Positions 1 through 64,000 of a stretch of DNA of 64,000 bases are shown piece after piece. Under the pieces are notes generated by a model. It made no database searches. It was not told the origin of the DNA and worked only from the letters and a program-made list of their open reading frames with translations. Position 1 is the first letter of the stretch; every line of letters begins with the position of its first letter. The stretch lies in the NCBI RefSeq assembly GCF_000495475.1, contig NZ_ASGZ01000013.1:62001-126000 (forward strand). The letters run 5' to 3'. The position numbers were made by a program, and so were the translations under genes. The DNA is from Candidatus Halobonum tyrrellensis G22 (GTDB lineage: Archaea > Halobacteriota > Halobacteria > Halobacteriales > Haloferacaceae).

Positions 1-1
1 G

Positions 2-514
2 GACGCCGACACCACCGACGTGACGCTCGACGCGTTCGAGGAGTTGGCGCGCGAACACGACGGCGGCGTCGGCCAGTGCGTCCAGGCCAACCTCCGGCGG
101 ACGCGCTCGGACCTCGACCGGCTGGCGGACGTGCCCGGGAAGATACGGCTCGTCAAGGGGGCGTACGACGAGGGGGAGGCGGTGGCGTACACCGACAAGA
201 CGGACGTGAACGAGGCGTACCGCGAGGACCTGGAGTTCCTGTTCAAGGAGCGCGACGCCGGTATCGCGGTGGGGAGCCACGACCCGAAGATGATCTCGTA
301 CGCCAAGGAACTCCACGACCAACACGAAAGCGAGTTCGAGGTGCAGATGCTGATGGGCGTCCGCGGGGAGGCCCAGCGACGACTCGCCCGCGAGGGGTAC
401 GAGGTGTGGCAGTACGCACCCTACGGCGGGAAGTGGCTGTCGTACTTCTACCGGCGGGTGCGCGAGCGCCGCGAGAACCTGACGTTCGCGCTCCGTGCCG
501 CCGCGGGCGTGTGA
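2..514 (+). CDS. Proline dehydrogenase, C-terminal part (5' end outside window)
   Basis: The reading frame is open from the window edge, so only the last 170 or so residues are present. They match the C-terminal half of the FAD-dependent proline dehydrogenase barrel, which oxidises proline to pyrroline-5-carboxylate: RLVKGAYDEGE, a VGSHDPKMI strand, QMLMGVRGE and the closing YAPYGGKWLSYFYRRVRERR, where the paired arginines bind the substrate carboxylate in this family. The natural start lies upstream. A strong Shine-Dalgarno for the next gene follows after about 70 bases. Family assignment is firm; the partial state is only a consequence of the window edge. Confidence 0.93.
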   Translation, partial: DADTTDVTLDAFEELAREHDGGVGQCVQANLRRTRSDLDRLADVPGKIRLVKGAYDEGEAVAYTDKTDVNEAYREDLEFLFKERDAGIAVGSHDPKMISYAKELHDQHESEFEVQMLMGVRGEAQRRLAREGYEVWQYAPYGGKWLSYFYRRVRERRENLTFALRAAAGV

Positions 515-583
515 GCGGCCGACCGACGGGTCAACCCGTGCGGAACCGATGTGGAAGGGCTGATATGGCCCGGCCGCACAGGA

Positions 584-591
584 GGAGGTGA
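584..591 (+). promoter_or_regulatory. Strong Shine-Dalgarno site before the DUF502 gene
   Basis: GGAGGTGA is complementary to the 3' end of archaeal 16S rRNA and sits 7 bases before the ATG at 599. It decides the start in favour of 599 over an upstream in-frame GTG at 551. Such a strong site is unusual here because most genes in the window appear leaderless. Confidence 0.8.
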
Positions 592-598
592 GAACCGA

Positions 599-1282
599 AT
601 GTCATCGTGGAAGCGCGACTTCGCGAGCGGGCTCATCGTCGTCACGCCGATCCTCGTCATCATCTTCGTCGCGACGTGGCTGTACGACGCGCTCGCACAA
701 CTCCCGTTCATCCCCACGATCGGCCCGGAGGACCCCCCCGCGAACGTCGCCCCCTTCTACGACTTCGCGGAGGTGATGATCGCGCTGGTCGTGTTCGTGC
801 TCATCGTGTTCTCGGCGGGCTACCTGATGCGTACCACCGCCGGACGGCTCGCCGAGGGGATGCTCGACGACCTGATCAACCGCGTGCCGGGACTGCGGGT
901 CATCTACAACGCCTCGAAGCTCGCGGTCGAGACCGCACTCAGCGGCACCGACGACCTCCAGAAGCCGGTGAAGATCACGCCGTGGAACGGGATGCGGCTC
1001 ACCGCGTTCAAGACGGGCCAGACCACCGACGACGGCCGGGAGGTCCTGTTCATGCCGACCGCGCCCAACATCACCTCGGGGTTCGTCATCGAGGTGAAAC
1101 CGGACGACGTGATCGAGACCGACGAGGGCGTCGAGGAGGCGCTCACGCGCGTGCTGTCGGCGGGGTTCGGTGAGGGCGACAGCCCGAGCGGGCGGGACGT
1201 GACCGACATCCCCGTCGAGGACCTCGGCAAGTCGCCGTCGAAGACGGACTCCGGAGCCAACGCCGACTCGGACGACGACTGA
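599..1282 (+). CDS. DUF502 family membrane protein
   Basis: Predicted 227-residue protein with two membrane segments near the N-terminus (about residues 12-32 and 57-77) followed by a cytoplasmic beta-rich region and a low-complexity acidic tail. The pattern DDLINRVPGLRVIYNASK and the later LFMPTAPNITSGF are characteristic of the DUF502 family, a conserved family of unknown biochemical role found in bacteria and haloarchaea. The ATG start at 599 is chosen because a strong Shine-Dalgarno precedes it. It is separated by 84 bases from the proline dehydrogenase gene and is probably transcribed on its own or by read-through. Confidence 0.88.
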   Translation: MSSWKRDFASGLIVVTPILVIIFVATWLYDALAQLPFIPTIGPEDPPANVAPFYDFAEVMIALVVFVLIVFSAGYLMRTTAGRLAEGMLDDLINRVPGLRVIYNASKLAVETALSGTDDLQKPVKITPWNGMRLTAFKTGQTTDDGREVLFMPTAPNITSGFVIEVKPDDVIETDEGVEEALTRVLSAGFGEGDSPSGRDVTDIPVEDLGKSPSKTDSGANADSDDD

Positions 1283-1325
1283 CGCCCGTCAGAACCGTCA
1301 AGTGCGCGCCGGCCGCCGGTCCGGT

Positions 1326-1853
1326 ATGGACGACCCCGACGGTCCCGGCGGCCCCGGAACGCCGGACGGACCCGCGACCGACGACCCCGACGACCCGTTC
1401 CCCGAACTCGACGCCGACCACGTCGACCTGCTCCAGTCGTTCATCGAGAGCCACGGCTTCCTCTCCTGGCTGAACCTCGCGGTGGAGGAGCTCGACCGCG
1501 GGCGGGTCGTGATGTCGGTGCCGTACGACGAGAAACTCGTCAACCCCGGCTCGCCCGTCGGCTCGATCCACGGCGGCATCGCGGCGACGCTCGTCGACAC
1601 CGCCTCGGGGTTCGCGCTCCGGTCGACGTTCGACGACCCCACGACCGGGTCGCTCGCGACGACCGACCTCAACGTGACGTACCTCCGGCCGGCGACCAGC
1701 GACCTCCGCGTGGAGGCGGAGGTGCTCCGGGCGGGCCGGTCGATGGGCTACACCGACACGATGGTCACCAGCGTCGACCCCGACGGCGAGGAGAAGGCCG
1801 TCGCGGTCGGGCGGACCTCCTACCGGCTGTTCCGCGACGCGACCCGGGAGTAG
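1326..1853 (+). CDS. PaaI-type hotdog-fold thioesterase
   Basis: 175-residue protein with an acidic, proline- and glycine-rich N-terminal extension (about 35 residues) and then a single hotdog domain. The block IHGGIAATLVDTASGFALRS is the helix and active-site region of PaaI/YbgC-like acyl-CoA thioesterases, with the expected glycine pair and aspartate. TDLNVTYLRPATSDL is the central strand. The family hydrolyses acyl- or aryl-CoA thioesters; the actual substrate cannot be told from the sequence. ATG at 1326 is the first start that gives halophile-like coding sequence; an in-frame ATG at 1302 would add eight basic residues and is less likely. Confidence 0.87.
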   Translation: MDDPDGPGGPGTPDGPATDDPDDPFPELDADHVDLLQSFIESHGFLSWLNLAVEELDRGRVVMSVPYDEKLVNPGSPVGSIHGGIAATLVDTASGFALRSTFDDPTTGSLATTDLNVTYLRPATSDLRVEAEVLRAGRSMGYTDTMVTSVDPDGEEKAVAVGRTSYRLFRDATRE

Positions 1854-1965
1854 CCGGGACGGCGGCTCCCGTCGCGGTGCCGCGGGACGGTCGGTCGGGG
1901 TGACGGACCGGGCGACGCGGGCGACCGAGGAACCCTTATGCGGGCGCCGCGCGAACCCACCCGGC

Positions 1966-3204
1966 ATGTACCGCGGGGAGCGCGTCGAGTACGAACCGGT
2001 GAGCGTGAAGGCGGTGCTCTCGGAGATGAAGGACACCGCGGAGCTGCTGATCGACCTGGCGTACTCGGCGGTGCTCCACGGCAGCGACGACCTCGCGGCG
2101 GAGGTGTTGACGCTCGAACGCCGGATGGACGTGCTCCAGTTGCAGGGGCGGATGAGCGTGCTCATGGCGGCGCGCTCGCCCGAGGACGCCGAGGAACTCG
2201 CCCCCGTCCTCGGCGTCATCGAGGCGTCCGAGAAGGTGTCGAACGCCGCGGGCGACATCGCGAAGGTGGTGTTAGAGGAGGTGGGCTTGCCCGACGCGAT
2301 GCGGGCGGCGCTCCCCGAGGCGGTGGAGACGGTGGTGCGTGCGACCGTCGCGGACGACTCGCCGTACGCCGGGCGGACGCTCGGCGAGGTGAACATGGAG
2401 ACGGAGACGGGCGTACGCGTCATCGCGGTCCGCCGGGACCAGGCGACCGGGAAGGCGTCGTGGGTCACGAACCCCGGGCGGGAGACGACGCTCCGGGCGG
2501 GCGACGCGCTGATCCTCCGCGGGTTCGAGGCGGACCTCCGCGAGGTGTACGAGACGGCGACCGGCGGGGCGTACGAGCCGCCGGCGGCGGCGCCCGCGAC
2601 GGTCGACGACCTCGAACGCGCGGTCGACTCCATCGTCACGATGAAGAACATGAGCGAACTCGCGGTCGACCTGGCGTACGGCGCGCTGCTGTTCGACAGC
2701 CGCGGCGTCGCCGAGGAGGTGGCGGAGTTGGAGGCGGAGGTCGACCAACTGGAGTCGCGGTTCGAGGCGTGGACGCTCCGGGCGGCCGCGCGCATCGACG
2801 ACCCCGTCCAGCTACGGGGGCTGGTCCACCTCGCGTCGGCGACGGAGGTGATCAGCGACGCGGCCCTGGAGATCAGCGAGGCCGTCCTCCGCGGGCTGAC
2901 CGCCCACCCGGTGCTCGCGGAGGCCGTCGAGGAGTCCGACGAGGTGATCGTCCGGCTGTCGGTCGCGCCCGACTCGGCGCTCGCGGGCGGGACGGTCGGC
3001 GAACGCCGCGTGACCGACGAGACGGGGATGCGCGTCATCGCGGTCCGCCGGCCGGCCGGCGACGACCGGGATGGCGAGTGGGTGGTCTCGCCGGGGCCGG
3101 AGACGCCGCTGCGGGCGGCCGACGTGCTGATCGCGAAGGGGACCCGCGCGGGCGCCGAGCGGCTGTCGGAGCTCGCGGGCGACCCGCTGTCGTTCGACGA
3201 GTGA
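1966..3204 (+). CDS. Duplicated PhoU-like / RCK-C (TrkA-C) regulatory protein
   Basis: 412-residue soluble protein made of two copies of the same unit: an alpha-helical PhoU-like segment (residues about 10-110 and 205-295) followed by a TrkA-C/RCK-C domain (about 118-188 and 320-405). The two RCK-C copies share ETGVRVIAVRR / ETGMRVIAVRR and the DALILRG / DVLIAKG ends. RCK-C domains gate potassium channels and transporters by ligand binding, so a role in K+ flux control is likely, important in salt-in organisms. No pore segment is present, so a separate channel partner is expected. A TATA-like ACCCTTATG at about 1932-1940 lies near -27 of the ATG at 1966. Confidence 0.85.
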   Translation: MYRGERVEYEPVSVKAVLSEMKDTAELLIDLAYSAVLHGSDDLAAEVLTLERRMDVLQLQGRMSVLMAARSPEDAEELAPVLGVIEASEKVSNAAGDIAKVVLEEVGLPDAMRAALPEAVETVVRATVADDSPYAGRTLGEVNMETETGVRVIAVRRDQATGKASWVTNPGRETTLRAGDALILRGFEADLREVYETATGGAYEPPAAAPATVDDLERAVDSIVTMKNMSELAVDLAYGALLFDSRGVAEEVAELEAEVDQLESRFEAWTLRAAARIDDPVQLRGLVHLASATEVISDAALEISEAVLRGLTAHPVLAEAVEESDEVIVRLSVAPDSALAGGTVGERRVTDETGMRVIAVRRPAGDDRDGEWVVSPGPETPLRAADVLIAKGTRAGAERLSELAGDPLSFDE

Positions 3205-3229
3205 CGGGCCGGGCGACTCCCGGTCCCGC

Positions 3230-3541
3230 TCACCGCGGCTCTCGGGCGGTCGACCGGGCGAGCCGGACCGCCGAGACGACCGTGAGCAGCGTCGCCACCA
3301 GGAGCGCCGTCGAGGTGGCGAGGACGAACGCCAGCAGGAGGAAGTACCCCTCCGCGCCGAACACCGGGTACTCGCGGCTGCCGACGAACGGGCCGAGCAG
3401 TTCGAACACGCGGACCGCGTAGACGCCGACCGCGAGCGACAGGCCGACGGCGAGACCGACCGCGGCGTTCCGGCGGACCGACAGCGCCGAGAGCAGGCCG
3501 CCGCCCGGCGGGCGGTCGGGGCGTTGGGTATCCCGGCTCAC
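3230..3541 (-). CDS. Small two-helix membrane protein, unknown function
   Basis: 103-residue protein read from a GTG at 3541. A basic N-terminus is followed by two clear hydrophobic segments (about residues 26-46 and 64-88) and a short arginine-rich tail. No motif links it to a known family. It is convergent with the PhoU/RCK-C gene, with 25 bases between the stop codons, and lies downstream of the MFS transporter gene on the same strand with a gap of about 90 bases, so co-transcription with that gene is possible. Codon use is typical of the neighbourhood, supporting a real gene. Confidence 0.72.
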   Translation of the reverse strand: MSRDTQRPDRPPGGGLLSALSVRRNAAVGLAVGLSLAVGVYAVRVFELLGPFVGSREYPVFGAEGYFLLLAFVLATSTALLVATLLTVVSAVRLARSTAREPR

Positions 3542-3631
3542 GGTCGGGGTTACGCGTGGTCGCCCATAGCCTCGTCGGGACGCGACCGTCCCGGCCGCGT
3601 CCGGGCGGCGGGGGTCGGCGGACTCGACCGC

Positions 3632-4981
3632 TCAGGCGTACGCCTCGAACTCCTCGCCGCGCGCGAGGAAGTAGACGGTCCCGACGAGACCGACGACGGT
3701 GGCGAGGGTGAACGCGGCCGTCGGCGAGACGTCGTAGAGGTAGCCGCCGACGAGGCCGCTCGGGATGACGACCACGTTCCGGACGAGGTAGTACGACCCC
3801 GTGACGCGGCCGCCGGCGCCCGACTCGGCGGGACCGACGATCAGCGCCTTGTGGGCGGGCAGGCCCGCGAACCGCAGCCCCGAGAACGCGAACAGCACGA
3901 CGAGGACGGCGGCCGCCGACACCTCGCCGACGGGCGCGAGCGACACCGGGTCGCGCGGCGCGGTGATGAGGACGACCGGGAACGCCGCGTACACCGCGAA
4001 CCCGAGCGCGACGACCGGCTTGAGACCGACCCGCTCGGCGAGACGCGCGACGGGCACCATCGTCAGCAGGGCGACGGCCATCTCGACGGCGAGGAGGACG
4101 CCGAAGAACGCCGCCGGCGGGAGCCGACCGACGACGGGGAGCGTGACGCCGACGCCGAACTCGTTGACGACGACGAGCGAGAAGAACGCGTACACCATCC
4201 CGTTTGCGAACCGGACGAGCGTGTCCCCCACCAGCAGGGGCCGGAGCGGGTCGGGGAGCGCGCGCAGGTCCGCGCGCACGGAGTCGAGTCCCTCGAACGA
4301 CGTCCCGAGGCTGTCCTCGCTCGCGTCGTAGAGGACGTGTTGGGCGACGGTCGCGAGCAGGCCGAACCCCGCCGCGACGAGAAGCAGCACTCGGAACCCC
4401 GACTCGAACGCGTAGGCGGCGAGCACGCCCGCCGCGAGCAGCGGCCCGAGGAGGAACGCGGTCCGGCGGAACGTCTCGGTGCTGGCGAACCCGGCGGCGA
4501 GCCGCGAGGGGGGGACGCTCTGTTTGACCACCGCGAACGTCGCGCCCAGCCCGAACGACTTCCACGCCTGCGAGAGAAACAGTCCGAAAAAGAGGAGGAC
4601 CACGGCCAGGGAGGTGGGACCGACCGCGACCGACGCGAGGTCGCCCGCGGCCCACCAGACGAGGAAGCCGACCGTGGAGGCGAGCCCGAACGCGGTGAGC
4701 GCGGTCCGCGAGCCGATCCGGTCGGAGAGCGCCCCGCCGGGGTAGGGGTACACCGCCCCGATGAGGTCGCCGACCGTTCGGTAGAGCCCGACCACCACCG
4801 AACTCGCACCGAGGGCGTCGAGGTAGACGGGCATGTACCGGCCGGTCATCTGGAAACCGAGGCTGAACGCGAACATGGCGACCGACAGCACCAGCACGTC
4901 GCCCGACAGCGCGAGGAAGCCGCGGAACGTCCCGAGCGGGTCCGGCTCCGAGTCGGTCGCGTCGGCCGGGGGGTCTCCCAT
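3632..4981 (-). CDS. Major facilitator superfamily transporter
   Basis: 449-residue protein with about twelve hydrophobic segments and the MFS signature region between helices 2 and 3 (GGALSDRIGSRTAL), which defines the superfamily. A second, weaker copy follows helix 8 (RLAERVGLKPVV). The short acidic N-terminus is cytoplasmic. Substrate cannot be inferred from sequence: drug or sugar efflux are both possible. The ATG at 4981 is the only reasonable start. The divergent phosphatase-superfamily gene begins 91 bases away, so the two share a promoter region. Confidence 0.9.
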   Translation of the reverse strand: MGDPPADATDSEPDPLGTFRGFLALSGDVLVLSVAMFAFSLGFQMTGRYMPVYLDALGASSVVVGLYRTVGDLIGAVYPYPGGALSDRIGSRTALTAFGLASTVGFLVWWAAGDLASVAVGPTSLAVVLLFFGLFLSQAWKSFGLGATFAVVKQSVPPSRLAAGFASTETFRRTAFLLGPLLAAGVLAAYAFESGFRVLLLVAAGFGLLATVAQHVLYDASEDSLGTSFEGLDSVRADLRALPDPLRPLLVGDTLVRFANGMVYAFFSLVVVNEFGVGVTLPVVGRLPPAAFFGVLLAVEMAVALLTMVPVARLAERVGLKPVVALGFAVYAAFPVVLITAPRDPVSLAPVGEVSAAAVLVVLFAFSGLRFAGLPAHKALIVGPAESGAGGRVTGSYYLVRNVVVIPSGLVGGYLYDVSPTAAFTLATVVGLVGTVYFLARGEEFEAYA

Positions 4982-5071
4982 CGTCGTTCACCTGGGTAGC
5001 AGCCGGCTAAAGCCCACCGGGGCCGGCATAGAACCTGAAACACTTTACCCGTCGCCTCAGTAGCCCCGGTC

Positions 5072-6418
5072 ATGGGATTGTTCGATCGGCTGCGCGGAGA
5101 CGACAACCCGCGCGTCGCGTTCCTCGGCATCGACGGCGTCCCCTACTCGCTGCTCTCTGAGCATCCGGACGAGTTCCCCAACTTCGCCGCCATCGACTCG
5201 GAGGGTACCAGCGGGGCGATCGACTCGATCGTCCCGCCGGAGTCGTCCGCCTGCTGGCCGGCGCTCACGACGGGCGTCAACCCCGGCGAGACCGGAGTGT
5301 ACGGCTTCCAGGACCGCGAAGTCGGCTCGTACGACACCTACGTCCCGATGGGGCGGGACGTGCAGGCGACGCGCGTGTGGGACCGCGTGGTCGAGGAGGG
5401 ACTCGACGCGTCGGTGATGAACGTCCCCGTGACGTTCCCGCCCCAGCGGAACGTCCAGCGGATGGTGTCGGGGTTCCTCTCGCCGGACATCGACAAGGCG
5501 GCCCAGCCCGACGAGCTCCGCGAGTACCTCAAGTCGATCGACTACCGGATCGACACGAACGCGAAGCTCGGGCACAAAGACGACAAGTCGGAGTTCATCG
5601 AGAACGCCAACAAGACGCTCGACGCGCGCTACGAGGCGTTCAGCCACTACTTCGAGCAGGACGACTGGGACCTGTTCTTCGGCGTCTTCATGACGACCGA
5701 CCGGGTGAACCACTTCCTGTACAAGGACTACCACCAGGAGGGCGAGTACTACGACGAGTTCATGGCGTTCTACAAGAAGGTCGACGAGTACGTCGGCCGC
5801 CTCCGGAGCCAACTCGACGACGACGTGACGCTCGTCGTCGCCTCCGACCACGGGTTCACCTACGAGGACTACGAGGTGGAGATGAACCGCTGGCTCGAAC
5901 AGGAGGGGTGGCTCACCTTCGAGGACGACGACCACGAGGAACTCGACGACATCGCCGACGAGACGACGGCGTACTCGCTGATCCCGGGGCGCTTTTACGT
6001 CAACCTCGAGGGGCGCGAGCCCCGCGGGAGCGTCCCCGAGTCGGAGTACGAGTCGACCCGCGACGAACTCAAGGCGGCGCTCGAACAGTTGGAGGGCCCC
6101 GACGGGGAGAAGGTCGCACAGCGCGTCGTCGAGAAGGAGGAGGCGTTCCGCGGCGACCACGACGACATCGCGCCCGACCTCGTGATGATCCCGAACCACG
6201 GGTTCGACCTGAAGGCGAAGTTCAAGGCGCACGACGACGGCGTGTTCTCGCACGGCCCGCGCAACGGGATGCACAGCTTCTCGAACGCGACGCTGTACGT
6301 CGACGACCCCGAGGCCACCATCGCCGACGCCGACCTGTTCGACATCGCGCCCACCATCCTCGACCTGATGGACATCGACTACGCGCGCGCCGAGTTCGAC
6401 GGCGCGTCGCTGGTCTGA
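5072..6418 (+). CDS. Alkaline phosphatase superfamily phosphodiesterase/nucleotide pyrophosphatase-like
   Basis: 448-residue protein of the alkaline phosphatase fold. Metal-binding motifs appear in order: FLGIDGV near the N-terminus, the nucleophile region PPESSACWPALTTG (about residues 56-69), TTDRVNHFLY, ASDHGF and the final histidine in GMHSFSN. This pattern fits the type I phosphodiesterase/nucleotide pyrophosphatase branch (COG3379-like) found widely in haloarchaea, which hydrolyses phosphoesters or phosphonates with two metal ions. There is no signal peptide, so it is cytoplasmic. A CACTTTACC box at 5041-5049 is about 27 bases before the start. Substrate is unknown. Confidence 0.88.
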   Translation: MGLFDRLRGDDNPRVAFLGIDGVPYSLLSEHPDEFPNFAAIDSEGTSGAIDSIVPPESSACWPALTTGVNPGETGVYGFQDREVGSYDTYVPMGRDVQATRVWDRVVEEGLDASVMNVPVTFPPQRNVQRMVSGFLSPDIDKAAQPDELREYLKSIDYRIDTNAKLGHKDDKSEFIENANKTLDARYEAFSHYFEQDDWDLFFGVFMTTDRVNHFLYKDYHQEGEYYDEFMAFYKKVDEYVGRLRSQLDDDVTLVVASDHGFTYEDYEVEMNRWLEQEGWLTFEDDDHEELDDIADETTAYSLIPGRFYVNLEGREPRGSVPESEYESTRDELKAALEQLEGPDGEKVAQRVVEKEEAFRGDHDDIAPDLVMIPNHGFDLKAKFKAHDDGVFSHGPRNGMHSFSNATLYVDDPEATIADADLFDIAPTILDLMDIDYARAEFDGASLV

Positions 6419-6433
6419 GCGGTCGACTCGCGT

Positions 6434-7063
6434 TCAGCCGAAGCTCTCGACTTTCGCCTCCTCGACCGGGTAGCCCGCCTCCGACAGCGCCGCGGTCGCC
6501 TCCTCGACGAACGACGCGAACCCGTAGACGAACGCCCGTTCGCCCTCGCGGCCGGTGACCGCGTCGGCCGCGCCGGCCGCGACGTCGCCGTCGGTGACGA
6601 CCACCGACGCGCCGCGGTCGCGGAGGGCGTCGAGTCGCTCCCGGTGGGCGGGGGTGTCGTCGCGGTAGACGACCGCCGCCTCGTTGCCCGCGTCGAGGGC
6701 GGCCTCCGCGATGGCGACCGCCGGCCCGACGCCCGCCCCGCCCGCGAGGACGACCGCACGGGGTTCCCCCTCGTAGTACTCCTCGCCGAACGGTCCCGAC
6801 AGGTCGAGTTCGTCGCCCGCCGTCAGGTCGGCGAGGTACGCCGAGAACTCGCCGCCGTCGAGACCCACGGTGGTCTCGAACGTCCCGTCGGTGTCCGGCG
6901 ACGACACCGTGTAGAAGCGCGCGTGCTCCTCGCCGTCGACGGACGCCGACAGGCGGACGAACTGGCCCGGCCGCGCGTCGAACCCGGGGGGCGACTCGAA
7001 GGTGACCGCGACGGTGTCGGAACCGACCGTCGACACGGAGCGAACGGCGATCGTAGCGTCCAT
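6434..7063 (-). CDS. FAD/NAD(P)-binding oxidoreductase (ferredoxin reductase-like)
   Basis: 209-residue single-unit flavoprotein reductase. An N-terminal FAD-binding barrel is shown by ARFYTVSSPD (equivalent to RxYS/T flavin motif) and a C-terminal nucleotide-binding half by VLAGGAGVGPAVAIAEAAL and the final VEEAKVESFG, where the last aromatic residue of this family stacks on the flavin. It probably moves electrons between NAD(P)H and a ferredoxin or similar carrier. The ATG at 7063 starts the conserved domain; longer upstream reading in this frame is not coding-like. It is convergent with the phosphatase-superfamily gene and divergent from korA, whose enzyme reduces ferredoxin. Confidence 0.87.
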   Translation of the reverse strand: MDATIAVRSVSTVGSDTVAVTFESPPGFDARPGQFVRLSASVDGEEHARFYTVSSPDTDGTFETTVGLDGGEFSAYLADLTAGDELDLSGPFGEEYYEGEPRAVVLAGGAGVGPAVAIAEAALDAGNEAAVVYRDDTPAHRERLDALRDRGASVVVTDGDVAAGAADAVTGREGERAFVYGFASFVEEATAALSEAGYPVEEAKVESFG

Positions 7064-7369
7064 ACCGGGCGTTGTCGCGCGGGCCACCCGAAACTGTCGG
7101 AACGCGCCGCGGCGTCCCCGGCAGGTCGAGGGTCGGCGCCGTCGCGACGCCCGCCGTCCGGGCGCCCGGGCGACCGCCGTCCCAGGGAGGCGGCGCGGGC
7201 GGCTGCCGAAACGCGGGAAATTCGGGGAGAACGACCGGGTTTCTTTCGGAATTTCGGCTCGGGCTGTCGGATCGTCGTTACTTCGGGAGCGAATACCGAA
7301 ATCGGCGCGCGTGAGGTGTCTCCCCCTTTCAGAAGGCTTTTCCTCCGACCCCGGGTAGGGCAGACTAGT
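7064..7369. other. Intergenic region between reductase and korA, with A/T-rich repeats
   Basis: No convincing gene is present. The half near korA carries the repeated elements GAAATTCGG (7217-7225), GGAATTTCGG (7248-7257) and CCGAAATCGG (about 7293-7302), which are related to one another in direct and inverted orientation and stand out against the very G+C-rich surroundings. They could be protein-binding sites for divergent control of korAB and the reductase. The ATG of korA at 7370 is preceded by GGCTTTTCC at about 7335-7343, a possible TATA region. Confidence 0.45.
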
Positions 7370-9139
7370 ATGCCAGCGGACTTCAACTGGGCCATCGGCG
7401 GGGAGGCTGGCGATGGCATCGACTCTACGGGAAAGATCTTCGCGCAGGCACTCTCCCGGGCGGGTCGACACGTCTTCACGTCGAAGGACTTCGCGTCCCG
7501 GATCCGCGGCGGGTACACCGCCTACAAGGTCCGGACGTCGGTCGACCGCGTCGACTCGGTGGTCGACCGCCTCGACGTACTGATCGCGCTCACGCCGCGA
7601 ACGATCGACGAGAACCTCGACGAACTCCACGACGACTCGGTCGTGATCTACGACGGCGAGCGGACGACGATGCAGGACGTCGAGATTCCCGGCGAGATGA
7701 CCGGCCTCGACGTGCCGCTCAAGCGACTCGGCGAGGAGGCGGGCGGGGCGATCATGCGCAACGTCGTCGCGCTCGGGGCCGCGTGCGAGGTGACCAACTT
7801 CCCGATCGAGAACCTCGACTCCGCGCTCAAGAAGCGGTTCGGCGACAAGGGGCAGGCGATCGTCGACAACAACAAGCAGGCGGCCCGTAACGGCGTCGAG
7901 TACGTCGAGAAGGAGCACGGCGACCTCTCGTTCGACTACGACCTGGAGACGACCGACAACGACTACGTCCTGCTCAACGGCGACGAGGCGATCGGCATGG
8001 GTGCGATCGCCGCCGGCTGTAAGTACTACGCCGGCTACCCGATCACGCCCGCGACCGACGTGATGACGTACCTGACGGGGCGGATCGAGCAGTTCGGCGG
8101 GCACGTCGTCCAGGCGGAGGACGAACTCGCGGCGATCAACCTCGCGCTCGGGGCGGCGCGGGCGGGCGCGCGGTCGATGACCGCCACCTCCGGGCCGGGG
8201 ATCGACCTGATGACCGAGACGTTCGGGCTGGTCGCCACCTCGGAGACGCCGCTGGTGATCTGCGACGTGATGCGGTCGGGTCCCTCGACGGGGATGCCGA
8301 CCAAACAGGAGCAGGGCGACCTCAACATGCTGCTGTACGGCGGCCACGGCGAGGTGCCGCGGTTCGTCGTCGCGCCCACCACCGTCGCGGAGTGTTTCTG
8401 GAAGACGGTGGAGGCGTTCAACCTCGCCGAGAAGTACCAGACGCCGGTGTTCATCGCCGCCGACCTCGCGATGGCGGTCACCGAACAGACGTTCGAACCC
8501 GAGACGTTCGACATGGACGCGGTGGAGGTCGACCGCGGCAACCTCGTCGACGAGGAGACGGTCGGGGACCACCAGACCGACGCCGAGCAGTTCAAGCCGC
8601 ACGAACTCACCGACGACGGCGTCAGCCCGCGTGCGACCCCCGGCACCGCCGGCGGCGCGCACATGTCCACCGGTCTCGAACACGACGAACTCGGGCGACG
8701 GACCGAGGACACCGACATGCGGGTCGAACAGGTCGACAAGCGCAACCGGAAGGTCGAGACCGCCCGCGAGCGCGAGGGGTTCGAGGCGCGGGAGTTCGGC
8801 GACCCCGACGCCGACACGCTCGTCGTCTCGTGGGGGTCGAACGAGGGTGCCCTGCGCGAGGCGCTCGAACTCCTAGAGGAGGACGGCGTCGACGTGCGCG
8901 TGCTGTCGTGTCCGTACATCTTCCCGCGGCCGGACTTCTCGGAGGCGTTCGACGAGGCGGAGGACGTCATCGTCGTCGAGTGTAACGCCTCGGGGCAGTT
9001 CGCGGACGTGCTCGAACACGACACCCTCACCCGCGTCAAGCGCGTGAACAAGTACAACGGCGTGCGATTCAAGGCCGACGAACTCGCAACCCGGATCAAG
9101 GAGACCCTCGACAGGGAGACCCTGGAGGCCGACCAATGA
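7370..9139 (+). CDS. korA: 2-oxoacid:ferredoxin oxidoreductase, alpha subunit (fused gamma-alpha)
   Basis: 589-residue subunit. The N-terminal 190 residues are the gamma-type domain (NWAIGGEAGDGIDSTGKIF), followed by the alpha pyrimidine-binding domain with YAGYPITPATDVMTYL and the conserved TSGPGIDLMTETFGL, then the C-terminal transketolase-like domain. This gamma-alpha fusion is the haloarchaeal KorA/PorA layout; with KorB it oxidatively decarboxylates a 2-oxoacid (2-oxoglutarate or pyruvate) with coenzyme A and reduces ferredoxin. Length agrees with the family. The stop overlaps the korB start by four bases (ATGA), implying translational coupling. Substrate preference (Kor versus Por) cannot be proved from sequence. 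Confidence 0.93.
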   Translation: MPADFNWAIGGEAGDGIDSTGKIFAQALSRAGRHVFTSKDFASRIRGGYTAYKVRTSVDRVDSVVDRLDVLIALTPRTIDENLDELHDDSVVIYDGERTTMQDVEIPGEMTGLDVPLKRLGEEAGGAIMRNVVALGAACEVTNFPIENLDSALKKRFGDKGQAIVDNNKQAARNGVEYVEKEHGDLSFDYDLETTDNDYVLLNGDEAIGMGAIAAGCKYYAGYPITPATDVMTYLTGRIEQFGGHVVQAEDELAAINLALGAARAGARSMTATSGPGIDLMTETFGLVATSETPLVICDVMRSGPSTGMPTKQEQGDLNMLLYGGHGEVPRFVVAPTTVAECFWKTVEAFNLAEKYQTPVFIAADLAMAVTEQTFEPETFDMDAVEVDRGNLVDEETVGDHQTDAEQFKPHELTDDGVSPRATPGTAGGAHMSTGLEHDELGRRTEDTDMRVEQVDKRNRKVETAREREGFEAREFGDPDADTLVVSWGSNEGALREALELLEEDGVDVRVLSCPYIFPRPDFSEAFDEAEDVIVVECNASGQFADVLEHDTLTRVKRVNKYNGVRFKADELATRIKETLDRETLEADQ

Positions 9140-9999
9140 GCTCAGACGTTAGATTCACCGACTTCAAGTCCGACAAACAGCCCACGTGGTGTCCCGGCTG
9201 CGGCGACTTCGGGACGATGAACGGCATGATGAAGGCGCTCGCGGAGACGGGGAACGACCCCGACAACACCTTCGTCGTCGCCGGCATCGGCTGTTCGGGC
9301 AAGATCGGCACGTACATGCACAGCTACGCGCTCCACGGCGTGCACGGCCGGGCGCTCCCGGTCGGCGCGGGCGTGAAGATGGCCAACCCCGACCTCGAAG
9401 TGATGGTCGCGGGCGGCGACGGCGACGGCTACTCGATCGGCGCGGGTCACTTCGTCCACGCCGTCCGGCGGAACGTCGACATGTCCTACATCGTCATGGA
9501 CAACCGGATCTACGGGCTGACCAAGGGGCAGGCGTCGCCCACCTCGCGTGAGGACTTCGAGACGGCGACCACCCCCGAGGGGCCGAAACAGCCCCCCGTC
9601 AACCCGCTCGCGCTCGCGCTCGCGTCGGGCGCGACGTTCATCGCCCAGTCGTTCTCCTCGGACGCGCTGCGCCACCAGGAGATCGTCCAGAAGGCGATCG
9701 AACACGACGGGTTCGGCTTCGTCAACGTGTTCAGCCCCTGCGTGACGTTCAACGACGTCGACACGTACGACTACTTCCGCGACTCGCTGGTCGACCTGGC
9801 CGACGAGGACTACGACCCGAACGACCGCGAGGCCGCCAAGGAGCGCGTCCTCGACGCCGACAAGGAGTACATGGGCGTGCTCTACCAGGACGACGAGTCG
9901 GTGCCGTACGGCAAACAGCACGGACTCGACTCGAACATGAGCGAGGTCGACGAGGGCGCGCCCGACGGCGCGACGGACCTCGTGCGCGAGTTCTACTGA
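9136..9999 (+). CDS. korB: 2-oxoacid:ferredoxin oxidoreductase, beta subunit
   Basis: 287-residue thiamine-diphosphate-binding subunit. WCPGCGDFG near the N-terminus, GIGCSGKIGTYMHSYALHG, and the ThDP/Mg motif GGDGDGYSIGAGHF followed by MDNRIYGLTKGQASPTS are all canonical. Cysteines in CPGC and the GCS region coordinate or lie near the single 4Fe-4S cluster of halobacterial enzymes. No separate ferredoxin-domain subunit is encoded, as expected for the haloarchaeal two-subunit enzyme. It is translationally coupled to korA. A long hairpin lies just downstream and may end the operon. Confidence 0.94.
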   Translation: MSSDVRFTDFKSDKQPTWCPGCGDFGTMNGMMKALAETGNDPDNTFVVAGIGCSGKIGTYMHSYALHGVHGRALPVGAGVKMANPDLEVMVAGGDGDGYSIGAGHFVHAVRRNVDMSYIVMDNRIYGLTKGQASPTSREDFETATTPEGPKQPPVNPLALALASGATFIAQSFSSDALRHQEIVQKAIEHDGFGFVNVFSPCVTFNDVDTYDYFRDSLVDLADEDYDPNDREAAKERVLDADKEYMGVLYQDDESVPYGKQHGLDSNMSEVDEGAPDGATDLVREFY

Positions 10000-10004
10000 A
10001 CCAC

Positions 10005-10067
10005 TTTTAGCGGGGGCCTCCTCGCTCGCGCGGCTTCGCCGCGCTCGCTCGTCGACCCCCGCCAAAA
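10005..10067. repeat. Long quasi-palindrome just after korB, possible terminator
   Basis: Outer arms TTTTAGCGGGGG and CCCCCGCCAAAA pair with one mismatch, and the inside is a second perfect stem GCGCGGC-TTC-GCCGCGC at 10028-10044 flanked by CTCGCT/GCTCGCTC. It begins 5 bases after the korB stop. The T-run on one side and A-run on the other would suit a bidirectional transcription end. The apex resembles those of the palindromes beside tRNA-Arg and tRNA-Val, so it may equally be a product of the same mutational process. Confidence 0.65.
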
Positions 10068-10258
10068 CCCGTTCACGCTCGAAAGGGCCGCTCGCTCGGG
10101 CCTCCGGCCCTCGCTCGCGGTCGGCGGAGGTACCGCCGCGGCACCGCACGACACCGCACCGCCTCCGCGCCGCAATCGGATCCGCTCGTTCTGCTCGTTC
10201 CGCGGTTTCTCGGCGCGCGGCCGGAAGGTCGAAACCGCCCGCGTCCGAGACCCGAGGT

Positions 10259-10654
10259 GTGTCGAACGACGAGACGCCGGACACCGCGGAGGCACCGATC
10301 GGGGGTAGGATCGTCGAACGCGTCGCCGACGAACGGGGGGTCGACCCCGAGACGCTGTCGGACGCGCTCGTCGAGGTGAACGCCGTCCTCATCGGCCGGC
10401 ACGGCGAACTGGAGCGGTCGGCCGACCACGTCACCGTCGACGAGGTGCGCGCCTACCGGGTCGAGGAGGGGCGGTGGGACGACCTGCTCGACGGGGCGGG
10501 GTTCGACTTCGGCGACGACCTCACCGCCGCCGTCGAGGCGGCACACACCGAGCACGCCCGCCTGCTGTTCGCCGACGCGGTCGACGCCGACGAGCGGTTC
10601 GAACCCGGCGAACTCGGCGTGGTCGTCGGCGTCGACACCGCAGAAGAGTTCTGA
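10259..10654 (+). CDS. Conserved haloarchaeal protein, unknown function
   Basis: 131-residue acidic soluble protein from a GTG start at 10259. The first 20 residues are low-complexity; the rest looks like a compact alpha/beta domain with VDPETLSDALVEVNAVLIGRH and HARLLFADAVDADERFEPGE. No catalytic motif is visible. I do not recognise the family with certainty; it may be one of the haloarchaea-specific DUFs. It is convergent with the polyprenyl synthase gene, with 10 bases between stop codons. The 5' region is G+C-rich with no obvious TATA box, so the start is less certain than the frame. Confidence 0.68.
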   Translation: MSNDETPDTAEAPIGGRIVERVADERGVDPETLSDALVEVNAVLIGRHGELERSADHVTVDEVRAYRVEEGRWDDLLDGAGFDFGDDLTAAVEAAHTEHARLLFADAVDADERFEPGELGVVVGVDTAEEF

Positions 10655-10664
10655 GTTCGGCGAC

Positions 10665-11507
10665 TCAGCGCTGGCGGACGACGACGAACTCCGCGAGGTC
10701 GCGGAGGTAGCCCCGCGCGTCCGACTCGCCGACGCCCGTCGTCTCTAAGGCTTCGAGCGCCAGGTCGGCCTGCTCGCGCGCGCGGTCGTTCGCCTCCTCG
10801 GGCGTGAGGTCCGTCACCTGTAGCAGCGACGGCCGGTCGACCGCCTCGTCCTGCCCGGTGGGCTTGCCCAACGCCTCCTCGTCGGCGGTCGCGTCCAACA
10901 CGTCGTCGCGTATCTGGAAGGCCACGCCCACCCGCTCGGCGTACTCGCCGAACGCCTCGACCGCGAACCCGTCGGTGTCGGCGGCGACCGCGCCGAGTTC
11001 GGCGGCCGCGCGGAACAGCGCGCCCGTCTTCCGGCGCGCGAGTTCCATGTACTCCGCCTCGTTCGCGGGGCGGTCGACCAGTTCGACCGCCTCGCCCTCG
11101 CCGAGTTCGACCATCGACTCCGCGACCACCTGCATCGCCCGCTCGTCCCGCGAGAACAGCGCGAACGCCTCGCCCAACAGGCCGTCGGAGGCGACCAGCG
11201 CCGCGCCGTAGCCGTACTCGGCCCACGCGCTCGGCGTCCCGCGGCGGACCGCCGAGCGGTCGATGATGTCGTCGACGACGAGCGACGCGTTGTGGACGAG
11301 TTCGACCCCGACGGCGAAGTCGACCGCGGTCTCGATGTCGCCGCCCGCCGCCTCGCAGGCGAGGAGCGTGACCGTCGGCCGGACGCGCTTCCCCCCCGCG
11401 AGCACGACGTGTTCCAACTCGCCGGAGAGTTCGGCCGGGTCGACCGCCCCGGTCACCTCCCGTAGGCGGTCGTCGACCATCGCGACCCGACGCTCCAGAT
11501 ACTCCAT
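10665..11507 (-). CDS. Polyprenyl (isoprenyl) diphosphate synthase
   Basis: 280-residue trans-prenyltransferase. The conserved region LAGGKRVRPTVTLLACEA is followed by the first aspartate-rich motif VVDDIID and RRGTPSAW, and the second aspartate motif is IRDDVLD. These bind the Mg-diphosphates of allylic substrate and IPP. In haloarchaea such enzymes make geranylgeranyl, farnesylgeranyl or longer chains for lipids and quinones; the residues before the first motif (HNASL) do not settle chain length. The ATG at 11507 begins the alignable domain; an upstream in-frame ATG at 11534 adds nine residues. Upstream about 285 bases hold nothing convincing. Confidence 0.9.
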   Translation of the reverse strand: MEYLERRVAMVDDRLREVTGAVDPAELSGELEHVVLAGGKRVRPTVTLLACEAAGGDIETAVDFAVGVELVHNASLVVDDIIDRSAVRRGTPSAWAEYGYGAALVASDGLLGEAFALFSRDERAMQVVAESMVELGEGEAVELVDRPANEAEYMELARRKTGALFRAAAELGAVAADTDGFAVEAFGEYAERVGVAFQIRDDVLDATADEEALGKPTGQDEAVDRPSLLQVTDLTPEEANDRAREQADLALEALETTGVGESDARGYLRDLAEFVVVRQR

Positions 11508-11792
11508 TGGCGGCGGTCGGGGCGCGGTATGCAAGAGGCTACCGGAGTGAGGCGCGCCGCTCGCGGGCGCGTCGACGACGGATCGAGCGTGGACCCGCGA
11601 ACGGCGATGAGCGGCACGACGGGCGAGAACCGACGTGAAGCGAGGACGGACGACGGCGGCGAGCGGGCAGCCGAATCGAACCCGGACGGGCGGTGCGGTC
11701 CCCGTCCCCTACGGCGACGGCTCGGCCGGCGGTCGGCGGCGTCGGGCGGTCGCGAACCGCGCGGGCGGCCCGGCCGCCTCGAACGACTCAGA

Positions 11793-12761
11793 CTACTCGA
11801 ACTGCTCGATGAGCGCGGGCACCACCTCGAACAGGTCACCCACCACCCCGTAGTCGGCGATGTCGAAGATGGGCGCGTTCGGGTCGTCGTTGACCGCGAT
11901 GATCGTCTCGCTGCCCTTCATGCCGGCGACGTGTTGGACCGCGCCGGAGATGCCGATGGCGAGATAGACGTCGGGCGTCACCTGTTTGCCCGACTGGCCG
12001 ACCTGCCGGGCGGGGTCGAGCCAGCCGTTGTCGACGAGGGGTCGCGACGACGACAGCGTCGCGCCGGTCGCCTCCACGAGGTCGTAGATCAGGTCGAGGT
12101 TCTCCTCCTCCTCGATGCCGCGGCCGATGGAGACGAGGAACTCCGCGTCAGCGATGTCGACGTCGCCGCCGCCGACCTCCTCGAACCCCAGCACGCGCGA
12201 GGGGAACGCCGACTCGTCGGCGTCGAACGCGAACGGCCGGATCTCGGCCTCCCCCGGCGCGTCGGTGGGCGGCCACTCGCCGCCGCGGACCGTGACCGCG
12301 AACGGCTCCTCGTCGACGGCGACGGTGGTCTCGACCTTCGAGCCGTACATCTCGCGGGTCGCCTCCAGTCCGCCGTCGTACGAGAGTCCGACCGCGTCCG
12401 ACACCAGCGGCAGGTCGAGCGCGTTCGCCACCGCGGGCGCGTAGTCCAACCCGTTGACCGAGTTGGGCATCACCAGCGCCGTCGGATCGAGTTCCTCGAC
12501 CAGCGCCGCGGTCGCCGCGGCGTACAGGTCGTGGTTGAACTCCTCGCCCTCGTCGACCGTGTGGACGGCGTCGACCCCCTCGACGTCGAGCATCTCCGCG
12601 AACCGCTCGACGTCGCCCGCCACCACCGCCAGGTGGAGTTCGCCGCCCACCGCGTCGGCGAGTTCGCGACACGCGGTCACGAGTTCGAAGCTCACGTCGC
12701 GCAGTTCGCCCCGGCGGTGGTCGGCGACCCCGAGCACCGCGACGTCCCCGTCGGCGCTCAT
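11793..12761 (-). CDS. etfA: Electron transfer flavoprotein alpha subunit, copy 1
   Basis: 322-residue FixB/EtfA protein. The N-terminal adenine-nucleotide-like domain covers about residues 1-190 and the C-terminal FAD domain carries GQSGKQVTPDVYLAIGIS, GAVQHVAGM and NDDPNAPIFDIADYG, the family signature. With EtfB it carries electrons from acyl-CoA or other dehydrogenases to a membrane quinone reductase. It overlaps the upstream beta gene by four bases (ATGA). A very similar etfB-etfA pair lies immediately upstream on the same strand, so this is the downstream member of a tandem duplication. Confidence 0.93.
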   Translation of the reverse strand: MSADGDVAVLGVADHRRGELRDVSFELVTACRELADAVGGELHLAVVAGDVERFAEMLDVEGVDAVHTVDEGEEFNHDLYAAATAALVEELDPTALVMPNSVNGLDYAPAVANALDLPLVSDAVGLSYDGGLEATREMYGSKVETTVAVDEEPFAVTVRGGEWPPTDAPGEAEIRPFAFDADESAFPSRVLGFEEVGGGDVDIADAEFLVSIGRGIEEEENLDLIYDLVEATGATLSSSRPLVDNGWLDPARQVGQSGKQVTPDVYLAIGISGAVQHVAGMKGSETIIAVNDDPNAPIFDIADYGVVGDLFEVVPALIEQFE

Positions 12762-13549
12762 TCGCCGACCACCCCCCGATCGCGGAGCACCTCGGCCACC
12801 CGCGACGCCTGCTCGTCGGCGTCGCCGTCGAAGTAGGTGGCGTCCGACTGCGTCTCGGGTTCGGTCATCCCGGTCCGTCGGACCGGCGAGTCGACCGCGC
12901 CCGCGTCGAGTCCCAGGTCGGCCAGCCCCCGGACCGCGATCTCCTTCGACTGCGCCTGCCGGATGCCGCGCAGGCTGGCGTACCGCGGTTCGTTGATCCC
13001 CGTCTGGATGGTGAACACCGCCGGCAGGTCCACCTCGGTCAGTTCCTCGACCCCGCCCTCCAGTTCGCGGTGGACGCTCGCGGTCGTCAGGTCGTCGTCC
13101 AGGTCCAACTGGTTGACGACCGCCGCCCACCCGAAGCCGAGTTCGTCCGCGAGCGACACCCCGGTCGCGCCGTAGCCGTCGTCGCTCGCCTGCACGCCCG
13201 TCAGAATCAGATCGGGCTCCTCCTCGGCGGCGACCGCCGCGAGCAGTCGCGTCTTCGCCGCCACGTCCAACTCGGCGGCCGCGATATCGTCGTCCCACAC
13301 GCGGACCGCGCGGTCGACCCCCTTCGCGAGCGCCATCCGGACCGTCTCATCGGCGCGTTCGGGACCGATCGTCGCCGACACCACCTCCGCGTCGTCGGTC
13401 GCCTCGGCGATCCGCACGCCCGCCTCGACGGCGTAGTCGTCCCACTCGTTCAGGTCGTACTCCAGGTACCGCTCGTCGATGTCGGTACCCTCGATCTCGA
13501 AGTCGTCGGCCGCCGACGCGACCTCCTTGACGGTGACGAGGATCTTCAT
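12758..13549 (-). CDS. etfB: Electron transfer flavoprotein beta subunit, copy 1
   Basis: 263-residue FixA/EtfB protein beginning MKILVTVKEV. AMP-binding and recognition-loop regions are seen as DLILTGVQASDDGYGATG and VHRELEGGVEELTEVDLPAV, followed by the C-terminal recognition-loop-like segment. The ATG at 13549 is preceded by a 23-base promoter block that is identical in the second copy. Between about 13,180 and 13,290 the DNA is nearly identical to the second copy, much more so than the rest of the gene, suggesting gene conversion. It is translationally coupled to etfA copy 1. Confidence 0.92.
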   Translation of the reverse strand: MKILVTVKEVASAADDFEIEGTDIDERYLEYDLNEWDDYAVEAGVRIAEATDDAEVVSATIGPERADETVRMALAKGVDRAVRVWDDDIAAAELDVAAKTRLLAAVAAEEEPDLILTGVQASDDGYGATGVSLADELGFGWAAVVNQLDLDDDLTTASVHRELEGGVEELTEVDLPAVFTIQTGINEPRYASLRGIRQAQSKEIAVRGLADLGLDAGAVDSPVRRTGMTEPETQSDATYFDGDADEQASRVAEVLRDRGVVGE

Positions 13550-13564
13550 CGTCCACCCGTGTCG

Positions 13565-13587
13565 CGGTCGCGGGTAAACAGTTTCGG
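13565..13587 (-). promoter_or_regulatory. Promoter block of etfBA copy 1, identical to copy 2
   Basis: A 23-base block containing, on the coding strand, CCGAAACTGTTTACCC lies 15 bases upstream of the etfB start and is repeated without change at 15508-15530 in front of the second operon. TTTACC serves as a likely TATA element. Conservation beyond coding DNA shows that the duplication included the promoter, or that a regulator keeps the block unchanged. Confidence 0.65.
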
Positions 13588-13680
13588 AAACGGGGTCCGC
13601 GCCGCCCGCGAACCCGGCGGAGCGGCCCTCAGCCGACCGTCGCGGCCCCGTCACGCGCGGCGAGACCCCGCGGGGGTCGG

Positions 13681-14673
13681 CTACGCGTCCGTCTCGTCGC
13701 CCTCGAACTGTTCGACGAGCGCGGGCACCACCTCGAACAGGTCGCCCACCACCCCGTAGTCGGCGACGTCGAAGATGGGCGCGCTCGGGTCCCGGTCGAT
13801 CGCGACGACCGTCTCGCTGTTCTCCATCTGGCCGACGTGCTGGGCCGCCCCGGAGATGCCGACCGCGAGGTAGACGGTGGGCCGGACGTACTGCCCGGAC
13901 TGGCCGACCTGTCGACTCCGCTCGACCCAGCCGCTGTCGACGACCGGCCGCGAGGCGACGAGCGTCCCGCCGGTCACCTCGGCGAGTCGCTCGACGAGTT
14001 CGAGGTTCTCCTCCGAGCCGATCCCGCGGCCGACCGCGATCAGGAGGTCGGCGTACGTGACGTCGATCGCCTCGCCGACCTCCTCGAACCCCAACACCCG
14101 CGACCCGAGCGCGGACTCGTCGACCGCCACCTCGAACGGCCGGATCTCGGCCTCGCCCGTGTTGTCCGTCACCGGGAACGCGCCGTCGCGGACCGTCAGG
14201 GCGAACGGCGTCTCCTCGACCGCGACGGTGACCTCCAGTTTCGAGCGGTAGATCCGACGGGTCACCTCCACGTCGCCGCCGTCAGTCGAGAGCGCGACCG
14301 CGCCGGACGCGAGCGGCAGGTCGAGCCTGTTCGCCACCGCGGGCGCGTAGTCCAGTCCGTTGACCGACCCCGGCATCACCAACACCTCGGGTTCGAGGTC
14401 GGCGTACAGCGCCTCGACCGTCGTCGCGTACACGTCGTGGTTGAACTCCTCGCCGTCCGCCACCGTGTGGACGGCGTCGACCCCCTCGACGTCGAGCATC
14501 TCCGCGAACCGCTCGACGTCGCCTGCCACCACCGCCAGGTGGAGTTCGCCGCCGACCGCGTCGACGAGGCTCCGCCCCGCCGTGACCATCTCGAAGCTCA
14601 CGTCGCGAAGCTCCCCCCGTCGGTGGTCGACGACCGCGAGCACGCCGCCCTCGGCGTCGGCGCCGGCGCTCAT
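13681..14673 (-). CDS. etfA: Electron transfer flavoprotein alpha subunit, copy 2
   Basis: 330-residue paralogue of the alpha subunit at 11793-12761 with the same domain order; the FAD region reads GQSGQYVRPTVYLAVGIS, GAAQHVGQM and DRDPSAPIFDVADYG. It differs from copy 1 mainly in the middle (residues 110-240) and has a short acidic C-terminal extension. The region HLAVVAGDVERFAEMLDVEG is the same in both copies, at protein and nearly at DNA level. The four-base overlap with its own beta gene is kept. Both FAD-binding regions look intact, so both operons should be functional; they may serve different dehydrogenases. Confidence 0.92.
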   Translation of the reverse strand: MSAGADAEGGVLAVVDHRRGELRDVSFEMVTAGRSLVDAVGGELHLAVVAGDVERFAEMLDVEGVDAVHTVADGEEFNHDVYATTVEALYADLEPEVLVMPGSVNGLDYAPAVANRLDLPLASGAVALSTDGGDVEVTRRIYRSKLEVTVAVEETPFALTVRDGAFPVTDNTGEAEIRPFEVAVDESALGSRVLGFEEVGEAIDVTYADLLIAVGRGIGSEENLELVERLAEVTGGTLVASRPVVDSGWVERSRQVGQSGQYVRPTVYLAVGISGAAQHVGQMENSETVVAIDRDPSAPIFDVADYGVVGDLFEVVPALVEQFEGDETDA

Positions 14674-15491
14674 CCGTCGACGACTCCCTCGTCGCGGAGC
14701 AGGTCGGCCACCCCCGCCGCCCGTTCGTCCGTGTCGCCGTCGAAGTAGGTGGTCGACACGCCCCGGTCCGGCACCGACGCGCCCGTCCGCCGGAACGGCG
14801 ACTCGACCGCCCCCGCGTCGAGTCCCAGGTCGGCGAGGCCCCGCCGCTCGATCGGTTCGGCGTCCGGCCCGTCCCCGATCGGGCTGGCCGCCCGGGGGTC
14901 GGTGCTCCCGACCTGGACGGTGAGCACCGCCGGCAGGTCCACCTCGCTCAACTCCTCGACGCCGCCCTCCAGTTCGCGGTGGACCCGCGCGCGCGCGAGC
15001 GCGTCGTCGACCTCGACCCGGTTGACGACCGCCGCCCACTCGACGCCGAGTTCGTCCGCGAGCGACACCCCGGTCGCGCCGAACTCGTCGTCGCTCGCCT
15101 GCACGCCCGTCAGAATCAGGTCGGGCTCCTCCTCGGCGGCGACCGCCGCGAGCAGCCGCGTCTTCGCCGCCACGTCCAACTCGGCGGCCGCGATATCGTC
15201 GTCCCACACGCGAATCGCGCGGTCGACTCCCTTCGCGAGCACCGTCCGGACCGTCTCCTCGGCCCGCTCGGGACCGATCGTCACCGACACCACCTCGGTG
15301 TCGGCGCCGGCGGCGTCGGCGTCGTCGGCGGCGTCGTCGAACTGTTCGGCGACCCTGACGCCGGTCTCGACGGCGTACTCGTCCCACTCGTTCAGGCCGT
15401 ACGCCAAGTGACGACGGTCGATATCGACCCCGTCGATCTCGAACCCGTCTGTCGCCTCCGCGACCTCCTTGACGGCGACGAGGACCTTCAT
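14670..15491 (-). CDS. etfB: Electron transfer flavoprotein beta subunit, copy 2
   Basis: 273-residue paralogue of the beta subunit at 12758-13549, starting MKVLVAVKEV. It carries an extra acidic, alanine-rich insertion (DDAADDADAAGADTE, about residues 52-66) that copy 1 lacks. The block WDDDIAAAELDVAAKTRLLA plus DLILTGVQASDD is shared with copy 1 almost base for base, while flanking parts are much more diverged. The start at 15491 follows the promoter block shared with copy 1. No FixC or FixX gene follows either pair, so the quinone oxidoreductase must be encoded elsewhere. Confidence 0.91.
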   Translation of the reverse strand: MKVLVAVKEVAEATDGFEIDGVDIDRRHLAYGLNEWDEYAVETGVRVAEQFDDAADDADAAGADTEVVSVTIGPERAEETVRTVLAKGVDRAIRVWDDDIAAAELDVAAKTRLLAAVAAEEEPDLILTGVQASDDEFGATGVSLADELGVEWAAVVNRVEVDDALARARVHRELEGGVEELSEVDLPAVLTVQVGSTDPRAASPIGDGPDAEPIERRGLADLGLDAGAVESPFRRTGASVPDRGVSTTYFDGDTDERAAGVADLLRDEGVVDG

Positions 15492-15507
15492 CGACCGCCC
15501 GTACCCG

Positions 15508-15530
15508 CGGTCGCGGGTAAACAGTTTCGG
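15508..15530 (-). promoter_or_regulatory. Promoter block of etfBA copy 2
   Basis: This 23-base block is identical to 13565-13587 and stands 16 bases before the etfB copy 2 start. On the coding strand it contains TTTACCC, a plausible TATA element. Sequences on either side differ between the two copies, so the block itself appears to be under selection. Confidence 0.65.
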
Positions 15531-15545
15531 CACCCGCGGCGCGGG

Positions 15546-16790
15546 TCAGGTCCCGTCGGTCCCGCCCGGTCCGTCCGCCCCGTCGGCGTCGGCCGCGTCG
15601 TCGTAGTCGGGCAGCGAGATGAGGTTCTCGCGGCCGAGTCGGAGCTTCTCGACCCGCTCGTCGTCCGCCATCGCCGACAGGAGCTGTGACACCTTCGCGT
15701 CCGACCAGCCGGTCTCCTGGACGATGGCGGCCTGCCGCATCCGCCCGCCGTTGCGGTCGAGGAGGCGTTCGACGCGCTCCTCGTCAGAGAGGAGTTCGAC
15801 GTCCGTCTCGTCTTCCCCGTCAGCGTCCGTCCCGCCGGTGTCGGCCGCGTCGGCGTCACTCCCGCCGGCGGGGTCGGCGGGCGCGTCGTCGCCGGCCGGC
15901 GACGTGGCCCCGCCGTCCGTCGGTCGGCCGCTCACCGGGCCGGCGGCCGCCGCGGGCGTCCGGCTCTCCCCCTCCCCGTCGCCCGCGCGCTGTCGGCGGT
16001 AGAGGAGGACCGCGACGGCCGCCGCGAGGAGGCCGCCGCCGAGGGCGACGAGCAGGAGCCCCTGGTCGTCGAGTCCCCACGGGTCGGGCGTGGTCGCCGT
16101 CGGGGCGAACCGGATCGAAAGCTGGTCGGCGTCGAGGACGGCCGCGCCCGTGATCACGACCCGGCGGTCGTCGATCTGGTAGCGGGGCGGCACGTCGACG
16201 TCGGAGGGGATGTACCCCGCCGGCGGCGCGACGACGAGCCGCTGCCCCGACTGGAGCGTGCGGAACCAGGTCGTGTTCTCGGCCGTCCGGAACACGTCCG
16301 CGAGCACGAGTTGGCCGGTGTCGTCGCGGCCGACGAACCCGGTCCACGTGAAGTTGAGCCGGAGCACGCCCGCCGTCTCGTTGACGAGCCCGGCGGACCG
16401 GTTGACGTCGCGGATCGCCATCTCGCGGCCGGTGGCGTTCTCCGCGACGGCCGCCGCGTTCCGGAAGACGACCGCGCTCGGCCCGCCGACCGCCTCGCCG
16501 GCTTCGTACCGGTCGGCGTACGCCTCGAAGGCCGCGCGGTCGGCGTCCGTCTCGAACGGGAACGTCGTGGTGACGCTCCACCGCGCGCTCCGGTCGTCGT
16601 GGACCGAGACGACGAACTCGGTCGTCGGCCGACCGAACGAGGACAACTGGACCTGCTGAGGGGAGGGGCCGGACGCGCCCGCGAGCGCGTCGTGGTCGGC
16701 GCCGCCGGCCGCCGACGGCGGGGCGGCGACGGCCGCCGTCGAGGGGGCGAGGAGACAGAGGGCGGCGAAGAGGAGGGCGACGTACCGCAT
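15546..16790 (-). CDS. Membrane-anchored protein with cytoplasmic winged-helix domain
   Basis: 414-residue protein with a signal peptide (residues 1-23), an extracellular domain of about 210 residues containing several N-glycosylation-type sequons (NAT, NRS, NET, NFT, NTT), one membrane segment (about 243-264), an acidic linker and a C-terminal winged-helix domain (about 335-393; MRQAAIVQETGWSDAKVSQLLSAM). The layout is that of haloarchaeal membrane-bound transcription regulators that sense something outside and bind DNA inside. The target is unknown. The ATG at 16790 starts the signal peptide. The divergent secreted protein begins 117 bases away and could be a target. Confidence 0.82.
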   Translation of the reverse strand: MRYVALLFAALCLLAPSTAAVAAPPSAAGGADHDALAGASGPSPQQVQLSSFGRPTTEFVVSVHDDRSARWSVTTTFPFETDADRAAFEAYADRYEAGEAVGGPSAVVFRNAAAVAENATGREMAIRDVNRSAGLVNETAGVLRLNFTWTGFVGRDDTGQLVLADVFRTAENTTWFRTLQSGQRLVVAPPAGYIPSDVDVPPRYQIDDRRVVITGAAVLDADQLSIRFAPTATTPDPWGLDDQGLLLVALGGGLLAAAVAVLLYRRQRAGDGEGESRTPAAAAGPVSGRPTDGGATSPAGDDAPADPAGGSDADAADTGGTDADGEDETDVELLSDEERVERLLDRNGGRMRQAAIVQETGWSDAKVSQLLSAMADDERVEKLRLGRENLISLPDYDDAADADGADGPGGTDGT

Positions 16791-16907
16791 CGTGAACTCG
16801 GTCACCGTGACCCGGCAAAACGCTTTCCATCGTTCGCCCGGGAGCGGGGAGAAGCCCCGAGACGGGGTTGCAGGGTCTTTTTATGCCGGGCGCGGGTACC
16901 CGGCCGT

Positions 16908-18371
16908 ATGAGAGCCTCCCCCGTTCTCGCCGCCCTCCTCCTCGTCTGTGTCGCGGTCGTCGGGGGCGTCACCCCTCTCGCCGGGACGGTGCGGCCCGAC
17001 GCCCCGGCGCGGAACGCGGCCGCGGTCGGAACCGGAACGGTCGGCGCGTCGGTGCCGGGCGTCGCCGCGGACGCCGACGGCAACGCCACCCCAGCCGCCG
17101 ACTCGTCCGGCGTCGACGCCCCGCTGCCGCCGACCGACGCGAGCGTCGCCGACCCCGTCCCGGTCGCCGCCGTCAACGCGACGAACGTGACCGGGACGGT
17201 GAACGTCTCGCGGGTGCTCTGGCTCCCCTCGGGCGCCACGCCCGTCACGCGGATGGATTCGGTCACTATCGACGCCGGCGTCGCGGTGTCGTTCGGCACC
17301 AACCGCTCGGCCGAGCGGATGGAGACGATCGCGGTGCGCGAGCGGGTCCGAAGCGCCGACGGCGCCGAGGCGCGGAGCCAGGCGATCCTCGACGGGATGA
17401 ACGCCGTCGAGCGCCGCGCGGTCACGCTCCGCACCCGCTCGCGGTCGACGGTCCGGTCGTACGCCAACGGCGAACTGACCGCGACCGACCTCGTGGTCGA
17501 ACGCGCGCGGATCCGCGCGGAGGCGGGCGCGCTCGCCAACCGCGTCCGCCTGCTGTCGACGCTCGCCGAGGACGTCGAGGGGTTCTCGCTCAACACCGGG
17601 CGGACCCAGTCGCTCCTGTACGACCTCGAGACGTTCGGCGGCCCGGTCACCGACCGCGCGGTCGCCGCGCTCCGCGGGTCGGGCGACGCCACCCGACTGT
17701 ACGTCTCCGCAACCGGTACGAACGTCGTCGTCACCACCGTCACCGACGGCGAGTACGTCCGCGAGACGTACCGGGGGGACCTGCGCAACCTCGACGGGTC
17801 GTCGATCCAGCCCGCCGTCGCCCAGGCCGTGACCGCGCGGAGCTACCCCGAGATATGGGACGCGCGGACCGCCACGAGCGGCTCCGGCCGCGGCGGGACG
17901 TTCATCTACCGGGTGGCGTACCCGGGGGGACAGCTCACCGCCTTCGTCGACGGAGGGAGCGAGCGCGTGTTCGAGGAGCACCAGCGGATCAACCTCACCA
18001 CGTTCCCGAGCACGACGGTCGCGAACAACACCCAGAACGGGCTCACCCTCTCGGTGAACCGGTCGTACGCGGGCGGGCCGATCCGACTCGAACTGACCGA
18101 CGCCTCGACCGGCGAACCCGTCGACGGGACGGTCCAACTCGGCCGCGGCGAGGACAGCACCACGGTCGGGCGGACGGGCGAGGACGGCGTCCTCTGGGCG
18201 CTCTCGCCGCGGGGGACGTACTACGTCACCGCGGTCGAGATCGGTACCCCGAACGCCGTCATCGTCGAGACGTCGCCGGTCGAACCGGAGACGGTCGCCG
18301 ACACGTTCGACGCGAGCGAGGTCGGCGACAACGGCACCGCTACGACCCCGACCTCCGGCGGGACGCAGTGA
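16908..18371 (+). CDS. Large secreted haloarchaeal protein (DUF7096-like)
   Basis: 487-residue protein with an N-terminal signal peptide (residues 1-22 or so), a threonine- and alanine-rich stretch, and a long extracytoplasmic part with many N-linked glycosylation sequons (NAT, NVT, NVS, NRS, NLT, NNT, NGT). The middle (residues 110-240) is helical with repeated charged residues; the C-terminal 120 residues form a beta-sandwich-like carboxypeptidase-regulatory-type region (LTDASTGEPVDGTVQLG). A CTTTTTATGC TATA box at 16877-16886 gives a leaderless start at 16908. No anchor is visible at the C-terminus. Function unknown; resembles haloarchaeal families of unknown function placed next to membrane-anchored winged-helix genes. 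Confidence 0.78.
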   Translation: MRASPVLAALLLVCVAVVGGVTPLAGTVRPDAPARNAAAVGTGTVGASVPGVAADADGNATPAADSSGVDAPLPPTDASVADPVPVAAVNATNVTGTVNVSRVLWLPSGATPVTRMDSVTIDAGVAVSFGTNRSAERMETIAVRERVRSADGAEARSQAILDGMNAVERRAVTLRTRSRSTVRSYANGELTATDLVVERARIRAEAGALANRVRLLSTLAEDVEGFSLNTGRTQSLLYDLETFGGPVTDRAVAALRGSGDATRLYVSATGTNVVVTTVTDGEYVRETYRGDLRNLDGSSIQPAVAQAVTARSYPEIWDARTATSGSGRGGTFIYRVAYPGGQLTAFVDGGSERVFEEHQRINLTTFPSTTVANNTQNGLTLSVNRSYAGGPIRLELTDASTGEPVDGTVQLGRGEDSTTVGRTGEDGVLWALSPRGTYYVTAVEIGTPNAVIVETSPVEPETVADTFDASEVGDNGTATTPTSGGTQ

Positions 18372-18518
18372 CCCCGGCTCGGCGGCCCGGCCGGCCCGCG
18401 CGACGGCCGGTCGACGGGAGCGGACGTGAGCGGTCCCGGCCGTCGGTCCCGGCGCTCGGGTGGGCGTGACCGCCGGACGCGGCTCGACTTTATCACCGAT
18501 CGGGCGAGCACGACCCCC

Positions 18519-18974
18519 GTGTCACGCCGTGGGTCCGCCCCGGTCGTCGGGGTCGTCCTCCTCGTGTTCGTCACGGTCGCGCTCGCCGGAACCGTCGCCG
18601 CGGTCGGCGTCACCGCGCCCGACCGGCCGGCGGCGGCGACCGCGCTCTCGCTCCGCGTCGACGGCGACGCGGTCACGCTGCGCCACGAAGGCGGCGGGAC
18701 GCTCGACGCGCGCGACCTCCGGGTGGTCGTCGAGGTGAACGGGACGCGCCTGCGCCACCAGCCGCCGGTCCCCTTTTTCGCCGCCGAGGGGTTCCGCGGC
18801 GGGCCGACCGGGCCGTTCAACGCGGCCGCCGACCCCGCGTGGACCGCCGGCGAGTCGGCGTCGGTCCGGCTCGCGTCGACCAACGACCCGGCGCTCGGCC
18901 CGGGCGCGCGGGTGCGCGTGACCGTCTACGCGGGCGACCGGCGGGTGGTCAGCCTCGTCACCACCGCGCGGTAG
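18519..18974 (+). CDS. Type IV pilin-like protein
   Basis: 151-residue protein starting at a GTG at 18519. The N-terminus VSRRGSAPVVGVVLLVFVTVALAG is split by the prepilin-like junction: basic residues, then a hydrophobic helix of about 22 residues, as in haloarchaeal pilins processed by PibD. The rest is a beta-rich domain with an NGT glycosylation sequon. CTTTATC at 18488-18494 lies 28 bases before the start, which fits a leaderless transcript and supports this start over an upstream ATG. It may form part of a pilus-like structure; it is 147 bases downstream of the secreted protein gene. Confidence 0.78.
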   Translation: MSRRGSAPVVGVVLLVFVTVALAGTVAAVGVTAPDRPAAATALSLRVDGDAVTLRHEGGGTLDARDLRVVVEVNGTRLRHQPPVPFFAAEGFRGGPTGPFNAAADPAWTAGESASVRLASTNDPALGPGARVRVTVYAGDRRVVSLVTTAR

Positions 18975-19036
18975 CGCGGTCGCGGACGGCTGGGACGGGG
19001 GACTGCGGGCGGGGGCGGAGCCGCCCGGGGTGCCGG

Positions 19037-19732
19037 TCAGAGGAAGGGGATGCGGCTCAGCCGCCCGCTGGCGGACGACTCCGAGCGCCCGTCGGCCGCG
19101 TCGGCCGCGTCGGCGTCGGTGGCGCGCGCGACGGTCGTGATGGCCCGGGGCGTGCCGGGCGCGCGCTGTTGGACGTAGTGGTCCATCTCCTCGAAGCCGG
19201 CCTCGCGGAACATCCGCTCGGCCTCCTCGGCGTCGTAAAACAGCATGATCGCGTCGGCGAGCCGCTGGAACACGCGGTTCTTCGGGTAGTCCGGGCCGAC
19301 GACGAGGACGGTGCCGCCGGGCTTCGTCACCCGGTTGAACTCCCGGAGCGCCGCGACCGGGTCGGGCCAGTACTCGATCGAACCCGACGACCACACCTTG
19401 TCGAACGTGTCGTCCTTGAACGGGAGCCGTTCGGCGTCGCCTCGGTGGAACGTGACCTTCCCGCGCTTGCCGAACTTGGCGAACGCGTGCTCCATCTGGT
19501 CGACCGACTGGTCGAGCGCGTACACCTCGTCGACGTGGTTGAGCAGCCCCTCGGTGGCGAAGCCGGTGCCCGACCCCACGTCGAGCACCCGGTCGTCGCG
19601 GTCGGCGTCGAACCACTCCAGCGCCTGGTTGCGCATCCGGTCGTTCCAGACGAACGGGTTGATCGTGTCGTAGACCGTCGAGAGGTACTTGTAGAACAGC
19701 CGCGCGCGCGCCTTGTCCTCGAGGAGTCCCAT
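19037..19732 (-). CDS. SAM-dependent methyltransferase, probably quinone-type
   Basis: 231-residue class I methyltransferase. SAM-binding motif I is VLDVGSGTGFATEGLL, with YALDQSVDQME as motif II and KPGGTVLVVGPDYP as the post-motif region. The N-terminal LFYKYLSTVYDTINPFVWNDRM resembles the MPBQ/MSBQ methyltransferases (plant VTE3-type) more than UbiE, so methylation of a menaquinone-type or tocopherol-like ring is a fair guess for this archaeon. The last 30 residues are low-complexity. The ATG at 19732 is the only credible start. It sits convergent to the pilin-like gene. Confidence 0.85.
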   Translation of the reverse strand: MGLLEDKARARLFYKYLSTVYDTINPFVWNDRMRNQALEWFDADRDDRVLDVGSGTGFATEGLLNHVDEVYALDQSVDQMEHAFAKFGKRGKVTFHRGDAERLPFKDDTFDKVWSSGSIEYWPDPVAALREFNRVTKPGGTVLVVGPDYPKNRVFQRLADAIMLFYDAEEAERMFREAGFEEMDHYVQQRAPGTPRAITTVARATDADAADAADGRSESSASGRLSRIPFL

Positions 19733-19900
19733 CGGCGGCGTGTTGGCCCGGACCCGCCATAACCCCCACGGGTGCGGCTCCGCTCGACGGCAGCCGGGGG
19801 TGCGGTCGGTCCGCCGCCCGGCCGCCTCCCGGCGGACCCCCGACGGACGGCCGAGGTCGAAGGCGCACAGCTACAAGGCCGCCCGGCCACACGCTCGCGC

Positions 19901-20647
19901 ATGAACCTCACCGAGGCGACGTGGACGGAGGTGCGCGACGCCGCCCCCGACGCCGCGCTCCTCCCCGTCGGGAGCACCGAACAGCACGGCCCGCACGCGC
20001 CGCTCGGCACCGACGCGCTCACCGCGGTGGCGGTGGCGGAGGCGGCCGCCGAACGGGTACGGGAGGCGGGCGACCCCGACCCGGTGGTCGCCCCGCCGGT
20101 CCACGTCGGCGTGAGCGAGGAGCACCGCGCGTTCGACGGCACGCTGTGGGTCTCGCCCGACACGTTCCGGGCGTACGTCCGCGAGACGGTCGAGAGCCTC
20201 GCGAGCCACGGCGTCGACCGGGTGGTGCTGGTGAACGGCCACGGCGGCAACGTCGAAGCGCTCGCGGAGGTGGCCCGCCGCGTCTCCAGAGACGAGTCGA
20301 CCGGCGCGTACGCGGTGTCGTTCACGTGGTTCGAGGCGGTCGGCGAGCACGCGTCCGACATGGGCCACGGCGGGAAACTGGAGACGGCGCTGCTCCGACG
20401 GGTGGCGCCCGACCTCGTCCGGGAAGCGGAGGTAGGGTCGGCCGGCGACGGCGGTAGCCCCCGCTGGGGCGAGTGGGTCCGCGGGGTCAACCTCGCGCAC
20501 GACAGCGACGAGTTCACCGACAACGGCGTCGTCGGCGACCCCAGCGCGGGCGACGCCGAGCTGGGGGCGGAACTGCTCGACCGCGCGAGCGAGTCGCTCG
20601 CGGCGGTGCTGGACGCGGTGCGCGAGCGCGACCGGGGACGGCGCTGA
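19901..20647 (+). CDS. Creatininase-family amidohydrolase (ArfB-like)
   Basis: 248-residue protein of the creatininase family: VGSTEQHGPHAPLGTD gives metal ligands E and H, VNGHGGN is the second signature, and GHGGKLETAL supplies the last glutamate. In archaea this family includes ArfB, the formamide hydrolase of riboflavin and coenzyme F420 synthesis, and the haloarchaeal members are commonly assigned to that step; creatinine use is unlikely. The ATG at 19901 starts the domain; an in-frame upstream ATG would add an arginine-rich tail that is not halophile-like. Assignment to family is firm, to ArfB tentative. Confidence 0.85.
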   Translation: MNLTEATWTEVRDAAPDAALLPVGSTEQHGPHAPLGTDALTAVAVAEAAAERVREAGDPDPVVAPPVHVGVSEEHRAFDGTLWVSPDTFRAYVRETVESLASHGVDRVVLVNGHGGNVEALAEVARRVSRDESTGAYAVSFTWFEAVGEHASDMGHGGKLETALLRRVAPDLVREAEVGSAGDGGSPRWGEWVRGVNLAHDSDEFTDNGVVGDPSAGDAELGAELLDRASESLAAVLDAVRERDRGRR

Positions 20648-20682
20648 CGCCCGGCCGGGCCGAGCGGGTGGGACCCGCTACG

Positions 20683-21165
20683 CTACGCCTCGGCCTCGTC
20701 AGCGTCCGCGTCGTCGGCGTCCGCCTCGGTCCCCTCGTCCGACTCCTCGTCGGTCTCGGCGTCGGTCCCCGCCTCGCCGTGCGCCTCCTCCAGGTCGCTC
20801 CGGAGTCCGGGCACCGTGGTGGTGAGTTCGTTCACCCGCTCGTGGGCCCCGTCGAGCGTCTCGACGAGGTCCTGTAGCTGCTCGATCTCCTCCGCGAGGT
20901 CGTCGGCGTCCTCGAACGCGTCGGCGCGTTCGCCGAGCACGTACTGCTTCTTGGCCGCGCGGAGTTCCTCGACGGCGTCGCCGGTGTCGAGCGCCGCCGA
21001 CAGCCCGTTGAGCGCGCCGAGGACGTTGTCGGCGTCGGTCTCCCAGACGTCGTCGGCCTCGGGGAGGCTCGCCCGCGCCGCCCGGAGGTGCCCCTCCACC
21101 TCGTCGCGCATCTCGTCGGCCGCCTCGCCGAACAGGTCGTCGTCGTCGAAGCTGGACTGGCTCAT
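20683..21165 (-). CDS. Acidic haloarchaeal protein, DUF5790-like
   Basis: 160-residue, very acidic, mostly alpha-helical protein. Residues 30-120 look like a helical coiled-coil-forming domain (DVWETDADNVLGALNGLSAALD; AKKQYVLGERADAFED; EEIEQLQDLVETLDGAHERV). The last 35 residues are almost only D, E, A and T. The combination matches a haloarchaea-specific family (DUF5790) of unknown function. ATG at 21165 is chosen; upstream in-frame sequence is serine- and arginine-rich and not coding-like. It faces the creatininase-family gene with 35 bases between the stops. Confidence 0.8.
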   Translation of the reverse strand: MSQSSFDDDDLFGEAADEMRDEVEGHLRAARASLPEADDVWETDADNVLGALNGLSAALDTGDAVEELRAAKKQYVLGERADAFEDADDLAEEIEQLQDLVETLDGAHERVNELTTTVPGLRSDLEEAHGEAGTDAETDEESDEGTEADADDADADEAEA

Positions 21166-21282
21166 GCTCACGCGTTTCGCCCCGCCCGGCTTTAAACCGT
21201 CGCGTGAAAGTGAAAGTGAAACGCGGGTTCTCAAGCCGTTTCGACCGGATCCGCACCCGCCGTCCGCGCGAGCGTCGACCCG

Positions 21283-21693
21283 TCAGCGGTCGCCGTCGGC
21301 CGCCCCCGCCGACCCGTCGTCGCCCGCGCCGTCGTCGTCGGTCGAAGTACCGTCGTCGACCACGTCGACGAGTCGCATCCGCGGGTAGCCGTCCTCCATC
21401 GCCATCCGCGTGCGGACGGTCACGCCGCGATAGCGCACGCGCATCTCGACGGTCATCAGGTGCCCGGTGAGTTCGGCGTACCCCTCGTCGTGGTCGATGG
21501 CCTCCCGGACCGCGTCGTCGTCGACGGCGACCGTGACGGACTCGCAGTGGGGTTGGTTCTCGATCGCATCGGCCATCGCGCGTTCGAGCGAGCGGGCGCT
21601 GTCGGGCGAGACGGGCGTCCCCGCGAACTGGTGGTACAGCGAGCCGAACTTGATCCCCGCCTCGAAACACGCCTGCTGGGCGTCCGTAGGCAT
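21283..21693 (-). CDS. mptD: Archaeal dihydroneopterin aldolase (MptD family)
   Basis: 136-residue protein whose N-terminal half, ACFEAGIKFGSLYHQFAGTP, is the signature of the archaeal dihydroneopterin aldolase family (PF04038), which splits dihydroneopterin during folate/methanopterin-type pterin synthesis. NQPHCESVTV and ELTGHLMTVEMRVRYRGV continue the domain. The last 25 residues are an acidic, glycine-rich tail. Either of two neighbouring ATG codons (21693 or 21699) could start translation; the downstream one matches the usual family N-terminus. It is the second pterin-related gene near the ArfB-like gene. Confidence 0.85.
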   Translation of the reverse strand: MPTDAQQACFEAGIKFGSLYHQFAGTPVSPDSARSLERAMADAIENQPHCESVTVAVDDDAVREAIDHDEGYAELTGHLMTVEMRVRYRGVTVRTRMAMEDGYPRMRLVDVVDDGTSTDDDGAGDDGSAGAADGDR

Positions 21694-21792
21694 GGGCATC
21701 GCTCGCCCGGCGGGCGGAAAGGCCTGTCGAGCGATCCGGCGGGTGGCCGGGACCGACCGTTATTTACCGGCCGGCGACCCACCCCGGATCGA

Positions 21793-22581
21793 ATGGACGA
21801 CCCGGTACTCCTCACGGGTGCGGGCGGGCGGGTGGGACGGGCCATCCTCTCGGGCATCAGCGGGGAGTACGACTGGCGCTTGCTCGACCGCGAGCCCGTG
21901 AGCGCGGACGCGCTCCCCGCGGGCGTCTCGGAGGACGACACGGTGGTCGCGGACGTCACCGACGAGTGGCAGGTCCGCGAGGCGGTGCGGGACGTGGGCG
22001 CCGTCGTCCACCTCGCGGGCGACCCCCGGCCGAACGCGCCGTGGGACTCCGTGCTCCGGAACAACATCGACGGCACCCACGCCGTGTTCGACGCCGCCGC
22101 CGCCGCGGGCGTCGACCGCGTCGTCTTCGCCTCCTCGAACCACGCGGTCGGCGCCTACGAGACGGACGAGCGGACCCCCGACCTCTACCGGACGAACGAC
22201 GACTACCGCCTCGACGGCTCGGAACTCCCGCGGCCGTCGAACCTCTACGGCGTCTCGAAGGCGGCCGGCGAGACGCTCGGCCGCTACTTCCACGACGAGT
22301 ACGGGCTCTCGGTCGCCTGTGTCCGCATCGGCAACCTCACCGAGGACCACCCGCCCCGCGAGTACGAACGCGGGCAGGCGATGTGGCTCTCCCACCGCGA
22401 CTGCGCGCACCTGTTCGGCCGGTGTCTCGAAGCGGAGTACGACTACGAGGTGGTGTACGGCATCTCGAACAACGACCGACGCTACTACTCGCTCGAACGC
22501 GCCCGCGAGGTGCTCGGCTACGACCCGCAGGACAACTCCGCCGACTACACCTTCGAGGGCGAGCCCAAGGACGCCGCCTGA
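21793..22581 (+). CDS. azf: NAD-dependent glucose-6-phosphate dehydrogenase (Azf type, extended SDR)
   Basis: 262-residue extended short-chain dehydrogenase. LLTGAGGRVGRAIL is the NAD-binding motif, HLAGDP and the catalytic triad S/Y/K (FASSNHAVG; NLYGVSKAAGE) are present. The sequence is very close to the Haloferax volcanii Azf enzyme as I remember it, including APWDSVLRNNIDGTH, PSNLYGVSKAAGETLGRY and ALGYDPQDNSA-like ends. Azf starts the haloarchaeal oxidative pentose phosphate pathway using NAD. TTATTTACC at about 21761-21769 is a TATA box 27 bases before the ATG. Uronate dehydrogenase-like activity is the main alternative. Confidence 0.85.
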   Translation: MDDPVLLTGAGGRVGRAILSGISGEYDWRLLDREPVSADALPAGVSEDDTVVADVTDEWQVREAVRDVGAVVHLAGDPRPNAPWDSVLRNNIDGTHAVFDAAAAAGVDRVVFASSNHAVGAYETDERTPDLYRTNDDYRLDGSELPRPSNLYGVSKAAGETLGRYFHDEYGLSVACVRIGNLTEDHPPREYERGQAMWLSHRDCAHLFGRCLEAEYDYEVVYGISNNDRRYYSLERAREVLGYDPQDNSADYTFEGEPKDAA

Positions 22582-22602
22582 CGCGCGCTCGTAGGGCCGC
22601 CG

Positions 22603-23274
22603 TCAGAACAGCCCCTTCACGTCCTCCTCCTTCCGCCGCCGGTTCGCCGCCTGCCGCTCCAGCCTGTCGAAGACGAACGCCCGCGAGGGGTCGCCCGCGA
22701 GCAGGTCGAAGAGTAGCGCCGCGAACGTCGACCGGCCCGTCCCGCGCTCCTCGCGGGCGTAGCGGGCGGCGTCGGCGACGACTCCCTCCGCGGCCTCGCT
22801 GAACCCGTCGCCCGCCGCGAGCGCCTCGGCCGCGAGCGCCGCCGCCTCGACCGAGAGGTCGGCGTACGTCACGTACGCGCCCTCGTGGGTCACGCGGGGC
22901 GGCGGGCCGCGTTCGACCCGCTCGGGGTCGCGTTCGAGTCCCCGGGCGTAGTCGCGGACGGCGTCCAAGTCGAGTCCCCGCGCGTCCGCAGGCAGGCCCG
23001 CGAGGTAGTCGCCCGCGCTCCGCGCCAGCCCCGTCGCGCCGCTCCAGTTGCCGGTCCGGGCGTGGTGGAGCGCGGCGGTGAACTGGATCAGCCCGTGGAG
23101 CAGCGGTTCGTCCACGGGGTCCGCGTCCGCGTCGAGGCCGAGCCACACCGCCTCCCACGGGTCGTGGGCCGGGCGGTACTCGCCGTCGGCGTACAGCGCG
23201 AGGCCGGCGCGCAGGGCCGGGCGGAACTCGGGGGGGTCGACGTCGCGTTCGGTCCGTCGCTCCGTGTCGGTCAC
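22603..23274 (-). CDS. DUF309 domain protein
   Basis: 223-residue protein from a GTG at 23274. HDPWEAVWLGL followed by LLHGLIQFTAALHHARTGNWSGATGLARSA is the DUF309 helical signature, a small domain of unknown function widespread in bacteria and archaea. A C-terminal extension of about 110 residues is charged and ends RRRKEEDVKGLF. It converges with azf, with 21 bases between the stops. A small gene may begin on the opposite strand at 23264, overlapping this start. Confidence 0.8.
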   Translation of the reverse strand: MTDTERRTERDVDPPEFRPALRAGLALYADGEYRPAHDPWEAVWLGLDADADPVDEPLLHGLIQFTAALHHARTGNWSGATGLARSAGDYLAGLPADARGLDLDAVRDYARGLERDPERVERGPPPRVTHEGAYVTYADLSVEAAALAAEALAAGDGFSEAAEGVVADAARYAREERGTGRSTFAALLFDLLAGDPSRAFVFDRLERQAANRRRKEEDVKGLF

Positions 23275-23545
23275 TGCCCGCGGTTCGGCGCGCGCGGGGT
23301 TAGACCTGTCCGTCGACCTGGGGGAGTTCCGCGTGGCGAACCTGGCGAACGACTCCCGGGGCCGCGCGCTGGAGAGCGCGCCCGCGACGGTCGAACTCCC
23401 CGTCACCGGCGTCGGGGTGGGGTCGTTGGCGTTCGGCCCGCCGGGTGGCGTGACCGGCGCGACGGTCGGCAGTCCCGTCGACGAGGGCCACCTGGACCGC
23501 GACGACCTCGGGGCGGTCGGCATCGAGGTCGGAGACGAGGGGTGA
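23264..23545 (+). CDS. Possible small gene, unknown function
   Basis: The stretch from about 23310 to the stop at 23545 has the strong third-position G/C bias of a real haloarchaeal gene and encodes an acidic segment (DLSVDLGEFRVANLAND ... GHLDRDDLGAVGIEVGDEG). The only upstream standard start in frame is GTG at 23264, which would overlap the divergent DUF309 start by 11 bases; an internal GTG at 23333 would cut into coding-like sequence. It may be a small intact protein of 93 residues or the tail of a larger gene that was lost when the adjoining palindrome region formed. No family recognised. Confidence 0.45.
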   Translation: MSVTARGSARAGLDLSVDLGEFRVANLANDSRGRALESAPATVELPVTGVGVGSLAFGPPGGVTGATVGSPVDEGHLDRDDLGAVGIEVGDEG

Positions 23546-23653
23546 TCGAGCGATAGCGCGGTGGCTGCGGGCGGTTCGGAGAGCTGTATCCACCCGTCGG
23601 ACGAGTTGTCGCGAGACGCAGGCTCGTCGCGTTGCGCCGGTAAAATGTAGCGT

Positions 23654-23699
23654 CCTGACGGAGTCCCACGCGAGCGAAGCGAGCGTGGGGCACGTCAGG
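23654..23699. repeat. Palindrome P1 near tRNA-Arg
   Basis: Arms CCTGACG / CGTCAGG and CCCACGC / GCGTGGG flank an apex GAGCGAAGCGAGC. The outer left arm repeats part of the tRNA-Arg acceptor/T-stem junction. Confidence 0.7.
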
Positions 23700-23715
23700 T
23701 CGCGAACGCAGTGAG

Positions 23716-23738
23716 CGTCCTGACGGAGATTTGAACTC
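23716..23738 (-). repeat. Copy of the tRNA-Arg 3' end
   Basis: 23 bases are identical to the 3' end of the tRNA-Arg gene at 23918-23940, covering the discriminator, acceptor strand and part of the T-arm. It is a direct repeat about 200 bases away. Such a copy is usual for integrase attachment sites, but no integrase or cargo is present between the copies. Confidence 0.75.
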
Positions 23739-23779
23739 GCCGAGACTCGCTCCGCTCGTCTCGTCTGCTCAAATCTCCG
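23724..23779. repeat. Palindrome P2 with mirrored tRNA T-arm
   Basis: CGGAGATTTGA, which is T-arm sequence of tRNA-Arg, is followed by an inner stem CGAGAC/GTCTCG around TCGCTCCGCTC and then by the inverted TCAAATCTCCG. The tRNA segment has thus been copied in mirrored orientation. Confidence 0.75.
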
Positions 23780-23847
23780 TGTGCGGCGCATAAACCGGCG
23801 CAGGCTCCTCGCTCCGCTCGTCGCGTTGCGCCGGTAAAATGTAGCGT

Positions 23848-23901
23848 CCTGACGGAGTCCCACGCGAGCGAACGGAGTGAGCGAGCGTGGGGCACGTCAG
23901 G
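23848..23901. repeat. Palindrome P4, second version of P1
   Basis: Arms CCTGACG / CGTCAGG and CCCACGC / GCGTGGG are the same as in P1, but the apex is longer (GAGCGAACGGAGTGAGCGAGC). The apex itself is palindromic around AACGGAGT. It lies 16 bases from the tRNA-Arg gene. Confidence 0.7.
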
Positions 23902-23917
23902 TCGTGACCGAAGGGAA

Positions 23918-23990
23918 CGTCCTGACGGAGATTTGAACTCCGGTCCCTGGCTCCGCAAGCCAAGAGGATAGTCCACTACCCTACCAGGAC
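23918..23990 (-). tRNA. tRNA-Arg (anticodon GCG)
   Basis: A 73-base cloverleaf is read on the minus strand. The acceptor strands GTCCTGG and TCAGGAC pair over seven positions with one G-U, the T-arm is CGGAG-TTCAAAT-CTCCG and the anticodon stem TTGGC/GCCAG encloses TTGCGGA, giving anticodon GCG, which reads CGC. CCA is not encoded. The D-stem is weak. Its 3' end has been copied nearby (23716-23738). Confidence 0.9.
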
Positions 23991-24113
23991 TCACCCCTAC
24001 CTACTGCGGACCCACATAAGACGGTTACGATAGTCGGGCGCGCGAGTCGGGGAGACGCGAGCGGGCGCGAGCGCCGCCGGCGGCCTTTTCCGCCCGCCGG
24101 TCGACGCGCGACC

Positions 24114-24599
24114 GTGAACCGACGACGGCTGCTCGCGGGCGTCGGCGCGGCAGTCGGCGGCGCGCTCGCAGGCTGTGCGGGCAGCGGGGACGAGAGCGGG
24201 GGAGACGGGTCGCCGTCGACGGGGACGCCGACGGACGGCGGCCCGCCGCGCGTGACCGACCGGTCGTTCGCGCGGACGGGCGACTGCGACGCGGGCGAGG
24301 AGGGGTTCGCCGCGGTCACGTACGGCGGGTCGACCGTGCGGTGTGAGGGCTGTCTCGCCGGCGCCGACGGCTGCGCCGAGGCGGCACTGGCGTCCGCCGA
24401 GTACGACGCCGAGGCGGACGCGCTGTCCGTCGTCGTCGCCACCGAGAGCGAGTCGGACCGCGGGACCGCCTGCACCCAACGGGTCGTCCACCGGAGCTAC
24501 CGCGAGCTGGTGACGTTCGCCGGCGGCGTCCCGGGCGAGACGGTGGTGTACCACGAGTCGACGGGCGAGCGGACCGAGGCGACGCGCGCGTCCGCCTGA
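24114..24599 (+). CDS. Tat-type lipoprotein, unknown function
   Basis: 161-residue protein from a GTG at 24114. The N-terminus MNRRRLLAGVGAAVGGALAG followed by C is a twin-arginine signal with a lipobox (LAGC), so the mature protein should be lipid-anchored at cysteine 21. A low-complexity linker follows. The mature domain has five further cysteines (CDAG, CEGCLAGADGC, ACTQ), likely disulfides or metal ligands, and a beta-rich pattern ending VVYHESTGERTEATRAS. No known family is recognised. It is 124 bases downstream of the divergent tRNA-Arg. Confidence 0.8.
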   Translation: MNRRRLLAGVGAAVGGALAGCAGSGDESGGDGSPSTGTPTDGGPPRVTDRSFARTGDCDAGEEGFAAVTYGGSTVRCEGCLAGADGCAEAALASAEYDAEADALSVVVATESESDRGTACTQRVVHRSYRELVTFAGGVPGETVVYHESTGERTEATRASA

Positions 24600-24863
24600 G
24601 CCGCGCGGCCGAACGTTCTTGACCGATGGGCGGACCACTCGCCGCGTGCACGCCGAGACATCCGAGACACCAGAGACACCAGAAGCATCCGAGACACGAT
24701 CCACCCCGGACGCGGGCGACGCGAGCGACACGGCGGCGGTGGTGACGGGCGCGACGGACGGAACGGGTGCGGCGAGCGGTCCGCCCGGATCGCCCGACTG
24801 CGGCGGCCCGTTCGGCGGAAGACAACCCTTAAGCGACGCGTCCGCCTGGAACGGGACAGAGCC

Positions 24864-26336
24864 ATGGGCGTGATCGAGGACGTGTACGAGGACGTCGAGG
24901 CGGACGTCCCCTTCGAGGAGTTCGAAGCCGCCGTCGAGGAGAAGGTCGAGCAGATGGGAGGACTCGCGGACGAGGAGACGGCGGCCATGCTCATCGCCCA
25001 CGAACTGCGCGACGAGGAGGTGAACCGCGTCGCCGACATCAAGCCCGGGATGGACGACGTGAAGTTCCTCGCGAAGGTGATGACCGTCGGCGAGGTGCGG
25101 ACGTTCGAACGCGACGGCGACGACGAGGAGGACGGCCACGTGCTCAACGTCGAGGTGGCCGACGAGTCCGGCCGGATCACCATCTCGATGTGGGACGGGA
25201 TGGCCGTCGACGCGGCCGATCGACTCCAGCCCGGCGACGTGCTCCGGGTCATGGGTCGCCCGAAGGAGGGGTACAACGGTCTGGAGGTCGCGGTCGACAA
25301 GGCCGAACCCGACGACGACGCCGAGGTGGACGTGGAGGCGCTCGACGAGTACCGCGTCGAGGACCTCCAGTTGGGCGCGTCGGACGTGACGCTGGTGGGG
25401 CGCGTGCTCGACACCGACTCCGTGCGGACGTTCGACCGCGACGACGGCACCGAGGGTCGGGTCGCCAACCTCACGCTCGGCGACGAGACCGGCCGAATCC
25501 GGGTGACGCTGTGGGACGAACGGGCCGACCGCGCGACGGAACTCGCCTCGGGCGAGACGGTCGAGGTGGTCGACGGCTACGTCCGCGAACGCGACGGCTC
25601 GCTCGAACTCCACGTCGGCAACAGGGGGTCGATCGAGGCAGTGGACGCCGACGTGGAGTACGTCCCCGAGACGACCGACATCGCCGACCTGGAGATGGAC
25701 GAGACGGTCGACATCGCGGGCGGCGTCATCGAGACGAGCGAGAAGCGGACGTTCGACCGCGACGACGGCTCGCAGGGGCAGGTGCGGAACGTCCGCGTGA
25801 AAGACGACACCGACGAGATCCGCGTGGCGCTGTGGGGCGAGAAGGCGGACAAGGATATCGACCTGGCCGACCGCGTCGTCTTCACCGACGTGGAGATCCA
25901 AGACGGCTGGCAGGACGACATCGAGGCCTCCGCGGGGTGGCGCTCGACGGTCTCCGTGCTCGAACGCGCGAGCGGCGGCGGGTCGGCCGAGGCGACGGGC
26001 GACCGCGACCCCGGACAGGGCGGTCTGGACGCGTTCGAGTCGAACGGGTCGGACGGGTCGAGCGAGTCGGCCGACGCCGACACCGGCGGGTCGGCGGGGG
26101 CGGGCGGGTCCGGCGGCGCGGCCGCGGCGACCGCCGAGACCGACGCGGACGACGCCGACGCCGCCGGCGAAGTCGAGTTCACCGGGACCGTCGTGCAGGC
26201 GGGCGACCCGGTGGTGCTCGACGACGGGACCGAGACCCGGAGCGTGAACACCGGCGCGAACCTCCGACTCGGCGAGGAGGTGACGGTCCGCGGGCGCGAG
26301 CGCGACGGCACCATCGACGCCGACGACGTGTTCTGA
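24864..26336 (+). CDS. Replication protein A-like single-stranded DNA-binding protein (multi-OB, RpaC-like)
   Basis: 490-residue protein. After a helical N-terminus (residues 1-60) come three OB-fold repeats at about 65-150, 170-255 and 280-365, each with the core VRTFERDGD.../V.NVEVADESGRITISMWD, VRTFDRDDG/VANLTLGDETGRIRVTLWD and KRTFDRDDG/VRNVRVKDDTDEIRVALWG. A glycine- and serine-rich linker leads to a fourth small OB-like C-terminal part. Length and plan match the haloarchaeal stand-alone RpaC, essential in Haloferax, rather than the RpaA/RpaB operons with Rpe partners. AACCCTTAAGC at about 24825-24835 is a promoter box 30 bases before the ATG. Confidence 0.9.
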   Translation: MGVIEDVYEDVEADVPFEEFEAAVEEKVEQMGGLADEETAAMLIAHELRDEEVNRVADIKPGMDDVKFLAKVMTVGEVRTFERDGDDEEDGHVLNVEVADESGRITISMWDGMAVDAADRLQPGDVLRVMGRPKEGYNGLEVAVDKAEPDDDAEVDVEALDEYRVEDLQLGASDVTLVGRVLDTDSVRTFDRDDGTEGRVANLTLGDETGRIRVTLWDERADRATELASGETVEVVDGYVRERDGSLELHVGNRGSIEAVDADVEYVPETTDIADLEMDETVDIAGGVIETSEKRTFDRDDGSQGQVRNVRVKDDTDEIRVALWGEKADKDIDLADRVVFTDVEIQDGWQDDIEASAGWRSTVSVLERASGGGSAEATGDRDPGQGGLDAFESNGSDGSSESADADTGGSAGAGGSGGAAAATAETDADDADAAGEVEFTGTVVQAGDPVVLDDGTETRSVNTGANLRLGEEVTVRGRERDGTIDADDVF

Positions 26337-26465
26337 GCCGTTTCGGGGCGCTCCGGCCACGGAACGCGCCGCCCGCCGACCCAGCCGCTCCGAAGCGCGC
26401 GAGCGCAGCGACCGCGCCGCGACCGGCGGCCCCGCCGACGGAACCCCTAACCACGGCAACGGAAA

Positions 26466-26476
26466 GCGTTATACAC
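26466..26476 (+). promoter_or_regulatory. TATA box of the histone gene
   Basis: GCGTTATACAC stands 27 bases before the histone ATG at 26498, so the transcript should be leaderless or nearly so. The sequence is A/T-rich in a G+C-rich region. Confidence 0.6.
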
Positions 26477-26497
26477 GCTACACACCGGCATGAGAGT

Positions 26498-26929
26498 ATG
26501 AGTGTCGAGTTGCCGTTCTCGCCCGTCGACGACGTCATCCGCCGGAACGCGGGTGACCTCCGGGTGAGTGCCGGTGCCGCCGAGGAACTGGCGCGGCGCA
26601 TCCAGCGTCACGGGGCGGACCTGGCGGCCGACGCGGCCGAACACGCCGCCGCCGACGGGCGCAAGACGCTGATGCCGGGCGACTTCGGCGTCGAACGGGT
26701 AATCGAGCGCGACGACCTCACGCTCCCCATCGCGCCGGTCGACCGCATCGCCCGCCTCGACATCGACGGCCGGTACCGCGTCTCGATGGACGCCCGGGTG
26801 GCGCTCGCGGACGTGTTGGAGGACTACGCCGACAACGTCGCGCGGGCGGCCGCGCTGTTGGCGCGGCACGCCGACCGCCGGACCGTACAGGCCGACGACA
26901 TCGAGACGTACTTCGCGCTCTTCGAGTAG
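26498..26929 (+). CDS. hstA: Archaeal histone, double histone-fold
   Basis: 143-residue protein with two histone folds fused head to tail: the first covers residues 3-68 (LPFSPVDDVIRRNAG ... AELARRIQRHG ... GRKTLMPGDFGVERVI) and the second 75-143 (LPIAPVDRIARLDI ... RVALADVLEDYADNVARAAAL ... RRTVQADDIETYFALF). Fused histone doublets are typical of haloarchaea, where they act more as transcription regulators than as bulk packaging proteins. The next gene, an HDAC-family protein, starts 5 bases after the stop, so the two are almost certainly one operon. Confidence 0.95.
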   Translation: MSVELPFSPVDDVIRRNAGDLRVSAGAAEELARRIQRHGADLAADAAEHAAADGRKTLMPGDFGVERVIERDDLTLPIAPVDRIARLDIDGRYRVSMDARVALADVLEDYADNVARAAALLARHADRRTVQADDIETYFALFE

Positions 26930-26934
26930 ATCAG

Positions 26935-27942
26935 ATGCGCTTCGGCTACAACGAGGCCTGTCTGAACCACGATACGGGCGAGCGGCACCCGGAGAACCCC
27001 GACCGCCTGCGCGCGATCCGCGAGGGGCTCAAACGGAAGCACGGCGTCGAGTACGTCGACCCCGCGCCCGCGACCGACGCCGCGGTGGCGGCGGTCCACG
27101 ACGACGACTACGTCGCCGAGATACGCGACTTCTGCGAGTCGGGCGGCGGCAACTGGGACCCCGACACGGTCGCCAGCGACGGCACGTGGGACGCGGCGCT
27201 CGCGTCGGCGGGTCTCGCCCAGTGGGCGGCCGAGGAGGCGCTCGCGGGCGCCGAGGGGCGCGAGACGCCGTTCGCGCTCGGCCGGCCGCCGGGCCACCAC
27301 GCCGTCGAGGAGGACGCGATGGGGTTCTGTTTCGTCAACAACGTCGCGGTCGCCGCCCAGTCGGTGCTCGACGACGGCGACGCCGACCGCGTGGCGGTGT
27401 TCGACTGGGACGTCCACCACGGCAACGGCACCCAGGACATCTTCTACGACCGCGGCGACGTGTTCTACGCCTCCGTCCACGAGTCGGGGCTGTACCCCGG
27501 GACGGGCGAACTCGACGAGACGGGCGAGGGGCCGGGGGAGGGAACGACCCTGAACGCCCCGCTGGGGGCGGGCGCGGGCGACGGCGACTACCTCGCGGTC
27601 ATCGACGACGCCGTCGCCCCCGCCGTCGAGCGGTTCGACCCCGACCTCCTGCTCGTGAGCGCGGGGTTCGACGCCCACCGCCACGACCCCATCTCGCGGA
27701 TGCGCGTCTCCACCGAGGGGTACGCGCTGATGGCCGGCCGGATGCGGACGCTCGCCGACGACTGTGACGCCGGTCTCGGGTTCGTCCTCGAAGGCGGCTA
27801 CGGGCTCGACACGCTCTCGGAGGGCGTCTCCATCGTCCACGAGACGTTCGACGGCCGGCCGCCGATCGACAGCGACGACGCTTCCGACGACCAAACCCGG
27901 GAACTGGTCGACGACCTGCGGGCGGCGTTCGACCTCGACTGA
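26935..27942 (+). CDS. Histone deacetylase family protein
   Basis: 335-residue arginase/deacetylase-fold protein. Zinc-site and catalytic elements are complete: RPPGHHAVEEDAMGFC (the HH pair), FDWDVHHGNGTQ (D and H ligands) and SAGFDAHRHDP (second D ligand), with EGGYGLDTL at the end carrying the usual glycine pair. The haloarchaeal members are often called acetoin-utilisation/HDAC-like proteins. The gene follows the histone gene after 5 bases; the substrate could be an acetyl-lysine protein or a polyamine. The adjacency is also seen in other haloarchaea, so a linked role is likely but lysine acetylation of this histone is unproved. Confidence 0.92.
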   Translation: MRFGYNEACLNHDTGERHPENPDRLRAIREGLKRKHGVEYVDPAPATDAAVAAVHDDDYVAEIRDFCESGGGNWDPDTVASDGTWDAALASAGLAQWAAEEALAGAEGRETPFALGRPPGHHAVEEDAMGFCFVNNVAVAAQSVLDDGDADRVAVFDWDVHHGNGTQDIFYDRGDVFYASVHESGLYPGTGELDETGEGPGEGTTLNAPLGAGAGDGDYLAVIDDAVAPAVERFDPDLLLVSAGFDAHRHDPISRMRVSTEGYALMAGRMRTLADDCDAGLGFVLEGGYGLDTLSEGVSIVHETFDGRPPIDSDDASDDQTRELVDDLRAAFDLD

Positions 27943-28002
27943 GACTGACTCGCGTCGGTCGACCGGTCCGGCGGCCCGCGGTCGAGCGACCGCTCGCGTC
28001 GC

Positions 28003-29466
28003 TCAGACCGCCGGCTCGAAGTACGCCCGAAGCTCCGTCCCGAACCCGTCCGCGAGGTCGGCAACGCCGTCGCCGACGAGCAGGTCGTACCCACCCCGGA
28101 GCGCCGTCTCGACGCGCGCGCCGAGGGCGGCGTCGAACAGGGCGGGCGAGTCGAGCAGCGCGACGGCGTCGCGTTCGTCGCGTTCGCGCTCGACCACGTA
28201 CCGGCCGTCGGCGACGAACGGCCCGTACGCGTCGCCGTCGGCGTACGCCGCGTAGAAGCCCTCGGCGTGGTCGCGGACGTGGACGGGGGGTCCCTCGTGC
28301 CGTTCGACCGCCGGGAGCGTCCGGCCAGCGAGTTCGAACAGCAGCACCGCCCGGCGGTCGCCGCCGTCCGCGCCGGCGGCCTCGGCCCCGTCGGCCCCCG
28401 ACGCGCCGTCGCCGTCAGCGGAGTCGGCCGCGAACGTCGCGGTCCGGAGCACGTCGAACCCCCGCCCCGACAGTTCCCGGCGCACGCCGTCGAGCGACCG
28501 GCGCAACTGCGGGTACAGTTGGTCGTCGACGATGTCGGGCGCGTCGAACGCCAGGGCCACGGGACAGGTGCCCCGGCGGTCGACGTGCTCGCGGACCGCC
28601 CGCGCGCCGAGCGACTCCGACTCGGGGGGGAAGAAGGTCGACTCGTCGGGGTCGGCCAACAGCGCGCGGGCGTGGTGTTGGAACCGCGCGAGGTTGTCGC
28701 CCGAGAGCACCGCCGCCACGTTCCGCCCGGGGTCGGTGGGGTCTATCACAACGAGGTCGTCGTCGAACGTCGCCCGGCCGTGGCCCTCGGGGTCGAGTTC
28801 GACCGGCGGCGTCCAGTCGGCGGCGGCCGCGAGGGTCGCGCGGAACCCGCCGTGGTGGACGACGAGCAGTTCCGAGAGGTAGCCGGAGAACCCCTCCGTG
28901 CGGAGGTCGCTGCCGTAGACGCCGACACCCTTGAGGAAGCGTTTGAACACCCGAACCTCGCCCGCGAGCGACTCGTCGAGGTGTGCCTCGAGGTAGGCGG
29001 TGTGGAACGGCGTGCGGTCGACGGACGAGCGGATGGCGGTGGCGTCGGCCACGTCGTAACACGGCACCAGGTCGACGTCGAACCCCTCGAACGCCCCCGT
29101 GACGTACGGGTGTTCGGCGTACTCCTCGCGGCCCTCGGGGAGCACCGCGTGGCCCACCCGGAGGCCGTACTCGGCGAGTTCGTCGTCCGCGAGGGCGGTC
29201 GGGAACCGCACGAACAGGTCGATGTCGCGGTCGCCCGCGAGCCACGTCCCCCGCGCGGTCGACCCGACCCGGAGCACGTCCGCCTCGGAGGCGGGCGCGG
29301 GCAGGTCGGCCACCGCCTCCGCCGCGCGGGTCGCGAGCGCGTCGGCCGCCCCGCGCAACCGCTCGCGTTCGGCGGCGTCGGGCGTCACCCGGTCGCGGAC
29401 CCGCGCGACCACCGCGGCGAACGCATCGCCGTCGCCACCGGCGTCGGCGTCGCTGTCGTCGGTCAT
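28003..29466 (-). CDS. cca: Archaeal class I CCA-adding enzyme
   Basis: 487-residue archaeal tRNA nucleotidyltransferase. The nucleotidyltransferase motif is GSTARGTWLAGDRDIDLFVR with the two catalytic aspartates (RDIDLF); VDLVPCYDV supplies the third. EVRVFKRFLKGVGVYGSDLRTEGFSGYLSELLVVHHG is the class I neck region, and the C-terminal body and tail domains follow. It adds CCA to tRNAs; the nearby tRNA genes do not encode CCA, so it is needed for all of them. The ATG at 29466 begins after an acidic N-terminus. It converges with the HDAC-like gene. Confidence 0.94.
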   Translation of the reverse strand: MTDDSDADAGGDGDAFAAVVARVRDRVTPDAAERERLRGAADALATRAAEAVADLPAPASEADVLRVGSTARGTWLAGDRDIDLFVRFPTALADDELAEYGLRVGHAVLPEGREEYAEHPYVTGAFEGFDVDLVPCYDVADATAIRSSVDRTPFHTAYLEAHLDESLAGEVRVFKRFLKGVGVYGSDLRTEGFSGYLSELLVVHHGGFRATLAAAADWTPPVELDPEGHGRATFDDDLVVIDPTDPGRNVAAVLSGDNLARFQHHARALLADPDESTFFPPESESLGARAVREHVDRRGTCPVALAFDAPDIVDDQLYPQLRRSLDGVRRELSGRGFDVLRTATFAADSADGDGASGADGAEAAGADGGDRRAVLLFELAGRTLPAVERHEGPPVHVRDHAEGFYAAYADGDAYGPFVADGRYVVERERDERDAVALLDSPALFDAALGARVETALRGGYDLLVGDGVADLADGFGTELRAYFEPAV

Positions 29467-29684
29467 GCCGCGCCCTTCCGCCGGCCGGCTTACCAGCGTG
29501 TCGGTCCGGGGCGGCCGGCGGCCGTCCGCGCCGGCTCTCGCGCCCGGGGCGGCCGGGTTCGCCCGCGTCGGCGGACATCGATCCGCGTCGGTCTGCGGCG
29601 GTCGGGTCGTCGGCCGACCCGCCCGCGGGCCGTCGGGGAGAAACGAAAGCCATTTCAGATACACGGCGGTACGGACGAGTGCGC

Positions 29685-29757
29685 GCCGAAGTAGCTCAGT
29701 TGGTAGAGCACCTCGCTGTTAACGAGGTGGTCCCAGGTTCGAGTCCTGGCTTCGGCG
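29685..29757 (+). tRNA. tRNA-Asn (anticodon GTT)
   Basis: A 73-base cloverleaf with acceptor GCCGAAG/CTTCGGC, D-arm GCTCAGTTGGTAGAGC, anticodon stem CCTCG/CGAGG around CTGTTAA (anticodon GTT) and T-arm CCAGG-TTCGAGT-CCTGG. The discriminator is G, and no CCA is encoded. It precedes the CAT tRNA by 90 bases on the same strand. Confidence 0.95.
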
Positions 29758-29847
29758 CCTCACTCCTCGCTCTCAGCCCCGACGCCGGTCCCCGGACCGC
29801 TCCCGGATGGGAACTTACTTCACTCGCTCGCCAGTAGCGTCGCCGGA

Positions 29848-29920
29848 GGGCCCTTAGCTCAGTGGTCAGAGCGCCCTGCTCATAACGGGGTGGTCGAGGG
29901 TTCGAACCCCTCAGGGCCCA
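29848..29920 (+). tRNA. tRNA with anticodon CAT, probably tRNA-Ile2 (or elongator Met)
   Basis: A 73-base cloverleaf with acceptor GGGCCCT/AGGGCCC and anticodon loop CTCATAA. No intron is present, whereas elongator tRNA-Met genes of haloarchaea usually carry one. The body (TTAGCTCAGTGGTCAGAGC, CTCATAA loop, GGTCG variable region) closely resembles tRNA-Ile2 of other organisms, whose C34 is modified (agmatidine in archaea) to read AUA. Reading as tRNA-Ile2 is therefore favoured, but the modification enzyme is not in this window. Confidence 0.7.
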
Positions 29921-30179
29921 TGTTGATTCGTCCGTCCCTCCCCGCTTGCCGCGGCGTGAGCCGCCCGGACGGGCGGAGATACTCGGTCGGTGGCCGCGTC
30001 CGCGCTCGGTCCCGACGAACCGTCTCCCCAAATAGACGAACCGGAGGGAATTCGCGCGGGTTTGTGTTAGAGTCTGATTCGAGACATCCACGTATAAGAA
30101 AGAACCGTCTTCAGATATTTCTAACCCAAATAGAACGGCATCTTTTTGTGTAATGACTAGATAGACAGCTCCAAGCAAA

Positions 30180-31334
30180 ATGGTGGACGAGTCGTTGCCG
30201 GAAGACGCCCCGGGACGATACGTGCCCTACGGGGAGCGGCCCTACTACCTACCGGACGCGCTCCCACCTGAGCAGTCGTTCGATCTGGACGCTGATTTTC
30301 AGCAGTTACTGCAAGACACGATCTATCAGCTCGGCCGCTTGGAGGGCATCGGGGACGAGACGGAGACGAGTCCGTTGCTGTACACGACGATGGTCCGCCG
30401 AGAAGCGGTCGAATCGGTGGTCCTCGAAGGGGCCGACATCGAACTCGAGGACGTGTTCCGAACACGCGAACTCGGCGGCGGGGGAACCGTCCAGAAGGAC
30501 GTACAAGAGGCACTCAACTACGAGCGGACGATCTCCGAGGGGGCAGACCGCGTGACGGAGGGCGGGGAGATATCCCTCGCTCTGATACGTGAACTCCACC
30601 GGATGTTGATGGATGGGGTTCGCGGTCACTGCGAACACCCGGGCGAGTTCAGGGCGAAGCCGATGAATCTTCCGCCGGCTTCGGCGTTCAGTGAGCCGTT
30701 CGTGCCGCCGGCACCGAACCGTATCCCGGAGTTGATGGCGAACCTAGAGGAGTACGTCAACACGAACAGCAGCTACCACGACTTACTGGAGTTCGCGATA
30801 GTTCACTATCAGTTCGAGACCGTTCACCCGTTCGAAGACGGGAACGGTCGCCTCGGACGCATCCTGATCACTCTCCAACTGGTCCAACGCGGCTATCTGA
30901 CTCGTCCGCTCCTGTATCCGAGCGCATACTTCAATCAGCACAAGATCGAGTACGCGAATCGGATGCGAGAGGTCAGCGAGTACGGAGAGTGGCTGCCGTG
31001 GTTACGGTTCTTCGTCGAAGGGATCCGAACACAAGCGGCGGAGGCGGTCGAACGGACCAGTGAACTTCGTGACCTTCGGCGCGAGTACGAGCGTCGATAC
31101 GGACGCGAGAAGACGGCCGCCGATCGCCTCGCGATGCGGCTGTTCAAGCGACCGTACGTAACTGCGAACGACGTGGCGGACCTACTGGCGGTCTCAGGAC
31201 AGACTGCGCGAAACGCGATCTCCGAACTCGTCGATCAGGACGTCCTCGTAGAGACGACTGGGAAACAGCGGTATCAGGAGTTCAAGGCAGTGGATATCTT
31301 CGAGGTACTGAGTCGGCCGATGGACTCGGCGTAA
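30180..31334 (+). CDS. Fic-family AMPylase with N-terminal inhibitory motif and C-terminal winged helix
   Basis: 384-residue Fic protein. The active loop is HPFEDGNGRLGR (residues 216-227), complete with the catalytic H and the G-N-G-R signature. An (S/T)xxxE(G/N) inhibitory helix is present as SVVLEG at 79-84, placing it in the class with N-terminal autoinhibition. A helical linker leads to a winged-helix domain (about 310-360, NDVADLLAVSGQTARNAISEL). Base composition and codon use are clearly lower in G+C than neighbours, and the gene sits downstream of two tRNA genes with an A/T-rich upstream region: a probable imported gene. It could be a toxin-like regulator or an AMPylating enzyme; no antitoxin gene is visible. 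Confidence 0.9.
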   Translation: MVDESLPEDAPGRYVPYGERPYYLPDALPPEQSFDLDADFQQLLQDTIYQLGRLEGIGDETETSPLLYTTMVRREAVESVVLEGADIELEDVFRTRELGGGGTVQKDVQEALNYERTISEGADRVTEGGEISLALIRELHRMLMDGVRGHCEHPGEFRAKPMNLPPASAFSEPFVPPAPNRIPELMANLEEYVNTNSSYHDLLEFAIVHYQFETVHPFEDGNGRLGRILITLQLVQRGYLTRPLLYPSAYFNQHKIEYANRMREVSEYGEWLPWLRFFVEGIRTQAAEAVERTSELRDLRREYERRYGREKTAADRLAMRLFKRPYVTANDVADLLAVSGQTARNAISELVDQDVLVETTGKQRYQEFKAVDIFEVLSRPMDSA

Positions 31335-31430
31335 GCACCCACTCGTTTAGGACACCCCCACCGCCCCGTGACACAAAGAGCGGTTTGTGTGTAAGGCAGC
31401 GTTATCTCTCTCCGAGGCGTCACGACGGCT

Positions 31431-32174
31431 GTGACCACCAGACGTCGGTTCGTCGGAACCGGGGCCCTCCTCGGCGCGGCGCTGCTCGCGGGCTGTACGG
31501 GCGGCGACGGAGGGGGCGAGGAGACGGGAACGGAGACGCCGACCGAGACAGGGACCGGAACCGGGACGCTATCGCCGCCGGGCGACGGAGCCGGAACCGA
31601 CGGCGCGGGCGACACCCGACCCGAGGGGACGGGCGGTCCCGCGGTCACGCTCGCGTCGGTCGACCAGCGGCCGAGACTGCCGATCCGACCCACGGTCGAG
31701 GTGGTGAGAGACGCCGCGACCGACGACCACCCGCCGCGACTGCGCGTCACCGTCGAGAACGGCGCCGACGAACCGGTCACGCTGGGCGAGGCGCGGGCGG
31801 TCGTCTTCCAGTACGTGACCGCCGAGTCCGAACAGTTGATCCTGCTCCCGCCCGGGGAGGACTACCCCGCCGAGGCGGGCTGCTGGCGGCTCAAAGAGGG
31901 AATCGCCGTCACCGAGGAGTACCGCACCGTGACGCTCGACCCCGGCGAGGCGCACTCGTCGGAACTCGATCTGTACGGCGCGCCGACCGAGGAGGACGCC
32001 TGCCTGCCGGCGGGCGAACACCGCTTCGAGACGGTCATCAGCGCCTCCACGGGCGGTGGGCTGCCGGCGAACGGGACGACCGCGACCACGGACGGGACGG
32101 CCGAGTCGACCGGAACGACCGGGGCGGGGATGCCCGCCGGGGCCACCTGGGGGTTCTCCGTCCTCCTGGAGTAG
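31431..32174 (+). CDS. Tat-type lipoprotein, unknown function
   Basis: 247-residue protein from a GTG at 31431. MTTRRRFVGTGALLGAALLAGC is a twin-arginine signal with lipobox; cysteine 22 should be lipidated. A 60-residue T/G/E-rich linker precedes a domain of about 150 residues with a likely beta-sandwich (LRVTVENGADEPVTLGEARAVV; EEYRTVTLDPGEAHSSELDLYG; HRFETVI). It contains two cysteines that may form a disulfide. Proteins of this plan are common in haloarchaea, but this family is not one I can name. It follows the imported Fic gene but has normal G+C content. Confidence 0.78.
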   Translation: MTTRRRFVGTGALLGAALLAGCTGGDGGGEETGTETPTETGTGTGTLSPPGDGAGTDGAGDTRPEGTGGPAVTLASVDQRPRLPIRPTVEVVRDAATDDHPPRLRVTVENGADEPVTLGEARAVVFQYVTAESEQLILLPPGEDYPAEAGCWRLKEGIAVTEEYRTVTLDPGEAHSSELDLYGAPTEEDACLPAGEHRFETVISASTGGGLPANGTTATTDGTAESTGTTGAGMPAGATWGFSVLLE

Positions 32175-32218
32175 CGCGTCAAGCGGCGGCGACCGCTCTA
32201 CAGTCGGACGCTGGCCGC

Positions 32219-33034
32219 TCAGAAGTAGGTGTCGCGGACCGTCTGCGCGAGCAGACCGTCCCGCTCGAAGGCGATGTAGACGACAACGAACCGGCCGTCG
32301 GCCGGCCGGAGGACGAACACCTCGCGGGGGCCGTCGCCCGCCCCCTCGTTCGCCCGTTCGACCAGCGGGTCGATGGGTGTCGTCCCGTCGCGGAACTCGG
32401 CGAACAGGTCGCGGCCGCCGCCGCCGGCCGTCCCGGCGGTCGCCGCCCGGCGGACCGGCGAGTTGACCCCGCCGCCGTCGCCGCCCGCGTCGGCGAAGAC
32501 GTACAGCGCGCCGTTCGGTTCGCCGTCGGTGTCGCGGGTGACCCGCGAGGCCATCGCGTCGCCCGCGGCGCGGGCGTCGTCCCACGCGTCGCGGGCGGCC
32601 TCGAACAGGTCGGTCACGCCGTCGGCGAACAGGTAGCGGGTGGGTCGGTCGACGTCGACCGCCGCGAACCGCGCGCCGCCGTCGGTCCACTCGACGGTCG
32701 CGTCCACGACGTACCCCGGCTCCAGGTCGGCCACGTCGGCCGCGAGCGGTTCCTCGTAGCCGTCGGCGGCGACCCGCACCGGTTCGTACGCCGCGAGGTC
32801 GCCCTCCGCCCCGTCGCCGCGGCCACCGTCCGACCCGACGCTTCCGACACTCCCGACGGGAGCGTCGTCCGTCGACCCGTCGCCCGGAAGCGCGAGCAGG
32901 ACGGCCACCGGGGGGTCGCCGTCGTCGGTGCAGTCGGCCTCGTCGGTGTCGTCGCTCTCCACGCTCGCGTCCGACCGCTCGTCGGTCCCCGGCACGCTCA
33001 CCACGCGGTAGCGTCCGGCGGTCGTCGCGTCCAT
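32219..33034 (-). CDS. Haloarchaeal protein of unknown function (DUF6663-like)
   Basis: 271-residue acidic, soluble protein. An N-terminal beta-strand region (MDATTAGRYRVVSVPG) contains an acidic low-complexity insert with PPVAVLLALPG, then GYVVDATVEWTDGGARFAAVDVDRPTRYLFADGVTDLFEAARDAW and the C-terminal EVFVLRPADGRFVVVYIAFERDGLLAQTVRDTYF. It resembles a haloarchaea-only family (DUF6663), with no known role. The ATG at 33034 is the natural start; further upstream in frame is arginine-rich. Divergent from the sensor kinase gene, sharing the 168-base region with a palindromic operator-like site. Confidence 0.75.
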   Translation of the reverse strand: MDATTAGRYRVVSVPGTDERSDASVESDDTDEADCTDDGDPPVAVLLALPGDGSTDDAPVGSVGSVGSDGGRGDGAEGDLAAYEPVRVAADGYEEPLAADVADLEPGYVVDATVEWTDGGARFAAVDVDRPTRYLFADGVTDLFEAARDAWDDARAAGDAMASRVTRDTDGEPNGALYVFADAGGDGGGVNSPVRRAATAGTAGGGGRDLFAEFRDGTTPIDPLVERANEGAGDGPREVFVLRPADGRFVVVYIAFERDGLLAQTVRDTYF

Positions 33035-33166
33035 ACGCCCGCCGAGGGACCGGCGGGACAAGCGCCTTCCGACCCGGTCGCCGACCGCTCGACGGCCGGC
33101 CGTCCCGCACCGGCCACCGCGAGTCGGGGCAGTAGTGCGTAATATCATCGAACCGGATAGGAAAGT

Positions 33167-33180
33167 TTACCACCTGGTAA
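33167..33180. promoter_or_regulatory. Palindromic operator-like site upstream of sensor kinase
   Basis: TTACCACCTGGTAA has six-base arms with a two-base spacer and ends 22 bases before the GTG at 33203. This is the TATA/BRE position for a leaderless or short-leader transcript, so a bound dimeric regulator could block or direct initiation. It is the only such palindrome in this intergenic region. The other gene of the pair starts about 130 bases away. Confidence 0.5.
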
Positions 33181-33202
33181 CTGAACTCATCGGGCGGATG
33201 CA

Positions 33203-34318
33203 GTGATCACGGAGTCGACCGGTGCCGCGGGGGGGAGCCGGGGGACCAGCGGGACGCTCGGTCTGGCACTCGTCGGCACCGCCGCCGCGGCGACGTTCGC
33301 GTTCGGGGTCGTCCACGCCGCACACGAGCCGATCGACGACCCGGTCGGGGCGCTCGGGGTGTCGTTCCCGTTCGGGCTGGCGGCCGCGCTCGCCTGCGAC
33401 ACCGTCCGGCTCCGGCGGAGCGACCTCGGTCCCGACGGCGTCCTCCGGGTCGGGAAGTGGACCGTCGGCGCCGGCCTGCTGGGGGGCGTACTCGGGGGGC
33501 TCGTCGTCTTCCACCAACAGCAGGAGGCGGCGACGCTGGCCGACCCGACGTACGTCGCCTGCGGGGGCGCCGCGGTCGGCGCGACCGCGGGCTTCCTCGT
33601 CGGGGCGTACGACGCGCGTCGGATCGCCACCATGCGCCGGCTGAACGCCGAGCGCGACCACACCGAACGGCTCGAACAGCAGTTGCGGGTGCTCAACCGC
33701 GTGCTCAGACACGACATCCGCAACGACGCGAACGTCATCGAGGGGTACGCCGACATGCTCGACGACCGCCGGGTGCGCTCGAACGACGCCGTCGCCGCGA
33801 TCCGCTCGCGGGCGCGCAACCTGGCGCATGCCGGCGAGAACGCCCGGCTCGTGGAGGAACTGCTCGACACCGAGCGGCTGGCGAGCGAGCGGGTCGACGT
33901 CGCCCCGCTCGCCCGGTCCGCGGCCGACCGGGTGGCGGCCGCCTACCCCGGCGTCCGCGTCGACACCGCCATCCCGCCGTCGGCGCCGGTCGTCGGGAGC
34001 CGGCTGCTGTCGGCGGCCGTCGTCAACCTCGTCGAGAACGCCGTCGAACACAACGACTGCGACGCCCCGCACGTCCGGGTGACGGTCGAGCGCGACCGCG
34101 AGACGGTGGTCGTCTCCGTCGCGGACAACGGTCCCGGCATCCCCGACGAGGAGCGGCGCGTGCTCGAACGCGGCCACGAGACGCCGCTGCACCACTCGTC
34201 GGGGCTGGGGCTGTGGCTCGTCAACTGGGTGGTCGAGGACTGCGACGGCCGGGTCGACATCGGCGAGAACGGGCCGTGCGGGAGCGTCGTCAGGCTGAGA
34301 CTCCCGGCGGCCGAGTGA
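33203..34318 (+). CDS. Membrane sensor histidine kinase
   Basis: 371-residue protein with four membrane helices (about 18-38, 48-66, 85-103 and 117-135), a helical linker, a histidine phosphoacceptor region RVLRHDIRNDANVIEGYAD (H170) and a GHKL ATP-binding domain: N-box VVNLVENAVEHND (about 273-284), G1 DNGPGIP (308-314), and GLGLWLV (334-340). No PAS, GAF or HAMP domain is present, so the signal is sensed through the membrane part. No response regulator is adjacent. Starts at a GTG. The 14-base palindrome upstream indicates specific control. Confidence 0.88.
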   Translation: MITESTGAAGGSRGTSGTLGLALVGTAAAATFAFGVVHAAHEPIDDPVGALGVSFPFGLAAALACDTVRLRRSDLGPDGVLRVGKWTVGAGLLGGVLGGLVVFHQQQEAATLADPTYVACGGAAVGATAGFLVGAYDARRIATMRRLNAERDHTERLEQQLRVLNRVLRHDIRNDANVIEGYADMLDDRRVRSNDAVAAIRSRARNLAHAGENARLVEELLDTERLASERVDVAPLARSAADRVAAAYPGVRVDTAIPPSAPVVGSRLLSAAVVNLVENAVEHNDCDAPHVRVTVERDRETVVVSVADNGPGIPDEERRVLERGHETPLHHSSGLGLWLVNWVVEDCDGRVDIGENGPCGSVVRLRLPAAE

Positions 34319-34390
34319 GACGGACGCCGACACCGACGCCCGAGCGGCCGGCGGAGTGGTCGAGGGCCACACGCCGGTCGTCGACCTCCG

Positions 34391-34712
34391 CTATCTGGTC
34401 GGCCGTGAGCGGGGCGACTCCTCCGAGAGCGCGACCGCGCCGGTCCGGTCGGCGCCGGTCGCGCTCTCGGTGCCGGTCTCCCGGTCGCCGTGGCCGTGCC
34501 GGCGGCGGTGTCGGCTCGCGACTCGTCGTCGACTTCGACGGTCTCGCCGTCGAGGACGTCGCTCTCGACCGTCTCGGTGTCGATGCCGTCCAGTCCACCA
34601 CGTCGACGTGAACGCGCTTGTGGCGCGTGGTCTCGTCCTCGTAGCGCCGGCGCTCGACGAGGTGGCTCTCGAACGGGAGGTCGTCGGCGGTCGGCGGCGA
34701 CGTGGGCCGCAC
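34391..34712 (-). pseudogene. Small acidic gene broken by two frameshifts
   Basis: Three consecutive frames on the minus strand show strong third-position G/C bias and together encode one acidic protein of about 105 residues. It starts at GTG 34712 with PTADDLPFESHLVERRRYED, runs to HVDVVD at about 34595, continues in a second frame (GIDTETVESDVLDGETVEVD) and ends in the third (ETGTESATGADRTGAVALSE) before a stop at 34391. The first shift coincides with a perfect tandem repeat of TGGAC, a five-base duplication. The product family is not recognised. Either the gene is dead in this strain or the assembly contains two indels. Confidence 0.6.
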
Positions 34713-34751
34713 CGCGCTACTGCCGCCGAGGCGGGGGCGGACCGCGCCGAA

Positions 34752-36254
34752 CTACCCGTTTCCGCCGTCGAGCGCCCCGCTCGCCTCGCGGAACAGGCCG
34801 TCGAGTATCTCGGGCGTCGTCGGGTGGAACGCCCGGTCGGGCAGGTCGCGTACGTCCAGTTCGCACTCGACGACCACCTGCATCGTCTTCGCCATCGCGT
34901 CGGCGTGGTAGTGGAACCCCTGGTAGCCGAGGACGGTCCCGTCGGCGGCGTCGACCACAAGCCGCGCCCGGCCGCGGGCGGCCGCCTTGGTCTTGAACAC
35001 GCCGTCCTGGTCGGCCCGGCGGTCGGCGACGACCACCTCGCGGCCGGCGTCGCGCGCCGACGCCGCCGTCTCTCCCACCCGCGCGTACGGGTACACCGCC
35101 GCCGCCGCGAACATCACGAAGTGGGTGGTGGGGTGGTACTCCGCGAGCTCCGGCTCGGGGGCCGAACTCGGACTCGGGTCCGACGCGGGTGCGGCGGCCG
35201 GGTCCGCGCCGTCCGCGTCCGCCTCGGCGCGCGCCGACGCGAGCACGTTGTCGGCGGCGGTGAACCCCTGCTCTTTGGCGACGTGCAACAGCGGCTGCCG
35301 GCCGTTGGCGTCGCCGACCACGTACGTCCGGCCGGCGTCGTCGTCGACGGCCTGCATGGTCGCGTCGACCCACGCCGGCCCGGGGTGGAGGTCGGTCGCG
35401 TCCAGGTTCAGCCCGTCGAGGTTCGGCCGCCGGCCGGCGAACAGGAACAGCCCGTCGGCCTCGACGGTCGCGCGGTCGTCGTCGCGGTCGGTGTGGAGGC
35501 GGACGCCGCCGTCGTCGAGCGACTCGACCCGCCGTTCGTACGTCTCCGAGAGGATCTCGACGCCGAACTCCTCGCGGTAGACGGAGAGCAGTTCGTCGCC
35601 GAAGGCGGGCGGCGCGTCGTCAAGCGGGCGCTCGTCGTGCTCTATCACGGTGAGGTCGACCCCCGCCTCCGCGAGGTAGGGGACGAGTTCGACGCCGACG
35701 TAGCCGAAGCCGACGACGACGCCCGACTCGGGGAGGTCCGTCGCGTCGAGTACGTCCGCGCTGGTGAGATACTCCGCGTCGTCGAGCCCCTCGATGTCGG
35801 GCACGTTCACCGTCGACCCGGTGGCGACGACGACGTAGTCGGCGTCGATGCGGTCGCCGCCCGACAGTTCGAGTTCGTGCGGGCCGACGAACCGGGCGTG
35901 TTCGGCGACGAACTCCACCCCCGTCTCCTCCGCGAGTTCGTGGACCGCGGCGCGGCGGTGTGCGGCGAACGACGACGTGTGGCCGTTCTTCCGCTCGACC
36001 GTCCGCTCCAAGTCGATGTCGGGCGGGTCGCCGACCAGTCGCTCGTCGTGGCGGGCGCGGTAGCGGTGTTCGGCCGCCGACAGCACCTCCTTCGAGGGCA
36101 TACAGCCCCGGAGGATACACAGCCCGCCGCCGGGGTCGCCCCCGTCGACGAGCGTCAGGCGGTCGAGCGGCGCTCCCTCGCCGACGTGGTCGGCCAGCCG
36201 CTGGGCGGCGGCCGCGCCCGCGCTCCCGTACGCGCCGAGGATGACGACGTGCAT
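34752..36254 (-). CDS. Pyridine nucleotide-disulfide oxidoreductase (dihydrolipoyl dehydrogenase-like)
   Basis: 500-residue flavoprotein. FAD-binding LGAYGSAGAAAAQRL is followed by the redox disulfide GGGLCILRGCMPSK, with the C-xxxx-C spacing of the family (usually GGTCLNVGCIPSK). The NAD-binding GFGYVGVELVPYLAEAG and the FAD-binding RTYVVGDANG are present. The C-terminal dimerisation region shows HYHADAMAKTMQVVVE but not the standard HxxHP..E catalytic pair, so the partner is likely not lipoamide. An acidic low-complexity insert (residues 350-380) interrupts it. It could be a mercuric-, coenzyme A-disulfide- or mycothione-type reductase. ATG at 36254. Confidence 0.85.
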   Translation of the reverse strand: MHVVILGAYGSAGAAAAQRLADHVGEGAPLDRLTLVDGGDPGGGLCILRGCMPSKEVLSAAEHRYRARHDERLVGDPPDIDLERTVERKNGHTSSFAAHRRAAVHELAEETGVEFVAEHARFVGPHELELSGGDRIDADYVVVATGSTVNVPDIEGLDDAEYLTSADVLDATDLPESGVVVGFGYVGVELVPYLAEAGVDLTVIEHDERPLDDAPPAFGDELLSVYREEFGVEILSETYERRVESLDDGGVRLHTDRDDDRATVEADGLFLFAGRRPNLDGLNLDATDLHPGPAWVDATMQAVDDDAGRTYVVGDANGRQPLLHVAKEQGFTAADNVLASARAEADADGADPAAAPASDPSPSSAPEPELAEYHPTTHFVMFAAAAVYPYARVGETAASARDAGREVVVADRRADQDGVFKTKAAARGRARLVVDAADGTVLGYQGFHYHADAMAKTMQVVVECELDVRDLPDRAFHPTTPEILDGLFREASGALDGGNG

Positions 36255-36405
36255 CGTCCGGTGTACCGGCGGGGGGCACAAGTAGTGTGCGCCCCGCGGC
36301 CCGCGATGCGGGTCCGCGCGGCGGCCGCGCCGCCGGTCGCTCGACCGCTCGGCGGCGGCGTCCTCGCCCGACAGCCCTAACGTCGCCCGGCCGAAACCGC
36401 GGGGC

Positions 36406-37143
36406 GTGCTCGACGCCGCGTTCCGCGACCGGGCCGTCTACCTCCGGGCGGCGGACGCGCTCGTCGTCGCGGACCTCCACGTCGGCCGCGCGGAGGCGTC
36501 GGACGTGACCGTCCCGCTCGACGAGGCGGGCGACCTCCGCGGGCGGCTGGCGGCGCTGCTCGACCGGTTCGACCCCGCCGAGGCGGTGTTCGCGGGCGAC
36601 GTGCTCCACGCGTTCGACCGCGCGAGCGCCGCCGCCGAGCGCTCGCTCCGCGACCTGGGCGACGCCTGCCGCGAGGCGGGCGCGCGGCCGGTCGTCCTCC
36701 GCGGCAACCACGACACGATGCTCGAGGGAGCGTGGTCGGGAGCCGTCCGCGACGCGTACGAACTCCGCCCGGCCGACGACGCGGGTGACGGCGGTGACGC
36801 GACCCGCGGCCCGGTCGTCGTCCGGCACGGCCACGAGGCGCCGCCGGACGACGAGGACGCCGGGCTGTACGTCGTCGGCCACGACCACCCCGCCATCGAC
36901 GTCGAGGGGCGGCGCCGGCCGTGTTACCTCTACGCCGAGGCGGCGTACCGCGGCGCGGACGTGCTGATGCTGCCCGCATTCACCCGGCTGGCCGGCGGCG
37001 CCGAGGTCAACGGGATGACCGCCCGCGACTTCCGGAGCCCGTTCGTCGCCGACGCCGACGCGTTCCGCCCGCTCGTCCGCGCGGAGGAGGACGACGAGAC
37101 GCTGACGTTCCCGCCGCTCGGGGCGTTCAGGCGACTACTGTGA
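36406..37143 (+). CDS. Metallophosphoesterase (archaeal SbcD-related family)
   Basis: 245-residue calcineurin-like phosphoesterase. Metal-binding motifs VVADLHVGR, FAGDVLH, LRGNHDTMLEG and VVGHDHPAI are in the expected order (DxH, GDxxH, GNHD, GHxH). The family TIGR00024-like archaeal enzymes are of unknown physiological substrate. GTG at 36406 starts the sequence; the upstream 150 bases up to the divergent reductase gene hold the promoter. The stop overlaps a following gene's GTG by three bases, so both are translated together. Confidence 0.88.
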   Translation: MLDAAFRDRAVYLRAADALVVADLHVGRAEASDVTVPLDEAGDLRGRLAALLDRFDPAEAVFAGDVLHAFDRASAAAERSLRDLGDACREAGARPVVLRGNHDTMLEGAWSGAVRDAYELRPADDAGDGGDATRGPVVVRHGHEAPPDDEDAGLYVVGHDHPAIDVEGRRRPCYLYAEAAYRGADVLMLPAFTRLAGGAEVNGMTARDFRSPFVADADAFRPLVRAEEDDETLTFPPLGAFRRLL

Positions 37144-37496
37144 CCCGAGGCGACGACGACCCGCCGGGCGGCGGCGCGGGCGAACGGGTCGAGTGGGACG
37201 CGCTCGAAGCCGACCTGCGCGCGGCGGGCTACGCTGTCGACCGGCAGGGGACCGGCGACGGCGAGACGGTGTTGCTGGTGACCGTCCCCGCGGACGTGCG
37301 GGGACTCGCGGGCGACCCCGAGGGACCGCTCGACCGCCTACTCGCGCTCCTGCCGGGCGTCCGAGTGCCGACCGACCCCGCGGTGATACCCGACGACGTG
37401 CGCGCGGCCGCCGCGGCACGCGACGCGACCGCGGAGGTCCACTCCGGAAGCCCGAGCGAACTCCACGTCGTCGTCTCGGCCGACGGGGTGTGGTAG
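37140..37496 (+). CDS. Small haloarchaeal protein coupled to the phosphoesterase
   Basis: 118-residue protein whose GTG start overlaps the phosphoesterase stop (GTGA). The first 20 residues are low-complexity, then VEWDALEADLRAAGYAVDRQGTGDGETVLLVTVPADVRG and SPSELHVVVSADGVW suggest a small alpha/beta fold. No known family is recognised. The overlap implies strict co-expression with the phosphoesterase and possibly a partner role. Confidence 0.72.
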   Translation: MTRGDDDPPGGGAGERVEWDALEADLRAAGYAVDRQGTGDGETVLLVTVPADVRGLAGDPEGPLDRLLALLPGVRVPTDPAVIPDDVRAAAAARDATAEVHSGSPSELHVVVSADGVW

Positions 37497-37575
37497 GCGA
37501 GCGGGAGGAGCGGACGCGAGGGCGCGCCGACGGGGCGTGAGAGCGGGCGCACCGTCGGAGTCGGAGCGGTCCCGG

Positions 37576-38922
37576 TCAGGCGTCGACCGGCTCTTCGCTC
37601 TCGCTCCCGTCGGCCCGCTCGCCGTCCGGACCGGTCCCGGTCAGCCCTCGCTCGGTGAGCAACGCCTCCGCGGCCGACCGCCCGCTCGCCATCGCGCCCT
37701 GGATCGACGACCACGCGGTGTACTCGCCCGCGAGGAACACCGGGCCGTCGGGGGCGGTCACGTCCGGGAGGTCGGGGTGGACCCCGGGCGGCTGGTCGAA
37801 CTGGGCGAACCGGAGCCGCTCGGTCCGCAGGCGGTCGAACCCGTCGAAGTTACGCTCGGGGAACCACGCGGACAGCGCCGCGCGGGTGTCGGCCGCGAGC
37901 GCGTCCGCGTCGCGCTCGGTCGCCTCCTCGCCGAGGAACGTCGCACACAGGAGTTGGGAGCCGTCGGGCGCGTACTCGGGGGCGACGTCGGTCAGCGGGA
38001 CGACGATGTTGGGCGCGTCGTCGTCGGCGTTGAGCAGGATCTTCCGGTCCGTCGACAGCGTCGAGTCGTCGGGGAGCGCGTAGTACTGCGTCACCGACGG
38101 CCGGCCCTCCGTGGGTATCGACTCGACGCCGGTCAACTCGCGGGCGGTCGGCGGGTCGGTGGCGACCACGGCGGCGTCGGCGTCGACGGCGCCGCCCGCC
38201 ATCTCGACGCGGACGCCCCCCTCTGCGGGGTCGACCGCCTCGACCGCCTCGCCGAGGACCACCTCGGCGCCGGCGGCGCGCGCGCGGTCGGCGAGTTGGC
38301 GGGTGACGGCGCCCATCCCGTCGGCGGGGAGCGCGATGTCGCCCGCGGAGAGCGCGCGGAACGTGTACGCGAACACGTGTTTCGAGGTGGACAGCGACCG
38401 GTCGAGCGTGATGCCGCCGTAGAAGGGGGCGACGAAGTTCCGGCGGTACTGTTCGGAGAACCCCCACCCGCGGAGGAACTCCTCGATGGACTCGTCGGGG
38501 CCCGAGAAGAACCACGACTCCGGCCGCTTCGAGAGGTCGCGCCGGAGCGCGAGCGTCCGGAGTTTGTCGCTCGTCGTCACGCGGCGGTTGAGCGCCGACT
38601 CCACCAGGCTCCCGGGGTCGCGCAGCGGGTCCGCGAGCGCCGAGCGGGTGCCGTCGGTCGCAGAGCAGATGACCGCACCCGGCGAGAACGTCCGGAGGTC
38701 GAGCGCGTCGAGGTCGAGTTCCCGCTCGACCGCCGGGTAGCCCGTAAACAGCACCTGGAACCCCCGGTCGAGGACGAACCCGTCGCGCTCGCGCGAGCGG
38801 ACCCGCCCGCCGACCGCGTCGCGTCGCTCGTAGACGGTCACGTCCGCGCCCGCGTCCGCGAGGTGTCGCGCCGCGACGAGACCCGCGAGACCCGCCCCGG
38901 CGACGACGACGCTGTCTGGCAT
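37576..38922 (-). CDS. FAD-dependent oxidoreductase of the amine oxidase/phytoene desaturase fold
   Basis: 448-residue flavoprotein starting PDSVVVAGAGLAGLVAARHL, the dinucleotide-binding motif, with YERRDAVGGRVRS (GG-doublet) following. Internal FAD contacts AVVATDP and the C-terminal FLAGEYTAWSSIQGAMASG close the fold. The family includes monoamine oxidases, protoporphyrinogen oxidases and carotenoid desaturases; the sequence is not close enough to CrtI-type signatures to choose. A carotenoid or similar isoprenoid substrate would fit a pigmented haloarchaeon. ATG at 38922; the upstream in-frame ATG at 38976 gives an unlikely N-terminus. Confidence 0.84.
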   Translation of the reverse strand: MPDSVVVAGAGLAGLVAARHLADAGADVTVYERRDAVGGRVRSRERDGFVLDRGFQVLFTGYPAVERELDLDALDLRTFSPGAVICSATDGTRSALADPLRDPGSLVESALNRRVTTSDKLRTLALRRDLSKRPESWFFSGPDESIEEFLRGWGFSEQYRRNFVAPFYGGITLDRSLSTSKHVFAYTFRALSAGDIALPADGMGAVTRQLADRARAAGAEVVLGEAVEAVDPAEGGVRVEMAGGAVDADAAVVATDPPTARELTGVESIPTEGRPSVTQYYALPDDSTLSTDRKILLNADDDAPNIVVPLTDVAPEYAPDGSQLLCATFLGEEATERDADALAADTRAALSAWFPERNFDGFDRLRTERLRFAQFDQPPGVHPDLPDVTAPDGPVFLAGEYTAWSSIQGAMASGRSAAEALLTERGLTGTGPDGERADGSESEEPVDA

Positions 38923-39131
38923 ACGCGGGCGTTCGGACGGGGCGTACAAATGCGTACCCGCGTGACGGCGTACCACACCGGCGCGCGTCGGCCACCCGAC
39001 GCCGCGGACGGCCGCGGCGGCCGCGCGGCCGACGTGGGAGGGGCGGTCCGAACCGCCGGGCGCGCTGGGCGGTCCGGGAGGCGCGGGGCCAAACCACTAC
39101 ACCCTTGCGCCGGGGGAGCCTCGGTCCGACC

Positions 39132-40298
39132 ATGGAGACGACGGAGGCGTTCGCGGGGTTGACGTGTGCCGCCTGCGGGGAGTCGTTCGACGCGAGCGAG
39201 CACGGCCGCTGCCCCGACTGCGGCGGGCCGCTCGACCCGACGTACGACCTCGACGCGCTCGACGGGCCCGCGCTCGACGGCGACGGCCCGGGCCACTGGC
39301 GGTTCGACGCGCTGTTGCCGTTCCCCGCCGAGGCGGGGCTGACCGCAGACGAGGGCGACACGCCGCTGGTCCGGGCGGACGCGCTCGCCGAGGAGGCGGG
39401 CGTCGACGCGCTGTGGGTCAAAGACGAGGGGCGCAACCCGACGGGGACGTTCCTCGACCGCGGGATGAGCCTCGCGGTCACCGCCGCGAGTGAGCGGGAC
39501 CTGGAGCCGCTGGCGCTCGCGGCCGCGGGCAACGCCGGCCAGTCGGCCGCCGCCTACGCGGGAACGGCGGACCTCCGGTCGTACGCGTTCGTCCCCTCGC
39601 GGACCGCCTTCTCGAACAAGGCGATGGTGAACGTCCACGGCGGCGAGATGCGCGTCGTCGGCGGCCGGTACGGCGACGCCGCCGCCGCCGTCGACGAGCA
39701 GTTGGAGACGGGGTACCACTCGCTCCAGGAGTTCACCACGCCGTACCGCCACGACGGCGCGCGGACGCTCGCGTTCGAGATTCACGAGGCGGTGGAGACG
39801 CCCGACGCGGTGGTGCTCCCGGTCGGCACGGGCGAGTTGCTGGTCGGCGTCGTCAAGGGGTTCCGTCAGCTCCGCGACGCCGGCCTGGCCGAGGCGGTGC
39901 CGACGGTGTACGCGGTCCAGCCCGAGGGGTGTGCGCCCGTCGTCGCGGCGTGGACGGACGGCGCCGACGCCGTCGAGGCGTGGGAGACGCCGGACACCAT
40001 CGTCGGCGAGTTGGAGATAGCGGCACCCGCGGGCGGCGGACTCGCGCTCGACGCGCTCTCGACCGCCGACGGCGGCGCGCTCACCGTGAGCGACGACGAC
40101 GCCCTAGAGAGCGCGGTGACCGCGGCCCAGTCGGCCGCGCTGGAGGTGGGCGGCGCCGGCGGCGTCGCGCTCGCGGGCGCGTGGCAACTCGCCGAGGAGG
40201 GGCGGCTCGCGGGCGACCGCGTCGTCGTCGTCAACCCCGACGCGGGCGCGAAGACGCCCGACGTGCTCCGGAGCCACCTGATGGGCAAGGGGATCTGA
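39132..40298 (+). CDS. Threonine synthase-like protein lacking the PLP lysine
   Basis: 388-residue fold type II protein with an N-terminal zinc ribbon (C12-AA-C15 ... C27-PD-C30). The core WVKDEGRNPTGTFLDRG aligns with the threonine synthase active loop KDEGxNPTGSFKDRG, but the lysine that forms the Schiff base is replaced by leucine (L108, codon CTC). GNAGQSAAAYAG, SNKAMVNVHGG and the C-terminal VVVNPDAGAKTPDVLRSHLMG remain similar to family members. Without that lysine, ordinary PLP catalysis is not expected; it may bind a ligand or act in another way. It is preceded by a promoter region of about 200 bases and stands alone. A true threonine synthase would have to be elsewhere. Confidence 0.85.
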   Translation: METTEAFAGLTCAACGESFDASEHGRCPDCGGPLDPTYDLDALDGPALDGDGPGHWRFDALLPFPAEAGLTADEGDTPLVRADALAEEAGVDALWVKDEGRNPTGTFLDRGMSLAVTAASERDLEPLALAAAGNAGQSAAAYAGTADLRSYAFVPSRTAFSNKAMVNVHGGEMRVVGGRYGDAAAAVDEQLETGYHSLQEFTTPYRHDGARTLAFEIHEAVETPDAVVLPVGTGELLVGVVKGFRQLRDAGLAEAVPTVYAVQPEGCAPVVAAWTDGADAVEAWETPDTIVGELEIAAPAGGGLALDALSTADGGALTVSDDDALESAVTAAQSAALEVGGAGGVALAGAWQLAEEGRLAGDRVVVVNPDAGAKTPDVLRSHLMGKGI

Positions 40299-40340
40299 AC
40301 CGGGGGAGAGAGCTTTCCGGACGGGGACCGAACCGCCGTC

Positions 40341-40562
40341 GTGGACCGCTCGCTCGTCCGCGACACGGCGGTGGTCGGCGCCGCCTACCTCGCGGTACTG
40401 GTCGCCATCGGAACCGTCCTCGCCCTCGTCGGGGGTACGGACCCGGCCGCGTACCTCGCCGACCTGTTCACCGACCCGCTGTGGCTGCTCGGGATACCGG
40501 TCGGACTCTACTTCGGCGTCACGGGCTACCGGCGGACGAGACGGCAACACGGCGAGGCGTGA
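40341..40562 (+). CDS. Small two-helix membrane protein
   Basis: 73-residue protein from GTG 40341 with two hydrophobic segments (about residues 10-30 and 46-62) and a basic C-terminal tail (GYRRTRRQHGEA). Codon use and composition are typical. No family is recognised. It lies 42 bases after the threonine-synthase-like gene and 73 bases before the DtxR-family gene, but is separated from the latter by the operator/promoter. Confidence 0.65.
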   Translation: MDRSLVRDTAVVGAAYLAVLVAIGTVLALVGGTDPAAYLADLFTDPLWLLGIPVGLYFGVTGYRRTRRQHGEA

Positions 40563-40607
40563 CCCGACGCGGGTCGACGCGGTTGTTCGAGCCGCCGATT
40601 ATAAGTT

Positions 40608-40621
40608 TTAGCGTCGTCTAA
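40608..40621. promoter_or_regulatory. TTAG-N6-CTAA operator before the DtxR-family gene
   Basis: TTAGCGTCGTCTAA is an inverted repeat of the DtxR-box type (TTAG...CTAA) and overlaps TTATAAGTTTT, the probable TATA region; it ends 14 bases before the ATG at 40636. A nearly identical 18-base block (TTAG-N-GTC-N-TCTAATTCG) occurs at 62555 before the PF11449 transporter. The position suggests autoregulation by the encoded metal-dependent repressor. Confidence 0.7.
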
Positions 40622-40635
40622 TTCGACACGAGACG

Positions 40636-41331
40636 ATGAGCGACGTCATGGAGGACTACCTGAAGGCCATCTACGTCCTCGAATCCGAGGAGGGACCGCC
40701 GGTGTCGACGTCGGCGATCGCGGACCGGTTGGGGAAGACCCCGCCGACGGTGACGAGCATGTTGGAGAAACTGGCCGACCGGGAGCTGATCCACCGCGAG
40801 AAGTACAAGGGCGTCGAACTGTCCGACGACGGCCGGACGCTCGCGCTCGAAGTGCTCCGCCACCACCGCCTGATCGAGGCGTACCTCGCCGAACACCTGG
40901 GGTACTCGTGGAGCGAAGTCCACGACGAGGCGGACACGCTCGAACACCACATCAGCGAGGAGTTCGAGCGGCGGGTCGCGGCCTCGCTCGACGACCCCGC
41001 GGTCGACCCCCACGGCGACCCGATCCCCGGGATCGACCTCGAACCGCCCGCCGACGACGGCTCGCGTCCCCTGACCACCGCGGCGGTCGGCGACCGGGTG
41101 GTCATCGCGCGCGTCAGCGACCGCGACGACGAGGAGTTGGAGTACCTCGACCGCGCGGGCATCGTCCCCGGAACGACCGTCGAGGTGGTCGACGTCGCGC
41201 CGTTCGGGATGGTGACCGTCGCCGTCGACGGCGGCGAGCAGAGCCTGCCCGAGTCGGTCGCCGCGTCGGTCCGCGTCCGGGCGACGGAGGCGGACAACGG
41301 CGTCCCCGACGAGGAGGTATCCGGCGCGTGA
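40636..41331 (+). CDS. DtxR/MntR-family metal-dependent regulator with FeoA-type C-terminal domain
   Basis: 231-residue regulator: winged helix at residues 3-62 (EDYLKAIYVLES..., TPPTVTSMLEKLADRELI), dimerisation and metal-binding helices at 65-125 (HHRLIEAYLAEHLGYSWSEVHDEADTLEHHISEEFERR, rich in H/E/C-type ligands), and an SH3/FeoA-like domain at about 150-225. The layout matches SirR/MntR of haloarchaea. The next gene, after 64 bases without a promoter, is a Gdt1/TMEM165-type transporter, which suggests control of manganese. TTAG-N6-CTAA operators occur here and at the PF11449 gene. Iron control (Idr type) is the alternative. Confidence 0.9.
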   Translation: MSDVMEDYLKAIYVLESEEGPPVSTSAIADRLGKTPPTVTSMLEKLADRELIHREKYKGVELSDDGRTLALEVLRHHRLIEAYLAEHLGYSWSEVHDEADTLEHHISEEFERRVAASLDDPAVDPHGDPIPGIDLEPPADDGSRPLTTAAVGDRVVIARVSDRDDEELEYLDRAGIVPGTTVEVVDVAPFGMVTVAVDGGEQSLPESVAASVRVRATEADNGVPDEEVSGA

Positions 41332-41395
41332 GTCGGGGGCGGAACCGGAGCCGGGACCGGGGTCGGCGCCCGGACTGCGGTCGGGGTGACTCCGC

Positions 41396-42199
41396 GTGGT
41401 AGCGTCGGCCGCCCCGTTCGCGCACGTGGCGTTCCCGCTCCAGAGCGGGCTGGACGCGGTGGTCGACCGCTACGCCGGGCTCGGCCCGTTTCTGGCGTCG
41501 TTCCTCGCGAACACGCTCGCGACGTTCGGCGACAAGGGACAGCTGGTGGTGATCACGCTCGCGACCCGCTACAGCGCCAAGCGCGTGTTCGCCGGCGCCG
41601 TCGCGGCGTTCGCGGCGTGGAGCGCGCTCGAAGTCGCGTTGGGCCAGTGGATCCAGGCCGCGCTCCCCGCCGGGGTGATCACGCTGGTGACCGGCCTGCT
41701 GTTCGTCGGCTTCGCGCTCTGGACGGCGGTGTCGGCCGCCCGGAGCCTCCGCGCCGACGACGGCGAGGGCGCGGCGCTGACGAGCGGCGGCATCGACGTG
41801 GGGCTGACCGGCCGACTCCTCCCGGAGCGGTCGTACCGCCACTTCGGCGCGCACGGCGGGCTGTTCACCGCGTTCGTCTTCATCGGCTTCGCGGAGTTCG
41901 GCGACAAGACCCAGCTGTTGACGATCAACCTCGCCGCGACGTTCCCCGACGCGCCGGTCGCGGTGTTCGCGGGCGTGCTCTCCGCGCTCGCGCTCCGGAC
42001 GGGCATCGACGCGGTGATCGGCGGCCGGATCGAGCGTCACGTCCCGACCGAGCGGATCGAACTCGGCGCGGCCGTGGTGTTTCTCGCGTTCGGGCTGACG
42101 GTGCTCGGGGTCGTCCCGCAGGCCGCGCTGCTCGCGGTGCTCGGCGCCCTCGCGCTCGCGCTGGTCGCCGGGCTGGTCCGGTCGTTCCGCCGGAACTGA
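41396..42199 (+). CDS. TMEM165/Gdt1 (UPF0016) family cation transporter
   Basis: 267-residue protein with six predicted membrane helices in two similar halves. The second half has the canonical FAEFGDKTQLLT motif; the first half has LATFGDKGQLVV, with the Glu replaced by Thr two residues before GDK and Gly in place of Thr/Ser. In bacteria this family (e.g. MneA) exports Mn2+; in eukaryotes it moves Mn2+ and Ca2+. A stretch of about 25 acidic, glycine-rich residues joins the halves. Begins at GTG 41396, 64 bases after the DtxR-family gene, with no promoter of its own, so co-transcription and metal control are likely. Confidence 0.87.
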   Translation: MVASAAPFAHVAFPLQSGLDAVVDRYAGLGPFLASFLANTLATFGDKGQLVVITLATRYSAKRVFAGAVAAFAAWSALEVALGQWIQAALPAGVITLVTGLLFVGFALWTAVSAARSLRADDGEGAALTSGGIDVGLTGRLLPERSYRHFGAHGGLFTAFVFIGFAEFGDKTQLLTINLAATFPDAPVAVFAGVLSALALRTGIDAVIGGRIERHVPTERIELGAAVVFLAFGLTVLGVVPQAALLAVLGALALALVAGLVRSFRRN

Positions 42200-42275
42200 C
42201 GGGCCGCCCCCGGCGGCTCGGACGCGTTCGCACGCCCCCGTGTGACTTAACACGGGCGTCCGCATCCCCAACCAC

Positions 42276-43019
42276 GTGACCACGCTGGCCGTCACCGCCG
42301 CCGCGGGGGTCGCGTTCGGGCTGGCGCTCGCGGCGCCGCCCGGCCCGATGAACGCGGTGATCGCCGAGGAGAGCGCCGTCCGCGGCCGGGCCGCGGGCGT
42401 CCGCGCGGGGCTGGGCGCCGCCACCGCCGACTTCACCTTCTTCGTGCTCGCGCTCGCGGGCGTCGTCGAGTTCGTCGACCGCTACCCCGCGGTCCGGGGC
42501 GCGATGGTGGCCGCGGGCGGCCTCCTAATGCTGTACTTCGCGTACGGCACCGCGCGCGACCTCCGCGGGTCGTTCCTCGACGCCGGCGCGGCGGCCGGAA
42601 CCGAGGAGGGAGCCGACGACGGGGAGCCGGCGTCGTCGGCGGGCTTCCGCAAGGCGCTCGTGCTCGCGCTCACCAACCCGTTTCAGGCGCTGTTCTGGCT
42701 CACCGTCGGCGTCGGCCTGCTCCGGCCGGGACGGATCGACGTGTTCGCCGCCGCGGGCGTCGACCGGTTGGCGGGCGCGCTGGTGGTCGAGACGGGCAGC
42801 CCCGCGCTGCTTGCGGGCTTCTTCGCCGGCGTCGTGCTGTGGGTGACGGGCTTTCCGACCGCTATCGCGGCCGCGCGCGACCGGGTTGAGGCGCTCGCCC
42901 CGGCGGTCGCCGCCGTCTCCGCGGTCGTCCTCGGCGGGTTCGGCGTCGCCTTCCTGGTCGACGCCGCCGGGACGTTCGGCCTCTTGGCGGCGCTCGCGGC
43001 GCTGGGCGGAGTCGCCTGA
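42276..43019 (+). CDS. LysE-family transporter
   Basis: 247-residue protein with about six membrane helices. LALAAPPGPMNAVIAEESAVRG near the N-terminus is the conserved LysE/RhtB region (GPGPx) and ALTNPFQALFWLTVG is the second conserved segment. The family exports amino acids and small polar compounds. An acidic loop at residues 105-120 separates the helices. Starts at GTG 42276. The neighbouring Gdt1 gene ends 76 bases before; no link in function is evident. Confidence 0.82.
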   Translation: MTTLAVTAAAGVAFGLALAAPPGPMNAVIAEESAVRGRAAGVRAGLGAATADFTFFVLALAGVVEFVDRYPAVRGAMVAAGGLLMLYFAYGTARDLRGSFLDAGAAAGTEEGADDGEPASSAGFRKALVLALTNPFQALFWLTVGVGLLRPGRIDVFAAAGVDRLAGALVVETGSPALLAGFFAGVVLWVTGFPTAIAAARDRVEALAPAVAAVSAVVLGGFGVAFLVDAAGTFGLLAALAALGGVA

Positions 43020-43039
43020 GGCCGCCGGAGGCGGGCGGG

Positions 43040-44068
43040 TCAGTCGTCGTCGGGCCGTGACCGCTCCGCGGCCGGGGCGCGCGCCTCCGAGAGGGGCTGG
43101 TGGCTCCGTTCGTCCATGATGAACCCGCCGGAGGCGGTGGTGTGTTCGGCGATGACCGCCGCGCGCAGGATGTACGACGTGAGCACGATGAACGGCAGCA
43201 GCGCGACGGCGTACGCGACCCCGAAGAACAGCGCCAGGTTCTCGACGCCGAAGGTGGTGCCGGCGAACGACTCCGAGGTCACCGCGAGCAGGACGTACGA
43301 GACGAACATGATCGACGGCAGTCCCGTGTACAGCAGGTCCCGCGAGAGGTACGAGAACTCCCGCTTGTAGTAGATGGTCTTGAAGTACTCGCGGGCGGTG
43401 GCGAAGTGGCGGAGCGCGTCCATCACCTCCTCGATCCGGGCTTCGGTCTCGTCGGGCAGGTCGGCGTCGCTCGCCCCGAGCAGGCGCGCCTCCTCGATAT
43501 ACGCCGTCGGGTCGTACGCGGAGGCGAACAGCGCCACGTCGAACGACCCGGTGGTCGAGTCGAGGACGCTCTCGGTCCGGTCGAGCGCCTCGTTGGTCCG
43601 GTCGATGAACGCCTCGAAGTCGCCGTGCGCCTCCTCCGAGAGCGACGCCGGAACGTCGAGGTCGTCGAGTTTCGTCCGCGTCGCCGCGACGATGGCGCCG
43701 AGGAACACGCTCGGGTGCGCCGACGACGTGTCCGACCCGAGCCGGGTCGCGGTCTGCTGGCGGAACTCCCACGAGTCGGAGATGCGCTCGTACTGGTTGC
43801 CGAGCGGGGTCAACTCCTGTGAGACCACCAGCGAGTTGATCGAGGCGACGATCGAGACCAGCAGGATGATCCCGCTCAACAGCGTGTTGAACAGCGTCTG
43901 TACCGTGTTCTGCTCGCTGAGCAGCTGTCGCATCTCCACCGACGCGACGACGCCGAGACCGACGAGCGTGACGACCACCGCGACGAACAGGACGAGCGTG
44001 ACGAACCGGCGCTTGCCGGTGAGTACGAGCCAGTCGACCGGACGTTGCAGGTGTGCCGAGATGTCCAT
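43040..44068 (-). CDS. Haloarchaeal membrane protein with four helices, unknown function
   Basis: 342-residue protein with two helices near the N-terminus (about 21-43 and 60-85), a cytoplasmic alpha-helical region of about 150 residues, and two more helices near 230-250 and 265-290, followed by an acidic tail. The helical region contains SHPSVFLGAIVAATRTKLDD and repeated heptads. No catalytic motif is recognised. It may be a small channel (the arrangement of helices is bestrophin-like, but the signature is not present). It is divergent from egsA, with 88 bases between. Confidence 0.78.
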   Translation of the reverse strand: MDISAHLQRPVDWLVLTGKRRFVTLVLFVAVVVTLVGLGVVASVEMRQLLSEQNTVQTLFNTLLSGIILLVSIVASINSLVVSQELTPLGNQYERISDSWEFRQQTATRLGSDTSSAHPSVFLGAIVAATRTKLDDLDVPASLSEEAHGDFEAFIDRTNEALDRTESVLDSTTGSFDVALFASAYDPTAYIEEARLLGASDADLPDETEARIEEVMDALRHFATAREYFKTIYYKREFSYLSRDLLYTGLPSIMFVSYVLLAVTSESFAGTTFGVENLALFFGVAYAVALLPFIVLTSYILRAAVIAEHTTASGGFIMDERSHQPLSEARAPAAERSRPDDD

Positions 44069-44156
44069 ACGGCGGTGTGTGCGGCCGGGTCCACAGAGGT
44101 AGTGACCAGTTACGGCGGACGGGAAGCCCTTTCACCCGGCGCGGCGACTCCGAGGT

Positions 44157-45203
44157 ATGTTCGGGAAGACGACGTGGATCAAGCTCCCGCGGAACGTCCT
44201 CGTCGGACACGGGGTGCTCGACCACGTGGGCGAGGCGGTGGCCGAACTGTCGCTCGCCGGCCGGCCGCTGTTGGTCACGAGTCCGACGCCGAGCGAACTC
44301 GTCGGCGACCGCCTCCGCGCGCAGTTCGACGACGCCGCGGTGACGACGGTCGAGTCGGCCAGTTTCTCCGAGGTGGCGACCGTCGTCGAGGCGGCGGAGG
44401 CCGCGGACGCGACCTATCTGGTCGCACTCGGCGGCGGGAAACCGATCGACATCGCGAAGATGGCGGCCGACGAACTCGGCGTCGGCTTCGTCTCCGTCCC
44501 CACGGCGGCGAGCCACGACGGCATCGTCTCCGGCCGGTCGTCGATCCCCGAGGGGGGCAGCCGCCACTCGGTCGCCGCGGACCCGCCGCTGGCGGTGGTC
44601 GCCGACACCGAGGTGATGGCGGACGCGCCGTGGGACCTCACGACCGCGGGCTGTGCGGACATCATCTCCAACTACACCGCGGTGAAAGACTGGCGGCTCG
44701 CCCACCGGCTGAAGAACGTCGAGTACAGCGAGTACGCGGGCGCGCTCGCCGAGATGACCGCCGAGATGCTGGTCGGCAACGCCGACTCGATCAAACCCGG
44801 GCTGGAGGAGTCGGCGTGGGTGGTCTCGAAGGCGCTCGTCTCGTCGGGGGTGGCGATGTCCATCGCCGGGTCGTCGCGGCCGGCGTCGGGCGCTGAACAC
44901 CTGTTCTCCCACCAGCTCGACCGGATCGCCGAGAACCCCGCGCTCCACGGCCACCAGGTCGGGGTGGGGACGGTCATGGTCGAGTACCTCCACACCGGCG
45001 AGAGCGGCCAGTGGGACGCGATCCGCGACGCCCTCGCGGACATCGGCGCGCCCACGACGGCGCGGGAACTCGGCGTCGACCCCGAGACGGTGATCGAGGC
45101 GCTCACCACCGCCCACGAGATACGCGACCGCTACACCATCCTCGGCGACGGCATGAGCGAGTCGGCCGCCCGCGAGGTGGCCGCCTTCACGGGCGTGGTC
45201 TGA
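44157..45203 (+). CDS. egsA: Glycerol-1-phosphate dehydrogenase
   Basis: 348-residue archaeal sn-glycerol-1-phosphate dehydrogenase, which makes the backbone of archaeal lipids from dihydroxyacetone phosphate. NAD(P)-binding LVALGGGKPIDIAKMAA, PTAASHDGIVSGRSS, ADIISNYTAVKDW, the zinc ligands HLFSHQLD and HGHQVGVG are all present. Full length and canonical. It uses the ATG at 44157; the upstream region is shared with the divergent membrane protein. This gene alone is enough to mark the source as an archaeon. Confidence 0.96.
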   Translation: MFGKTTWIKLPRNVLVGHGVLDHVGEAVAELSLAGRPLLVTSPTPSELVGDRLRAQFDDAAVTTVESASFSEVATVVEAAEAADATYLVALGGGKPIDIAKMAADELGVGFVSVPTAASHDGIVSGRSSIPEGGSRHSVAADPPLAVVADTEVMADAPWDLTTAGCADIISNYTAVKDWRLAHRLKNVEYSEYAGALAEMTAEMLVGNADSIKPGLEESAWVVSKALVSSGVAMSIAGSSRPASGAEHLFSHQLDRIAENPALHGHQVGVGTVMVEYLHTGESGQWDAIRDALADIGAPTTARELGVDPETVIEALTTAHEIRDRYTILGDGMSESAAREVAAFTGVV

Positions 45204-45231
45204 GTACTCCGCGCCCGGTCGGGGGTCGCGG

Positions 45232-45912
45232 TCAGTCGGCCCGCTCGCGCCGCGCGGCGGGGGTCGGCTCCTGCCGGTCGGCGCCGAGTCGCGAGAGGCG
45301 GGCGGCGAGCGTCGGGTGCATCGAAAGCGAGAGGCGCGCGAGCGGTCCGGGGTCCGGGTCGTCGGGGAGGTGGCCCGCCTCCGCCAGCCGGGTCAACGCG
45401 TCGGCGAACGCGCCGCCGGCCGCCCGCGCCGCGAACGCGTCGGCGTCGAACTCGGTCCAGCGGGCGACCCGCGCGGAGAGGTACGCGAGCGGGAGCGCGA
45501 GCGCCGCGCCGGCCCACAGCCCCGCGGTCCCGTACAGCGTGGCGTCGACCGCCCACGCGACGGCGTACGCGCTGGGGACGCCCACCCGGAACGGGACGTG
45601 CCGGCGCGCGAGGTGGCCGTACTCGTGGCGGACGACCGCCGCCGCCTCCGCGGGCGCGAGCGCGGCGAGCAACCCGGTCGAGACGAACACGCGCCCGTCG
45701 CGCGACGAGAACCCCGCGGCGTACGCGACCACGCGGTCGTCGGCGTCGACGACGACCACCCGGTCGGCGGGCACGCCGACCGCCGCGACGGCGTCGGCGA
45801 CGGGCGCGGGGAGGTCGCCGACCCGCTGGGTCCGGGCGGCGATCCGCGGCGCGATGCGGACGCCGAGAAAGCCCGCGACGATGAGCGTCCACAGCTCCCA
45901 CCAGTCGAGCAT
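45232..45912 (-). CDS. M48-family zinc metallopeptidase
   Basis: 226-residue protein with an N-terminal membrane helix (LDWWELWTLIVAGFLGV), the HEYGH zinc site in VVRHEYGHLARRH, and EFDADAFAARAAG where the E is the third zinc ligand (ExxxDxxA) of M48 peptidases. It lacks the usual second and third helices of HtpX, being shorter. It may take part in membrane-protein quality control. The ATG at 45912 is used here; in-frame GTG codons at 45948 and 45957 would add a hydrophobic stretch and are possible. It converges with egsA. Confidence 0.86.
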   Translation of the reverse strand: MLDWWELWTLIVAGFLGVRIAPRIAARTQRVGDLPAPVADAVAAVGVPADRVVVVDADDRVVAYAAGFSSRDGRVFVSTGLLAALAPAEAAAVVRHEYGHLARRHVPFRVGVPSAYAVAWAVDATLYGTAGLWAGAALALPLAYLSARVARWTEFDADAFAARAAGGAFADALTRLAEAGHLPDDPDPGPLARLSLSMHPTLAARLSRLGADRQEPTPAARRERAD

Positions 45913-46190
45913 CCACGCCGCGACCGCCTCCAGCGGCGCGAGCGGCACGCTACCCACGAACTCGCTCCTCCGAACGCGGGACGGCCGGCCGGCGAACGGG
46001 ACGCTGGCGGGACAGCACGCCACGGAGTCGGTCACATCGCGTTGTATGTCTTTCCCCGCTCCGCCCGGCGGTCCGGCCGACCCGCCCGGTTCGGTCCCGA
46101 ACTGCCGTTCGTGTGTCCGCCCGCGCGACCGGACCGGGGCTGGGCCGCGGGGGCGCCCGCGGCGGCGGACGGGGGCGGCCGCGGCGGGGG

Positions 46191-46706
46191 TTACGGCGGG
46201 TACGCCCCGACCGCCGGGTACGGCACGTCGTCGGGGCGGTCGGCGACCCACCGCACCGCGTCCGTCCCGTCGCCGCGGGGACGGGGGTCGCCGCGGTCGT
46301 ACGCCGCCTCGAACACCACGACCAACCGGTGGAGCGACGGCCGGGAGGGCGCCGACTCGACCACCCGACGGGCGGTCAGAACGCCGGTGAGGGCGGCGTC
46401 GACGCCGGTCTCCTCGCGGGTCTCGCGGACCGCGGTCCGGGTCAGCGGCTCGCCCGACGCCTGCTCGCCGCCCGGCTCCGACCACCCGGTCTCGTCGTCG
46501 CGGCGGACCACGAGCGCCCGGCCGTCGTCGCGGCGGACCCACGCGCCCGCGGCGCCGACGGTGCCGGCGTCGAACCGCTCGCGGTCCCGGTCCCACGACT
46601 CCGGGTCGACCTCCCGAGCCGTCCGCTTGACGGGGAATCGACCCCACTCGTCGCGGAGACGGTCGAGTGCGTCCGCGACGGCCCCGCGTGACCCCTCCGA
46701 TATCAC
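46191..46706 (-). CDS. Nudix hydrolase
   Basis: 171-residue protein with a complete Nudix box GEQASGEPLTRTAVRETREETG (23-residue signature; GX5EX7REUXEEXGU), which binds magnesium and hydrolyses nucleoside diphosphate-X compounds. A helical N-terminus of about 40 residues (VADALDRLRDEWGRFPVKRTARE) precedes the fold. Substrate is unclear. GTG at 46706 is taken as start. 278 bases without a gene separate it from the M48 gene. It is divergent from the DUF420 gene. Confidence 0.86.
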   Translation of the reverse strand: MISEGSRGAVADALDRLRDEWGRFPVKRTAREVDPESWDRDRERFDAGTVGAAGAWVRRDDGRALVVRRDDETGWSEPGGEQASGEPLTRTAVRETREETGVDAALTGVLTARRVVESAPSRPSLHRLVVVFEAAYDRGDPRPRGDGTDAVRWVADRPDDVPYPAVGAYPP

Positions 46707-46829
46707 GTCAGTAACTACCTCGCGCTCGTCCCCCGTAAGTGTTGGCGGGCCGACGTTCTGTGACCGGGGAGCGGGGCGATTCGAGCGCCGAACCCGAAGA
46801 CGCAAGGTCGGTCGCGTCCAAGCGCGGCC

Positions 46830-47465
46830 ATGGCAACAGCCGACGCGTCCGGACCGCTCCGGAGCGTGAAGGAGCACCCGCGCGCCACCGTCGCCGTGCT
46901 GTCGGTCGTCGGGTACGCGCTCGTCCTCGGGACGTTCGCGGGGGTCGTCCCCGGCTTCCCCACGCTGACCGAGGGAGAGGTGAACCTCCTCAGTCACGCC
47001 ATCGCGGCCGTGAACGCGGTGACGACGGTGTCGTTGGTGCTCGGCTGGCGGTGGATCCGACGAGGCGAGGTGCGGAAGCACGCCGGCGCGATGAGCGCGT
47101 CGTTCGGGCTGATCATGCTGTTTCTCGTCCTCTATCTCACGAAGGTCGGCGGCGGTCCCGGCGAGAAACACATCGTCATCGAGTCGGGGATGTTCCTCGG
47201 CGCGTACGCCGACGCGGTGTACTGGGGGTACATCGGGATGCTCGCGGTCCACATCCTGCTGTCGGTGGTGTCGGTGCCGGTGGTGCTGTACGCCATCGTG
47301 CTCGGGTGGACCCACACGCCCGAGGAACTCCGGACGGAGACGCCCCACCGGCGGGTCGGCCGTATCGCCGCCGGGACGTGGATCCTCTCGCTCACGCTCG
47401 GGGTGGTCACCTACCTCATGCTCAACTGGGTGTACGGCTACGAGTTCGTCCGGGTCGCGGGGTAG
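46830..47465 (+). CDS. DUF420 family membrane protein
   Basis: 211-residue integral membrane protein with five helices. The pattern LLSHAIAAVNAVTTVSLVLGW, RKHAGAMSASFGLIMLFLVLYLTKV and YIGMLAVHILLSVVSVPVVLY, RRVGRIAAGTWI with conserved histidines matches DUF420, which in bacteria is linked to cytochrome oxidase and heme assembly. In haloarchaea such proteins are usually near copper oxidases, but not here. Histidines in HIA.. and VH.. could bind heme or copper. ATG at 46830 follows a promoter region shared with the Nudix gene. Confidence 0.85.
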   Translation: MATADASGPLRSVKEHPRATVAVLSVVGYALVLGTFAGVVPGFPTLTEGEVNLLSHAIAAVNAVTTVSLVLGWRWIRRGEVRKHAGAMSASFGLIMLFLVLYLTKVGGGPGEKHIVIESGMFLGAYADAVYWGYIGMLAVHILLSVVSVPVVLYAIVLGWTHTPEELRTETPHRRVGRIAAGTWILSLTLGVVTYLMLNWVYGYEFVRVAG

Positions 47466-47566
47466 GGGACCCGCCACCGGCCCGCCGAATCGACCCACGG
47501 CGGACGGCCGCCCACCCGCGGAACCGACCCGCGGGCGTTAAGTCCGCCGGGGGAGAACCGGGGACG

Positions 47567-48304
47567 ATGAGCGACCTCCGGGTTGCGCTGACGGGCGACG
47601 ACGCCGCGGTCCGCCGCCGCGTCGACGAGGCCGGGTGGACGGTCGTACCGTCGGACGCGCCCGACGCGGACGCGCTCGTGACGGTCGGCGAGCGGGCGCT
47701 CGTCGACGCCGCGCTGTCGGGACCGGCCGCGCCGCTGTTGCCCGTAGTGCCCGCCGACGCCGGCGCCGCCGAGGCGGCCGGGGGTCGTCACGCCGTCCGC
47801 GCGGCGGAGGTGGGCGCCGCGCTCGACGCGGTGGCGTCCGGCGACGCCGCCGCGGTCGACCACCCGGTGTTGGCCGTCTCCGACAGCGGCGAGCGGGTGG
47901 CGCGCGCGCTGTTCGACGTGAGCCTGATCACGAGCGAGCCGGCGGGCATCTCCGAGTACTCCGTCCGCGCCGACGACCGGCGGCTCGACGGCTTCCGCGC
48001 CGACGGGGTGGTAGTCGCGACGCCGCTCGGCAGCGCCGGCTACGCCCGTGCGACCGGCGGGCCGCTTCTCGAACCCGGCACGGGACTCGCGGTCGTCCCC
48101 GTCTCGCCGTTCGCCACCCGGTGGGACGCGCGCGTCGTCGACGGGCGCGTGCGCCTCCGGGTCGAACGCGACGACACCGAGGTGTCGCTGGTCGCCGACG
48201 ACCGGGTCGTCCGGCCGGTGTCGCCGGCGGCGACGCTCGACGTGACCCCGGCGGGGAGCGTCGAACTGCTCGACGTGGGGCGCCGGTTCCCGCCGCGGCG
48301 GTAG
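47567..48304 (+). CDS. NAD kinase-like protein with degenerate catalytic loop
   Basis: 245-residue protein similar to the NAD kinase fold in the C-terminal beta domain (SEYSVRADDRR, DGFRADGVVVATPLGSAGYA, ATGGPLLEP, VPVSPFATRWDARVVDG). In ordinary NAD kinases the N-terminal half has the GGDG motif; here the corresponding place is ALVTVGERAL, without the catalytic aspartate, and the region is short and alanine-rich. It is therefore likely to be a binding protein or pseudoenzyme rather than an active kinase. Active NAD kinase should be encoded elsewhere. ATG at 47567. Confidence 0.8.
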   Translation: MSDLRVALTGDDAAVRRRVDEAGWTVVPSDAPDADALVTVGERALVDAALSGPAAPLLPVVPADAGAAEAAGGRHAVRAAEVGAALDAVASGDAAAVDHPVLAVSDSGERVARALFDVSLITSEPAGISEYSVRADDRRLDGFRADGVVVATPLGSAGYARATGGPLLEPGTGLAVVPVSPFATRWDARVVDGRVRLRVERDDTEVSLVADDRVVRPVSPAATLDVTPAGSVELLDVGRRFPPRR

Positions 48305-48367
48305 CGGGCGGGGACGCCGCCGCGCGGATTGGAAAGCTACTAATGAGTCGTGGACCGAGGTGGAACC

Positions 48368-48820
48368 ATGCAACCGCTACCGCTGGAGTTCCTCGTCCCG
48401 GTGGGGGCGCTGGAGTCCGTCGCGGGGCTCCTGCCGCTCGTCATCTTCGTGCTGGTGTTGGTGAACTTCGGGCTGCGGGTGCTCGCACAGCGCTCGTACG
48501 AGTCGGCGGCCGAGGAGGGCGACGACGACGAGGCGCTCTCGCGGTACCTCCCGCTCGAAGCCGTGAACGTCCTCCTGGTCCTGCTGTCGTTCGCGTACCT
48601 GGTCGTCCACCCGCACGCCGGGATGGTGCTGTCCGTGCTCGTGCTCGGGATGGTGCTGTCGGACTTCTTCGAGTACGAGGCCCGTCGGGTCGAGGCCCGC
48701 AACGGGATGGAGCTCGAACGCCCCAACAGTTCGATCGTGATGTCGGTGCTGGTGTTCCTCTACGCCGCCTTCGAGTCGGTGTTCTTCCTCATCCAGCCCT
48801 ACTGGACGCAGATCATCTGA
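48368..48820 (+). CDS. Haloarchaeal membrane protein, unknown function
   Basis: 150-residue protein with four hydrophobic segments (about 16-38, 65-83, 86-100 and 122-143). Acidic loop residues 45-57 are typical of haloarchaea. PLEAVNVLLVLLSFAYLVVH and SSIVMSVLVFLYAAFESVFF are the main features. No motif indicates a function. ATG at 48368; AGCTACTAATG at about 48335-48345 is a promoter-like box 25-30 bases upstream. It stands between two unrelated genes. Confidence 0.75.
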   Translation: MQPLPLEFLVPVGALESVAGLLPLVIFVLVLVNFGLRVLAQRSYESAAEEGDDDEALSRYLPLEAVNVLLVLLSFAYLVVHPHAGMVLSVLVLGMVLSDFFEYEARRVEARNGMELERPNSSIVMSVLVFLYAAFESVFFLIQPYWTQII

Positions 48821-49055
48821 GGCGGCCGACCCGCCCTCCGCCCGGCCGGTCGTTCGGCCGTCGCGCCCCCGTTTTCGACCGTTACGTCTCCCCTCGGTCT
48901 CACGCCGTGTTCACCGCCGAGCGGCGGTCCGGCCCGGTCGCCCGCCCCCGTCGGTCGCCGACCGGGCGGTCGGCCGACGGGCGCCGGCCCCGACGACACG
49001 CGGCAACCGGCCCGCGGACCGCGGGCTTTTCGACGCCGCCCGCCCACGGTCGGGC

Positions 49056-50051
49056 GTGAGCGACACCGACACGACCCTCGTCGTCGGCGGCACCCGGTTC
49101 ATCGGCCGGCACGTCGTCGAGGACCTGCTGGCGCACGGCTACGAGGTCACGACGTTCAACCGCGGCAACCACGAGAACCCGTTCGCGGAGGACGACGTCT
49201 CCCGGGTGGAGGGCGACCGCACGGACGAGACCGACCTCCGGACGGCGAAGCTGTCGGTCGAACCCGATATCGTGGTCGACTGCGTGGCGTACCACCCGGG
49301 CGAGGTGGAGACTGCGGTCGACGTCTTCGCCGACGTGGACGGCTACGTCTACATCTCGTCGGGGAGCGCGTACGCCGCCGAGGAGATACCCAAACGCGAA
49401 GGCGAGACGGCGCTGTGCGACTGCACCGACGAGCAGGCGACCGACGACTCCGACGGGACGTACGGCCCGCGGAAGGCCGAGGGCGACCGGGTCGTCGCGC
49501 GGGCGGCCGACGACGGCGTGAACGCGATGTCGGTCCGGCCGTGTATCGTCTACGGGCCGCACGACTACACCGAGCGGCTGGACTACTGGCTCGCGCGCGT
49601 CGACGCCCACGACCGGGTGGTGGTCCCGGGCGACGGCACCAACCTCTGGCACCGCGCGTACGTCGAGGACGTGGCGTCGGCGCTCCGGGTCGTCGCCGAG
49701 GAGGGGACGCCCGGCGAGGCGTACAACGTCGGCGACCGACGGCTGGTCACGCTCGCGGAGATGGTCGACCTGATAGCCGACGTCGCGGGCGCCGACTGCG
49801 AGGTGGTGCCCGCGAGCGACCGCGAACTCTCGACGGCCGGCCTCTCGTCGACCGACTTCCCGCTGTACCGCGAGTACCCGCACGTGCTCGATACGACCAA
49901 GCTGGCGTCGCTGGGGTGGGAGTCGACGCCGCTCCGGGAGGCGATGGAGCGGACGCTCGCCGAACACCGCGACTCCGAGCGCGACGGCCGCGAGCGTGGT
50001 CCCGACCGCGAGACCGAAGCGCGCGTGCTCGGCGTCCTCGATACGGTCTGA
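49056..50051 (+). CDS. NAD-dependent epimerase/dehydratase (extended SDR)
   Basis: 331-residue extended SDR protein from GTG 49056. LVVGGTRFIGRHVVEDLL is the nucleotide-binding motif; the catalytic region YISSGSAYAA and later YGPRKAEGDRV carry the Y-x3-K pair (Y of TYGPRK). RPCIVYGPHDYTERLDYW and LWHRAYVEDVASAL are substrate-domain motifs of the sugar-nucleotide epimerase group. C-terminal residues are an acidic/arginine tail. Substrate unknown; UDP-sugar, isoflavone reductase-like or mRNA-binding (CSP41-like) are possible. Confidence 0.87.
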   Translation: MSDTDTTLVVGGTRFIGRHVVEDLLAHGYEVTTFNRGNHENPFAEDDVSRVEGDRTDETDLRTAKLSVEPDIVVDCVAYHPGEVETAVDVFADVDGYVYISSGSAYAAEEIPKREGETALCDCTDEQATDDSDGTYGPRKAEGDRVVARAADDGVNAMSVRPCIVYGPHDYTERLDYWLARVDAHDRVVVPGDGTNLWHRAYVEDVASALRVVAEEGTPGEAYNVGDRRLVTLAEMVDLIADVAGADCEVVPASDRELSTAGLSSTDFPLYREYPHVLDTTKLASLGWESTPLREAMERTLAEHRDSERDGRERGPDRETEARVLGVLDTV

Positions 50052-50098
50052 GCCGGGGCGACCCGCGGCGTCCGAGCGGCGGGCGGACGCGCCCGCTG

Positions 50099-50821
50099 TC
50101 AGCCGTGGTTGCCGTGGTTCGCGCCGAACTCGTCGGCGTCGTGTTCCATCGCGGTGACCTCCCCCTCCAGCCACTCGCGGAACCAGCGCACGCGCTTGAG
50201 CCGTTCGTGTGCGATCGACTCGGCGGTGTCGGACTCGACGCGCGCCGCGTGGTCCTTCCCGCGTTCGTACACCCGTTGGACCATCCGCGCGGCGTCCATG
50301 TGGGTGCGGGCCTCGTACCCCATCCGGAGCAGCATCAAGGCGGTACCGTTCGCACCGATCTTGTCGAGCAGGTCCGCCTCGATCAGACAGCGCGTCTCCA
50401 GCGGCAGGTCGCCGAGCGGACCCTGATACGAGTGCGCCTCGATCGCCGAACACACCGCCTCGACGAACGAGTCGGGGTAGTCGCCCTGCGAGGAGAGGAA
50501 CTCGCGGGCGACCCGGGCGCCCTCGGCGGCGTGGGCGTCCTGTTCGGCCTCCAGTTTCGACACGTCGTGGAACACCGCCGCGACCCGCACCACGTCGGCG
50601 TCGCCGCCCTCGCGGTCGGCGATCCGCTCGGCGATGTCGACGACGTTGAGGATGTGGTTGAACCGGTACTCAGCGGAGTGCCACGGGTACCACCGCATCC
50701 GCCCGCCGTCGTCCTCGCTCTCGACCGAGGCGGCGAGGTAGCCGCGGACGAACCGCTTCATCTCGTCGAACTCCTCGTCGGGCACCCGCGAGCCCTTTAT
50801 CTCGACGCCCACGGGCCCCAC
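50099..50821 (-). CDS. HD-domain phosphohydrolase
   Basis: 240-residue HD-domain protein. H of FNHILNVVDIAERI, FHDVSKLEAEQDAHAAEGA (HD pair) and AIEAHSY, DLLDKIGANG give the metal-binding H...HD...D pattern. N-terminal residues 15-50 form a helix (DEMKRFVRGYLAAS). The family splits phosphodiesters or nucleotides such as cyclic or stringent-response nucleotides; this member has no other domain. GTG at 50821 is used, with a second GTG at 50812 possible. The divergent alaX promoter region contains repeated elements. Confidence 0.84.
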   Translation of the reverse strand: MGPVGVEIKGSRVPDEEFDEMKRFVRGYLAASVESEDDGGRMRWYPWHSAEYRFNHILNVVDIAERIADREGGDADVVRVAAVFHDVSKLEAEQDAHAAEGARVAREFLSSQGDYPDSFVEAVCSAIEAHSYQGPLGDLPLETRCLIEADLLDKIGANGTALMLLRMGYEARTHMDAARMVQRVYERGKDHAARVESDTAESIAHERLKRVRWFREWLEGEVTAMEHDADEFGANHGNHG

Positions 50822-51114
50822 CTCCGTCGACGGTCGGAATCGGGATCGGAAGAGACGTGTGTCGTTCTCATTACGTGAACCGACGGGTGTTTCGTTCTTA
50901 GGCGTTACGACAATCCTAACGGTTCCTCGTTCGCGCGCGCGTGCGGTCGGCTCCGGGCCGGATCTATCGGCGGGCGGTCACGTCGACCCGACCGGGAACC
51001 GGCGCGCTCGCACGCTCGGTCGTCGGCCCGGGGGCAACGTGGGGCGACCGGCGCGCGGCCGCCCCCCGCGTCGGCGAGCGAACCGCTAAGTGCGCGCCGC
51101 TGCTCCCTCCGGAC

Positions 51115-51831
51115 GTGACCGAGCAGCTCTACCTCGCGGACAGTTCCGTCCGGTCGTTCGAGGCGACCGTCGAGCGGACGCTCAACGACCGGGTGGTGCT
51201 CGACCGGAGCCACTTCTACCCGACCGGCGGCGGCCAGCCGCACGACACCGGGACGCTCGCGTTCGACGGCGGCGAGGCGGCCGTCACCGACGTAGCGAAG
51301 ACGGACACCGTCTACCACACCGTCGACGGGCCGACCCCCGAGGCGGGGACGACCGTCCGCGGGGAACTCGACTGGGAGCGGCGGTCGGCGCACATGCGCT
51401 ATCACACCGCCCAGCACCTGCTGTCGGCCGTCCTCCTCGACGAGTTCGACGCCGAGACGGTTGGCAACCAACTGTACGCCGACCGCGCCCGCCTCGACGC
51501 CAGCTACCCCAAGTTCTCCGAGACCGACCTCGCGGACGTGGAGGCGCGGCTGAACGAACTGGTCGACGACGACCTGCCCGTCCGCCACTACACGATGGAG
51601 CGCGAGCGGGCGGAGGCGGAACTCGACACCCAGCGCACCCGGATCGACCTGCTACCCGACTCCATCGCCGAACTCCGGATCGTCGAGGTGGGCGACCCCG
51701 ACGACCCGTTCGACCGGACGGCGTGTGCGGGCACGCACGTCGCGGCGACGGGCGAACTCGACGGCGTCGAGGTGACCGGGCGGACCACCCAGGGGAGCGA
51801 GACGGAGCGCGTGACGTTCACGCTCGGGTGA
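51115..51831 (+). CDS. alaX: Alanyl-tRNA editing protein (AlaX type)
   Basis: 238-residue stand-alone editing protein. FYPTGGGQPHDTG is the N-terminal glycine-rich motif, HTAQHLLSAV and CAGTHVAAT provide the four zinc ligands (H, H, C, H) that mark AlaX and the AlaRS editing domain. It removes serine or glycine from mischarged tRNA-Ala. The GTG at 51115 starts the domain; longer in-frame readings upstream are not coding-like. It stands alone, with an unusual pair of repeated elements in the region upstream. Confidence 0.9.
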   Translation: MTEQLYLADSSVRSFEATVERTLNDRVVLDRSHFYPTGGGQPHDTGTLAFDGGEAAVTDVAKTDTVYHTVDGPTPEAGTTVRGELDWERRSAHMRYHTAQHLLSAVLLDEFDAETVGNQLYADRARLDASYPKFSETDLADVEARLNELVDDDLPVRHYTMERERAEAELDTQRTRIDLLPDSIAELRIVEVGDPDDPFDRTACAGTHVAATGELDGVEVTGRTTQGSETERVTFTLG

Positions 51832-51947
51832 GCGACCGCAGCCGCTCGGCGCCCCGCCCCGACTTTCGTTTCCGATATTTTGAGCCGAAGGGATATACGT
51901 CGGATCCCCGACCGGGCAGGTAGCGGCACAGGAGTGCGGACGAACGA

Positions 51948-52418
51948 ATGCTCAACCCGAGCGAGTACGACCCGGAGGAACTGCGGGCGCTGACGGGAGC
52001 GGCGGCGCCGTCGCGCGCCGACGAGGGGGACGGGGAGACCCAGTGGGACTGGGTGACCCCGGCGGACTTCCTCGGCCGAGCGGAGGCGTGCGTGCGGGCG
52101 ACGCAGATGGAGGACGCGTTCCTGCTTCAGGCGGCGGCCGGCGGCGCCGACCGGCCCTACCTCCCGGACCTTCCCGGTTCGGAGGTGGGGACGCGGTTGG
52201 TGCTCGACTGGCTGTCGTACCTCGTCGGCGTCGGCGGGCGGCCGAACGCCCGCGACGCGCTCGCGTTCTACCGGCGGGTCGACTGGCTCGGCGCCGACGC
52301 CGAACGGGCGCTGGCCGCCCACCTCGGCGGGTTCGCCCCCGGAGCGGGGAACCCGCTCGGCGTCGGTCACCACCGGACGAGCCTCCTGTTCGTCGCCCGC
52401 CTCGCCGCGCTCCGATAG
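51948..52418 (+). CDS. FlaD/E (archaellum accessory)-domain protein
   Basis: 156-residue protein. Residues 70-150 (RPYLPDLPGSEVGTRLVLDWLSYLVGVGGRPNARDALAFYRRV) match the FlaD/FlaE C-terminal domain (PF04659), normally part of the archaellum cytosolic ring. Here the coiled-coil N-terminus of FlaD is missing; residues 1-60 are acidic and charged. It starts at ATG 51948 and is followed after 28 bases by an actin-like gene on the same strand, so the two are probably one operon. CGATATTTTG at about 51873-51882 is an A/T-rich promoter-like region. No archaellum genes are near. Confidence 0.78.
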   Translation: MLNPSEYDPEELRALTGAAAPSRADEGDGETQWDWVTPADFLGRAEACVRATQMEDAFLLQAAAGGADRPYLPDLPGSEVGTRLVLDWLSYLVGVGGRPNARDALAFYRRVDWLGADAERALAAHLGGFAPGAGNPLGVGHHRTSLLFVARLAALR

Positions 52419-52446
52419 CGACCACCAACGACCACGACTCAGAACC

Positions 52447-53505
52447 ATGGCAGCAGAATCCAACTCCCCCGACAGCTTCGAATCGAACGGTCCCGCCCCC
52501 GTGGGCGTGAAACTCGGCTCCACGCGGACCGTGCTCCGGTACCCCGACGACGGCGACCTGCGGACGGTCCGCTCGCTCACCTGTCTCGCCACCTACGACG
52601 ACGCCATCACCGGCGACGAGAAGGTGCTGTTCGGCGAGCAGGCCGCCGCGGAGTACCCCGACAGCGTCGAGTACATGCTCCGGTCGGGCCTCCCCGAGGA
52701 CGACGACCGGGCGGCGCTCGCCGACCGGTTCTTCGGCGAACTCATCCGCGCGAACGCGGTGCCCGAGGAGTCGGTGGTCGTCTACGCCATCCCGACGATG
52801 GAGAACGACGCCGGCCTCCGGAACCTCACCGACGTCATCGAGAGCTCCGCCATCGGCGGCGCCGACATGCGCTCGTACCCCGAGTCGCTCTGCGGCGCCA
52901 TCCCGGCGTTCGGCGACGGCGTTGAGGCCATCGACGAGGTGTTCGTCTCCATCAACATGGGGTCGACCAACCTCGAAGCGTGCGCGTACCGCCGCGGCGA
53001 CCAACTCGTCCCCTTCTCGACGGGGTCGGTCACCGGCAACGACGTCGACCGTCGCATCGTCGCGAACGTCGAAGAGGAGACGCAAGGGCGCGTCCACGTC
53101 GACCTGACGACCGCCCGCGAGTACAAGGAGCGCCACGGCGACTTCGAGTCGTTCGAGCCGTTCTCGGACGTGATCCAACAGCCCGGCGGCGGCGCCCACG
53201 AGTTCACCATCGCCGAGTCCGTGATGGACGCGCTCGACTGGTACCTCGACGCCGCGGTCGACGAGGTGGCCAACGAGTTCCTCCCCGAACTCGCGAACGA
53301 CTACATGAAGCCCTACCAGCTCGCGCTCGACAACTCCGTCGCGCTCACCGGCGGGATGGCGTGCATCCCCGGTCTGCCCGAGGAGTTCGAGCGCCGCCTC
53401 TCGGCGGAACTCGACCGCGACGTCTCGGTGGTCGCGCCCGACGAGCCGGACCTGGCGGCCGCCGAGGGCGCCCGCCGCATCGCCGAACGGCTCGCCGGTC
53501 GCTGA
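52447..53505 (+). CDS. Actin-like ATPase of the haloarchaeal volactin/salactin type
   Basis: 352-residue protein of the actin/HSP70/MreB fold. Phosphate-1 loop PVGVKLGSTRT (18-27), phosphate-2 region VFVSINMGSTNLEA (165-178) and the adenosine region ALTGGMACIPGLPEEF (299-314) are in the correct order. The domain between (190-290) is specific to the haloarchaeal group. Such proteins form dynamic filaments and affect cell shape in Haloferax (volactin) and chromosome-related structures in Halobacterium (salactin); assignment to volactin itself is a best guess from general resemblance. ATG at 52447 follows the FlaD/E gene after 28 bases, giving a shared transcript. Confidence 0.82.
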   Translation: MAAESNSPDSFESNGPAPVGVKLGSTRTVLRYPDDGDLRTVRSLTCLATYDDAITGDEKVLFGEQAAAEYPDSVEYMLRSGLPEDDDRAALADRFFGELIRANAVPEESVVVYAIPTMENDAGLRNLTDVIESSAIGGADMRSYPESLCGAIPAFGDGVEAIDEVFVSINMGSTNLEACAYRRGDQLVPFSTGSVTGNDVDRRIVANVEEETQGRVHVDLTTAREYKERHGDFESFEPFSDVIQQPGGGAHEFTIAESVMDALDWYLDAAVDEVANEFLPELANDYMKPYQLALDNSVALTGGMACIPGLPEEFERRLSAELDRDVSVVAPDEPDLAAAEGARRIAERLAGR

Positions 53506-53517
53506 CCCGGAGCCGAC

Positions 53518-55344
53518 TCAGAGCCGGCGGAGCGACGACCCGCCGCGGGGGGACGTTCTGCCGCGGGCGGACGGCTCGTCGCGGACCGGCGAGACGCCCC
53601 GGGCGGGCGCGACGCCGCGGTCGGCCGCCGCACCCTCGGCCGTCCCGGTCGGGAGGGTCACGTCGAGCGTGTACTCGCCGGACCCGACCGTCGTCGTGGC
53701 GGCGTCGACCAGTTCCTGCTCGTCGGCGGTGTCGAACGAGAACTCCCCGCCGGGCAGCGTGTACGACACCAGCGACAACTGGAGTTCACACCCCTCCGCG
53801 ACGGTGAACGCCACCGACGCCGTCCCGTCGCTCACCGCGATGGGGTCGGACGAGACACAGTCGCGTATCTCCGAGGGGAGCGAGTTGATCCACGTGTCGC
53901 GTGTGGTGACGCCGTCGGCGTCGCCGTTGACGTACTGGATCAGCCGCTCCTGCCGGCCGTAGAAGTCGTCGTCGCTCTCGCCGAGCGTCTCGTTCGGCTC
54001 ACCGACCACGAAGTCGACCTGGTAGGGGACGACAGTCTCGCCGCCCTCGCCGGGAACCTCGTCGATGGGGAACTCCTCGCCGCTCAGCGGGATGTCGAAG
54101 TAGCTCTCGGCGTCGACCGACGAGAGCTGGGGGTCGTCGGCGAGCGCCTCGAACGTCTCGAGGAAGCCGACGCGCGACGCCTCGACCTTCTGGCCGTACG
54201 CGCGCGACCCGACGGAGCTCGACTGGCCGGATATCTCGTACAGCATCCCGGCGGCGTTCGTCCGCGGGCAGAGCGCGTCGAGGTACGACCCCCACAGCGT
54301 CGCGTAGCCGTAGCGGGTGACGGTGTCGAAGTCGTCCCACGGGTCGGTGACCTCCGCCAGGCGGTCGTGGACGAGGCGGTTGAGCCGCAGCGAGCGCTCG
54401 CTCGTCTCGCGGTCGATGAACGGGTTGACCGCGTCCGCGACCGGTCCCTCGCCGTCGTAGAACGGCGCCTGGTCGAGATACGACGGTCCGAACGCCGCCA
54501 TGACGCTCATGATCGACGGCTCGGGCGGCTCCGACCCCGGGTCGGTCGGGATGCCCTGGTGGTGGTGCGTGATGGCGTAGTCGGGGTCGGCGCGCAGGAA
54601 CGAGCGGGTCACCGCGCGCACCTCGGGCGTGAGCCGGAGCCCGCTCGCCGACAGCGTGTGCCCCTCGTAGGGCATGTCGAGCTGCCACGACGTCTCGCCG
54701 TCGCCCTCCGAGCCGCTCCACCAGTCGGCGGGGAGGAACCCGTCGTCGTCGCGGAACCGGTCGAGGTCGGACCGGAGGTTGAAGTCGCGATTCATGTCGT
54801 AGCCGCTCGGTTGGCCCTCGGAGCCGTAGTGGTAGTACGGCTCGTGCCGCGAGTCCCCTCGCTCCCACGGCTGGGTGTTCTGACGCCTGGTGAGTCGTTC
54901 GAGGTCGTCGTCGCCGTCGAGGTCCTCGCCGTACATCGCCCCGTCCGGGTTCATGCGGGGGACGATCGTGATGCTCAGTTCGTCGAGGACGTCCTCGTAG
55001 CGGTCCGGTTCGGCGGTCATCTGCCGGAGGGCGACGAGGATGCCGTCCGTCCCGGCGGGTTCGTCGCCGTGGATCTGCGTGATGAGGTGGACGTTCGTGT
55101 CCCCCTCGCCCAACTGTACCTCCCAGACCGGCGCGCCGAGTCCGGCCGACTCGCCGATCTGACTGACCGTGATCAGGTCGCTCTGGTCCAGCAGGGCCAG
55201 TCGGCGCTCCAACTGCTCGTTGGTCAGGTACGCGTTCGGGTTGACCGGTGCCTCTTCGTCGCTCTCCTGTGCGGTGACCGCCGGGAGACCGGTGGTCGCC
55301 GCGGCCAGGCCCGTCGCCGTCGTGAGGAACTGTCTCCGTCTCAT
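53518..55344 (-). CDS. Tat-secreted M14 zinc carboxypeptidase with extra C-terminal module
   Basis: 608-residue protein. MRRRQFLTTATGLAAATTGL is a twin-arginine signal; no lipobox. The catalytic domain (residues 40-410) has HGDE (H92, E95) as the first zinc ligands, PRMNPDG for substrate carboxylate binding, AITHHHQG for the third ligand (H260-262) and YEISG with the catalytic glutamate (E370). From residue 441 to about 566 a second domain (YQVDFVVGEPNETLGESDDD ... TWINSLPSE) is shared with the divergent vWA protein 55724-57154 but not with ordinary carboxypeptidases. The C-terminal 40 residues are arginine- and glycine-rich. It is probably a secreted protease or amidohydrolase acting on surface proteins. 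Confidence 0.88.
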   Translation of the reverse strand: MRRRQFLTTATGLAAATTGLPAVTAQESDEEAPVNPNAYLTNEQLERRLALLDQSDLITVSQIGESAGLGAPVWEVQLGEGDTNVHLITQIHGDEPAGTDGILVALRQMTAEPDRYEDVLDELSITIVPRMNPDGAMYGEDLDGDDDLERLTRRQNTQPWERGDSRHEPYYHYGSEGQPSGYDMNRDFNLRSDLDRFRDDDGFLPADWWSGSEGDGETSWQLDMPYEGHTLSASGLRLTPEVRAVTRSFLRADPDYAITHHHQGIPTDPGSEPPEPSIMSVMAAFGPSYLDQAPFYDGEGPVADAVNPFIDRETSERSLRLNRLVHDRLAEVTDPWDDFDTVTRYGYATLWGSYLDALCPRTNAAGMLYEISGQSSSVGSRAYGQKVEASRVGFLETFEALADDPQLSSVDAESYFDIPLSGEEFPIDEVPGEGGETVVPYQVDFVVGEPNETLGESDDDFYGRQERLIQYVNGDADGVTTRDTWINSLPSEIRDCVSSDPIAVSDGTASVAFTVAEGCELQLSLVSYTLPGGEFSFDTADEQELVDAATTTVGSGEYTLDVTLPTGTAEGAAADRGVAPARGVSPVRDEPSARGRTSPRGGSSLRRL

Positions 55345-55723
55345 GTGGTACTCGTCGACACGGTCGGTGTCGACGCCGGCTAACCTTCCGCCCTCCCATT
55401 CAATGTACGCCTACCAGCGATCCGCTCCATCCGTCCGGGGATACCCCCCGGTTCCGGGGAAACGCACGCTCGTTCGGGGTGCGCCCGCCGATCGCCGACC
55501 CGTCGGGAGCGACCCGCGTGGGCCGACCCGGCGCCGTCGCCGGTCGACCCGCCGGACGACCGGCCGCTGGAACGGCCACACGACGGGTTACCGAGTTCGG
55601 GTGGTAACTACCCGCATGATTACGGTACTGTTTCGGCCGGGGCGTACCGGCTGTGTATAACTATTACCCAACTGACGAACCCGCCCCTAGGCGTTCGGCC
55701 GACGGTCGGACGTCACCCACACC
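55345..55723. other. Divergent promoter region between M14 peptidase and vWA genes
   Basis: The 379-base region contains no gene. Features seen are the 21-base palindrome at 55354-55374 and an A/T-rich segment TGTGTATAACTATTACCC at 55652-55669 about 60 bases before the vWA ATG, which is a likely promoter. A shared module between the two proteins suggests the region coordinates expression. Confidence 0.6.
55354..55374. promoter_or_regulatory. Palindrome in the leader of the M14 peptidase gene
   Basis: GTCGACAC-GGTCG-GTGTCGAC has perfect eight-base arms and lies 10-30 bases upstream of the peptidase ATG (minus strand, 55344). In a leaderless or short-leader transcript it would coincide with the promoter; it could be an operator or a small RNA hairpin. 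Confidence 0.5.
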
Positions 55724-57154
55724 ATGAGACGACGTGACTACGTGCGACTACTCGGTGGAACAGGAGCGGCGGCGGGACTCGGACTCGCCGGAACCGGCGT
55801 CGGCGCGGCGGCGGAGCCGTGTTACTATCAGGTCGACTTCGTGGCGGGTGAGGTGGAGGAGCAACTCGGCGAGAGCGACGACGACTTCTACGGCGCCCAA
55901 GAGCGGCTGATACAGTACGCGCTCGGCGAGGGGAGTGAGGTGACCCACCGCGACACGTGGATCAACTCGCTCGACACCGAGACGCGGCGGGCGGTCACGT
56001 CCGACCCCATCGCGGTGGAGGGCGGGACGGCATCGGTGTCGTTCACCGTCGCCGACGGCGCGGAGCTCTCACTGTCGCTCGCGGTGTACTCGATGCCGGC
56101 GTCGACGTTCAGCTTCGACACCGCCGACGACCAGGAACTGACCGACTCGGCCACCGGCACGTTCGGTCCCGGCGAGCACACCCTCGAAGTCACGCTCCCG
56201 TGTGAAGACGGCGGCGAGGAGCGCGTCGAGTGTCCGGTCGACCCCGCCGAGGTGACGGAGTCCGACCTGGTCGACCTGTTGAGCGTCGAGTCGTCGTCGT
56301 TCCCGGAGGTGTCGGTGTTCGCGCGCGTGCTGACCGACGCCGGCGACGCGGGCGACCTCCCGGCGGACGCCTTCGAGGTCTGTGAGAGCGGCTACGTCCA
56401 AGACGCCTCGGTGTCGTCGTCGACCACCGGCGGCGGCGGCGCGGCGGACATCGTGTTCGTCCTCGACGACACCGGGAGCATGGGGTCGTTCATCGAGGGC
56501 GTGCTCGACAACATCCGTACGTTCGCGAACGACCTCGACTCCGGCGACATCGACAGCCGCTACGCGCTGATCACGTTCAAGGACGACGTCGAACTCGACC
56601 AGGAGTTCACCGGCGACGTGGCGACCCTCGAAGCCGCTCTCGACGACGTGGTCGCAAGCGGCGGCGGCGACTTCCGCGAGAACGACTTCGAGGCGGTCGA
56701 GCGCGCGACCGAACTCGACTACCGGCCGGGTGCCCAGCGGGTGGTCGTCGACATCACCGACGCGGCAGCGCAGGTCGACGACCCCGACGCGTACTCCAAC
56801 GACGAGAGCGTCACCGACCTCACGATGGCGGACGTCGAGAGTCTGCTCGCGGGGTACACGTACATCGCCGTCTCGCGCGACTTCAGCGAGGAGTACGGCG
56901 ACTTCTACGACGACTACTACGGCGACGGCGACAAGCAGGTGCTCGCCGAGAACGTCGGCGGGACGTGGATCGACCTCGACAGCCCCGACTTCAGCGCGGT
57001 GCTCGAAGAGATCAGCGGTATCCTGACCTCGACGTACACGCTGACGTACACCGCCGCTACCGACGGCGACGCCGAGCGGACGGTGCTGGTGCGCGTCGAG
57101 GACCCCGTCGAGGGAACCCTCTATCGGACGCTCACGTACACGGTGCCGTCGTAA
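55724..57154 (+). CDS. Tat-secreted vWA-domain protein with shared N-terminal module
   Basis: 476-residue protein. MRRRDYVRLLGGTGAAAGLG is a twin-arginine signal. Residues 35-160 (YQVDFVAGEVEEQLGESDDD ... LEVTLPC) are about 60% identical by eye to the C-terminal module of the divergent M14 peptidase, including DDDFYG.QERLIQY and RDTWINSL. A linker with cysteines leads to a von Willebrand factor A domain from residue 242 (ADIVFVLDDTGSMGSF, the metal-site motif) to about 430, and a beta-rich end. vWA domains bind ligands or proteins through a metal. A partnership with the M14 enzyme at the cell surface is likely. Confidence 0.85.
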   Translation: MRRRDYVRLLGGTGAAAGLGLAGTGVGAAAEPCYYQVDFVAGEVEEQLGESDDDFYGAQERLIQYALGEGSEVTHRDTWINSLDTETRRAVTSDPIAVEGGTASVSFTVADGAELSLSLAVYSMPASTFSFDTADDQELTDSATGTFGPGEHTLEVTLPCEDGGEERVECPVDPAEVTESDLVDLLSVESSSFPEVSVFARVLTDAGDAGDLPADAFEVCESGYVQDASVSSSTTGGGGAADIVFVLDDTGSMGSFIEGVLDNIRTFANDLDSGDIDSRYALITFKDDVELDQEFTGDVATLEAALDDVVASGGGDFRENDFEAVERATELDYRPGAQRVVVDITDAAAQVDDPDAYSNDESVTDLTMADVESLLAGYTYIAVSRDFSEEYGDFYDDYYGDGDKQVLAENVGGTWIDLDSPDFSAVLEEISGILTSTYTLTYTAATDGDAERTVLVRVEDPVEGTLYRTLTYTVPS

Positions 57155-57263
57155 GCTAAGCCCGGACCGGGAGCGCGCGGCCGGACGGGGCGCTTTCGCC
57201 CCGTCGCCGCCGTCCCACGCCGGGCAGGCGGCGGCCGTCGCGACCCGCCGGCCGGCGGCTACC

Positions 57264-58406
57264 CTACAGTTCGCCGAGTTTGCGGAGCAACTGCCCGCGG
57301 TAGCGCTCGTCGGCGGTGACGCCCTTGAGTTCGAGCACGTTCCGTTCGAGTTTGTCGAGCGCGACGTGGAACGCGTGTTCGGAGCCGTACCCCTCGCCGG
57401 ACCCCGCGACCTGGCCGTGGGTGGTGCGGAGGCGGATCTGCGCTTGGATCAGCGGCGTGCCGCGGAGCTTCTCCTTGTGTTCGTGAAACCGGACGTGCGC
57501 GTGGAGCACGCGCATCTCCTGGTACTTGCCGGACACCTGCGTGATCGACTCGCGGATGTCCTCGCGGGAGATCGTATCCAGGAGGTCGACGTTCGTGATC
57601 TGGACGTCCATCGCGTCCTCCTCGGTGAACGTGAGCGCGCGGAGCACGTCGGTCTTGGTGACGACGCCCATCACGAGGTCGTCGTTCTCCTCGGGGGTGA
57701 CGACCAGCCCGTTGATATCCTCGCTCAACATGGTCTCGACCGCCTCCCGGACCGACATGTCGACGGTGGTGGTCAACACGGGGCTGCTCATCATGTCGTA
57801 CACCGGCAGGTCGAGCAGGCGGTCGAGGTCGCCCGACCGGTCGCCGCGGCCCTGGCGGTCGTTGTCGCGGACGACGAAGTCGACGATGTCGTGGGTGGTG
57901 AGGATCCCCGTCAGCCGGCCGTCGTCGTCGACGACCGGGAGCCGCGAGATGCCGTGTTCGCGCAGCCGGTTGATCGCTTGCCCCACCCGGGAGTCGTCGG
58001 CGATGGAGATGATGTCGTCCGTGTAGATGTCGTCGACGTCGAGCGCGTCCAGGTTCTCGAGGACCGCCTCGAGGATGGCGTCGGCCGTCACGATCCCGTA
58101 CAGCTTCGACCCCTCGTAGACGGGGGCGACCTTCACGTTCCCCTCGACGAGCACGCGCGCCACCTCGCGGACGTCCTCGTGGAGGTCGACCTCGGGGGCG
58201 GCCTTCATCAGCGCCGCCGCCTTGGTGTCGTCCTCGATGCGCGACCGGACGAGGTCGCGCTCCCCGATGACCCCCGCGTACTCGCCGTCGTTCATGACGA
58301 CGACCCCCTTGGGACGCTCGCGGTCGAACAGCGAGCGGATCTTCCCGAGTCGTTCGCCAGCCTCGACCTCGACGAACTCCGGTACGGCGATATCCTCGAT
58401 GTCCAT
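57264..58406 (-). CDS. Four-CBS-domain protein fused to a ribosome hibernation factor-like domain
   Basis: 380-residue protein. Four CBS repeats run from residue 1 to about 262 (e.g. KGVVVMNDGEYAGVIGERDL, GISRLPVVDDDGRLTGILT, DINGLVVTP...VMGVVTKTDVLRAL), forming two Bateman modules that usually bind adenine nucleotides. The C-terminal part (266-362; NVDLLDTISREDIRESIT, HVRFHEHKEKLRGTPLIQAQ, HAFHVALDKLERNVLELKG) resembles the HPF/RaiA ribosome-binding fold, with beta-alpha-beta arrangement and basic residues. This would link energy status to ribosome dormancy. ATG at 58406; the leader region is the 576-base gap that follows. HPF assignment is by pattern and needs a profile search. Confidence 0.82.
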   Translation of the reverse strand: MDIEDIAVPEFVEVEAGERLGKIRSLFDRERPKGVVVMNDGEYAGVIGERDLVRSRIEDDTKAAALMKAAPEVDLHEDVREVARVLVEGNVKVAPVYEGSKLYGIVTADAILEAVLENLDALDVDDIYTDDIISIADDSRVGQAINRLREHGISRLPVVDDDGRLTGILTTHDIVDFVVRDNDRQGRGDRSGDLDRLLDLPVYDMMSSPVLTTTVDMSVREAVETMLSEDINGLVVTPEENDDLVMGVVTKTDVLRALTFTEEDAMDVQITNVDLLDTISREDIRESITQVSGKYQEMRVLHAHVRFHEHKEKLRGTPLIQAQIRLRTTHGQVAGSGEGYGSEHAFHVALDKLERNVLELKGVTADERYRGQLLRKLGEL

Positions 58407-58982
58407 AACTCTCCGTGATGGTACGCCACCCCGCGTCTTGAAGGTTGGTCCGACTCCCGGCGACCGGGAGCCGTCGAAACCGCCGCCGTCCCGCGGCCGT
58501 CCCGGGTCGGGTGCGGCAGCCGCGGGCGGGGCTACCGCTCGCGCGTGACGCCGATTTTCCGCATCTCGCCGCGGGTTCGGGGGTGGGACCCGCCTTCCGC
58601 CCTCTCTCCGGACCCGATCGTCGAGCGTGTCTCCGAACGGGGGAGCGACCCGGGAGCCGTCCACCCGGTCCACCCGCGGGCGACGCCGACGCTCGCGGGA
58701 TACGAGGTCACGGCCAGTCGCAGACACTCGTCGTTTAGTTCAGTTAGTCGTCGCAGACGTGATTTCGATAGTCCTACGCTCCAGTGAAATTCGGGGGACC
58801 GGAACGAGCAGAGACGGCAGTAGCCGGACGAGTAGCTACGGGACTATCGATCGGGGGATCGTTCACCTCCAACGCGTGGTAGCGAACACACTCGGCGTTC
58901 GTCTCGGCCGTCACGGACGCACGTTTCTTTCCGCGGGCGAAACGTTGAGGTTTCCGGTACTGAATCCTCGTACGAGCTCCCC
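58407..58982. other. 576-base gap between CBS-HPF and amidase genes
   Basis: No gene is supported: the possible frames are arginine- and serine-rich and lack coding bias. Composition falls toward the right half. Two nine-base arms CGATAGTCC (58766-58774) and GGACTATCG (58841-58849) could form a hairpin with a 66-base loop. The left part serves as promoter for the CBS gene on the minus strand and the right part (CGTTTCTTTCC at about 58921-58931) for the amidase. A small RNA gene cannot be excluded. Confidence 0.4.
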
Positions 58983-60512
58983 ATGTCCACGCCGCACGCC
59001 GACGACTTCGACCCGCTGGAGACCACTGTCGCGGAGATTCACGACGCCATGGCGGCCGGCCGCGTCACCAGCGAGGCGCTGGTCGACCGCTACCTCGCTC
59101 GAATCGACGCGTACGACCCCGAGTTGAACGCGGTGCTCGTGGCCGACGAGACCGCCCGCGAACGCGCCCGCGACCTCGACGAGCGGTTCGAGACCGAGGG
59201 GCTCACCGGGCCGCTCCACGGCGTGCCCGTCCTTCTCAAGGACAACCACGACACCCGCGACCTGCCGACCACCGCGGGGTCGGTCGCGCTCGCCGACTCC
59301 CGGCCGCCGCGCGATGCGTTCGTGGTCGAACGGCTCCGGGCGGCCGGCGCGGTCGTCCTCGGCAAAACCAACCTCCAAGAACTGTCGTTCGGCGTCGACA
59401 CGGTCAGTTCGCTCGGGGGTGCGACCCGGAACGCGTACGACCTCGACCGCCGACCCGCGGGGTCGAGCGGCGGGACCGCGGCCGCGGTCGCCGCCAACCT
59501 CGCCGCGGTCGGCACCGGCTCGGACACCTGTTCGTCGGTGCGCTCGCCGCCCGCGTTCAACGACTGCGTGGGCGTCCGCCCCACCCGGGGGCTGGTGAGC
59601 CGGACCGGCATCGTCCCGCTGAGCGGCACCCAAGACACCGCGGGACCCATCGCTCGGACCGTCGGCGACGCCGCGCGCGTCCTCGACGCGATGGCGGGGT
59701 ACGACCCCGCGGACCCGGTGACCGCCCGCGGCGTCGGCCGCGTCCCCGACGACGGCTACGCCGCCCACCTCGACCCCGACGGGCTGGCGGGCGCGCGAGT
59801 CGGCGTCGTCCGGTCGCTGTTCGGGCGCCGCGACGACGACGGGACGACCGGGACCGACGCCGCGGCCGTGACCCGCGTGGTGGACGACGCGCTCGCGGAG
59901 ATGGCGGACGCGGGCGCGACCGTGGTCGACCCGGTCGACCCGGTCGACCTCGGCCGGCTAGAGAGCGCGCGCGTCCTCGGATTCGAGTTCGCGCGCGACT
60001 TCGACCGCTACCTCGCCGAACTCGGCGACGCCGCCCCCCACGACTCGCTCGCCGCCGTCTACGCCACCGGCGAACTGGAGCCCTCGGTCGCCGAGCGGTT
60101 CGAGGGGGCGGATATCCTCGACGTCGACGCCGAGGCGCTCGACTCGAACCCGGCGTACCTCAGACGCCTCCGGCGGCGCGAGGAGTTGCGCGAGGAGGTG
60201 CTCGCCGCGATGGCCGACGACGACCTCGACGCGTTGGTCTACCCGCCCTCGCGGGTGCCGCCGGTCGCGCTCCCCGACCACCAGCCGTTCGCGGAGATGA
60301 ACTGCGAACTCGCCGCCCACACCGGCCTGCCCGCCATCGTGCTCCCCGCGGGATTCACCGACGACGGGCTCCCGGTCGGGGTGGAGCTACTCGGTCGAGC
60401 GTTCGCGGAGCCGCGGCTGTTCGAGTTGGGTGCCGGCTTCGAGTCCGCGACAGCACACCGCCGGCCGCCCGAGCGGTTCGGACGGCTGGCGGAGTGCCCC
60501 GACTCCGCGTGA
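58983..60512 (+). CDS. Amidase signature family enzyme
   Basis: 509-residue amidase. The Ser-cisSer-Lys elements are PVLLKDN (catalytic K), PAGSSGGTAAAVAANLAAVGTG (with the GSSGG motif) and SDTCSSVRSPPAF (the residue triad region, where GGSIR is replaced by CSSVR). N-terminal TSEALVDRYLARIDAYDPELNAV is the helical start. It hydrolyses an amide bond; the wide family includes GatA, but the neighbours here do not suggest a GatCAB complex. The CSSVR deviation from the usual GGSIR may alter the active site but the nucleophile region is kept. ATG at 58983. Confidence 0.88.
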   Translation: MSTPHADDFDPLETTVAEIHDAMAAGRVTSEALVDRYLARIDAYDPELNAVLVADETARERARDLDERFETEGLTGPLHGVPVLLKDNHDTRDLPTTAGSVALADSRPPRDAFVVERLRAAGAVVLGKTNLQELSFGVDTVSSLGGATRNAYDLDRRPAGSSGGTAAAVAANLAAVGTGSDTCSSVRSPPAFNDCVGVRPTRGLVSRTGIVPLSGTQDTAGPIARTVGDAARVLDAMAGYDPADPVTARGVGRVPDDGYAAHLDPDGLAGARVGVVRSLFGRRDDDGTTGTDAAAVTRVVDDALAEMADAGATVVDPVDPVDLGRLESARVLGFEFARDFDRYLAELGDAAPHDSLAAVYATGELEPSVAERFEGADILDVDAEALDSNPAYLRRLRRREELREEVLAAMADDDLDALVYPPSRVPPVALPDHQPFAEMNCELAAHTGLPAIVLPAGFTDDGLPVGVELLGRAFAEPRLFELGAGFESATAHRRPPERFGRLAECPDSA

Positions 60513-60681
60513 GGAGTCACGGACGGTCCGCCCTCGCGGCCGGATGGCGACCCGCGACCCCGGCGGGACGGACCGGGGCGACCTCGCGCGACCGCCGCGG
60601 CGGCAGCCTCCCGTGTCGGCCGTGGGGACGGGGGCGCCGCCGCCGTGGAAGCGGCGCGACTCGGTGGACCGCCCGCCACAC

Positions 60682-61152
60682 CTACGGCTCCCGTTCCGAC
60701 CGCGACGCGTCGCGGTCGGCGGGCGTGCTCACCGTCATCACCGGGGCCGGCGAGTCCCGAACCACCCCTTCGGCGACGCTGCCGGTCAGGTAGCGCTCCA
60801 GCCCGGTCCGGCCGTGCGTGCCCATCACGACGAGGTCGACGGCGTGGTCGGTCGCGTAGTCGACGATCCGCTCGTCGGGGTCGCCCTCCAGTACGTCGAC
60901 CACGAGTTCGACGCCCGCGTCGGCGGCGCGGCTCCGGATCGCGTCGAGCGCTTCGCGACTCCGCGCCTCGCCGAGTTCCTCGAGGACGTCGCGGACCTCG
61001 ACTTTCGAGACCGCCAGCGCGCTCGTTCCCGTGTCGATGACGAACACCGCGTGCAGCGTCGCGCCGTACGTCGCCGCGAGGTCGAGCGCGTGGGCGGCCG
61101 CGGCCGCCGCGTGGTCGCCGCCGTCCGTCGGGAGGAGGATCCGGTCGTACAT
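60682..61152 (-). CDS. Universal stress protein
   Basis: 156-residue UspA-family protein. RILLPTDGGDHA is the N-terminal strand and MGTHGRTGLERYLTGSVAEG the ATP-binding G2xG9xG(S/T) motif, so nucleotide binding is likely. It starts one base after the stop of the PF11449 transporter gene, so the two are in one operon under the upstream TTAG-N6-CTAA site. In haloarchaea such proteins often accompany transporters as regulatory partners. C-terminus has a short basic tail. Confidence 0.9.
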   Translation of the reverse strand: MYDRILLPTDGGDHAAAAAAHALDLAATYGATLHAVFVIDTGTSALAVSKVEVRDVLEELGEARSREALDAIRSRAADAGVELVVDVLEGDPDERIVDYATDHAVDLVVMGTHGRTGLERYLTGSVAEGVVRDSPAPVMTVSTPADRDASRSEREP

Positions 61153-61153
61153 C

Positions 61154-62530
61154 TCAGAGCACCCCGAATCCGAACTGGGCGTACGGCCAGAAGTAGTACA
61201 CGGCGACCCCGACGACGACCCCCGGGATCGTGGTGTAGATGGTGGCGACGATGGCGGCCTTCGTATCGATCGCCAACAGCGGGAACAGCGCGTCGCCGTC
61301 CTGGCTGATCGCGTTCGCCACCAGCGCCGAGAAGGGGACCGCCTCCTCGAGCGCGTACAGTTGCGCGAACACGATGTGGGCCGCACAGCCGGGGATCAGC
61401 CCGAGCGTCGCACCCGCGATGGGCGCCCACACGCCGGCCGCGTTCGCGAGCGCGGCGATGTCGAACCCGAAGACGAGGAGACCGTACTCGTAGAGGAGGT
61501 AGCCGGCGATGACCCACACCGTGACCATCGCGGTCTCCGTGGCGGCGTGCTGGAACGTCTTGTAGACGCTGCCGAACGAGTCCGGCAGGCGGCCGGTCTC
61601 CCCCTCGCCGATGTAGTGGCGGCCGACGAAGTAGAGGTAAAACGACAGCGTGGTGCCGACGAGACCCGCGACCGTGAACAGCCCGTCGTACGTGGGGGCG
61701 ACGACCCACGCGGGTTCCTCCGCGCCCCGGGCGAGGTACAGCACGCCCGCGACCAGCGCGCCCGCGAGGACGACCCACCAGAGGACGTGGACCGCGTGAC
61801 TGAGACGTTCGAGCAGTCGCGACTCGGGGAGGTAGCCCGGCGTGTCGCCGCCGTGGTCGTGAGCGTGGTCGTCGTCGGGCCGTTCGTAGTCGGGGACGCT
61901 CGGTCCCCCCTCGGCGACGCTCGCGGTGGCGAAGCCGCCGTCGGTCATCGGGCGGCTCATCCGGTCGACCGCGTCGTCGACCCAGCCCACGCCGAGTCCG
62001 AACAGGTCGATGGCGTAGCCGAACAGCACCGCGGCGACGAACGCCAGCCCGTAGGCGTACAGCGCCGCCTCCGGCGCGAGCGCGAGGATGATGAACGCGG
62101 AGTCGCCCGCCGTCGCCGCCAGCGCCGCGACGACGGTGCCGAAGCTCACCGTCCCGCGGATGTACAGCGGCATCGCGACGATGGCGCCGCCACAGCCGGG
62201 CGTCAGCCCGAGGAGCGCGCCCGTGAGCGGTTGGGCGCGTTCGTGCTCCTCCAGCCACCCGGTGAGCCGCCCGTCGAACGCGTACTGGACCAGGCTGAAC
62301 AGGAGGACGGTCGCGCCCACGAACCCCGACACCTGCACGAACCCCTCCCGCCAGGAGCCGATCAGGATGTCGAGGACCTCCTGGACGGTGGGACCGAACG
62401 TCCCCGCCGGTAGCTGTAGCGGGGTCACGACGCCACGCCTCCCCGCCGACTGCGACGCGCCGAACCGAGGGACCGCACGGAGCGAAGCCTGCCACTCATT
62501 CTCACCCGTGTGTGGTGGCTCGAATTGCAT
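61154..62530 (-). CDS. PF11449-family putative manganese/heavy-metal transporter
   Basis: 458-residue membrane protein in two similar halves, with about ten helices. The motif LTGALLGLTPGCGGAIVAMPLYIRGTVSFG and the second copy ATLGLIPGCAAHIVFAQLY, ALVANAISQDGDALFPLLAID are the hallmark of the PF11449 family. It was once called an arsenic exporter and is now linked to Mn2+ control, often found beside the manganese riboswitch in bacteria. A cytoplasmic loop has a histidine/aspartate cluster (YERPDDDHAHDHGGDTPG) that could bind metal. The ATG at 62530 is used; GTG at 62428 is a possible alternative because the first 34 residues have poor coding bias. It is the first gene of an operon with the USP gene. 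Confidence 0.85.
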   Translation of the reverse strand: MQFEPPHTGENEWQASLRAVPRFGASQSAGRRGVVTPLQLPAGTFGPTVQEVLDILIGSWREGFVQVSGFVGATVLLFSLVQYAFDGRLTGWLEEHERAQPLTGALLGLTPGCGGAIVAMPLYIRGTVSFGTVVAALAATAGDSAFIILALAPEAALYAYGLAFVAAVLFGYAIDLFGLGVGWVDDAVDRMSRPMTDGGFATASVAEGGPSVPDYERPDDDHAHDHGGDTPGYLPESRLLERLSHAVHVLWWVVLAGALVAGVLYLARGAEEPAWVVAPTYDGLFTVAGLVGTTLSFYLYFVGRHYIGEGETGRLPDSFGSVYKTFQHAATETAMVTVWVIAGYLLYEYGLLVFGFDIAALANAAGVWAPIAGATLGLIPGCAAHIVFAQLYALEEAVPFSALVANAISQDGDALFPLLAIDTKAAIVATIYTTIPGVVVGVAVYYFWPYAQFGFGVL

Positions 62531-62554
62531 AACAGTTGCTACCGAAGCAAAAAT

Positions 62555-62568
62555 TTAGAGTCTTCTAA
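62555..62568. promoter_or_regulatory. TTAG-N6-CTAA operator before the PF11449 transporter
   Basis: TTAGAGTCTTCTAA lies 24 bases upstream of the transporter ATG (minus strand) and overlaps the A/T-rich promoter CTAAATTTTT. With the flanking TTCG it matches the site before the DtxR-family gene at 40608 in 15 of 18 positions. This is a likely binding site for that regulator. Confidence 0.7.
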
Positions 62569-62734
62569 TTCGGGTCGCGTCGCGGTGGTGTTCGGGTGCG
62601 ACGGGAGCCGTCGGCTCGGAGCGTGTTTCGCGCGGCTCGGGCCGGATTCGAATCGACTAAAACGTCGTGTGATCGGGTCGAACGGTGGGCGGTACGGTCT
62701 CGGCTCCTCACCGTGCGTCGTCTCGGAGCCGAGG

Positions 62735-62752
62735 GGGGCGGATTCGAACCGC
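62735..62752 (-). repeat. Copy of the tRNA-Val T-arm region
   Basis: GGGGCGGATTCGAACCGC is identical to 62866-62883 inside tRNA-Val. It stands about 130 bases from the tRNA and forms the left arm of a mirrored hairpin. Confidence 0.7.
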
Positions 62753-62801
62753 GGTCGTTTCGCTCGCTGGCGCTCGCTCCACTCCCTGCTTCGAATCCGC
62801 C
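62737..62801. repeat. Palindrome with mirrored tRNA-Val T-arm
   Basis: Perfect 12-base arms GGCGGATTCGAA / TTCGAATCCGCC enclose a loop with TCGCTCGCTGGCGCTCGCTCC. The arm is tRNA T-arm sequence, and the loop has the same GCTCG-type core as the palindromes near tRNA-Arg and korB. Confidence 0.75.
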
Positions 62802-62811
62802 ACCCCGCCCC

Positions 62812-62852
62812 GGCGACGCGGCTCGTCGCTACGCTCCTCGCGATGCGTCGCC
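62812..62852. repeat. Palindrome abutting tRNA-Val
   Basis: Arms GGCGACGC / GCGTCGCC flank a loop with CTCGTCGCTACGCTCCTCG. It ends 7 bases before the tRNA-Val 3' end. Confidence 0.65.
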
Positions 62853-62859
62853 TCAGAAC

Positions 62860-62934
62860 TGGGTCGGGGCGGATTCGAACCGCCGGCCTGCTCCGTGTGA
62901 AGGAGCCGTCATAACCGGACTAGACCACCGACCC
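62860..62934 (-). tRNA. tRNA-Val (anticodon CAC)
   Basis: A 75-base cloverleaf is read on the minus strand: acceptor GGGTCGG / CCGACCC, anticodon stem GCTCC/GGAGC around TTCACAC (anticodon CAC, reading GTG), T-arm GGCGG-TTCGAAT-CCGCC. Discriminator is A; CCA not encoded. Its T-arm has been copied at 62735-62752. Confidence 0.94.
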
Positions 62935-62990
62935 GCACAGCGACGTAGCCCGCTCCGAAACTTAACCCTTCCCTTCTCCGAGCCCCGGCC

Positions 62991-63533
62991 TCAGTACGTC
63001 GGCTCCTCCTCGGGTTCGCCGTCGCGCGCGTTCACCAGCCGCGCGGCGGTGAACAGCGCGTCCGAGAGGCGATTCAGGTAGCGGACCGCCTCGCCGTTGA
63101 CCGGTTCGTCGTCCGCGAGCGCGACCGACCGCCGCTCCGCCCGGCGGACCACCGCGCGCGCGTGGTGGAGTTTCGCCCCGCTGTCGCTCCCCGTCGGGAG
63201 GACGAAGCTCCGAAGCGGCTCCAACTCCTCGTCCATCGCGTCGATCCAGCCTTCGAGTTCCTCGACGTGGGCCGCGCGGACGACCGGCGCGTCGTCGGCG
63301 TCGGGGTTCGGGTCGGGGTTGGCGAAGTCCGCCTGGACGACGTGGAGGCGGTTCTGCACCTCGCGCAGTCGCTCGTCGACGTCGTTGTACCCCGTGGGTC
63401 GGACCGTCCCCACGAGCGCGTTGGCCTCGTCGACGGTGCCGTACGCCTCGATGCGCGGGCTGGTCTTCGACACGCGCGAGGCGTCCCGCAGGTCGGTCTT
63501 CCCCTCGTCGCCGCGGCCGGTGTAGATTGGCAT
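62991..63533 (-). CDS. PduO-type cob(I)alamin adenosyltransferase
   Basis: 180-residue PduO-type ATP:corrinoid adenosyltransferase. The N-terminal IYTGRGDEGKTDL is the ATP-binding loop, RIEAYGTVDEANALVG the conserved trimer region, and SFVLPTGSDSGAKLHHARAVVRRAERRSVAL the cobalamin-binding helix segment (with the R of ...CRxxER... replaced by VRRAERR). It makes adenosylcobalamin. The start is five bases after the stop of the glutaredoxin gene, indicating an operon. Symbol not given because cobA, cobO and pduO names are mixed in archaea. Confidence 0.9.
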   Translation of the reverse strand: MPIYTGRGDEGKTDLRDASRVSKTSPRIEAYGTVDEANALVGTVRPTGYNDVDERLREVQNRLHVVQADFANPDPNPDADDAPVVRAAHVEELEGWIDAMDEELEPLRSFVLPTGSDSGAKLHHARAVVRRAERRSVALADDEPVNGEAVRYLNRLSDALFTAARLVNARDGEPEEEPTY

Positions 63534-63538
63534 CCGAC

Positions 63539-63778
63539 TCAGGCGAGCGTCCGGTCGATGTACTCGAGGATGTTGGCCGACTCGTTCATCGTCACGCCGT
63601 GGTCGTCGTCGACGAGGACGGGCACGCCACGCTGGCCGCTCACCCGCTTCACCTCGTTCCGCTCGGAGTGGAGCGGCTCGGTCCACTCAGTCTCGTACTC
63701 CAGGTCGTTCTCCTCCAGTGCGTCGTGCACCTTCTCGCACCACGGACAGCCGTCGAGCGCGTACAGCGTCAGCGACAT
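63539..63778 (-). CDS. Glutaredoxin-like protein
   Basis: 79-residue protein of the glutaredoxin fold. The active site is CPWC (ALDGCPWCEKVHDAL, C11 and C14) followed by VKRVSGQRGVPVLVDDD, with the cis-proline VPVLV, and ESANILEYIDRTL. Haloarchaea use glutaredoxin-like proteins for thiol redox with unusual low-molecular thiols such as gamma-glutamylcysteine. ATG at 63778 starts the domain; an in-frame start nine codons upstream is less likely. It is upstream in an operon with the adenosyltransferase. Confidence 0.9.
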   Translation of the reverse strand: MSLTLYALDGCPWCEKVHDALEENDLEYETEWTEPLHSERNEVKRVSGQRGVPVLVDDDHGVTMNESANILEYIDRTLA

Positions 63779-63932
63779 ACCCGCCCGTTGTGTCGCCGCG
63801 GGCAAGTAGCTTCGCCCCTCCGCGCTCCGACCGACCGACGGCGACCCGACCCGCGACCGCGAGCCGCTCCGATTATCAATCCCGGCGACCCACGCGGATG
63901 ATTTATCTACGGGAAGACGAACTCTCCGGTAG

Positions 63933-64000
63933 ATGTCATCAGACCGTCGAGGGGGGGCGGCGGCGACGATCCCGGAGGCCGACGAACTGCGCGACCGCGA
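63933..64000 (+). CDS. Start of an unknown gene (cut by window end)
   Basis: ATG at 63933 opens a frame to the window end (SSDRRGGAAATIPEADELRD...), without a stop. A/T-rich GATTTATC at about 63899-63906 is about 27-34 bases upstream and fits a leaderless promoter. Too little sequence is present to name the product. Confidence 0.5.
   Translation, partial: MSSDRRGGAAATIPEADELRDR

Follow-up and report, generated by a model that had tools for sequence, protein, structure and literature searches.

In the window analysed here, the whole 64-kb stretch of DNA from Candidatus Halobonum tyrrellensis G22, two loci carry a palindromic promoter element of the form TTAGN6CTAA (Table 1). The first is a forward-strand operon in which a gene for a DtxR-family metalloregulator is directly followed by a GDT1 gene and, probably, by one for a LysE-family transporter. 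The second, on the reverse strand, comprises a gene for a PF11449 transporter and that of a universal stress protein. The positions of the TATA-like elements are inferred from A+T content.

Table 1. Genes and promoter elements of the two loci (window coordinates)
Feature	Position	Strand	Basis or remark
TATA-like element (TTATAAG), sirR-GDT1 operon	40599..40605	+	sequence read; inferred
Operator 1, TTAGCGTCGTCTAA	40608..40621	.	sequence read; between TATA-like element and start codon
SirR/MntR-type DtxR-family regulator, 231 aa	40636..41331	+	HTH, metal-binding/dimerisation, FeoA/SH3 domain
GDT1 (PF01169, UPF0016/TMEM165) cation transporter, second operon gene	41396..42199	+	Pfam E 3.4e-36
LysE-family transporter, probable third operon gene	42276..43019	+	Pfam PF01810
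Universal stress protein (Usp)	60682..61152	-	PF00582 E 1.5e-34; adjoins PF11449 stop codon
PF11449 transporter of clade A (ArsP_2, "putative 10TM heavy-metal exporter")	61154..62428	-	Pfam E 2.7e-109
TATA-like element (TGTTATG), PF11449 gene	62528..62534	-	inferred; at A+T peak position
Degenerate half-site TTCGG	62542..62546	-	22 nt after operator 2 start in gene orientation
Operator 2, TTAGAGTCTTCTAA (TTAGAAGACTCTAA in gene orientation)	62555..62568	.	sequence read

The regulator and the transporters

The regulator matches the DtxR-family profiles PF01325 (62.3 bits, cut-off 26), PF02742 (97.7, cut-off 27) and PF04023 (64.8, cut-off 23), while the NCBIfam MntR equivalog NF047407 scores 225.9 bits, below its cut-off of 350, and other MntR models also fall below theirs. 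Manganese-type members of the family are marked by an aspartate at the position of DtxR Met10, an acidic residue at that of Cys102, and His/Glu ligands. Aligned to IdeR, the window regulator has Asp at both the Met10 and the Cys102 positions, and its metal ligands D7, H77, E81, D100, E103 and H104 are invariant in 118/118 aligned orthologues (118 and not 119, because one regulator row was too short). From these domains and residues it is predicted to be a manganese-type DtxR protein, as the initial annotation had proposed. Like Bacillus subtilis MntR, a manganese-sensing DtxR-family regulator of uptake genes, it has an aspartate at the position of Asp8, but it differs in its operator, its archaeal promoters and its extra FeoA/SH3 domain. 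Gene order identifies it as the orthologue of SirR of Halobacterium NRC-1 and Haloferax volcanii (HVO_0819; locus tag order of the DtxR genes from PMC11349517): in Haloferax genomes other than that of H. volcanii itself, the orthologue of the window gene occupies the middle position among three DtxR genes, with a gene for a 160-aa DtxR protein 39-42 kb away and the third at a distance of ~320 kb (G084). A separate TroR orthologue is found on another G22 contig (C29); it shares ~75% identity with the Haloferax gene that lies 40 kb away from sirR.

GDT1 contains two PF01169 stretches (123.9 bits, cut-off 27), the two-repeat form of GDT1/UPF0016 proteins, and its gene lies directly downstream of the regulator in 83/119 family genomes. 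LysE is found near the regulator in 95/119, with or without GDT1 and the operator; it was rejected as the reason for the operator, since it stands beside sirR in 16 genomes that have neither operator nor GDT1. The PF11449 protein scores 366.1 bits (cut-off 32.5) over profile positions 3-359 of 359. Its open reading frame opens at ATG 62530, inside the TATA-like element, and translation more likely begins at GTG 62428. It belongs to clade A of the family, split from clade B with a support of 100/100; the two clades are ~60% identical and have the same conserved motifs, so they probably transport alike. The inclusion of a stress protein in the initial proposal is supported by gene neighbourhood, the Usp gene being the next after PF11449 in 8/10 clade-A loci.

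An operator common to regulator, PF11449 and ZnuA genes

Both palindromes read in the initial annotation are exactly present in the sequence. The common block that it described, TTAG-N-GTC-N-TCTAATTCG, does occur at both sites on the plus strand, but the TTCG that the two have in common is not kept at PF11449 promoters. With up to one mismatch allowed, the pattern occurs four times in the window, against a shuffle mean of 0.77, a count reached in 1/100 shuffles. A genome-wide search, also called for at that stage, yields 15 exact sites in G22 (reversed control, 7), of which 11 are of the iron type TTAGGN4CCTAA, several of them, as judged by eye, upstream of iron/siderophore-type lipoprotein genes. 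Among the other four, one precedes the DtxR-type regulator, one the PF11449 gene of the window and one (C58:27854) another PF11449 paralogue, and the fourth lies inside an apparent 23S rRNA gene (by eye).

Across the 119 family genomes the operator is TTAGACNNGTCTAA, from which each window site departs by two mismatches; the counts that follow allow up to two mismatches, with the reversed motif as control. It is found upstream of 76/119 regulator orthologues, 31/32 PF11449 genes (the miss being L177) and 64/67 genes for ZnuA-type ABC importers (misses L349, L392 and L405), the control giving 0/119, 0/32 and 0/67. The ZnuA count is limited to matches with E < 1e-100, with weaker homologues in many genomes (for example G019, G065, G069 and G080); the PF11449 count omits three distant matches of 37-38% identity (G009, G053, G068); one gene split across two contigs in G062 is represented by its first part (L293); and kinship is allowed for only in the within-genus shuffle below, all other counts ignoring relatedness. 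All 119 genomes together hold 67 exact sites, and the control yields 6. Among 53 such loci that were read, 10 are sirR-GDT1, 6 lone GDT1, 7 PF11449, 2 DtxR paralogues and 28 others, the last comprising 18 ZnuA-like genes by clustering (two Pfam-confirmed), 3 multicopper oxidases (two Pfam-confirmed), 1 MgtE, 3 Cdc6-like genes and 3 further loci; the 3 sites at the Cdc6-like gene, ~430 nt upstream of it, probably have no relation to the regulon.

Operator and adjacent GDT1 go together in most of the 119 genomes (both in 72, neither in 32, GDT1 only in 11, operator only in 4). Where GDT1 lies away from the regulator, 18 of 23 lone genes bear the motif (12/17 plus the 6 exact-site loci), the exceptions being L357, L358, L361, L363 and L366; second copies (L367, L368), which likewise lack the motif, stand outside the 23. 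The initial proposal of an operator common to the regulator-GDT1 operon and the PF11449 gene thus extends across genera, and its presence at regulator, PF11449 and ZnuA genes, with a control of zero, leads us to join both window loci in one SirR regulon. Judged from sequence, they are predicted members of a single conserved SirR manganese regulon. The yybP-ykoY manganese riboswitch (RF00080) governs bacterial UPF0016 genes (PMC7380456), as the operator would here, but it is an RNA switch, and it is missing, as had been claimed, from the window and from all 145 class genomes. That review cites Leyn and Rodionov 2015 for four manganese-controlled halobacterial UPF0016 genes, which makes it probable that the connection between regulator and GDT1 has been published before; as far as such citations convey, the archaeal DtxR-family regulons predicted there have manganese control of UPF0016 genes in common with the present one. 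PF11449 as a member of a manganese regulon was not found in a literature search that covered Leyn and Rodionov 2015 through citations, and no paper came up on the riboswitch link that the initial annotation ascribes to this family.

Promoter layouts and the ZnuA importer

The two operators had both been described as overlapping promoters. Operator 1 directly follows its TATA-like element on the 3' side. Operator 2 does not overlap its own, lying ~20 nt upstream of it, with the half-site in between. In 76 orthologous regulator promoters an A+T peak is seen just upstream of the operator, and in ZnuA and PF11449-A promoters it is found at +33 to +39, where TGTTATG is located. A half-site at +22 is present in 58/64 ZnuA and 7/9 PF11449-A promoters, against 1/22 for PF11449-B and 1/76 for the regulator (2/98 for these others together); PF11449-B promoters have a single site, and the layout of the regulator, GDT1 and PF11449-B promoters is unlike that of most ZnuA genes. 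The window PF11449 promoter, with a full site and a half-site 22 bp on, is of the importer (ZnuA) type, and this layout suggests that the named heavy-metal exporter may be controlled like a manganese uptake pump. The position of the site alone (a site 3' of TATA marking an exporter, one upstream of it an importer) was dropped as a mark of direction because 10/64 motif-bearing ZnuA promoters have the site at most 21 nt from the estimated start; the tandem half-site holds better, being present in 8/10 of these and in 50/54 of the others.

Set against Halobacterium and Haloferax, G22 has no strong ZnuA-type importer in its genome, and it is PF11449-A genes that bear the importer promoter layout. 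A strong ZnuA is found in 0/8 genomes with motif-bearing PF11449-A, against 67/111 elsewhere (Fisher 0.00096; 0.006 when shuffled within genera). Neither PF11449-B (ZnuA in 10/22 against 57/97) nor GDT1 (119 genomes) is significantly related to ZnuA. Nramp was considered as a third, complementary importer and rejected, as it has no relation to ZnuA or PF11449-A. Since G22 itself has two Nramp homologues, and 17/119 genomes lack all three of ZnuA, PF11449-A and Nramp, importer replacement is no strict rule. Promoter layout and phyletic pattern both point away from a heavy-metal exporter role for PF11449.

Regulatory sign and direction of transport

The reading that we favour, with a probability of roughly 0.55, is a regulon repressed by manganese-loaded SirR, in which PF11449 clade A stands in for the importer. 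SirR dimers carrying manganese would bind the palindrome TTAGACNNGTCTAA; the single site between TATA-like element and start of sirR-GDT1-LysE would bring about autorepression, with GDT1 also held down, and at PF11449, as at ZnuABC of relatives, control would be exerted ahead of the TATA-like element, where a full site is followed two helical turns later by a half-site. A second SirR dimer beside the promoter would thus shut the PF11449 gene when manganese is plentiful, and, since clade A replaces the ABC importer, the protein would be controlled, and would probably work, as an uptake system. A tentative extension makes PF11449-A a secondary transporter for manganese uptake, one that has repeatedly replaced ZnuABC under the same SirR operator array; haloarchaeal GDT1, under repression by the same manganese-loaded protein, may also import, like chloroplast CMT1, which runs in the uptake direction. 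Regulon membership, operator, layouts and phyletic pattern are computed, and repression of the ABC importer is taken from papers: in Halobacterium, SirR represses zurM-zurA-ycdH when manganese is present, and zurA, zurM and ycdH go up in manganese upon sirR deletion (PMC1779511). What we infer is the direction of transport, together with a regulatory sign for GDT1 and PF11449 like that of the importer. PF11449-B, which probably transports like clade A, has single sites and no ZnuA exclusion, an observation that speaks against the favoured reading.

The initial annotation had instead envisaged two manganese exporters, GDT1 and PF11449. On this model they would be turned on by manganese excess under SirR, either through activation by manganese-SirR or through release of a repressor by metal, with the importer repressed, and SirR would be bifunctional like Bacillus MntR. 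Bacterial GDT1 does export manganese, is under the manganese riboswitch in 328/333 strains (PMC7380456), and as an exporter repressed by manganese would make little sense, a point that tells against the repression regulon; likewise, one review has sirR up in metal stress. Pfam calls PF11449 an exporter, and the regulator, GDT1 and PF11449-B layouts depart from the usual ZnuA one. We nevertheless regard two exporters as doubtful: the same operator serves the ZnuA importer, operator 1 occupies a repressor position, a site near the start is likewise seen in ZnuA promoters, the window PF11449 layout is importer-type, and motif-bearing PF11449-A does not occur together with ZnuA. Moreover, the Halobacterium literature has SirR repressing the importer with manganese (PMC1779511) and sirR mRNA tracking the importer genes; VNG0535C, whose number adjoins that of sirR, falls within the expression cluster of these genes.

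It is rather unlikely that PF11449 exports or carries another metal (e.g. Zn, Co or arsenic), SirR merely co-controlling it to balance manganese. The NCBIfam name of the window protein is arsenic efflux protein, the conserved motifs include PGCG with its cysteine, the C58 paralogue adjoins a P1B-type ATPase, and the predicted model (pLDDT 76) has ArsB as best solved fold (Z 11.1, rmsd 5.2 over 263 residues). This match is, however, in the middling range; Foldseek with the same model returned no significant match (best E 0.13), and a second fold comparison turned up matches of middling strength to ArsB, CNT and DASS transporters, which cover both transport directions. The presence and absence pattern against ZnuA and the ZnuA-type promoter also speak against this reading. 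It is far less probable that the iron regulon, and no separate manganese regulon, accounts for the sites: the haloarchaeal TroR/Idr system has the TTAG...CTAA palindrome and the DtxR family in common with SirR, its outer half-sites are identical, and G22 has 11 iron-type sites, but its operator is TTAGGCNNGCCTAA, from which the inner bases of both window sites depart in a consistent manner; its genes are iron/siderophore genes, and its regulator is the separate TroR orthologue, the window protein having manganese-type ligands. Chance matching of AT-rich promoter sequence can be practically dismissed, for although enrichment within the window alone is modest, the reversed-motif controls are zero at all three gene classes.

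These results provide a precise manganese operator for haloarchaea, set apart from the iron operator, and tie to manganese a family, PF11449, for which no functional study was found in the literature search. Regulation and gene exchange suggest that the "exporter" name spread by annotation pipelines may be contradicted. If the repression regulon is true, the function of the PF11449 family could be reassigned, and the differing promoter layouts would offer a model of how one archaeal regulator acts at several promoters.

The operator at the regulator and at GDT1

The two sites noticed in the initial annotation, one before the DtxR-family regulator of the window (a SirR orthologue) and one before its PF11449 transporter gene, were found on reading the sequence to lie where they had been placed and to share the block described for them. 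The window covers positions 62001-126000 of contig C13 in a genome of 3.68 Mb and 72 contigs, a scan of which yielded 15 exact copies of TTAGN6CTAA, versus seven of the reversed control; 11 of the 15 have the form TTAGGN4CCTAA, and lipoprotein genes of the iron/siderophore kind, judged by eye, lie 3' of several of these. The remaining four are the two noted sites, a site on contig C58 that precedes a second PF11449 gene (Pfam E 2e-116), and one within what by eye is apparently 23S rRNA, so that three of the four non-iron sites are at proposed targets. Next to the second PF11449 paralogue lies a P1B-type metal ATPase that contains heavy-metal-associated domains (by eye). On contigs C2 (loci L001-L005) and C5 (L006-L008), TTAGGN4CCTAA sites precede siderophore-type binding protein genes, and several are paired approximately 36 nt apart, flanking a TATA-like element.

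Orthologues of the regulator were found in all 119 genomes of the family. When the region upstream of the best orthologue per genome was read for the family consensus operator, TTAGACNNGTCTAA, with up to two mismatches, it was present in 76 cases (reversed control, 0/119). The operator is associated with an adjacent GDT1 gene (both in 72 genomes, neither in 32, GDT1 alone in 11, operator alone in four; Fisher 2e-15, uncorrected for relatedness), and the four operator-only genomes carry PF11449 and no GDT1. GDT1 occurs in 106/119 genomes; in 23 it lies away from the regulator, and the motif was found at 18 such lone genes (12 of 17 read systematically, plus six exact-site loci). A LysE-family gene, which follows GDT1 in the window, is near sirR in 95/119 genomes, even where GDT1 and the operator are lost, and adjoins it in 16 genomes with neither; the operator therefore tracks GDT1. 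Among 80 named loci, from a contig collection extending to other haloarchaeal genera, 44 have both, five the operator alone, three GDT1 alone and 28 neither.

Met10 and Cys102 of IdeR are iron-type residues, and in an alignment the regulator has Asp at both positions; all 118 aligned orthologues share D7, H77, E81, D100, E103 and H104, and the regulator's score does not reach the NCBIfam MntR cut-offs. Haloferax genomes carry three DtxR genes, of which the orthologue is the middle one; TroR, a 160-aa gene, lies 39-42 kb from it, and the third is about 320 kb away (in genome G084). The sole other full DtxR protein in the window's genome, on contig C29, is approximately 75% identical to the 160-aa gene. 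The DtxR paralogues at loci L157 and L163 have diverged from the window regulator (43-47% identity), and each has a TTAGACNNGTCTAA site of its own. The proposal that a protein regulator replaces the riboswitch fits the absence of RF00080 from 145 genomes of the class, where positive controls matched in three well-known bacteria, and from the window.

Features by window or locus coordinates
Feature	Location	Remark
DtxR-family regulator	window 40636-41331	HTH, metal-binding and FeoA/SH3 domains
LysE-family gene	window 42276-43019	
TATA-like TGTTATG	window 62528-62534	PF11449 promoter
Half-site TTCGG	window 62542-62546	PF11449 promoter
Multicopper oxidase	L298 1221-2492	
Multicopper oxidase	L299 2607-3875	
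Multicopper oxidase	L300 2568-3863	
MgtE-type cation transporter	L167 1501-2672	genome G071
Second PF11449 paralogue with adjoining P1B-type metal ATPase	L316 3986-7000	contig C58

ZnuA and PF11449 as operator targets

Exact sites number 67 in the 119 genomes (54 with a match), versus six for the control. Reading of 53 such loci placed ten at sirR-GDT1, six at lone GDT1, seven at PF11449, two at DtxR paralogues and 28 elsewhere, the last including a single ZnuA-like cluster of 18 (PF01297 for two members), three multicopper oxidases (two confirmed) and one MgtE. Systematic reading found the motif upstream of 64/67 strong ZnuA importer genes (E < 1e-100) and 31/32 PF11449 loci, with no control match in either, which independently supports the proposed link between the two window loci: the SirR regulon that joins them is real and conserved. 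The multicopper oxidases (genomes G011, G061 and G110) could possibly be Mn oxidases, and the MgtE gene lies downstream of its site in a genome without a GDT1 match. At L153, L156 and L159 (Haloferax-group genomes) exact TTAGACNNGTCTAA sites precede a Cdc6-like gene by approximately 430 nt; they are perhaps in an origin region and perhaps unrelated to SirR.

A tree of 31 proteins cleanly splits PF11449 into clades A and B (100/100); the window gene belongs to clade A, where a universal stress protein gene follows in 8/10 loci. In regulator promoters the site directly follows an A+T (TATA-like) peak; in ZnuA and clade A promoters the peak comes after the site, 33-39 nt 3' of its start. Exactly 22 nt past the start of the site, 58/64 ZnuA and 7/9 clade A promoters carry a half-site TTNGN, but only 1/76 regulator and 1/22 clade B promoters do (pooled groups, Fisher 2e-35). 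Site position alone fails to separate the groups, because ten ZnuA promoters have the site near the start.

Strong ZnuA is absent from all eight genomes with motif-bearing clade A genes, versus 67 of 111 others with it (Fisher 0.00096; 0.006 after shuffling ZnuA within genera), and the exchange is visible inside several genera (g3, g12, g14, g17). G048, the ninth clade A genome, has ZnuA, and its clade A gene lacks the motif. A strict exchange rule is countered by 17/119 genomes with neither ZnuA, clade A nor Nramp, and by two Nramp homologues in the window's own genome.

Direction of control

It is already known that SirR controls the Mn ABC importer, and PMC7380456 credits Leyn and Rodionov (2015) with tying four halobacterial UPF0016 (GDT1) genes to Mn regulation. 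A search of the open-access literature found no report of PF11449 in the SirR regulon, the 22-bp half-site or the PF11449/ZnuA exchange.

In Halobacterium NRC-1, according to PMC1779511, sirR deletion with Mn raises zurA, zurM and ycdH, with which sirR mRNA is positively correlated; the same expression cluster includes the uncharacterized membrane protein VNG0535C. Since sirR bears the neighbouring gene ID 536 (PMC1971269) and GDT1 adjoins it in Halobacterium loci L117, L121 and L130, we infer that VNG0535C is GDT1. A review calls sirR a Mn-dependent autorepressor, yet also reports that it goes up in metal stress (PMC3600143). On the simplest reading, Mn-SirR represses sirR/GDT1, PF11449 and the importer genes. 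Mn repression of GDT1 would be odd if GDT1 exports; its chloroplast relative CMT1 is described in PMC7380456 as moving Mn inward and rescuing a yeast uptake mutant, so that haloarchaeal GDT1 might, by analogy, work in the uptake direction. The finding calls the annotation of PF11449 as an exporter into question in a way that can be tested.

Follow-up and report, generated by a model that had tools for sequence, protein, structure and literature searches.

An uncatalogued domain of ~127 amino acids occurs in 33 copies in the genome of Candidatus Halobonum tyrrellensis G22. Two of these copies lie in the window (the whole stretch of DNA that was analysed, 64,000 nucleotides), one in an M14 carboxypeptidase-like protein and one in a vWA protein. 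Structure models indicate that the domain is self-contained and mostly beta, and comparison of the copies indicates that it spreads between genes as a unit, fused to or inserted in exported proteins. Tentatively, its role is explained as noncovalent binding, by which exported proteins that have no other anchor would be kept at the envelope or matrix.

The module shared by the M14 and vWA proteins

The two host genes are adjacent and divergent, and each encodes one module:

53518..55344, minus strand: host gene 1, 608 aa, with a Tat-type signal, the M14 carboxypeptidase-like domain, the module and a 42-aa basic Pro/Ala-rich tail
54571..55185, minus strand: Peptidase_M14 match (PF00246), residues 54-258, E 4e-15
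53647..54024, minus strand: subfamily A module of the M14 protein (residues 441-566), in which the conserved cysteine pair is present (RDCV ... EGCE)
53521..53646, minus strand: basic tail C-terminal to the module in the M14 protein
55724..57154, plus strand: host gene 2, 476 aa, with a Tat-type signal, the module, a linker, the vWA domain and a C-terminal region
56447..56824, plus strand: vWA match (VWA_4, PF25106), residues 242-367, E 2.6e-11, the best VWA match
55826..56203, plus strand: subfamily A module of the vWA protein (residues 35-160)

In a Pfam scan of both proteins only the M14 and VWA domains were assigned and the shared segment was blank. BLASTP of the M14 segment against the vWA segment gave 86 identical residues out of 125 (69%) without gaps at an E-value of 3e-60. 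The homology proposed in an earlier sequence-only reading is thereby confirmed, together with its boundaries (441-566 and 35-160) and quoted motifs, while its by-eye estimate of ~60% identity was too low. Both N-termini indeed resemble twin-arginine signals (MRRRQFL... and MRRRDYV...), without a lipobox. The vWA domain contains a MIDAS-like motif (DDTGSM). The module of the vWA protein has no internal cysteine pair, and Cys33 and Cys161 are located just beyond its two ends; by eye, a bond between them closing the ends of the module would fit. In a module-less M14 homologue, 77% identical, the corresponding position is occupied by an R-rich tail; judged by eye, the module of the M14 protein may therefore be an insertion ahead of a native tail.

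The copies of the genome fall into two subfamilies, A (10 copies; FYGRQ...RDTWINSL) and B (23 copies; LYAEQDRLMRFA...EKDTAWPS). Among 90 haloarchaeal copies Q6, D8, G12, Y26, L32 and Q107 are invariant (numbered on the vWA module segment, in which position 1 is protein residue 31). Two cysteines are both kept in 60 of these copies and both lost in 30, and a single one is never found. A disulfide would give this pattern, with the reservation that the sequences share ancestry.

AlphaFold2, with six sequences as input, resulted in two mostly beta models with pLDDT of 79 and 81 and pTM of 0.78 and 0.80, in agreement with the earlier proposal that the segment is a single folded module. Scans of 32 module copies gave no consistent match in Pfam (best E 0.016, in one copy only) or NCBIfam (best E 0.006, in one copy only), and no family of carbohydrate-binding modules in Pfam was matched. 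A fold search of the PDB with the two models gave nothing at E <= 0.001, the best partial matches being GH3 enzymes with TM-scores of 0.3-0.4 over about 70 columns, and a search of a viral fold library gave no match to the module model at E 0.001. The only PDB sequence match, AaBglC (8zvk, E 0.006), consisted of two enzyme repeats scoring 5.5 and 12.1 bits and was treated as chance. No description of the module was found in literature searches. A known domain was thus rejected on sequence and on fold, and the earlier statement that no named domain has this pattern holds for Pfam, NCBIfam and the PDB. That reading had also allowed that the segment might turn out to be a known domain found broadly in unrelated proteins; it is found broadly on unrelated proteins, but it is not known.

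Distribution, hosts and spread of the module

With a single sequence as query, the 33 copies were identified in the genome (72 contigs, 3.68 Mb in total), each at E 2e-15 or better and all except one at E < 1e-20, and a profile search recovered the identical 33; the similarity is therefore beyond chance, as had been claimed. Each host carries one module. Polysaccharide-active enzymes make up roughly a third of the hosts, and the glycosidases comprise GH10, GH43, GH51-like, GH15 glucodextranase, two GH2, two GH3 and, weakly, a GH28-like protein. Other enzymes are M14, 3-keto-disaccharide hydrolase, PhoD, 5'-nucleotidase, phytase-like and S9/esterase-like proteins, and further hosts are vWA, InhA-MAM, choice-of-anchor I, NosD/beta-helix, FG-GAP and DUF7282 proteins. 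In 22 of the 33 hosts, including the choice-of-anchor I protein, no further domain follows the module; 5 hosts have it at the N-terminus and at least 2 have it internally.

Only five copies have another copy within 10 kb. Apart from the pair in the window, a single cluster is present, in which beta-helix, GH3 and beta-helix module genes lie inside 9 kb (L032:6426-15534). One copy is broken, with its first third absent and an apparently out-of-frame tail following (L019:1806-3191). In an FG-GAP module protein (L025:6957-8918) the later part is an Arg/Pro-rich frame, which suggests a frameshift or sequencing error.

The module was found in 38 of 392 genomes of the order, and the 17 of these carriers that were searched fully contain 1-12 copies each, compared with the 33 of this genome. 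A Halococcus thailandensis genome contains 5 copies and a Halomicroarcula rubra genome 1. In a phylum sample of 295 only haloarchaea of the same order carry it, in a loose first look that may miss divergent copies. The most frequent host families in Halococcus and Haloarculaceae are DUF7282, beta-helix, CARDB and 5'-nucleotidase proteins, and not glycosidases. In a tree, the 32 complete copies of this genome form one A group and one B group, with which only copies of one genome of the same family (G263) intermix, suggesting that most of the expansion is recent. Five of the six copies in G263 (L048, L054, L060, L063 and L068) are B-like, and a stretch of about 36 kb in that genome contains four copies, some adjoining DUF7282-type repeats. 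A restriction to viruses or plasmids was rejected, as just one IMG/VR contig and one Halococcus plasmid carry the module; on the viral contig (IMGVR_UViG_3300010222_000170, L100:3608-4540) it is joined to a Thr-rich linker in a small secreted-looking protein.

The relation between the two window copies was followed in a tree built from 90 copies. There, the M14 copy forms a pair with that of the choice-of-anchor I protein (support 96/91), which is also its nearest copy at 71% identity, and the vWA copy groups with those of the GH10, GH51-like and GH43 proteins (support 94/94), its nearest copy being on the GH10 xylanase at 70% identity. Each is thus closest to modules on other hosts, indicating that the M14 and vWA copies did not arise together. 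It had been proposed to check whether the module always joins M14 to vWA genes, and this is not the case. M14 homologues in 14 other genomes of the family, with identities of up to 77%, have no module and terminate after the catalytic domain, vWA homologues in 9 other genomes of the family have different N-termini without a module, and in 148 family genomes no M14/vWA pairing was observed near homologues of either host, within loci reaching about 1.5 kb to each side.

At the DNA level, modules on non-homologous hosts are up to 92% identical (GH2 versus glucodextranase), and for one pair on two different proteins 95%. The similarity between such copies mostly stops a few bases to some tens of bases from the edges of the domain. 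The nearest DNA-level copies, at 83-92% identity, sit among the polysaccharide-enzyme hosts.

In a GH51-like arabinofuranosidase (L023:6158-9178) the module is located shortly ahead of the GNE acid/base motif. Alignment with the GH51 arabinofuranosidase 3s2c breaks off at query residue 446 (chain residue 144) and continues from about the point where the module ends, indicating that the module lies in a loop of the catalytic barrel. Probably it is inside other domains as well, in two hosts of other Haloarculaceae genomes. When the module was removed from L050:112-3366, the Heparinase II/III C profile aligned over 35-172 instead of 35-95 and its E-value improved from 5e-4 to 6e-6, and in L047:1-2982 the module, by eye, lies within a multicopper-oxidase-like region. 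A split of the CARDB domain in L024, suspected by eye, is not claimed, as excising the module raised the CARDB score slightly, from 43.6 to 45.5 bits.

A related domain with the shared strand motifs TFGPGTH..LP and YxxDxxxG is found in Paenibacillus LPXTG proteins (L118-L123), in which the second half of the module is directly followed by its first half. With a doubled profile, the Paenibacillus scores increased by 8.8 to 15.7 bits in 8 of 8 sequences, and 40 doubled profiles with a shuffled second half gained at most 5.6 bits. This gain above the controls supports that the Paenibacillus relative is a circular permutant of the module, which would place the termini of the module adjacent to each other.

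Export of the hosts and possible roles of the module

Nearly all hosts with a readable N-terminus have Tat- or Sec-type signals; for L010, L017 and L019 the reading of the N-terminus is uncertain owing to the frame, a contig edge or a break. Neither a lipobox at the signal nor a hydrophobic helix at the C-terminus was seen in any of the 33 host ORFs, and none has a PGF motif in its last 45 residues. Archaeosortase substrates combine a PGF motif with a transmembrane helix and a basic tail at the C-terminus, and the hosts do not fit this pattern; the genome uses PGF-CTERM on other proteins (8 above the cut-off). Among Tat-like ORFs in 1.26 Mb, covering every module locus and about a third of the remaining genome, a lipobox was present in 0 of 21 module hosts versus 27 of 54 others (Fisher p 1e-5), the classifier being a crude pattern with false positives among the non-module ORFs. 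When the other Tat-like ORFs were curated by eye, with the outcome known beforehand, about 26 had a lipobox and 5 did not (p 7e-10). For haloarchaeal Tat substrates in general, 46-65% have a lipobox and roughly half are lipoproteins (PMC2945643).

One module on many exported proteins that lack other anchors, and at any position in them, points to a binding partner in the envelope or matrix that all of them have in common. Retention at the cell is therefore the preferred explanation, though it falls somewhat short of being probable; the common binding or surface-targeting role put forward in the sequence-only reading is likewise still the best guess. The module would bind the same ligand noncovalently in every host, and the most likely candidate is a glycan or glycoprotein belonging to the envelope or matrix of the cell itself. 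Enzymes and receptors exported by Tat and Sec and cleaved by signal peptidase I would then be held near the cell instead of being lost, and the carboxypeptidase and vWA protein of the window would share a surface with the other 31 hosts without forming a dedicated pair. The 33 copies on hosts of many activities, without lipobox, PGF motif or C-terminal hydrophobic helix, point to this reading. Ligand-binding tips are typically near the N-terminus of LPXTG-anchored proteins, which is where the Paenibacillus relatives are found. Against retention, hosts without a lipobox are equally expected if they are simply released enzymes, and no fold match was found between the module and known binding domains. 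In at least one Haloarculaceae host (L043), which has a hydrophobic C-terminal segment after the module, and in the wall-anchored hosts of Paenibacillus, the module is not the sole anchor.

The main rival is a carbohydrate-binding module that ties the secreted enzymes to the plant or microbial polysaccharides they digest, which is possible but rather unlikely. Like such modules the domain is small, beta-rich and present on secreted glycosidases; the polysaccharide-active third of the hosts fits substrate binding, the closest DNA-level copies are on such hosts, and the weak match to AaBglC has a CBM6-like strand pattern by eye. However, that match is within the chance range, none of the Pfam families of such modules was matched, and the hosts reach far beyond polysaccharide enzymes to PhoD, 5'-nucleotidase, M14, vWA, choice-of-anchor I, FG-GAP and phytase-like proteins. 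As the most frequent hosts in other haloarchaea are not glycosidases, one substrate polysaccharide is unlikely. Improbable, too, is a structural or stability insert without a ligand that was spread by recombination and tolerated through its adjacent ends. The position inside GH51, and probably inside other domains, and the adjacent termini deduced from the permutant would agree with it, but hosts with a readable N-terminus look exported, and the invariance of the polar or aromatic residues Q6, D8, Y26 and Q107 suggests a function. A docking module, by which many secreted proteins are joined on a scaffold or pair with themselves (dockerin-cohesin-like or homotypic), would account for a single module on many activities, and a dockerin-type domain has been reported on a secreted haloarchaeal lyase (PMC13260240); since each host has a single copy, and neither a partner domain nor a protein with several copies was found in the genome, we regard it as a poor candidate. 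The two-part M14/vWA system of the sequence-only reading, to which the adjacent, divergent and module-bearing genes had pointed, is very improbable, because the module is neither confined to the pair, with 33 different hosts, nor conserved with it, and the window copies are not sisters.

Comparison with known systems and meaning

SLH, CWB2, GW and LysM are bacterial noncovalent wall-binding modules that are promiscuous, N- or C-terminal and usually repeated. The module resembles them in being an accessory domain that occurs promiscuously on exported proteins with a variety of functions, but it is single in each protein and has no sequence match to them. N-terminal or internal placement is possible for noncovalent binding domains. 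The C-terminal domain of the T9SS in Bacteroidetes (RgpB CTD; PMC4804311) is likewise a beta-sandwich on many unrelated secreted proteins and linked to surface attachment. It is always the C-terminal domain, however, whereas the module is also N-terminal and internal. The archaeon has no outer membrane, and neither a sequence match nor a confident fold match to the T9SS domain was observed. The lipobox and the PGF-CTERM/archaeosortase system (PMC2945643, PMC7157517) share the proposed purpose of keeping Tat- or Sec-exported proteins at the cell, but they are short motifs leading to lipid anchoring, and the module hosts are without both. The related domain of Paenibacillus differs in its permuted order and in being near the N-terminus of a sortase-anchored protein.

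A more far-reaching proposal is that the module represents a third haloarchaeal route of surface retention beside lipobox and archaeosortase. It would be a mobile, disulfide-stabilised binding domain, copied between genes as DNA, even into a catalytic barrel, and marking much of the species' non-lipoprotein Tat secretome. This is doubtful at present.

With 33 copies in a single archaeal genome, this uncatalogued domain links more than thirty proteins that otherwise have nothing in common. If the module is a retention or glycan-binding device, it would explain how digestive enzymes stay near the haloarchaeal cell without a lipid anchor, and it could readily be used as a tag for high-salt surface display. 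It would also be a clear example of a domain that moves from gene to gene and into a loop within another domain, with a permuted bacterial cousin fixing the position of its ends.
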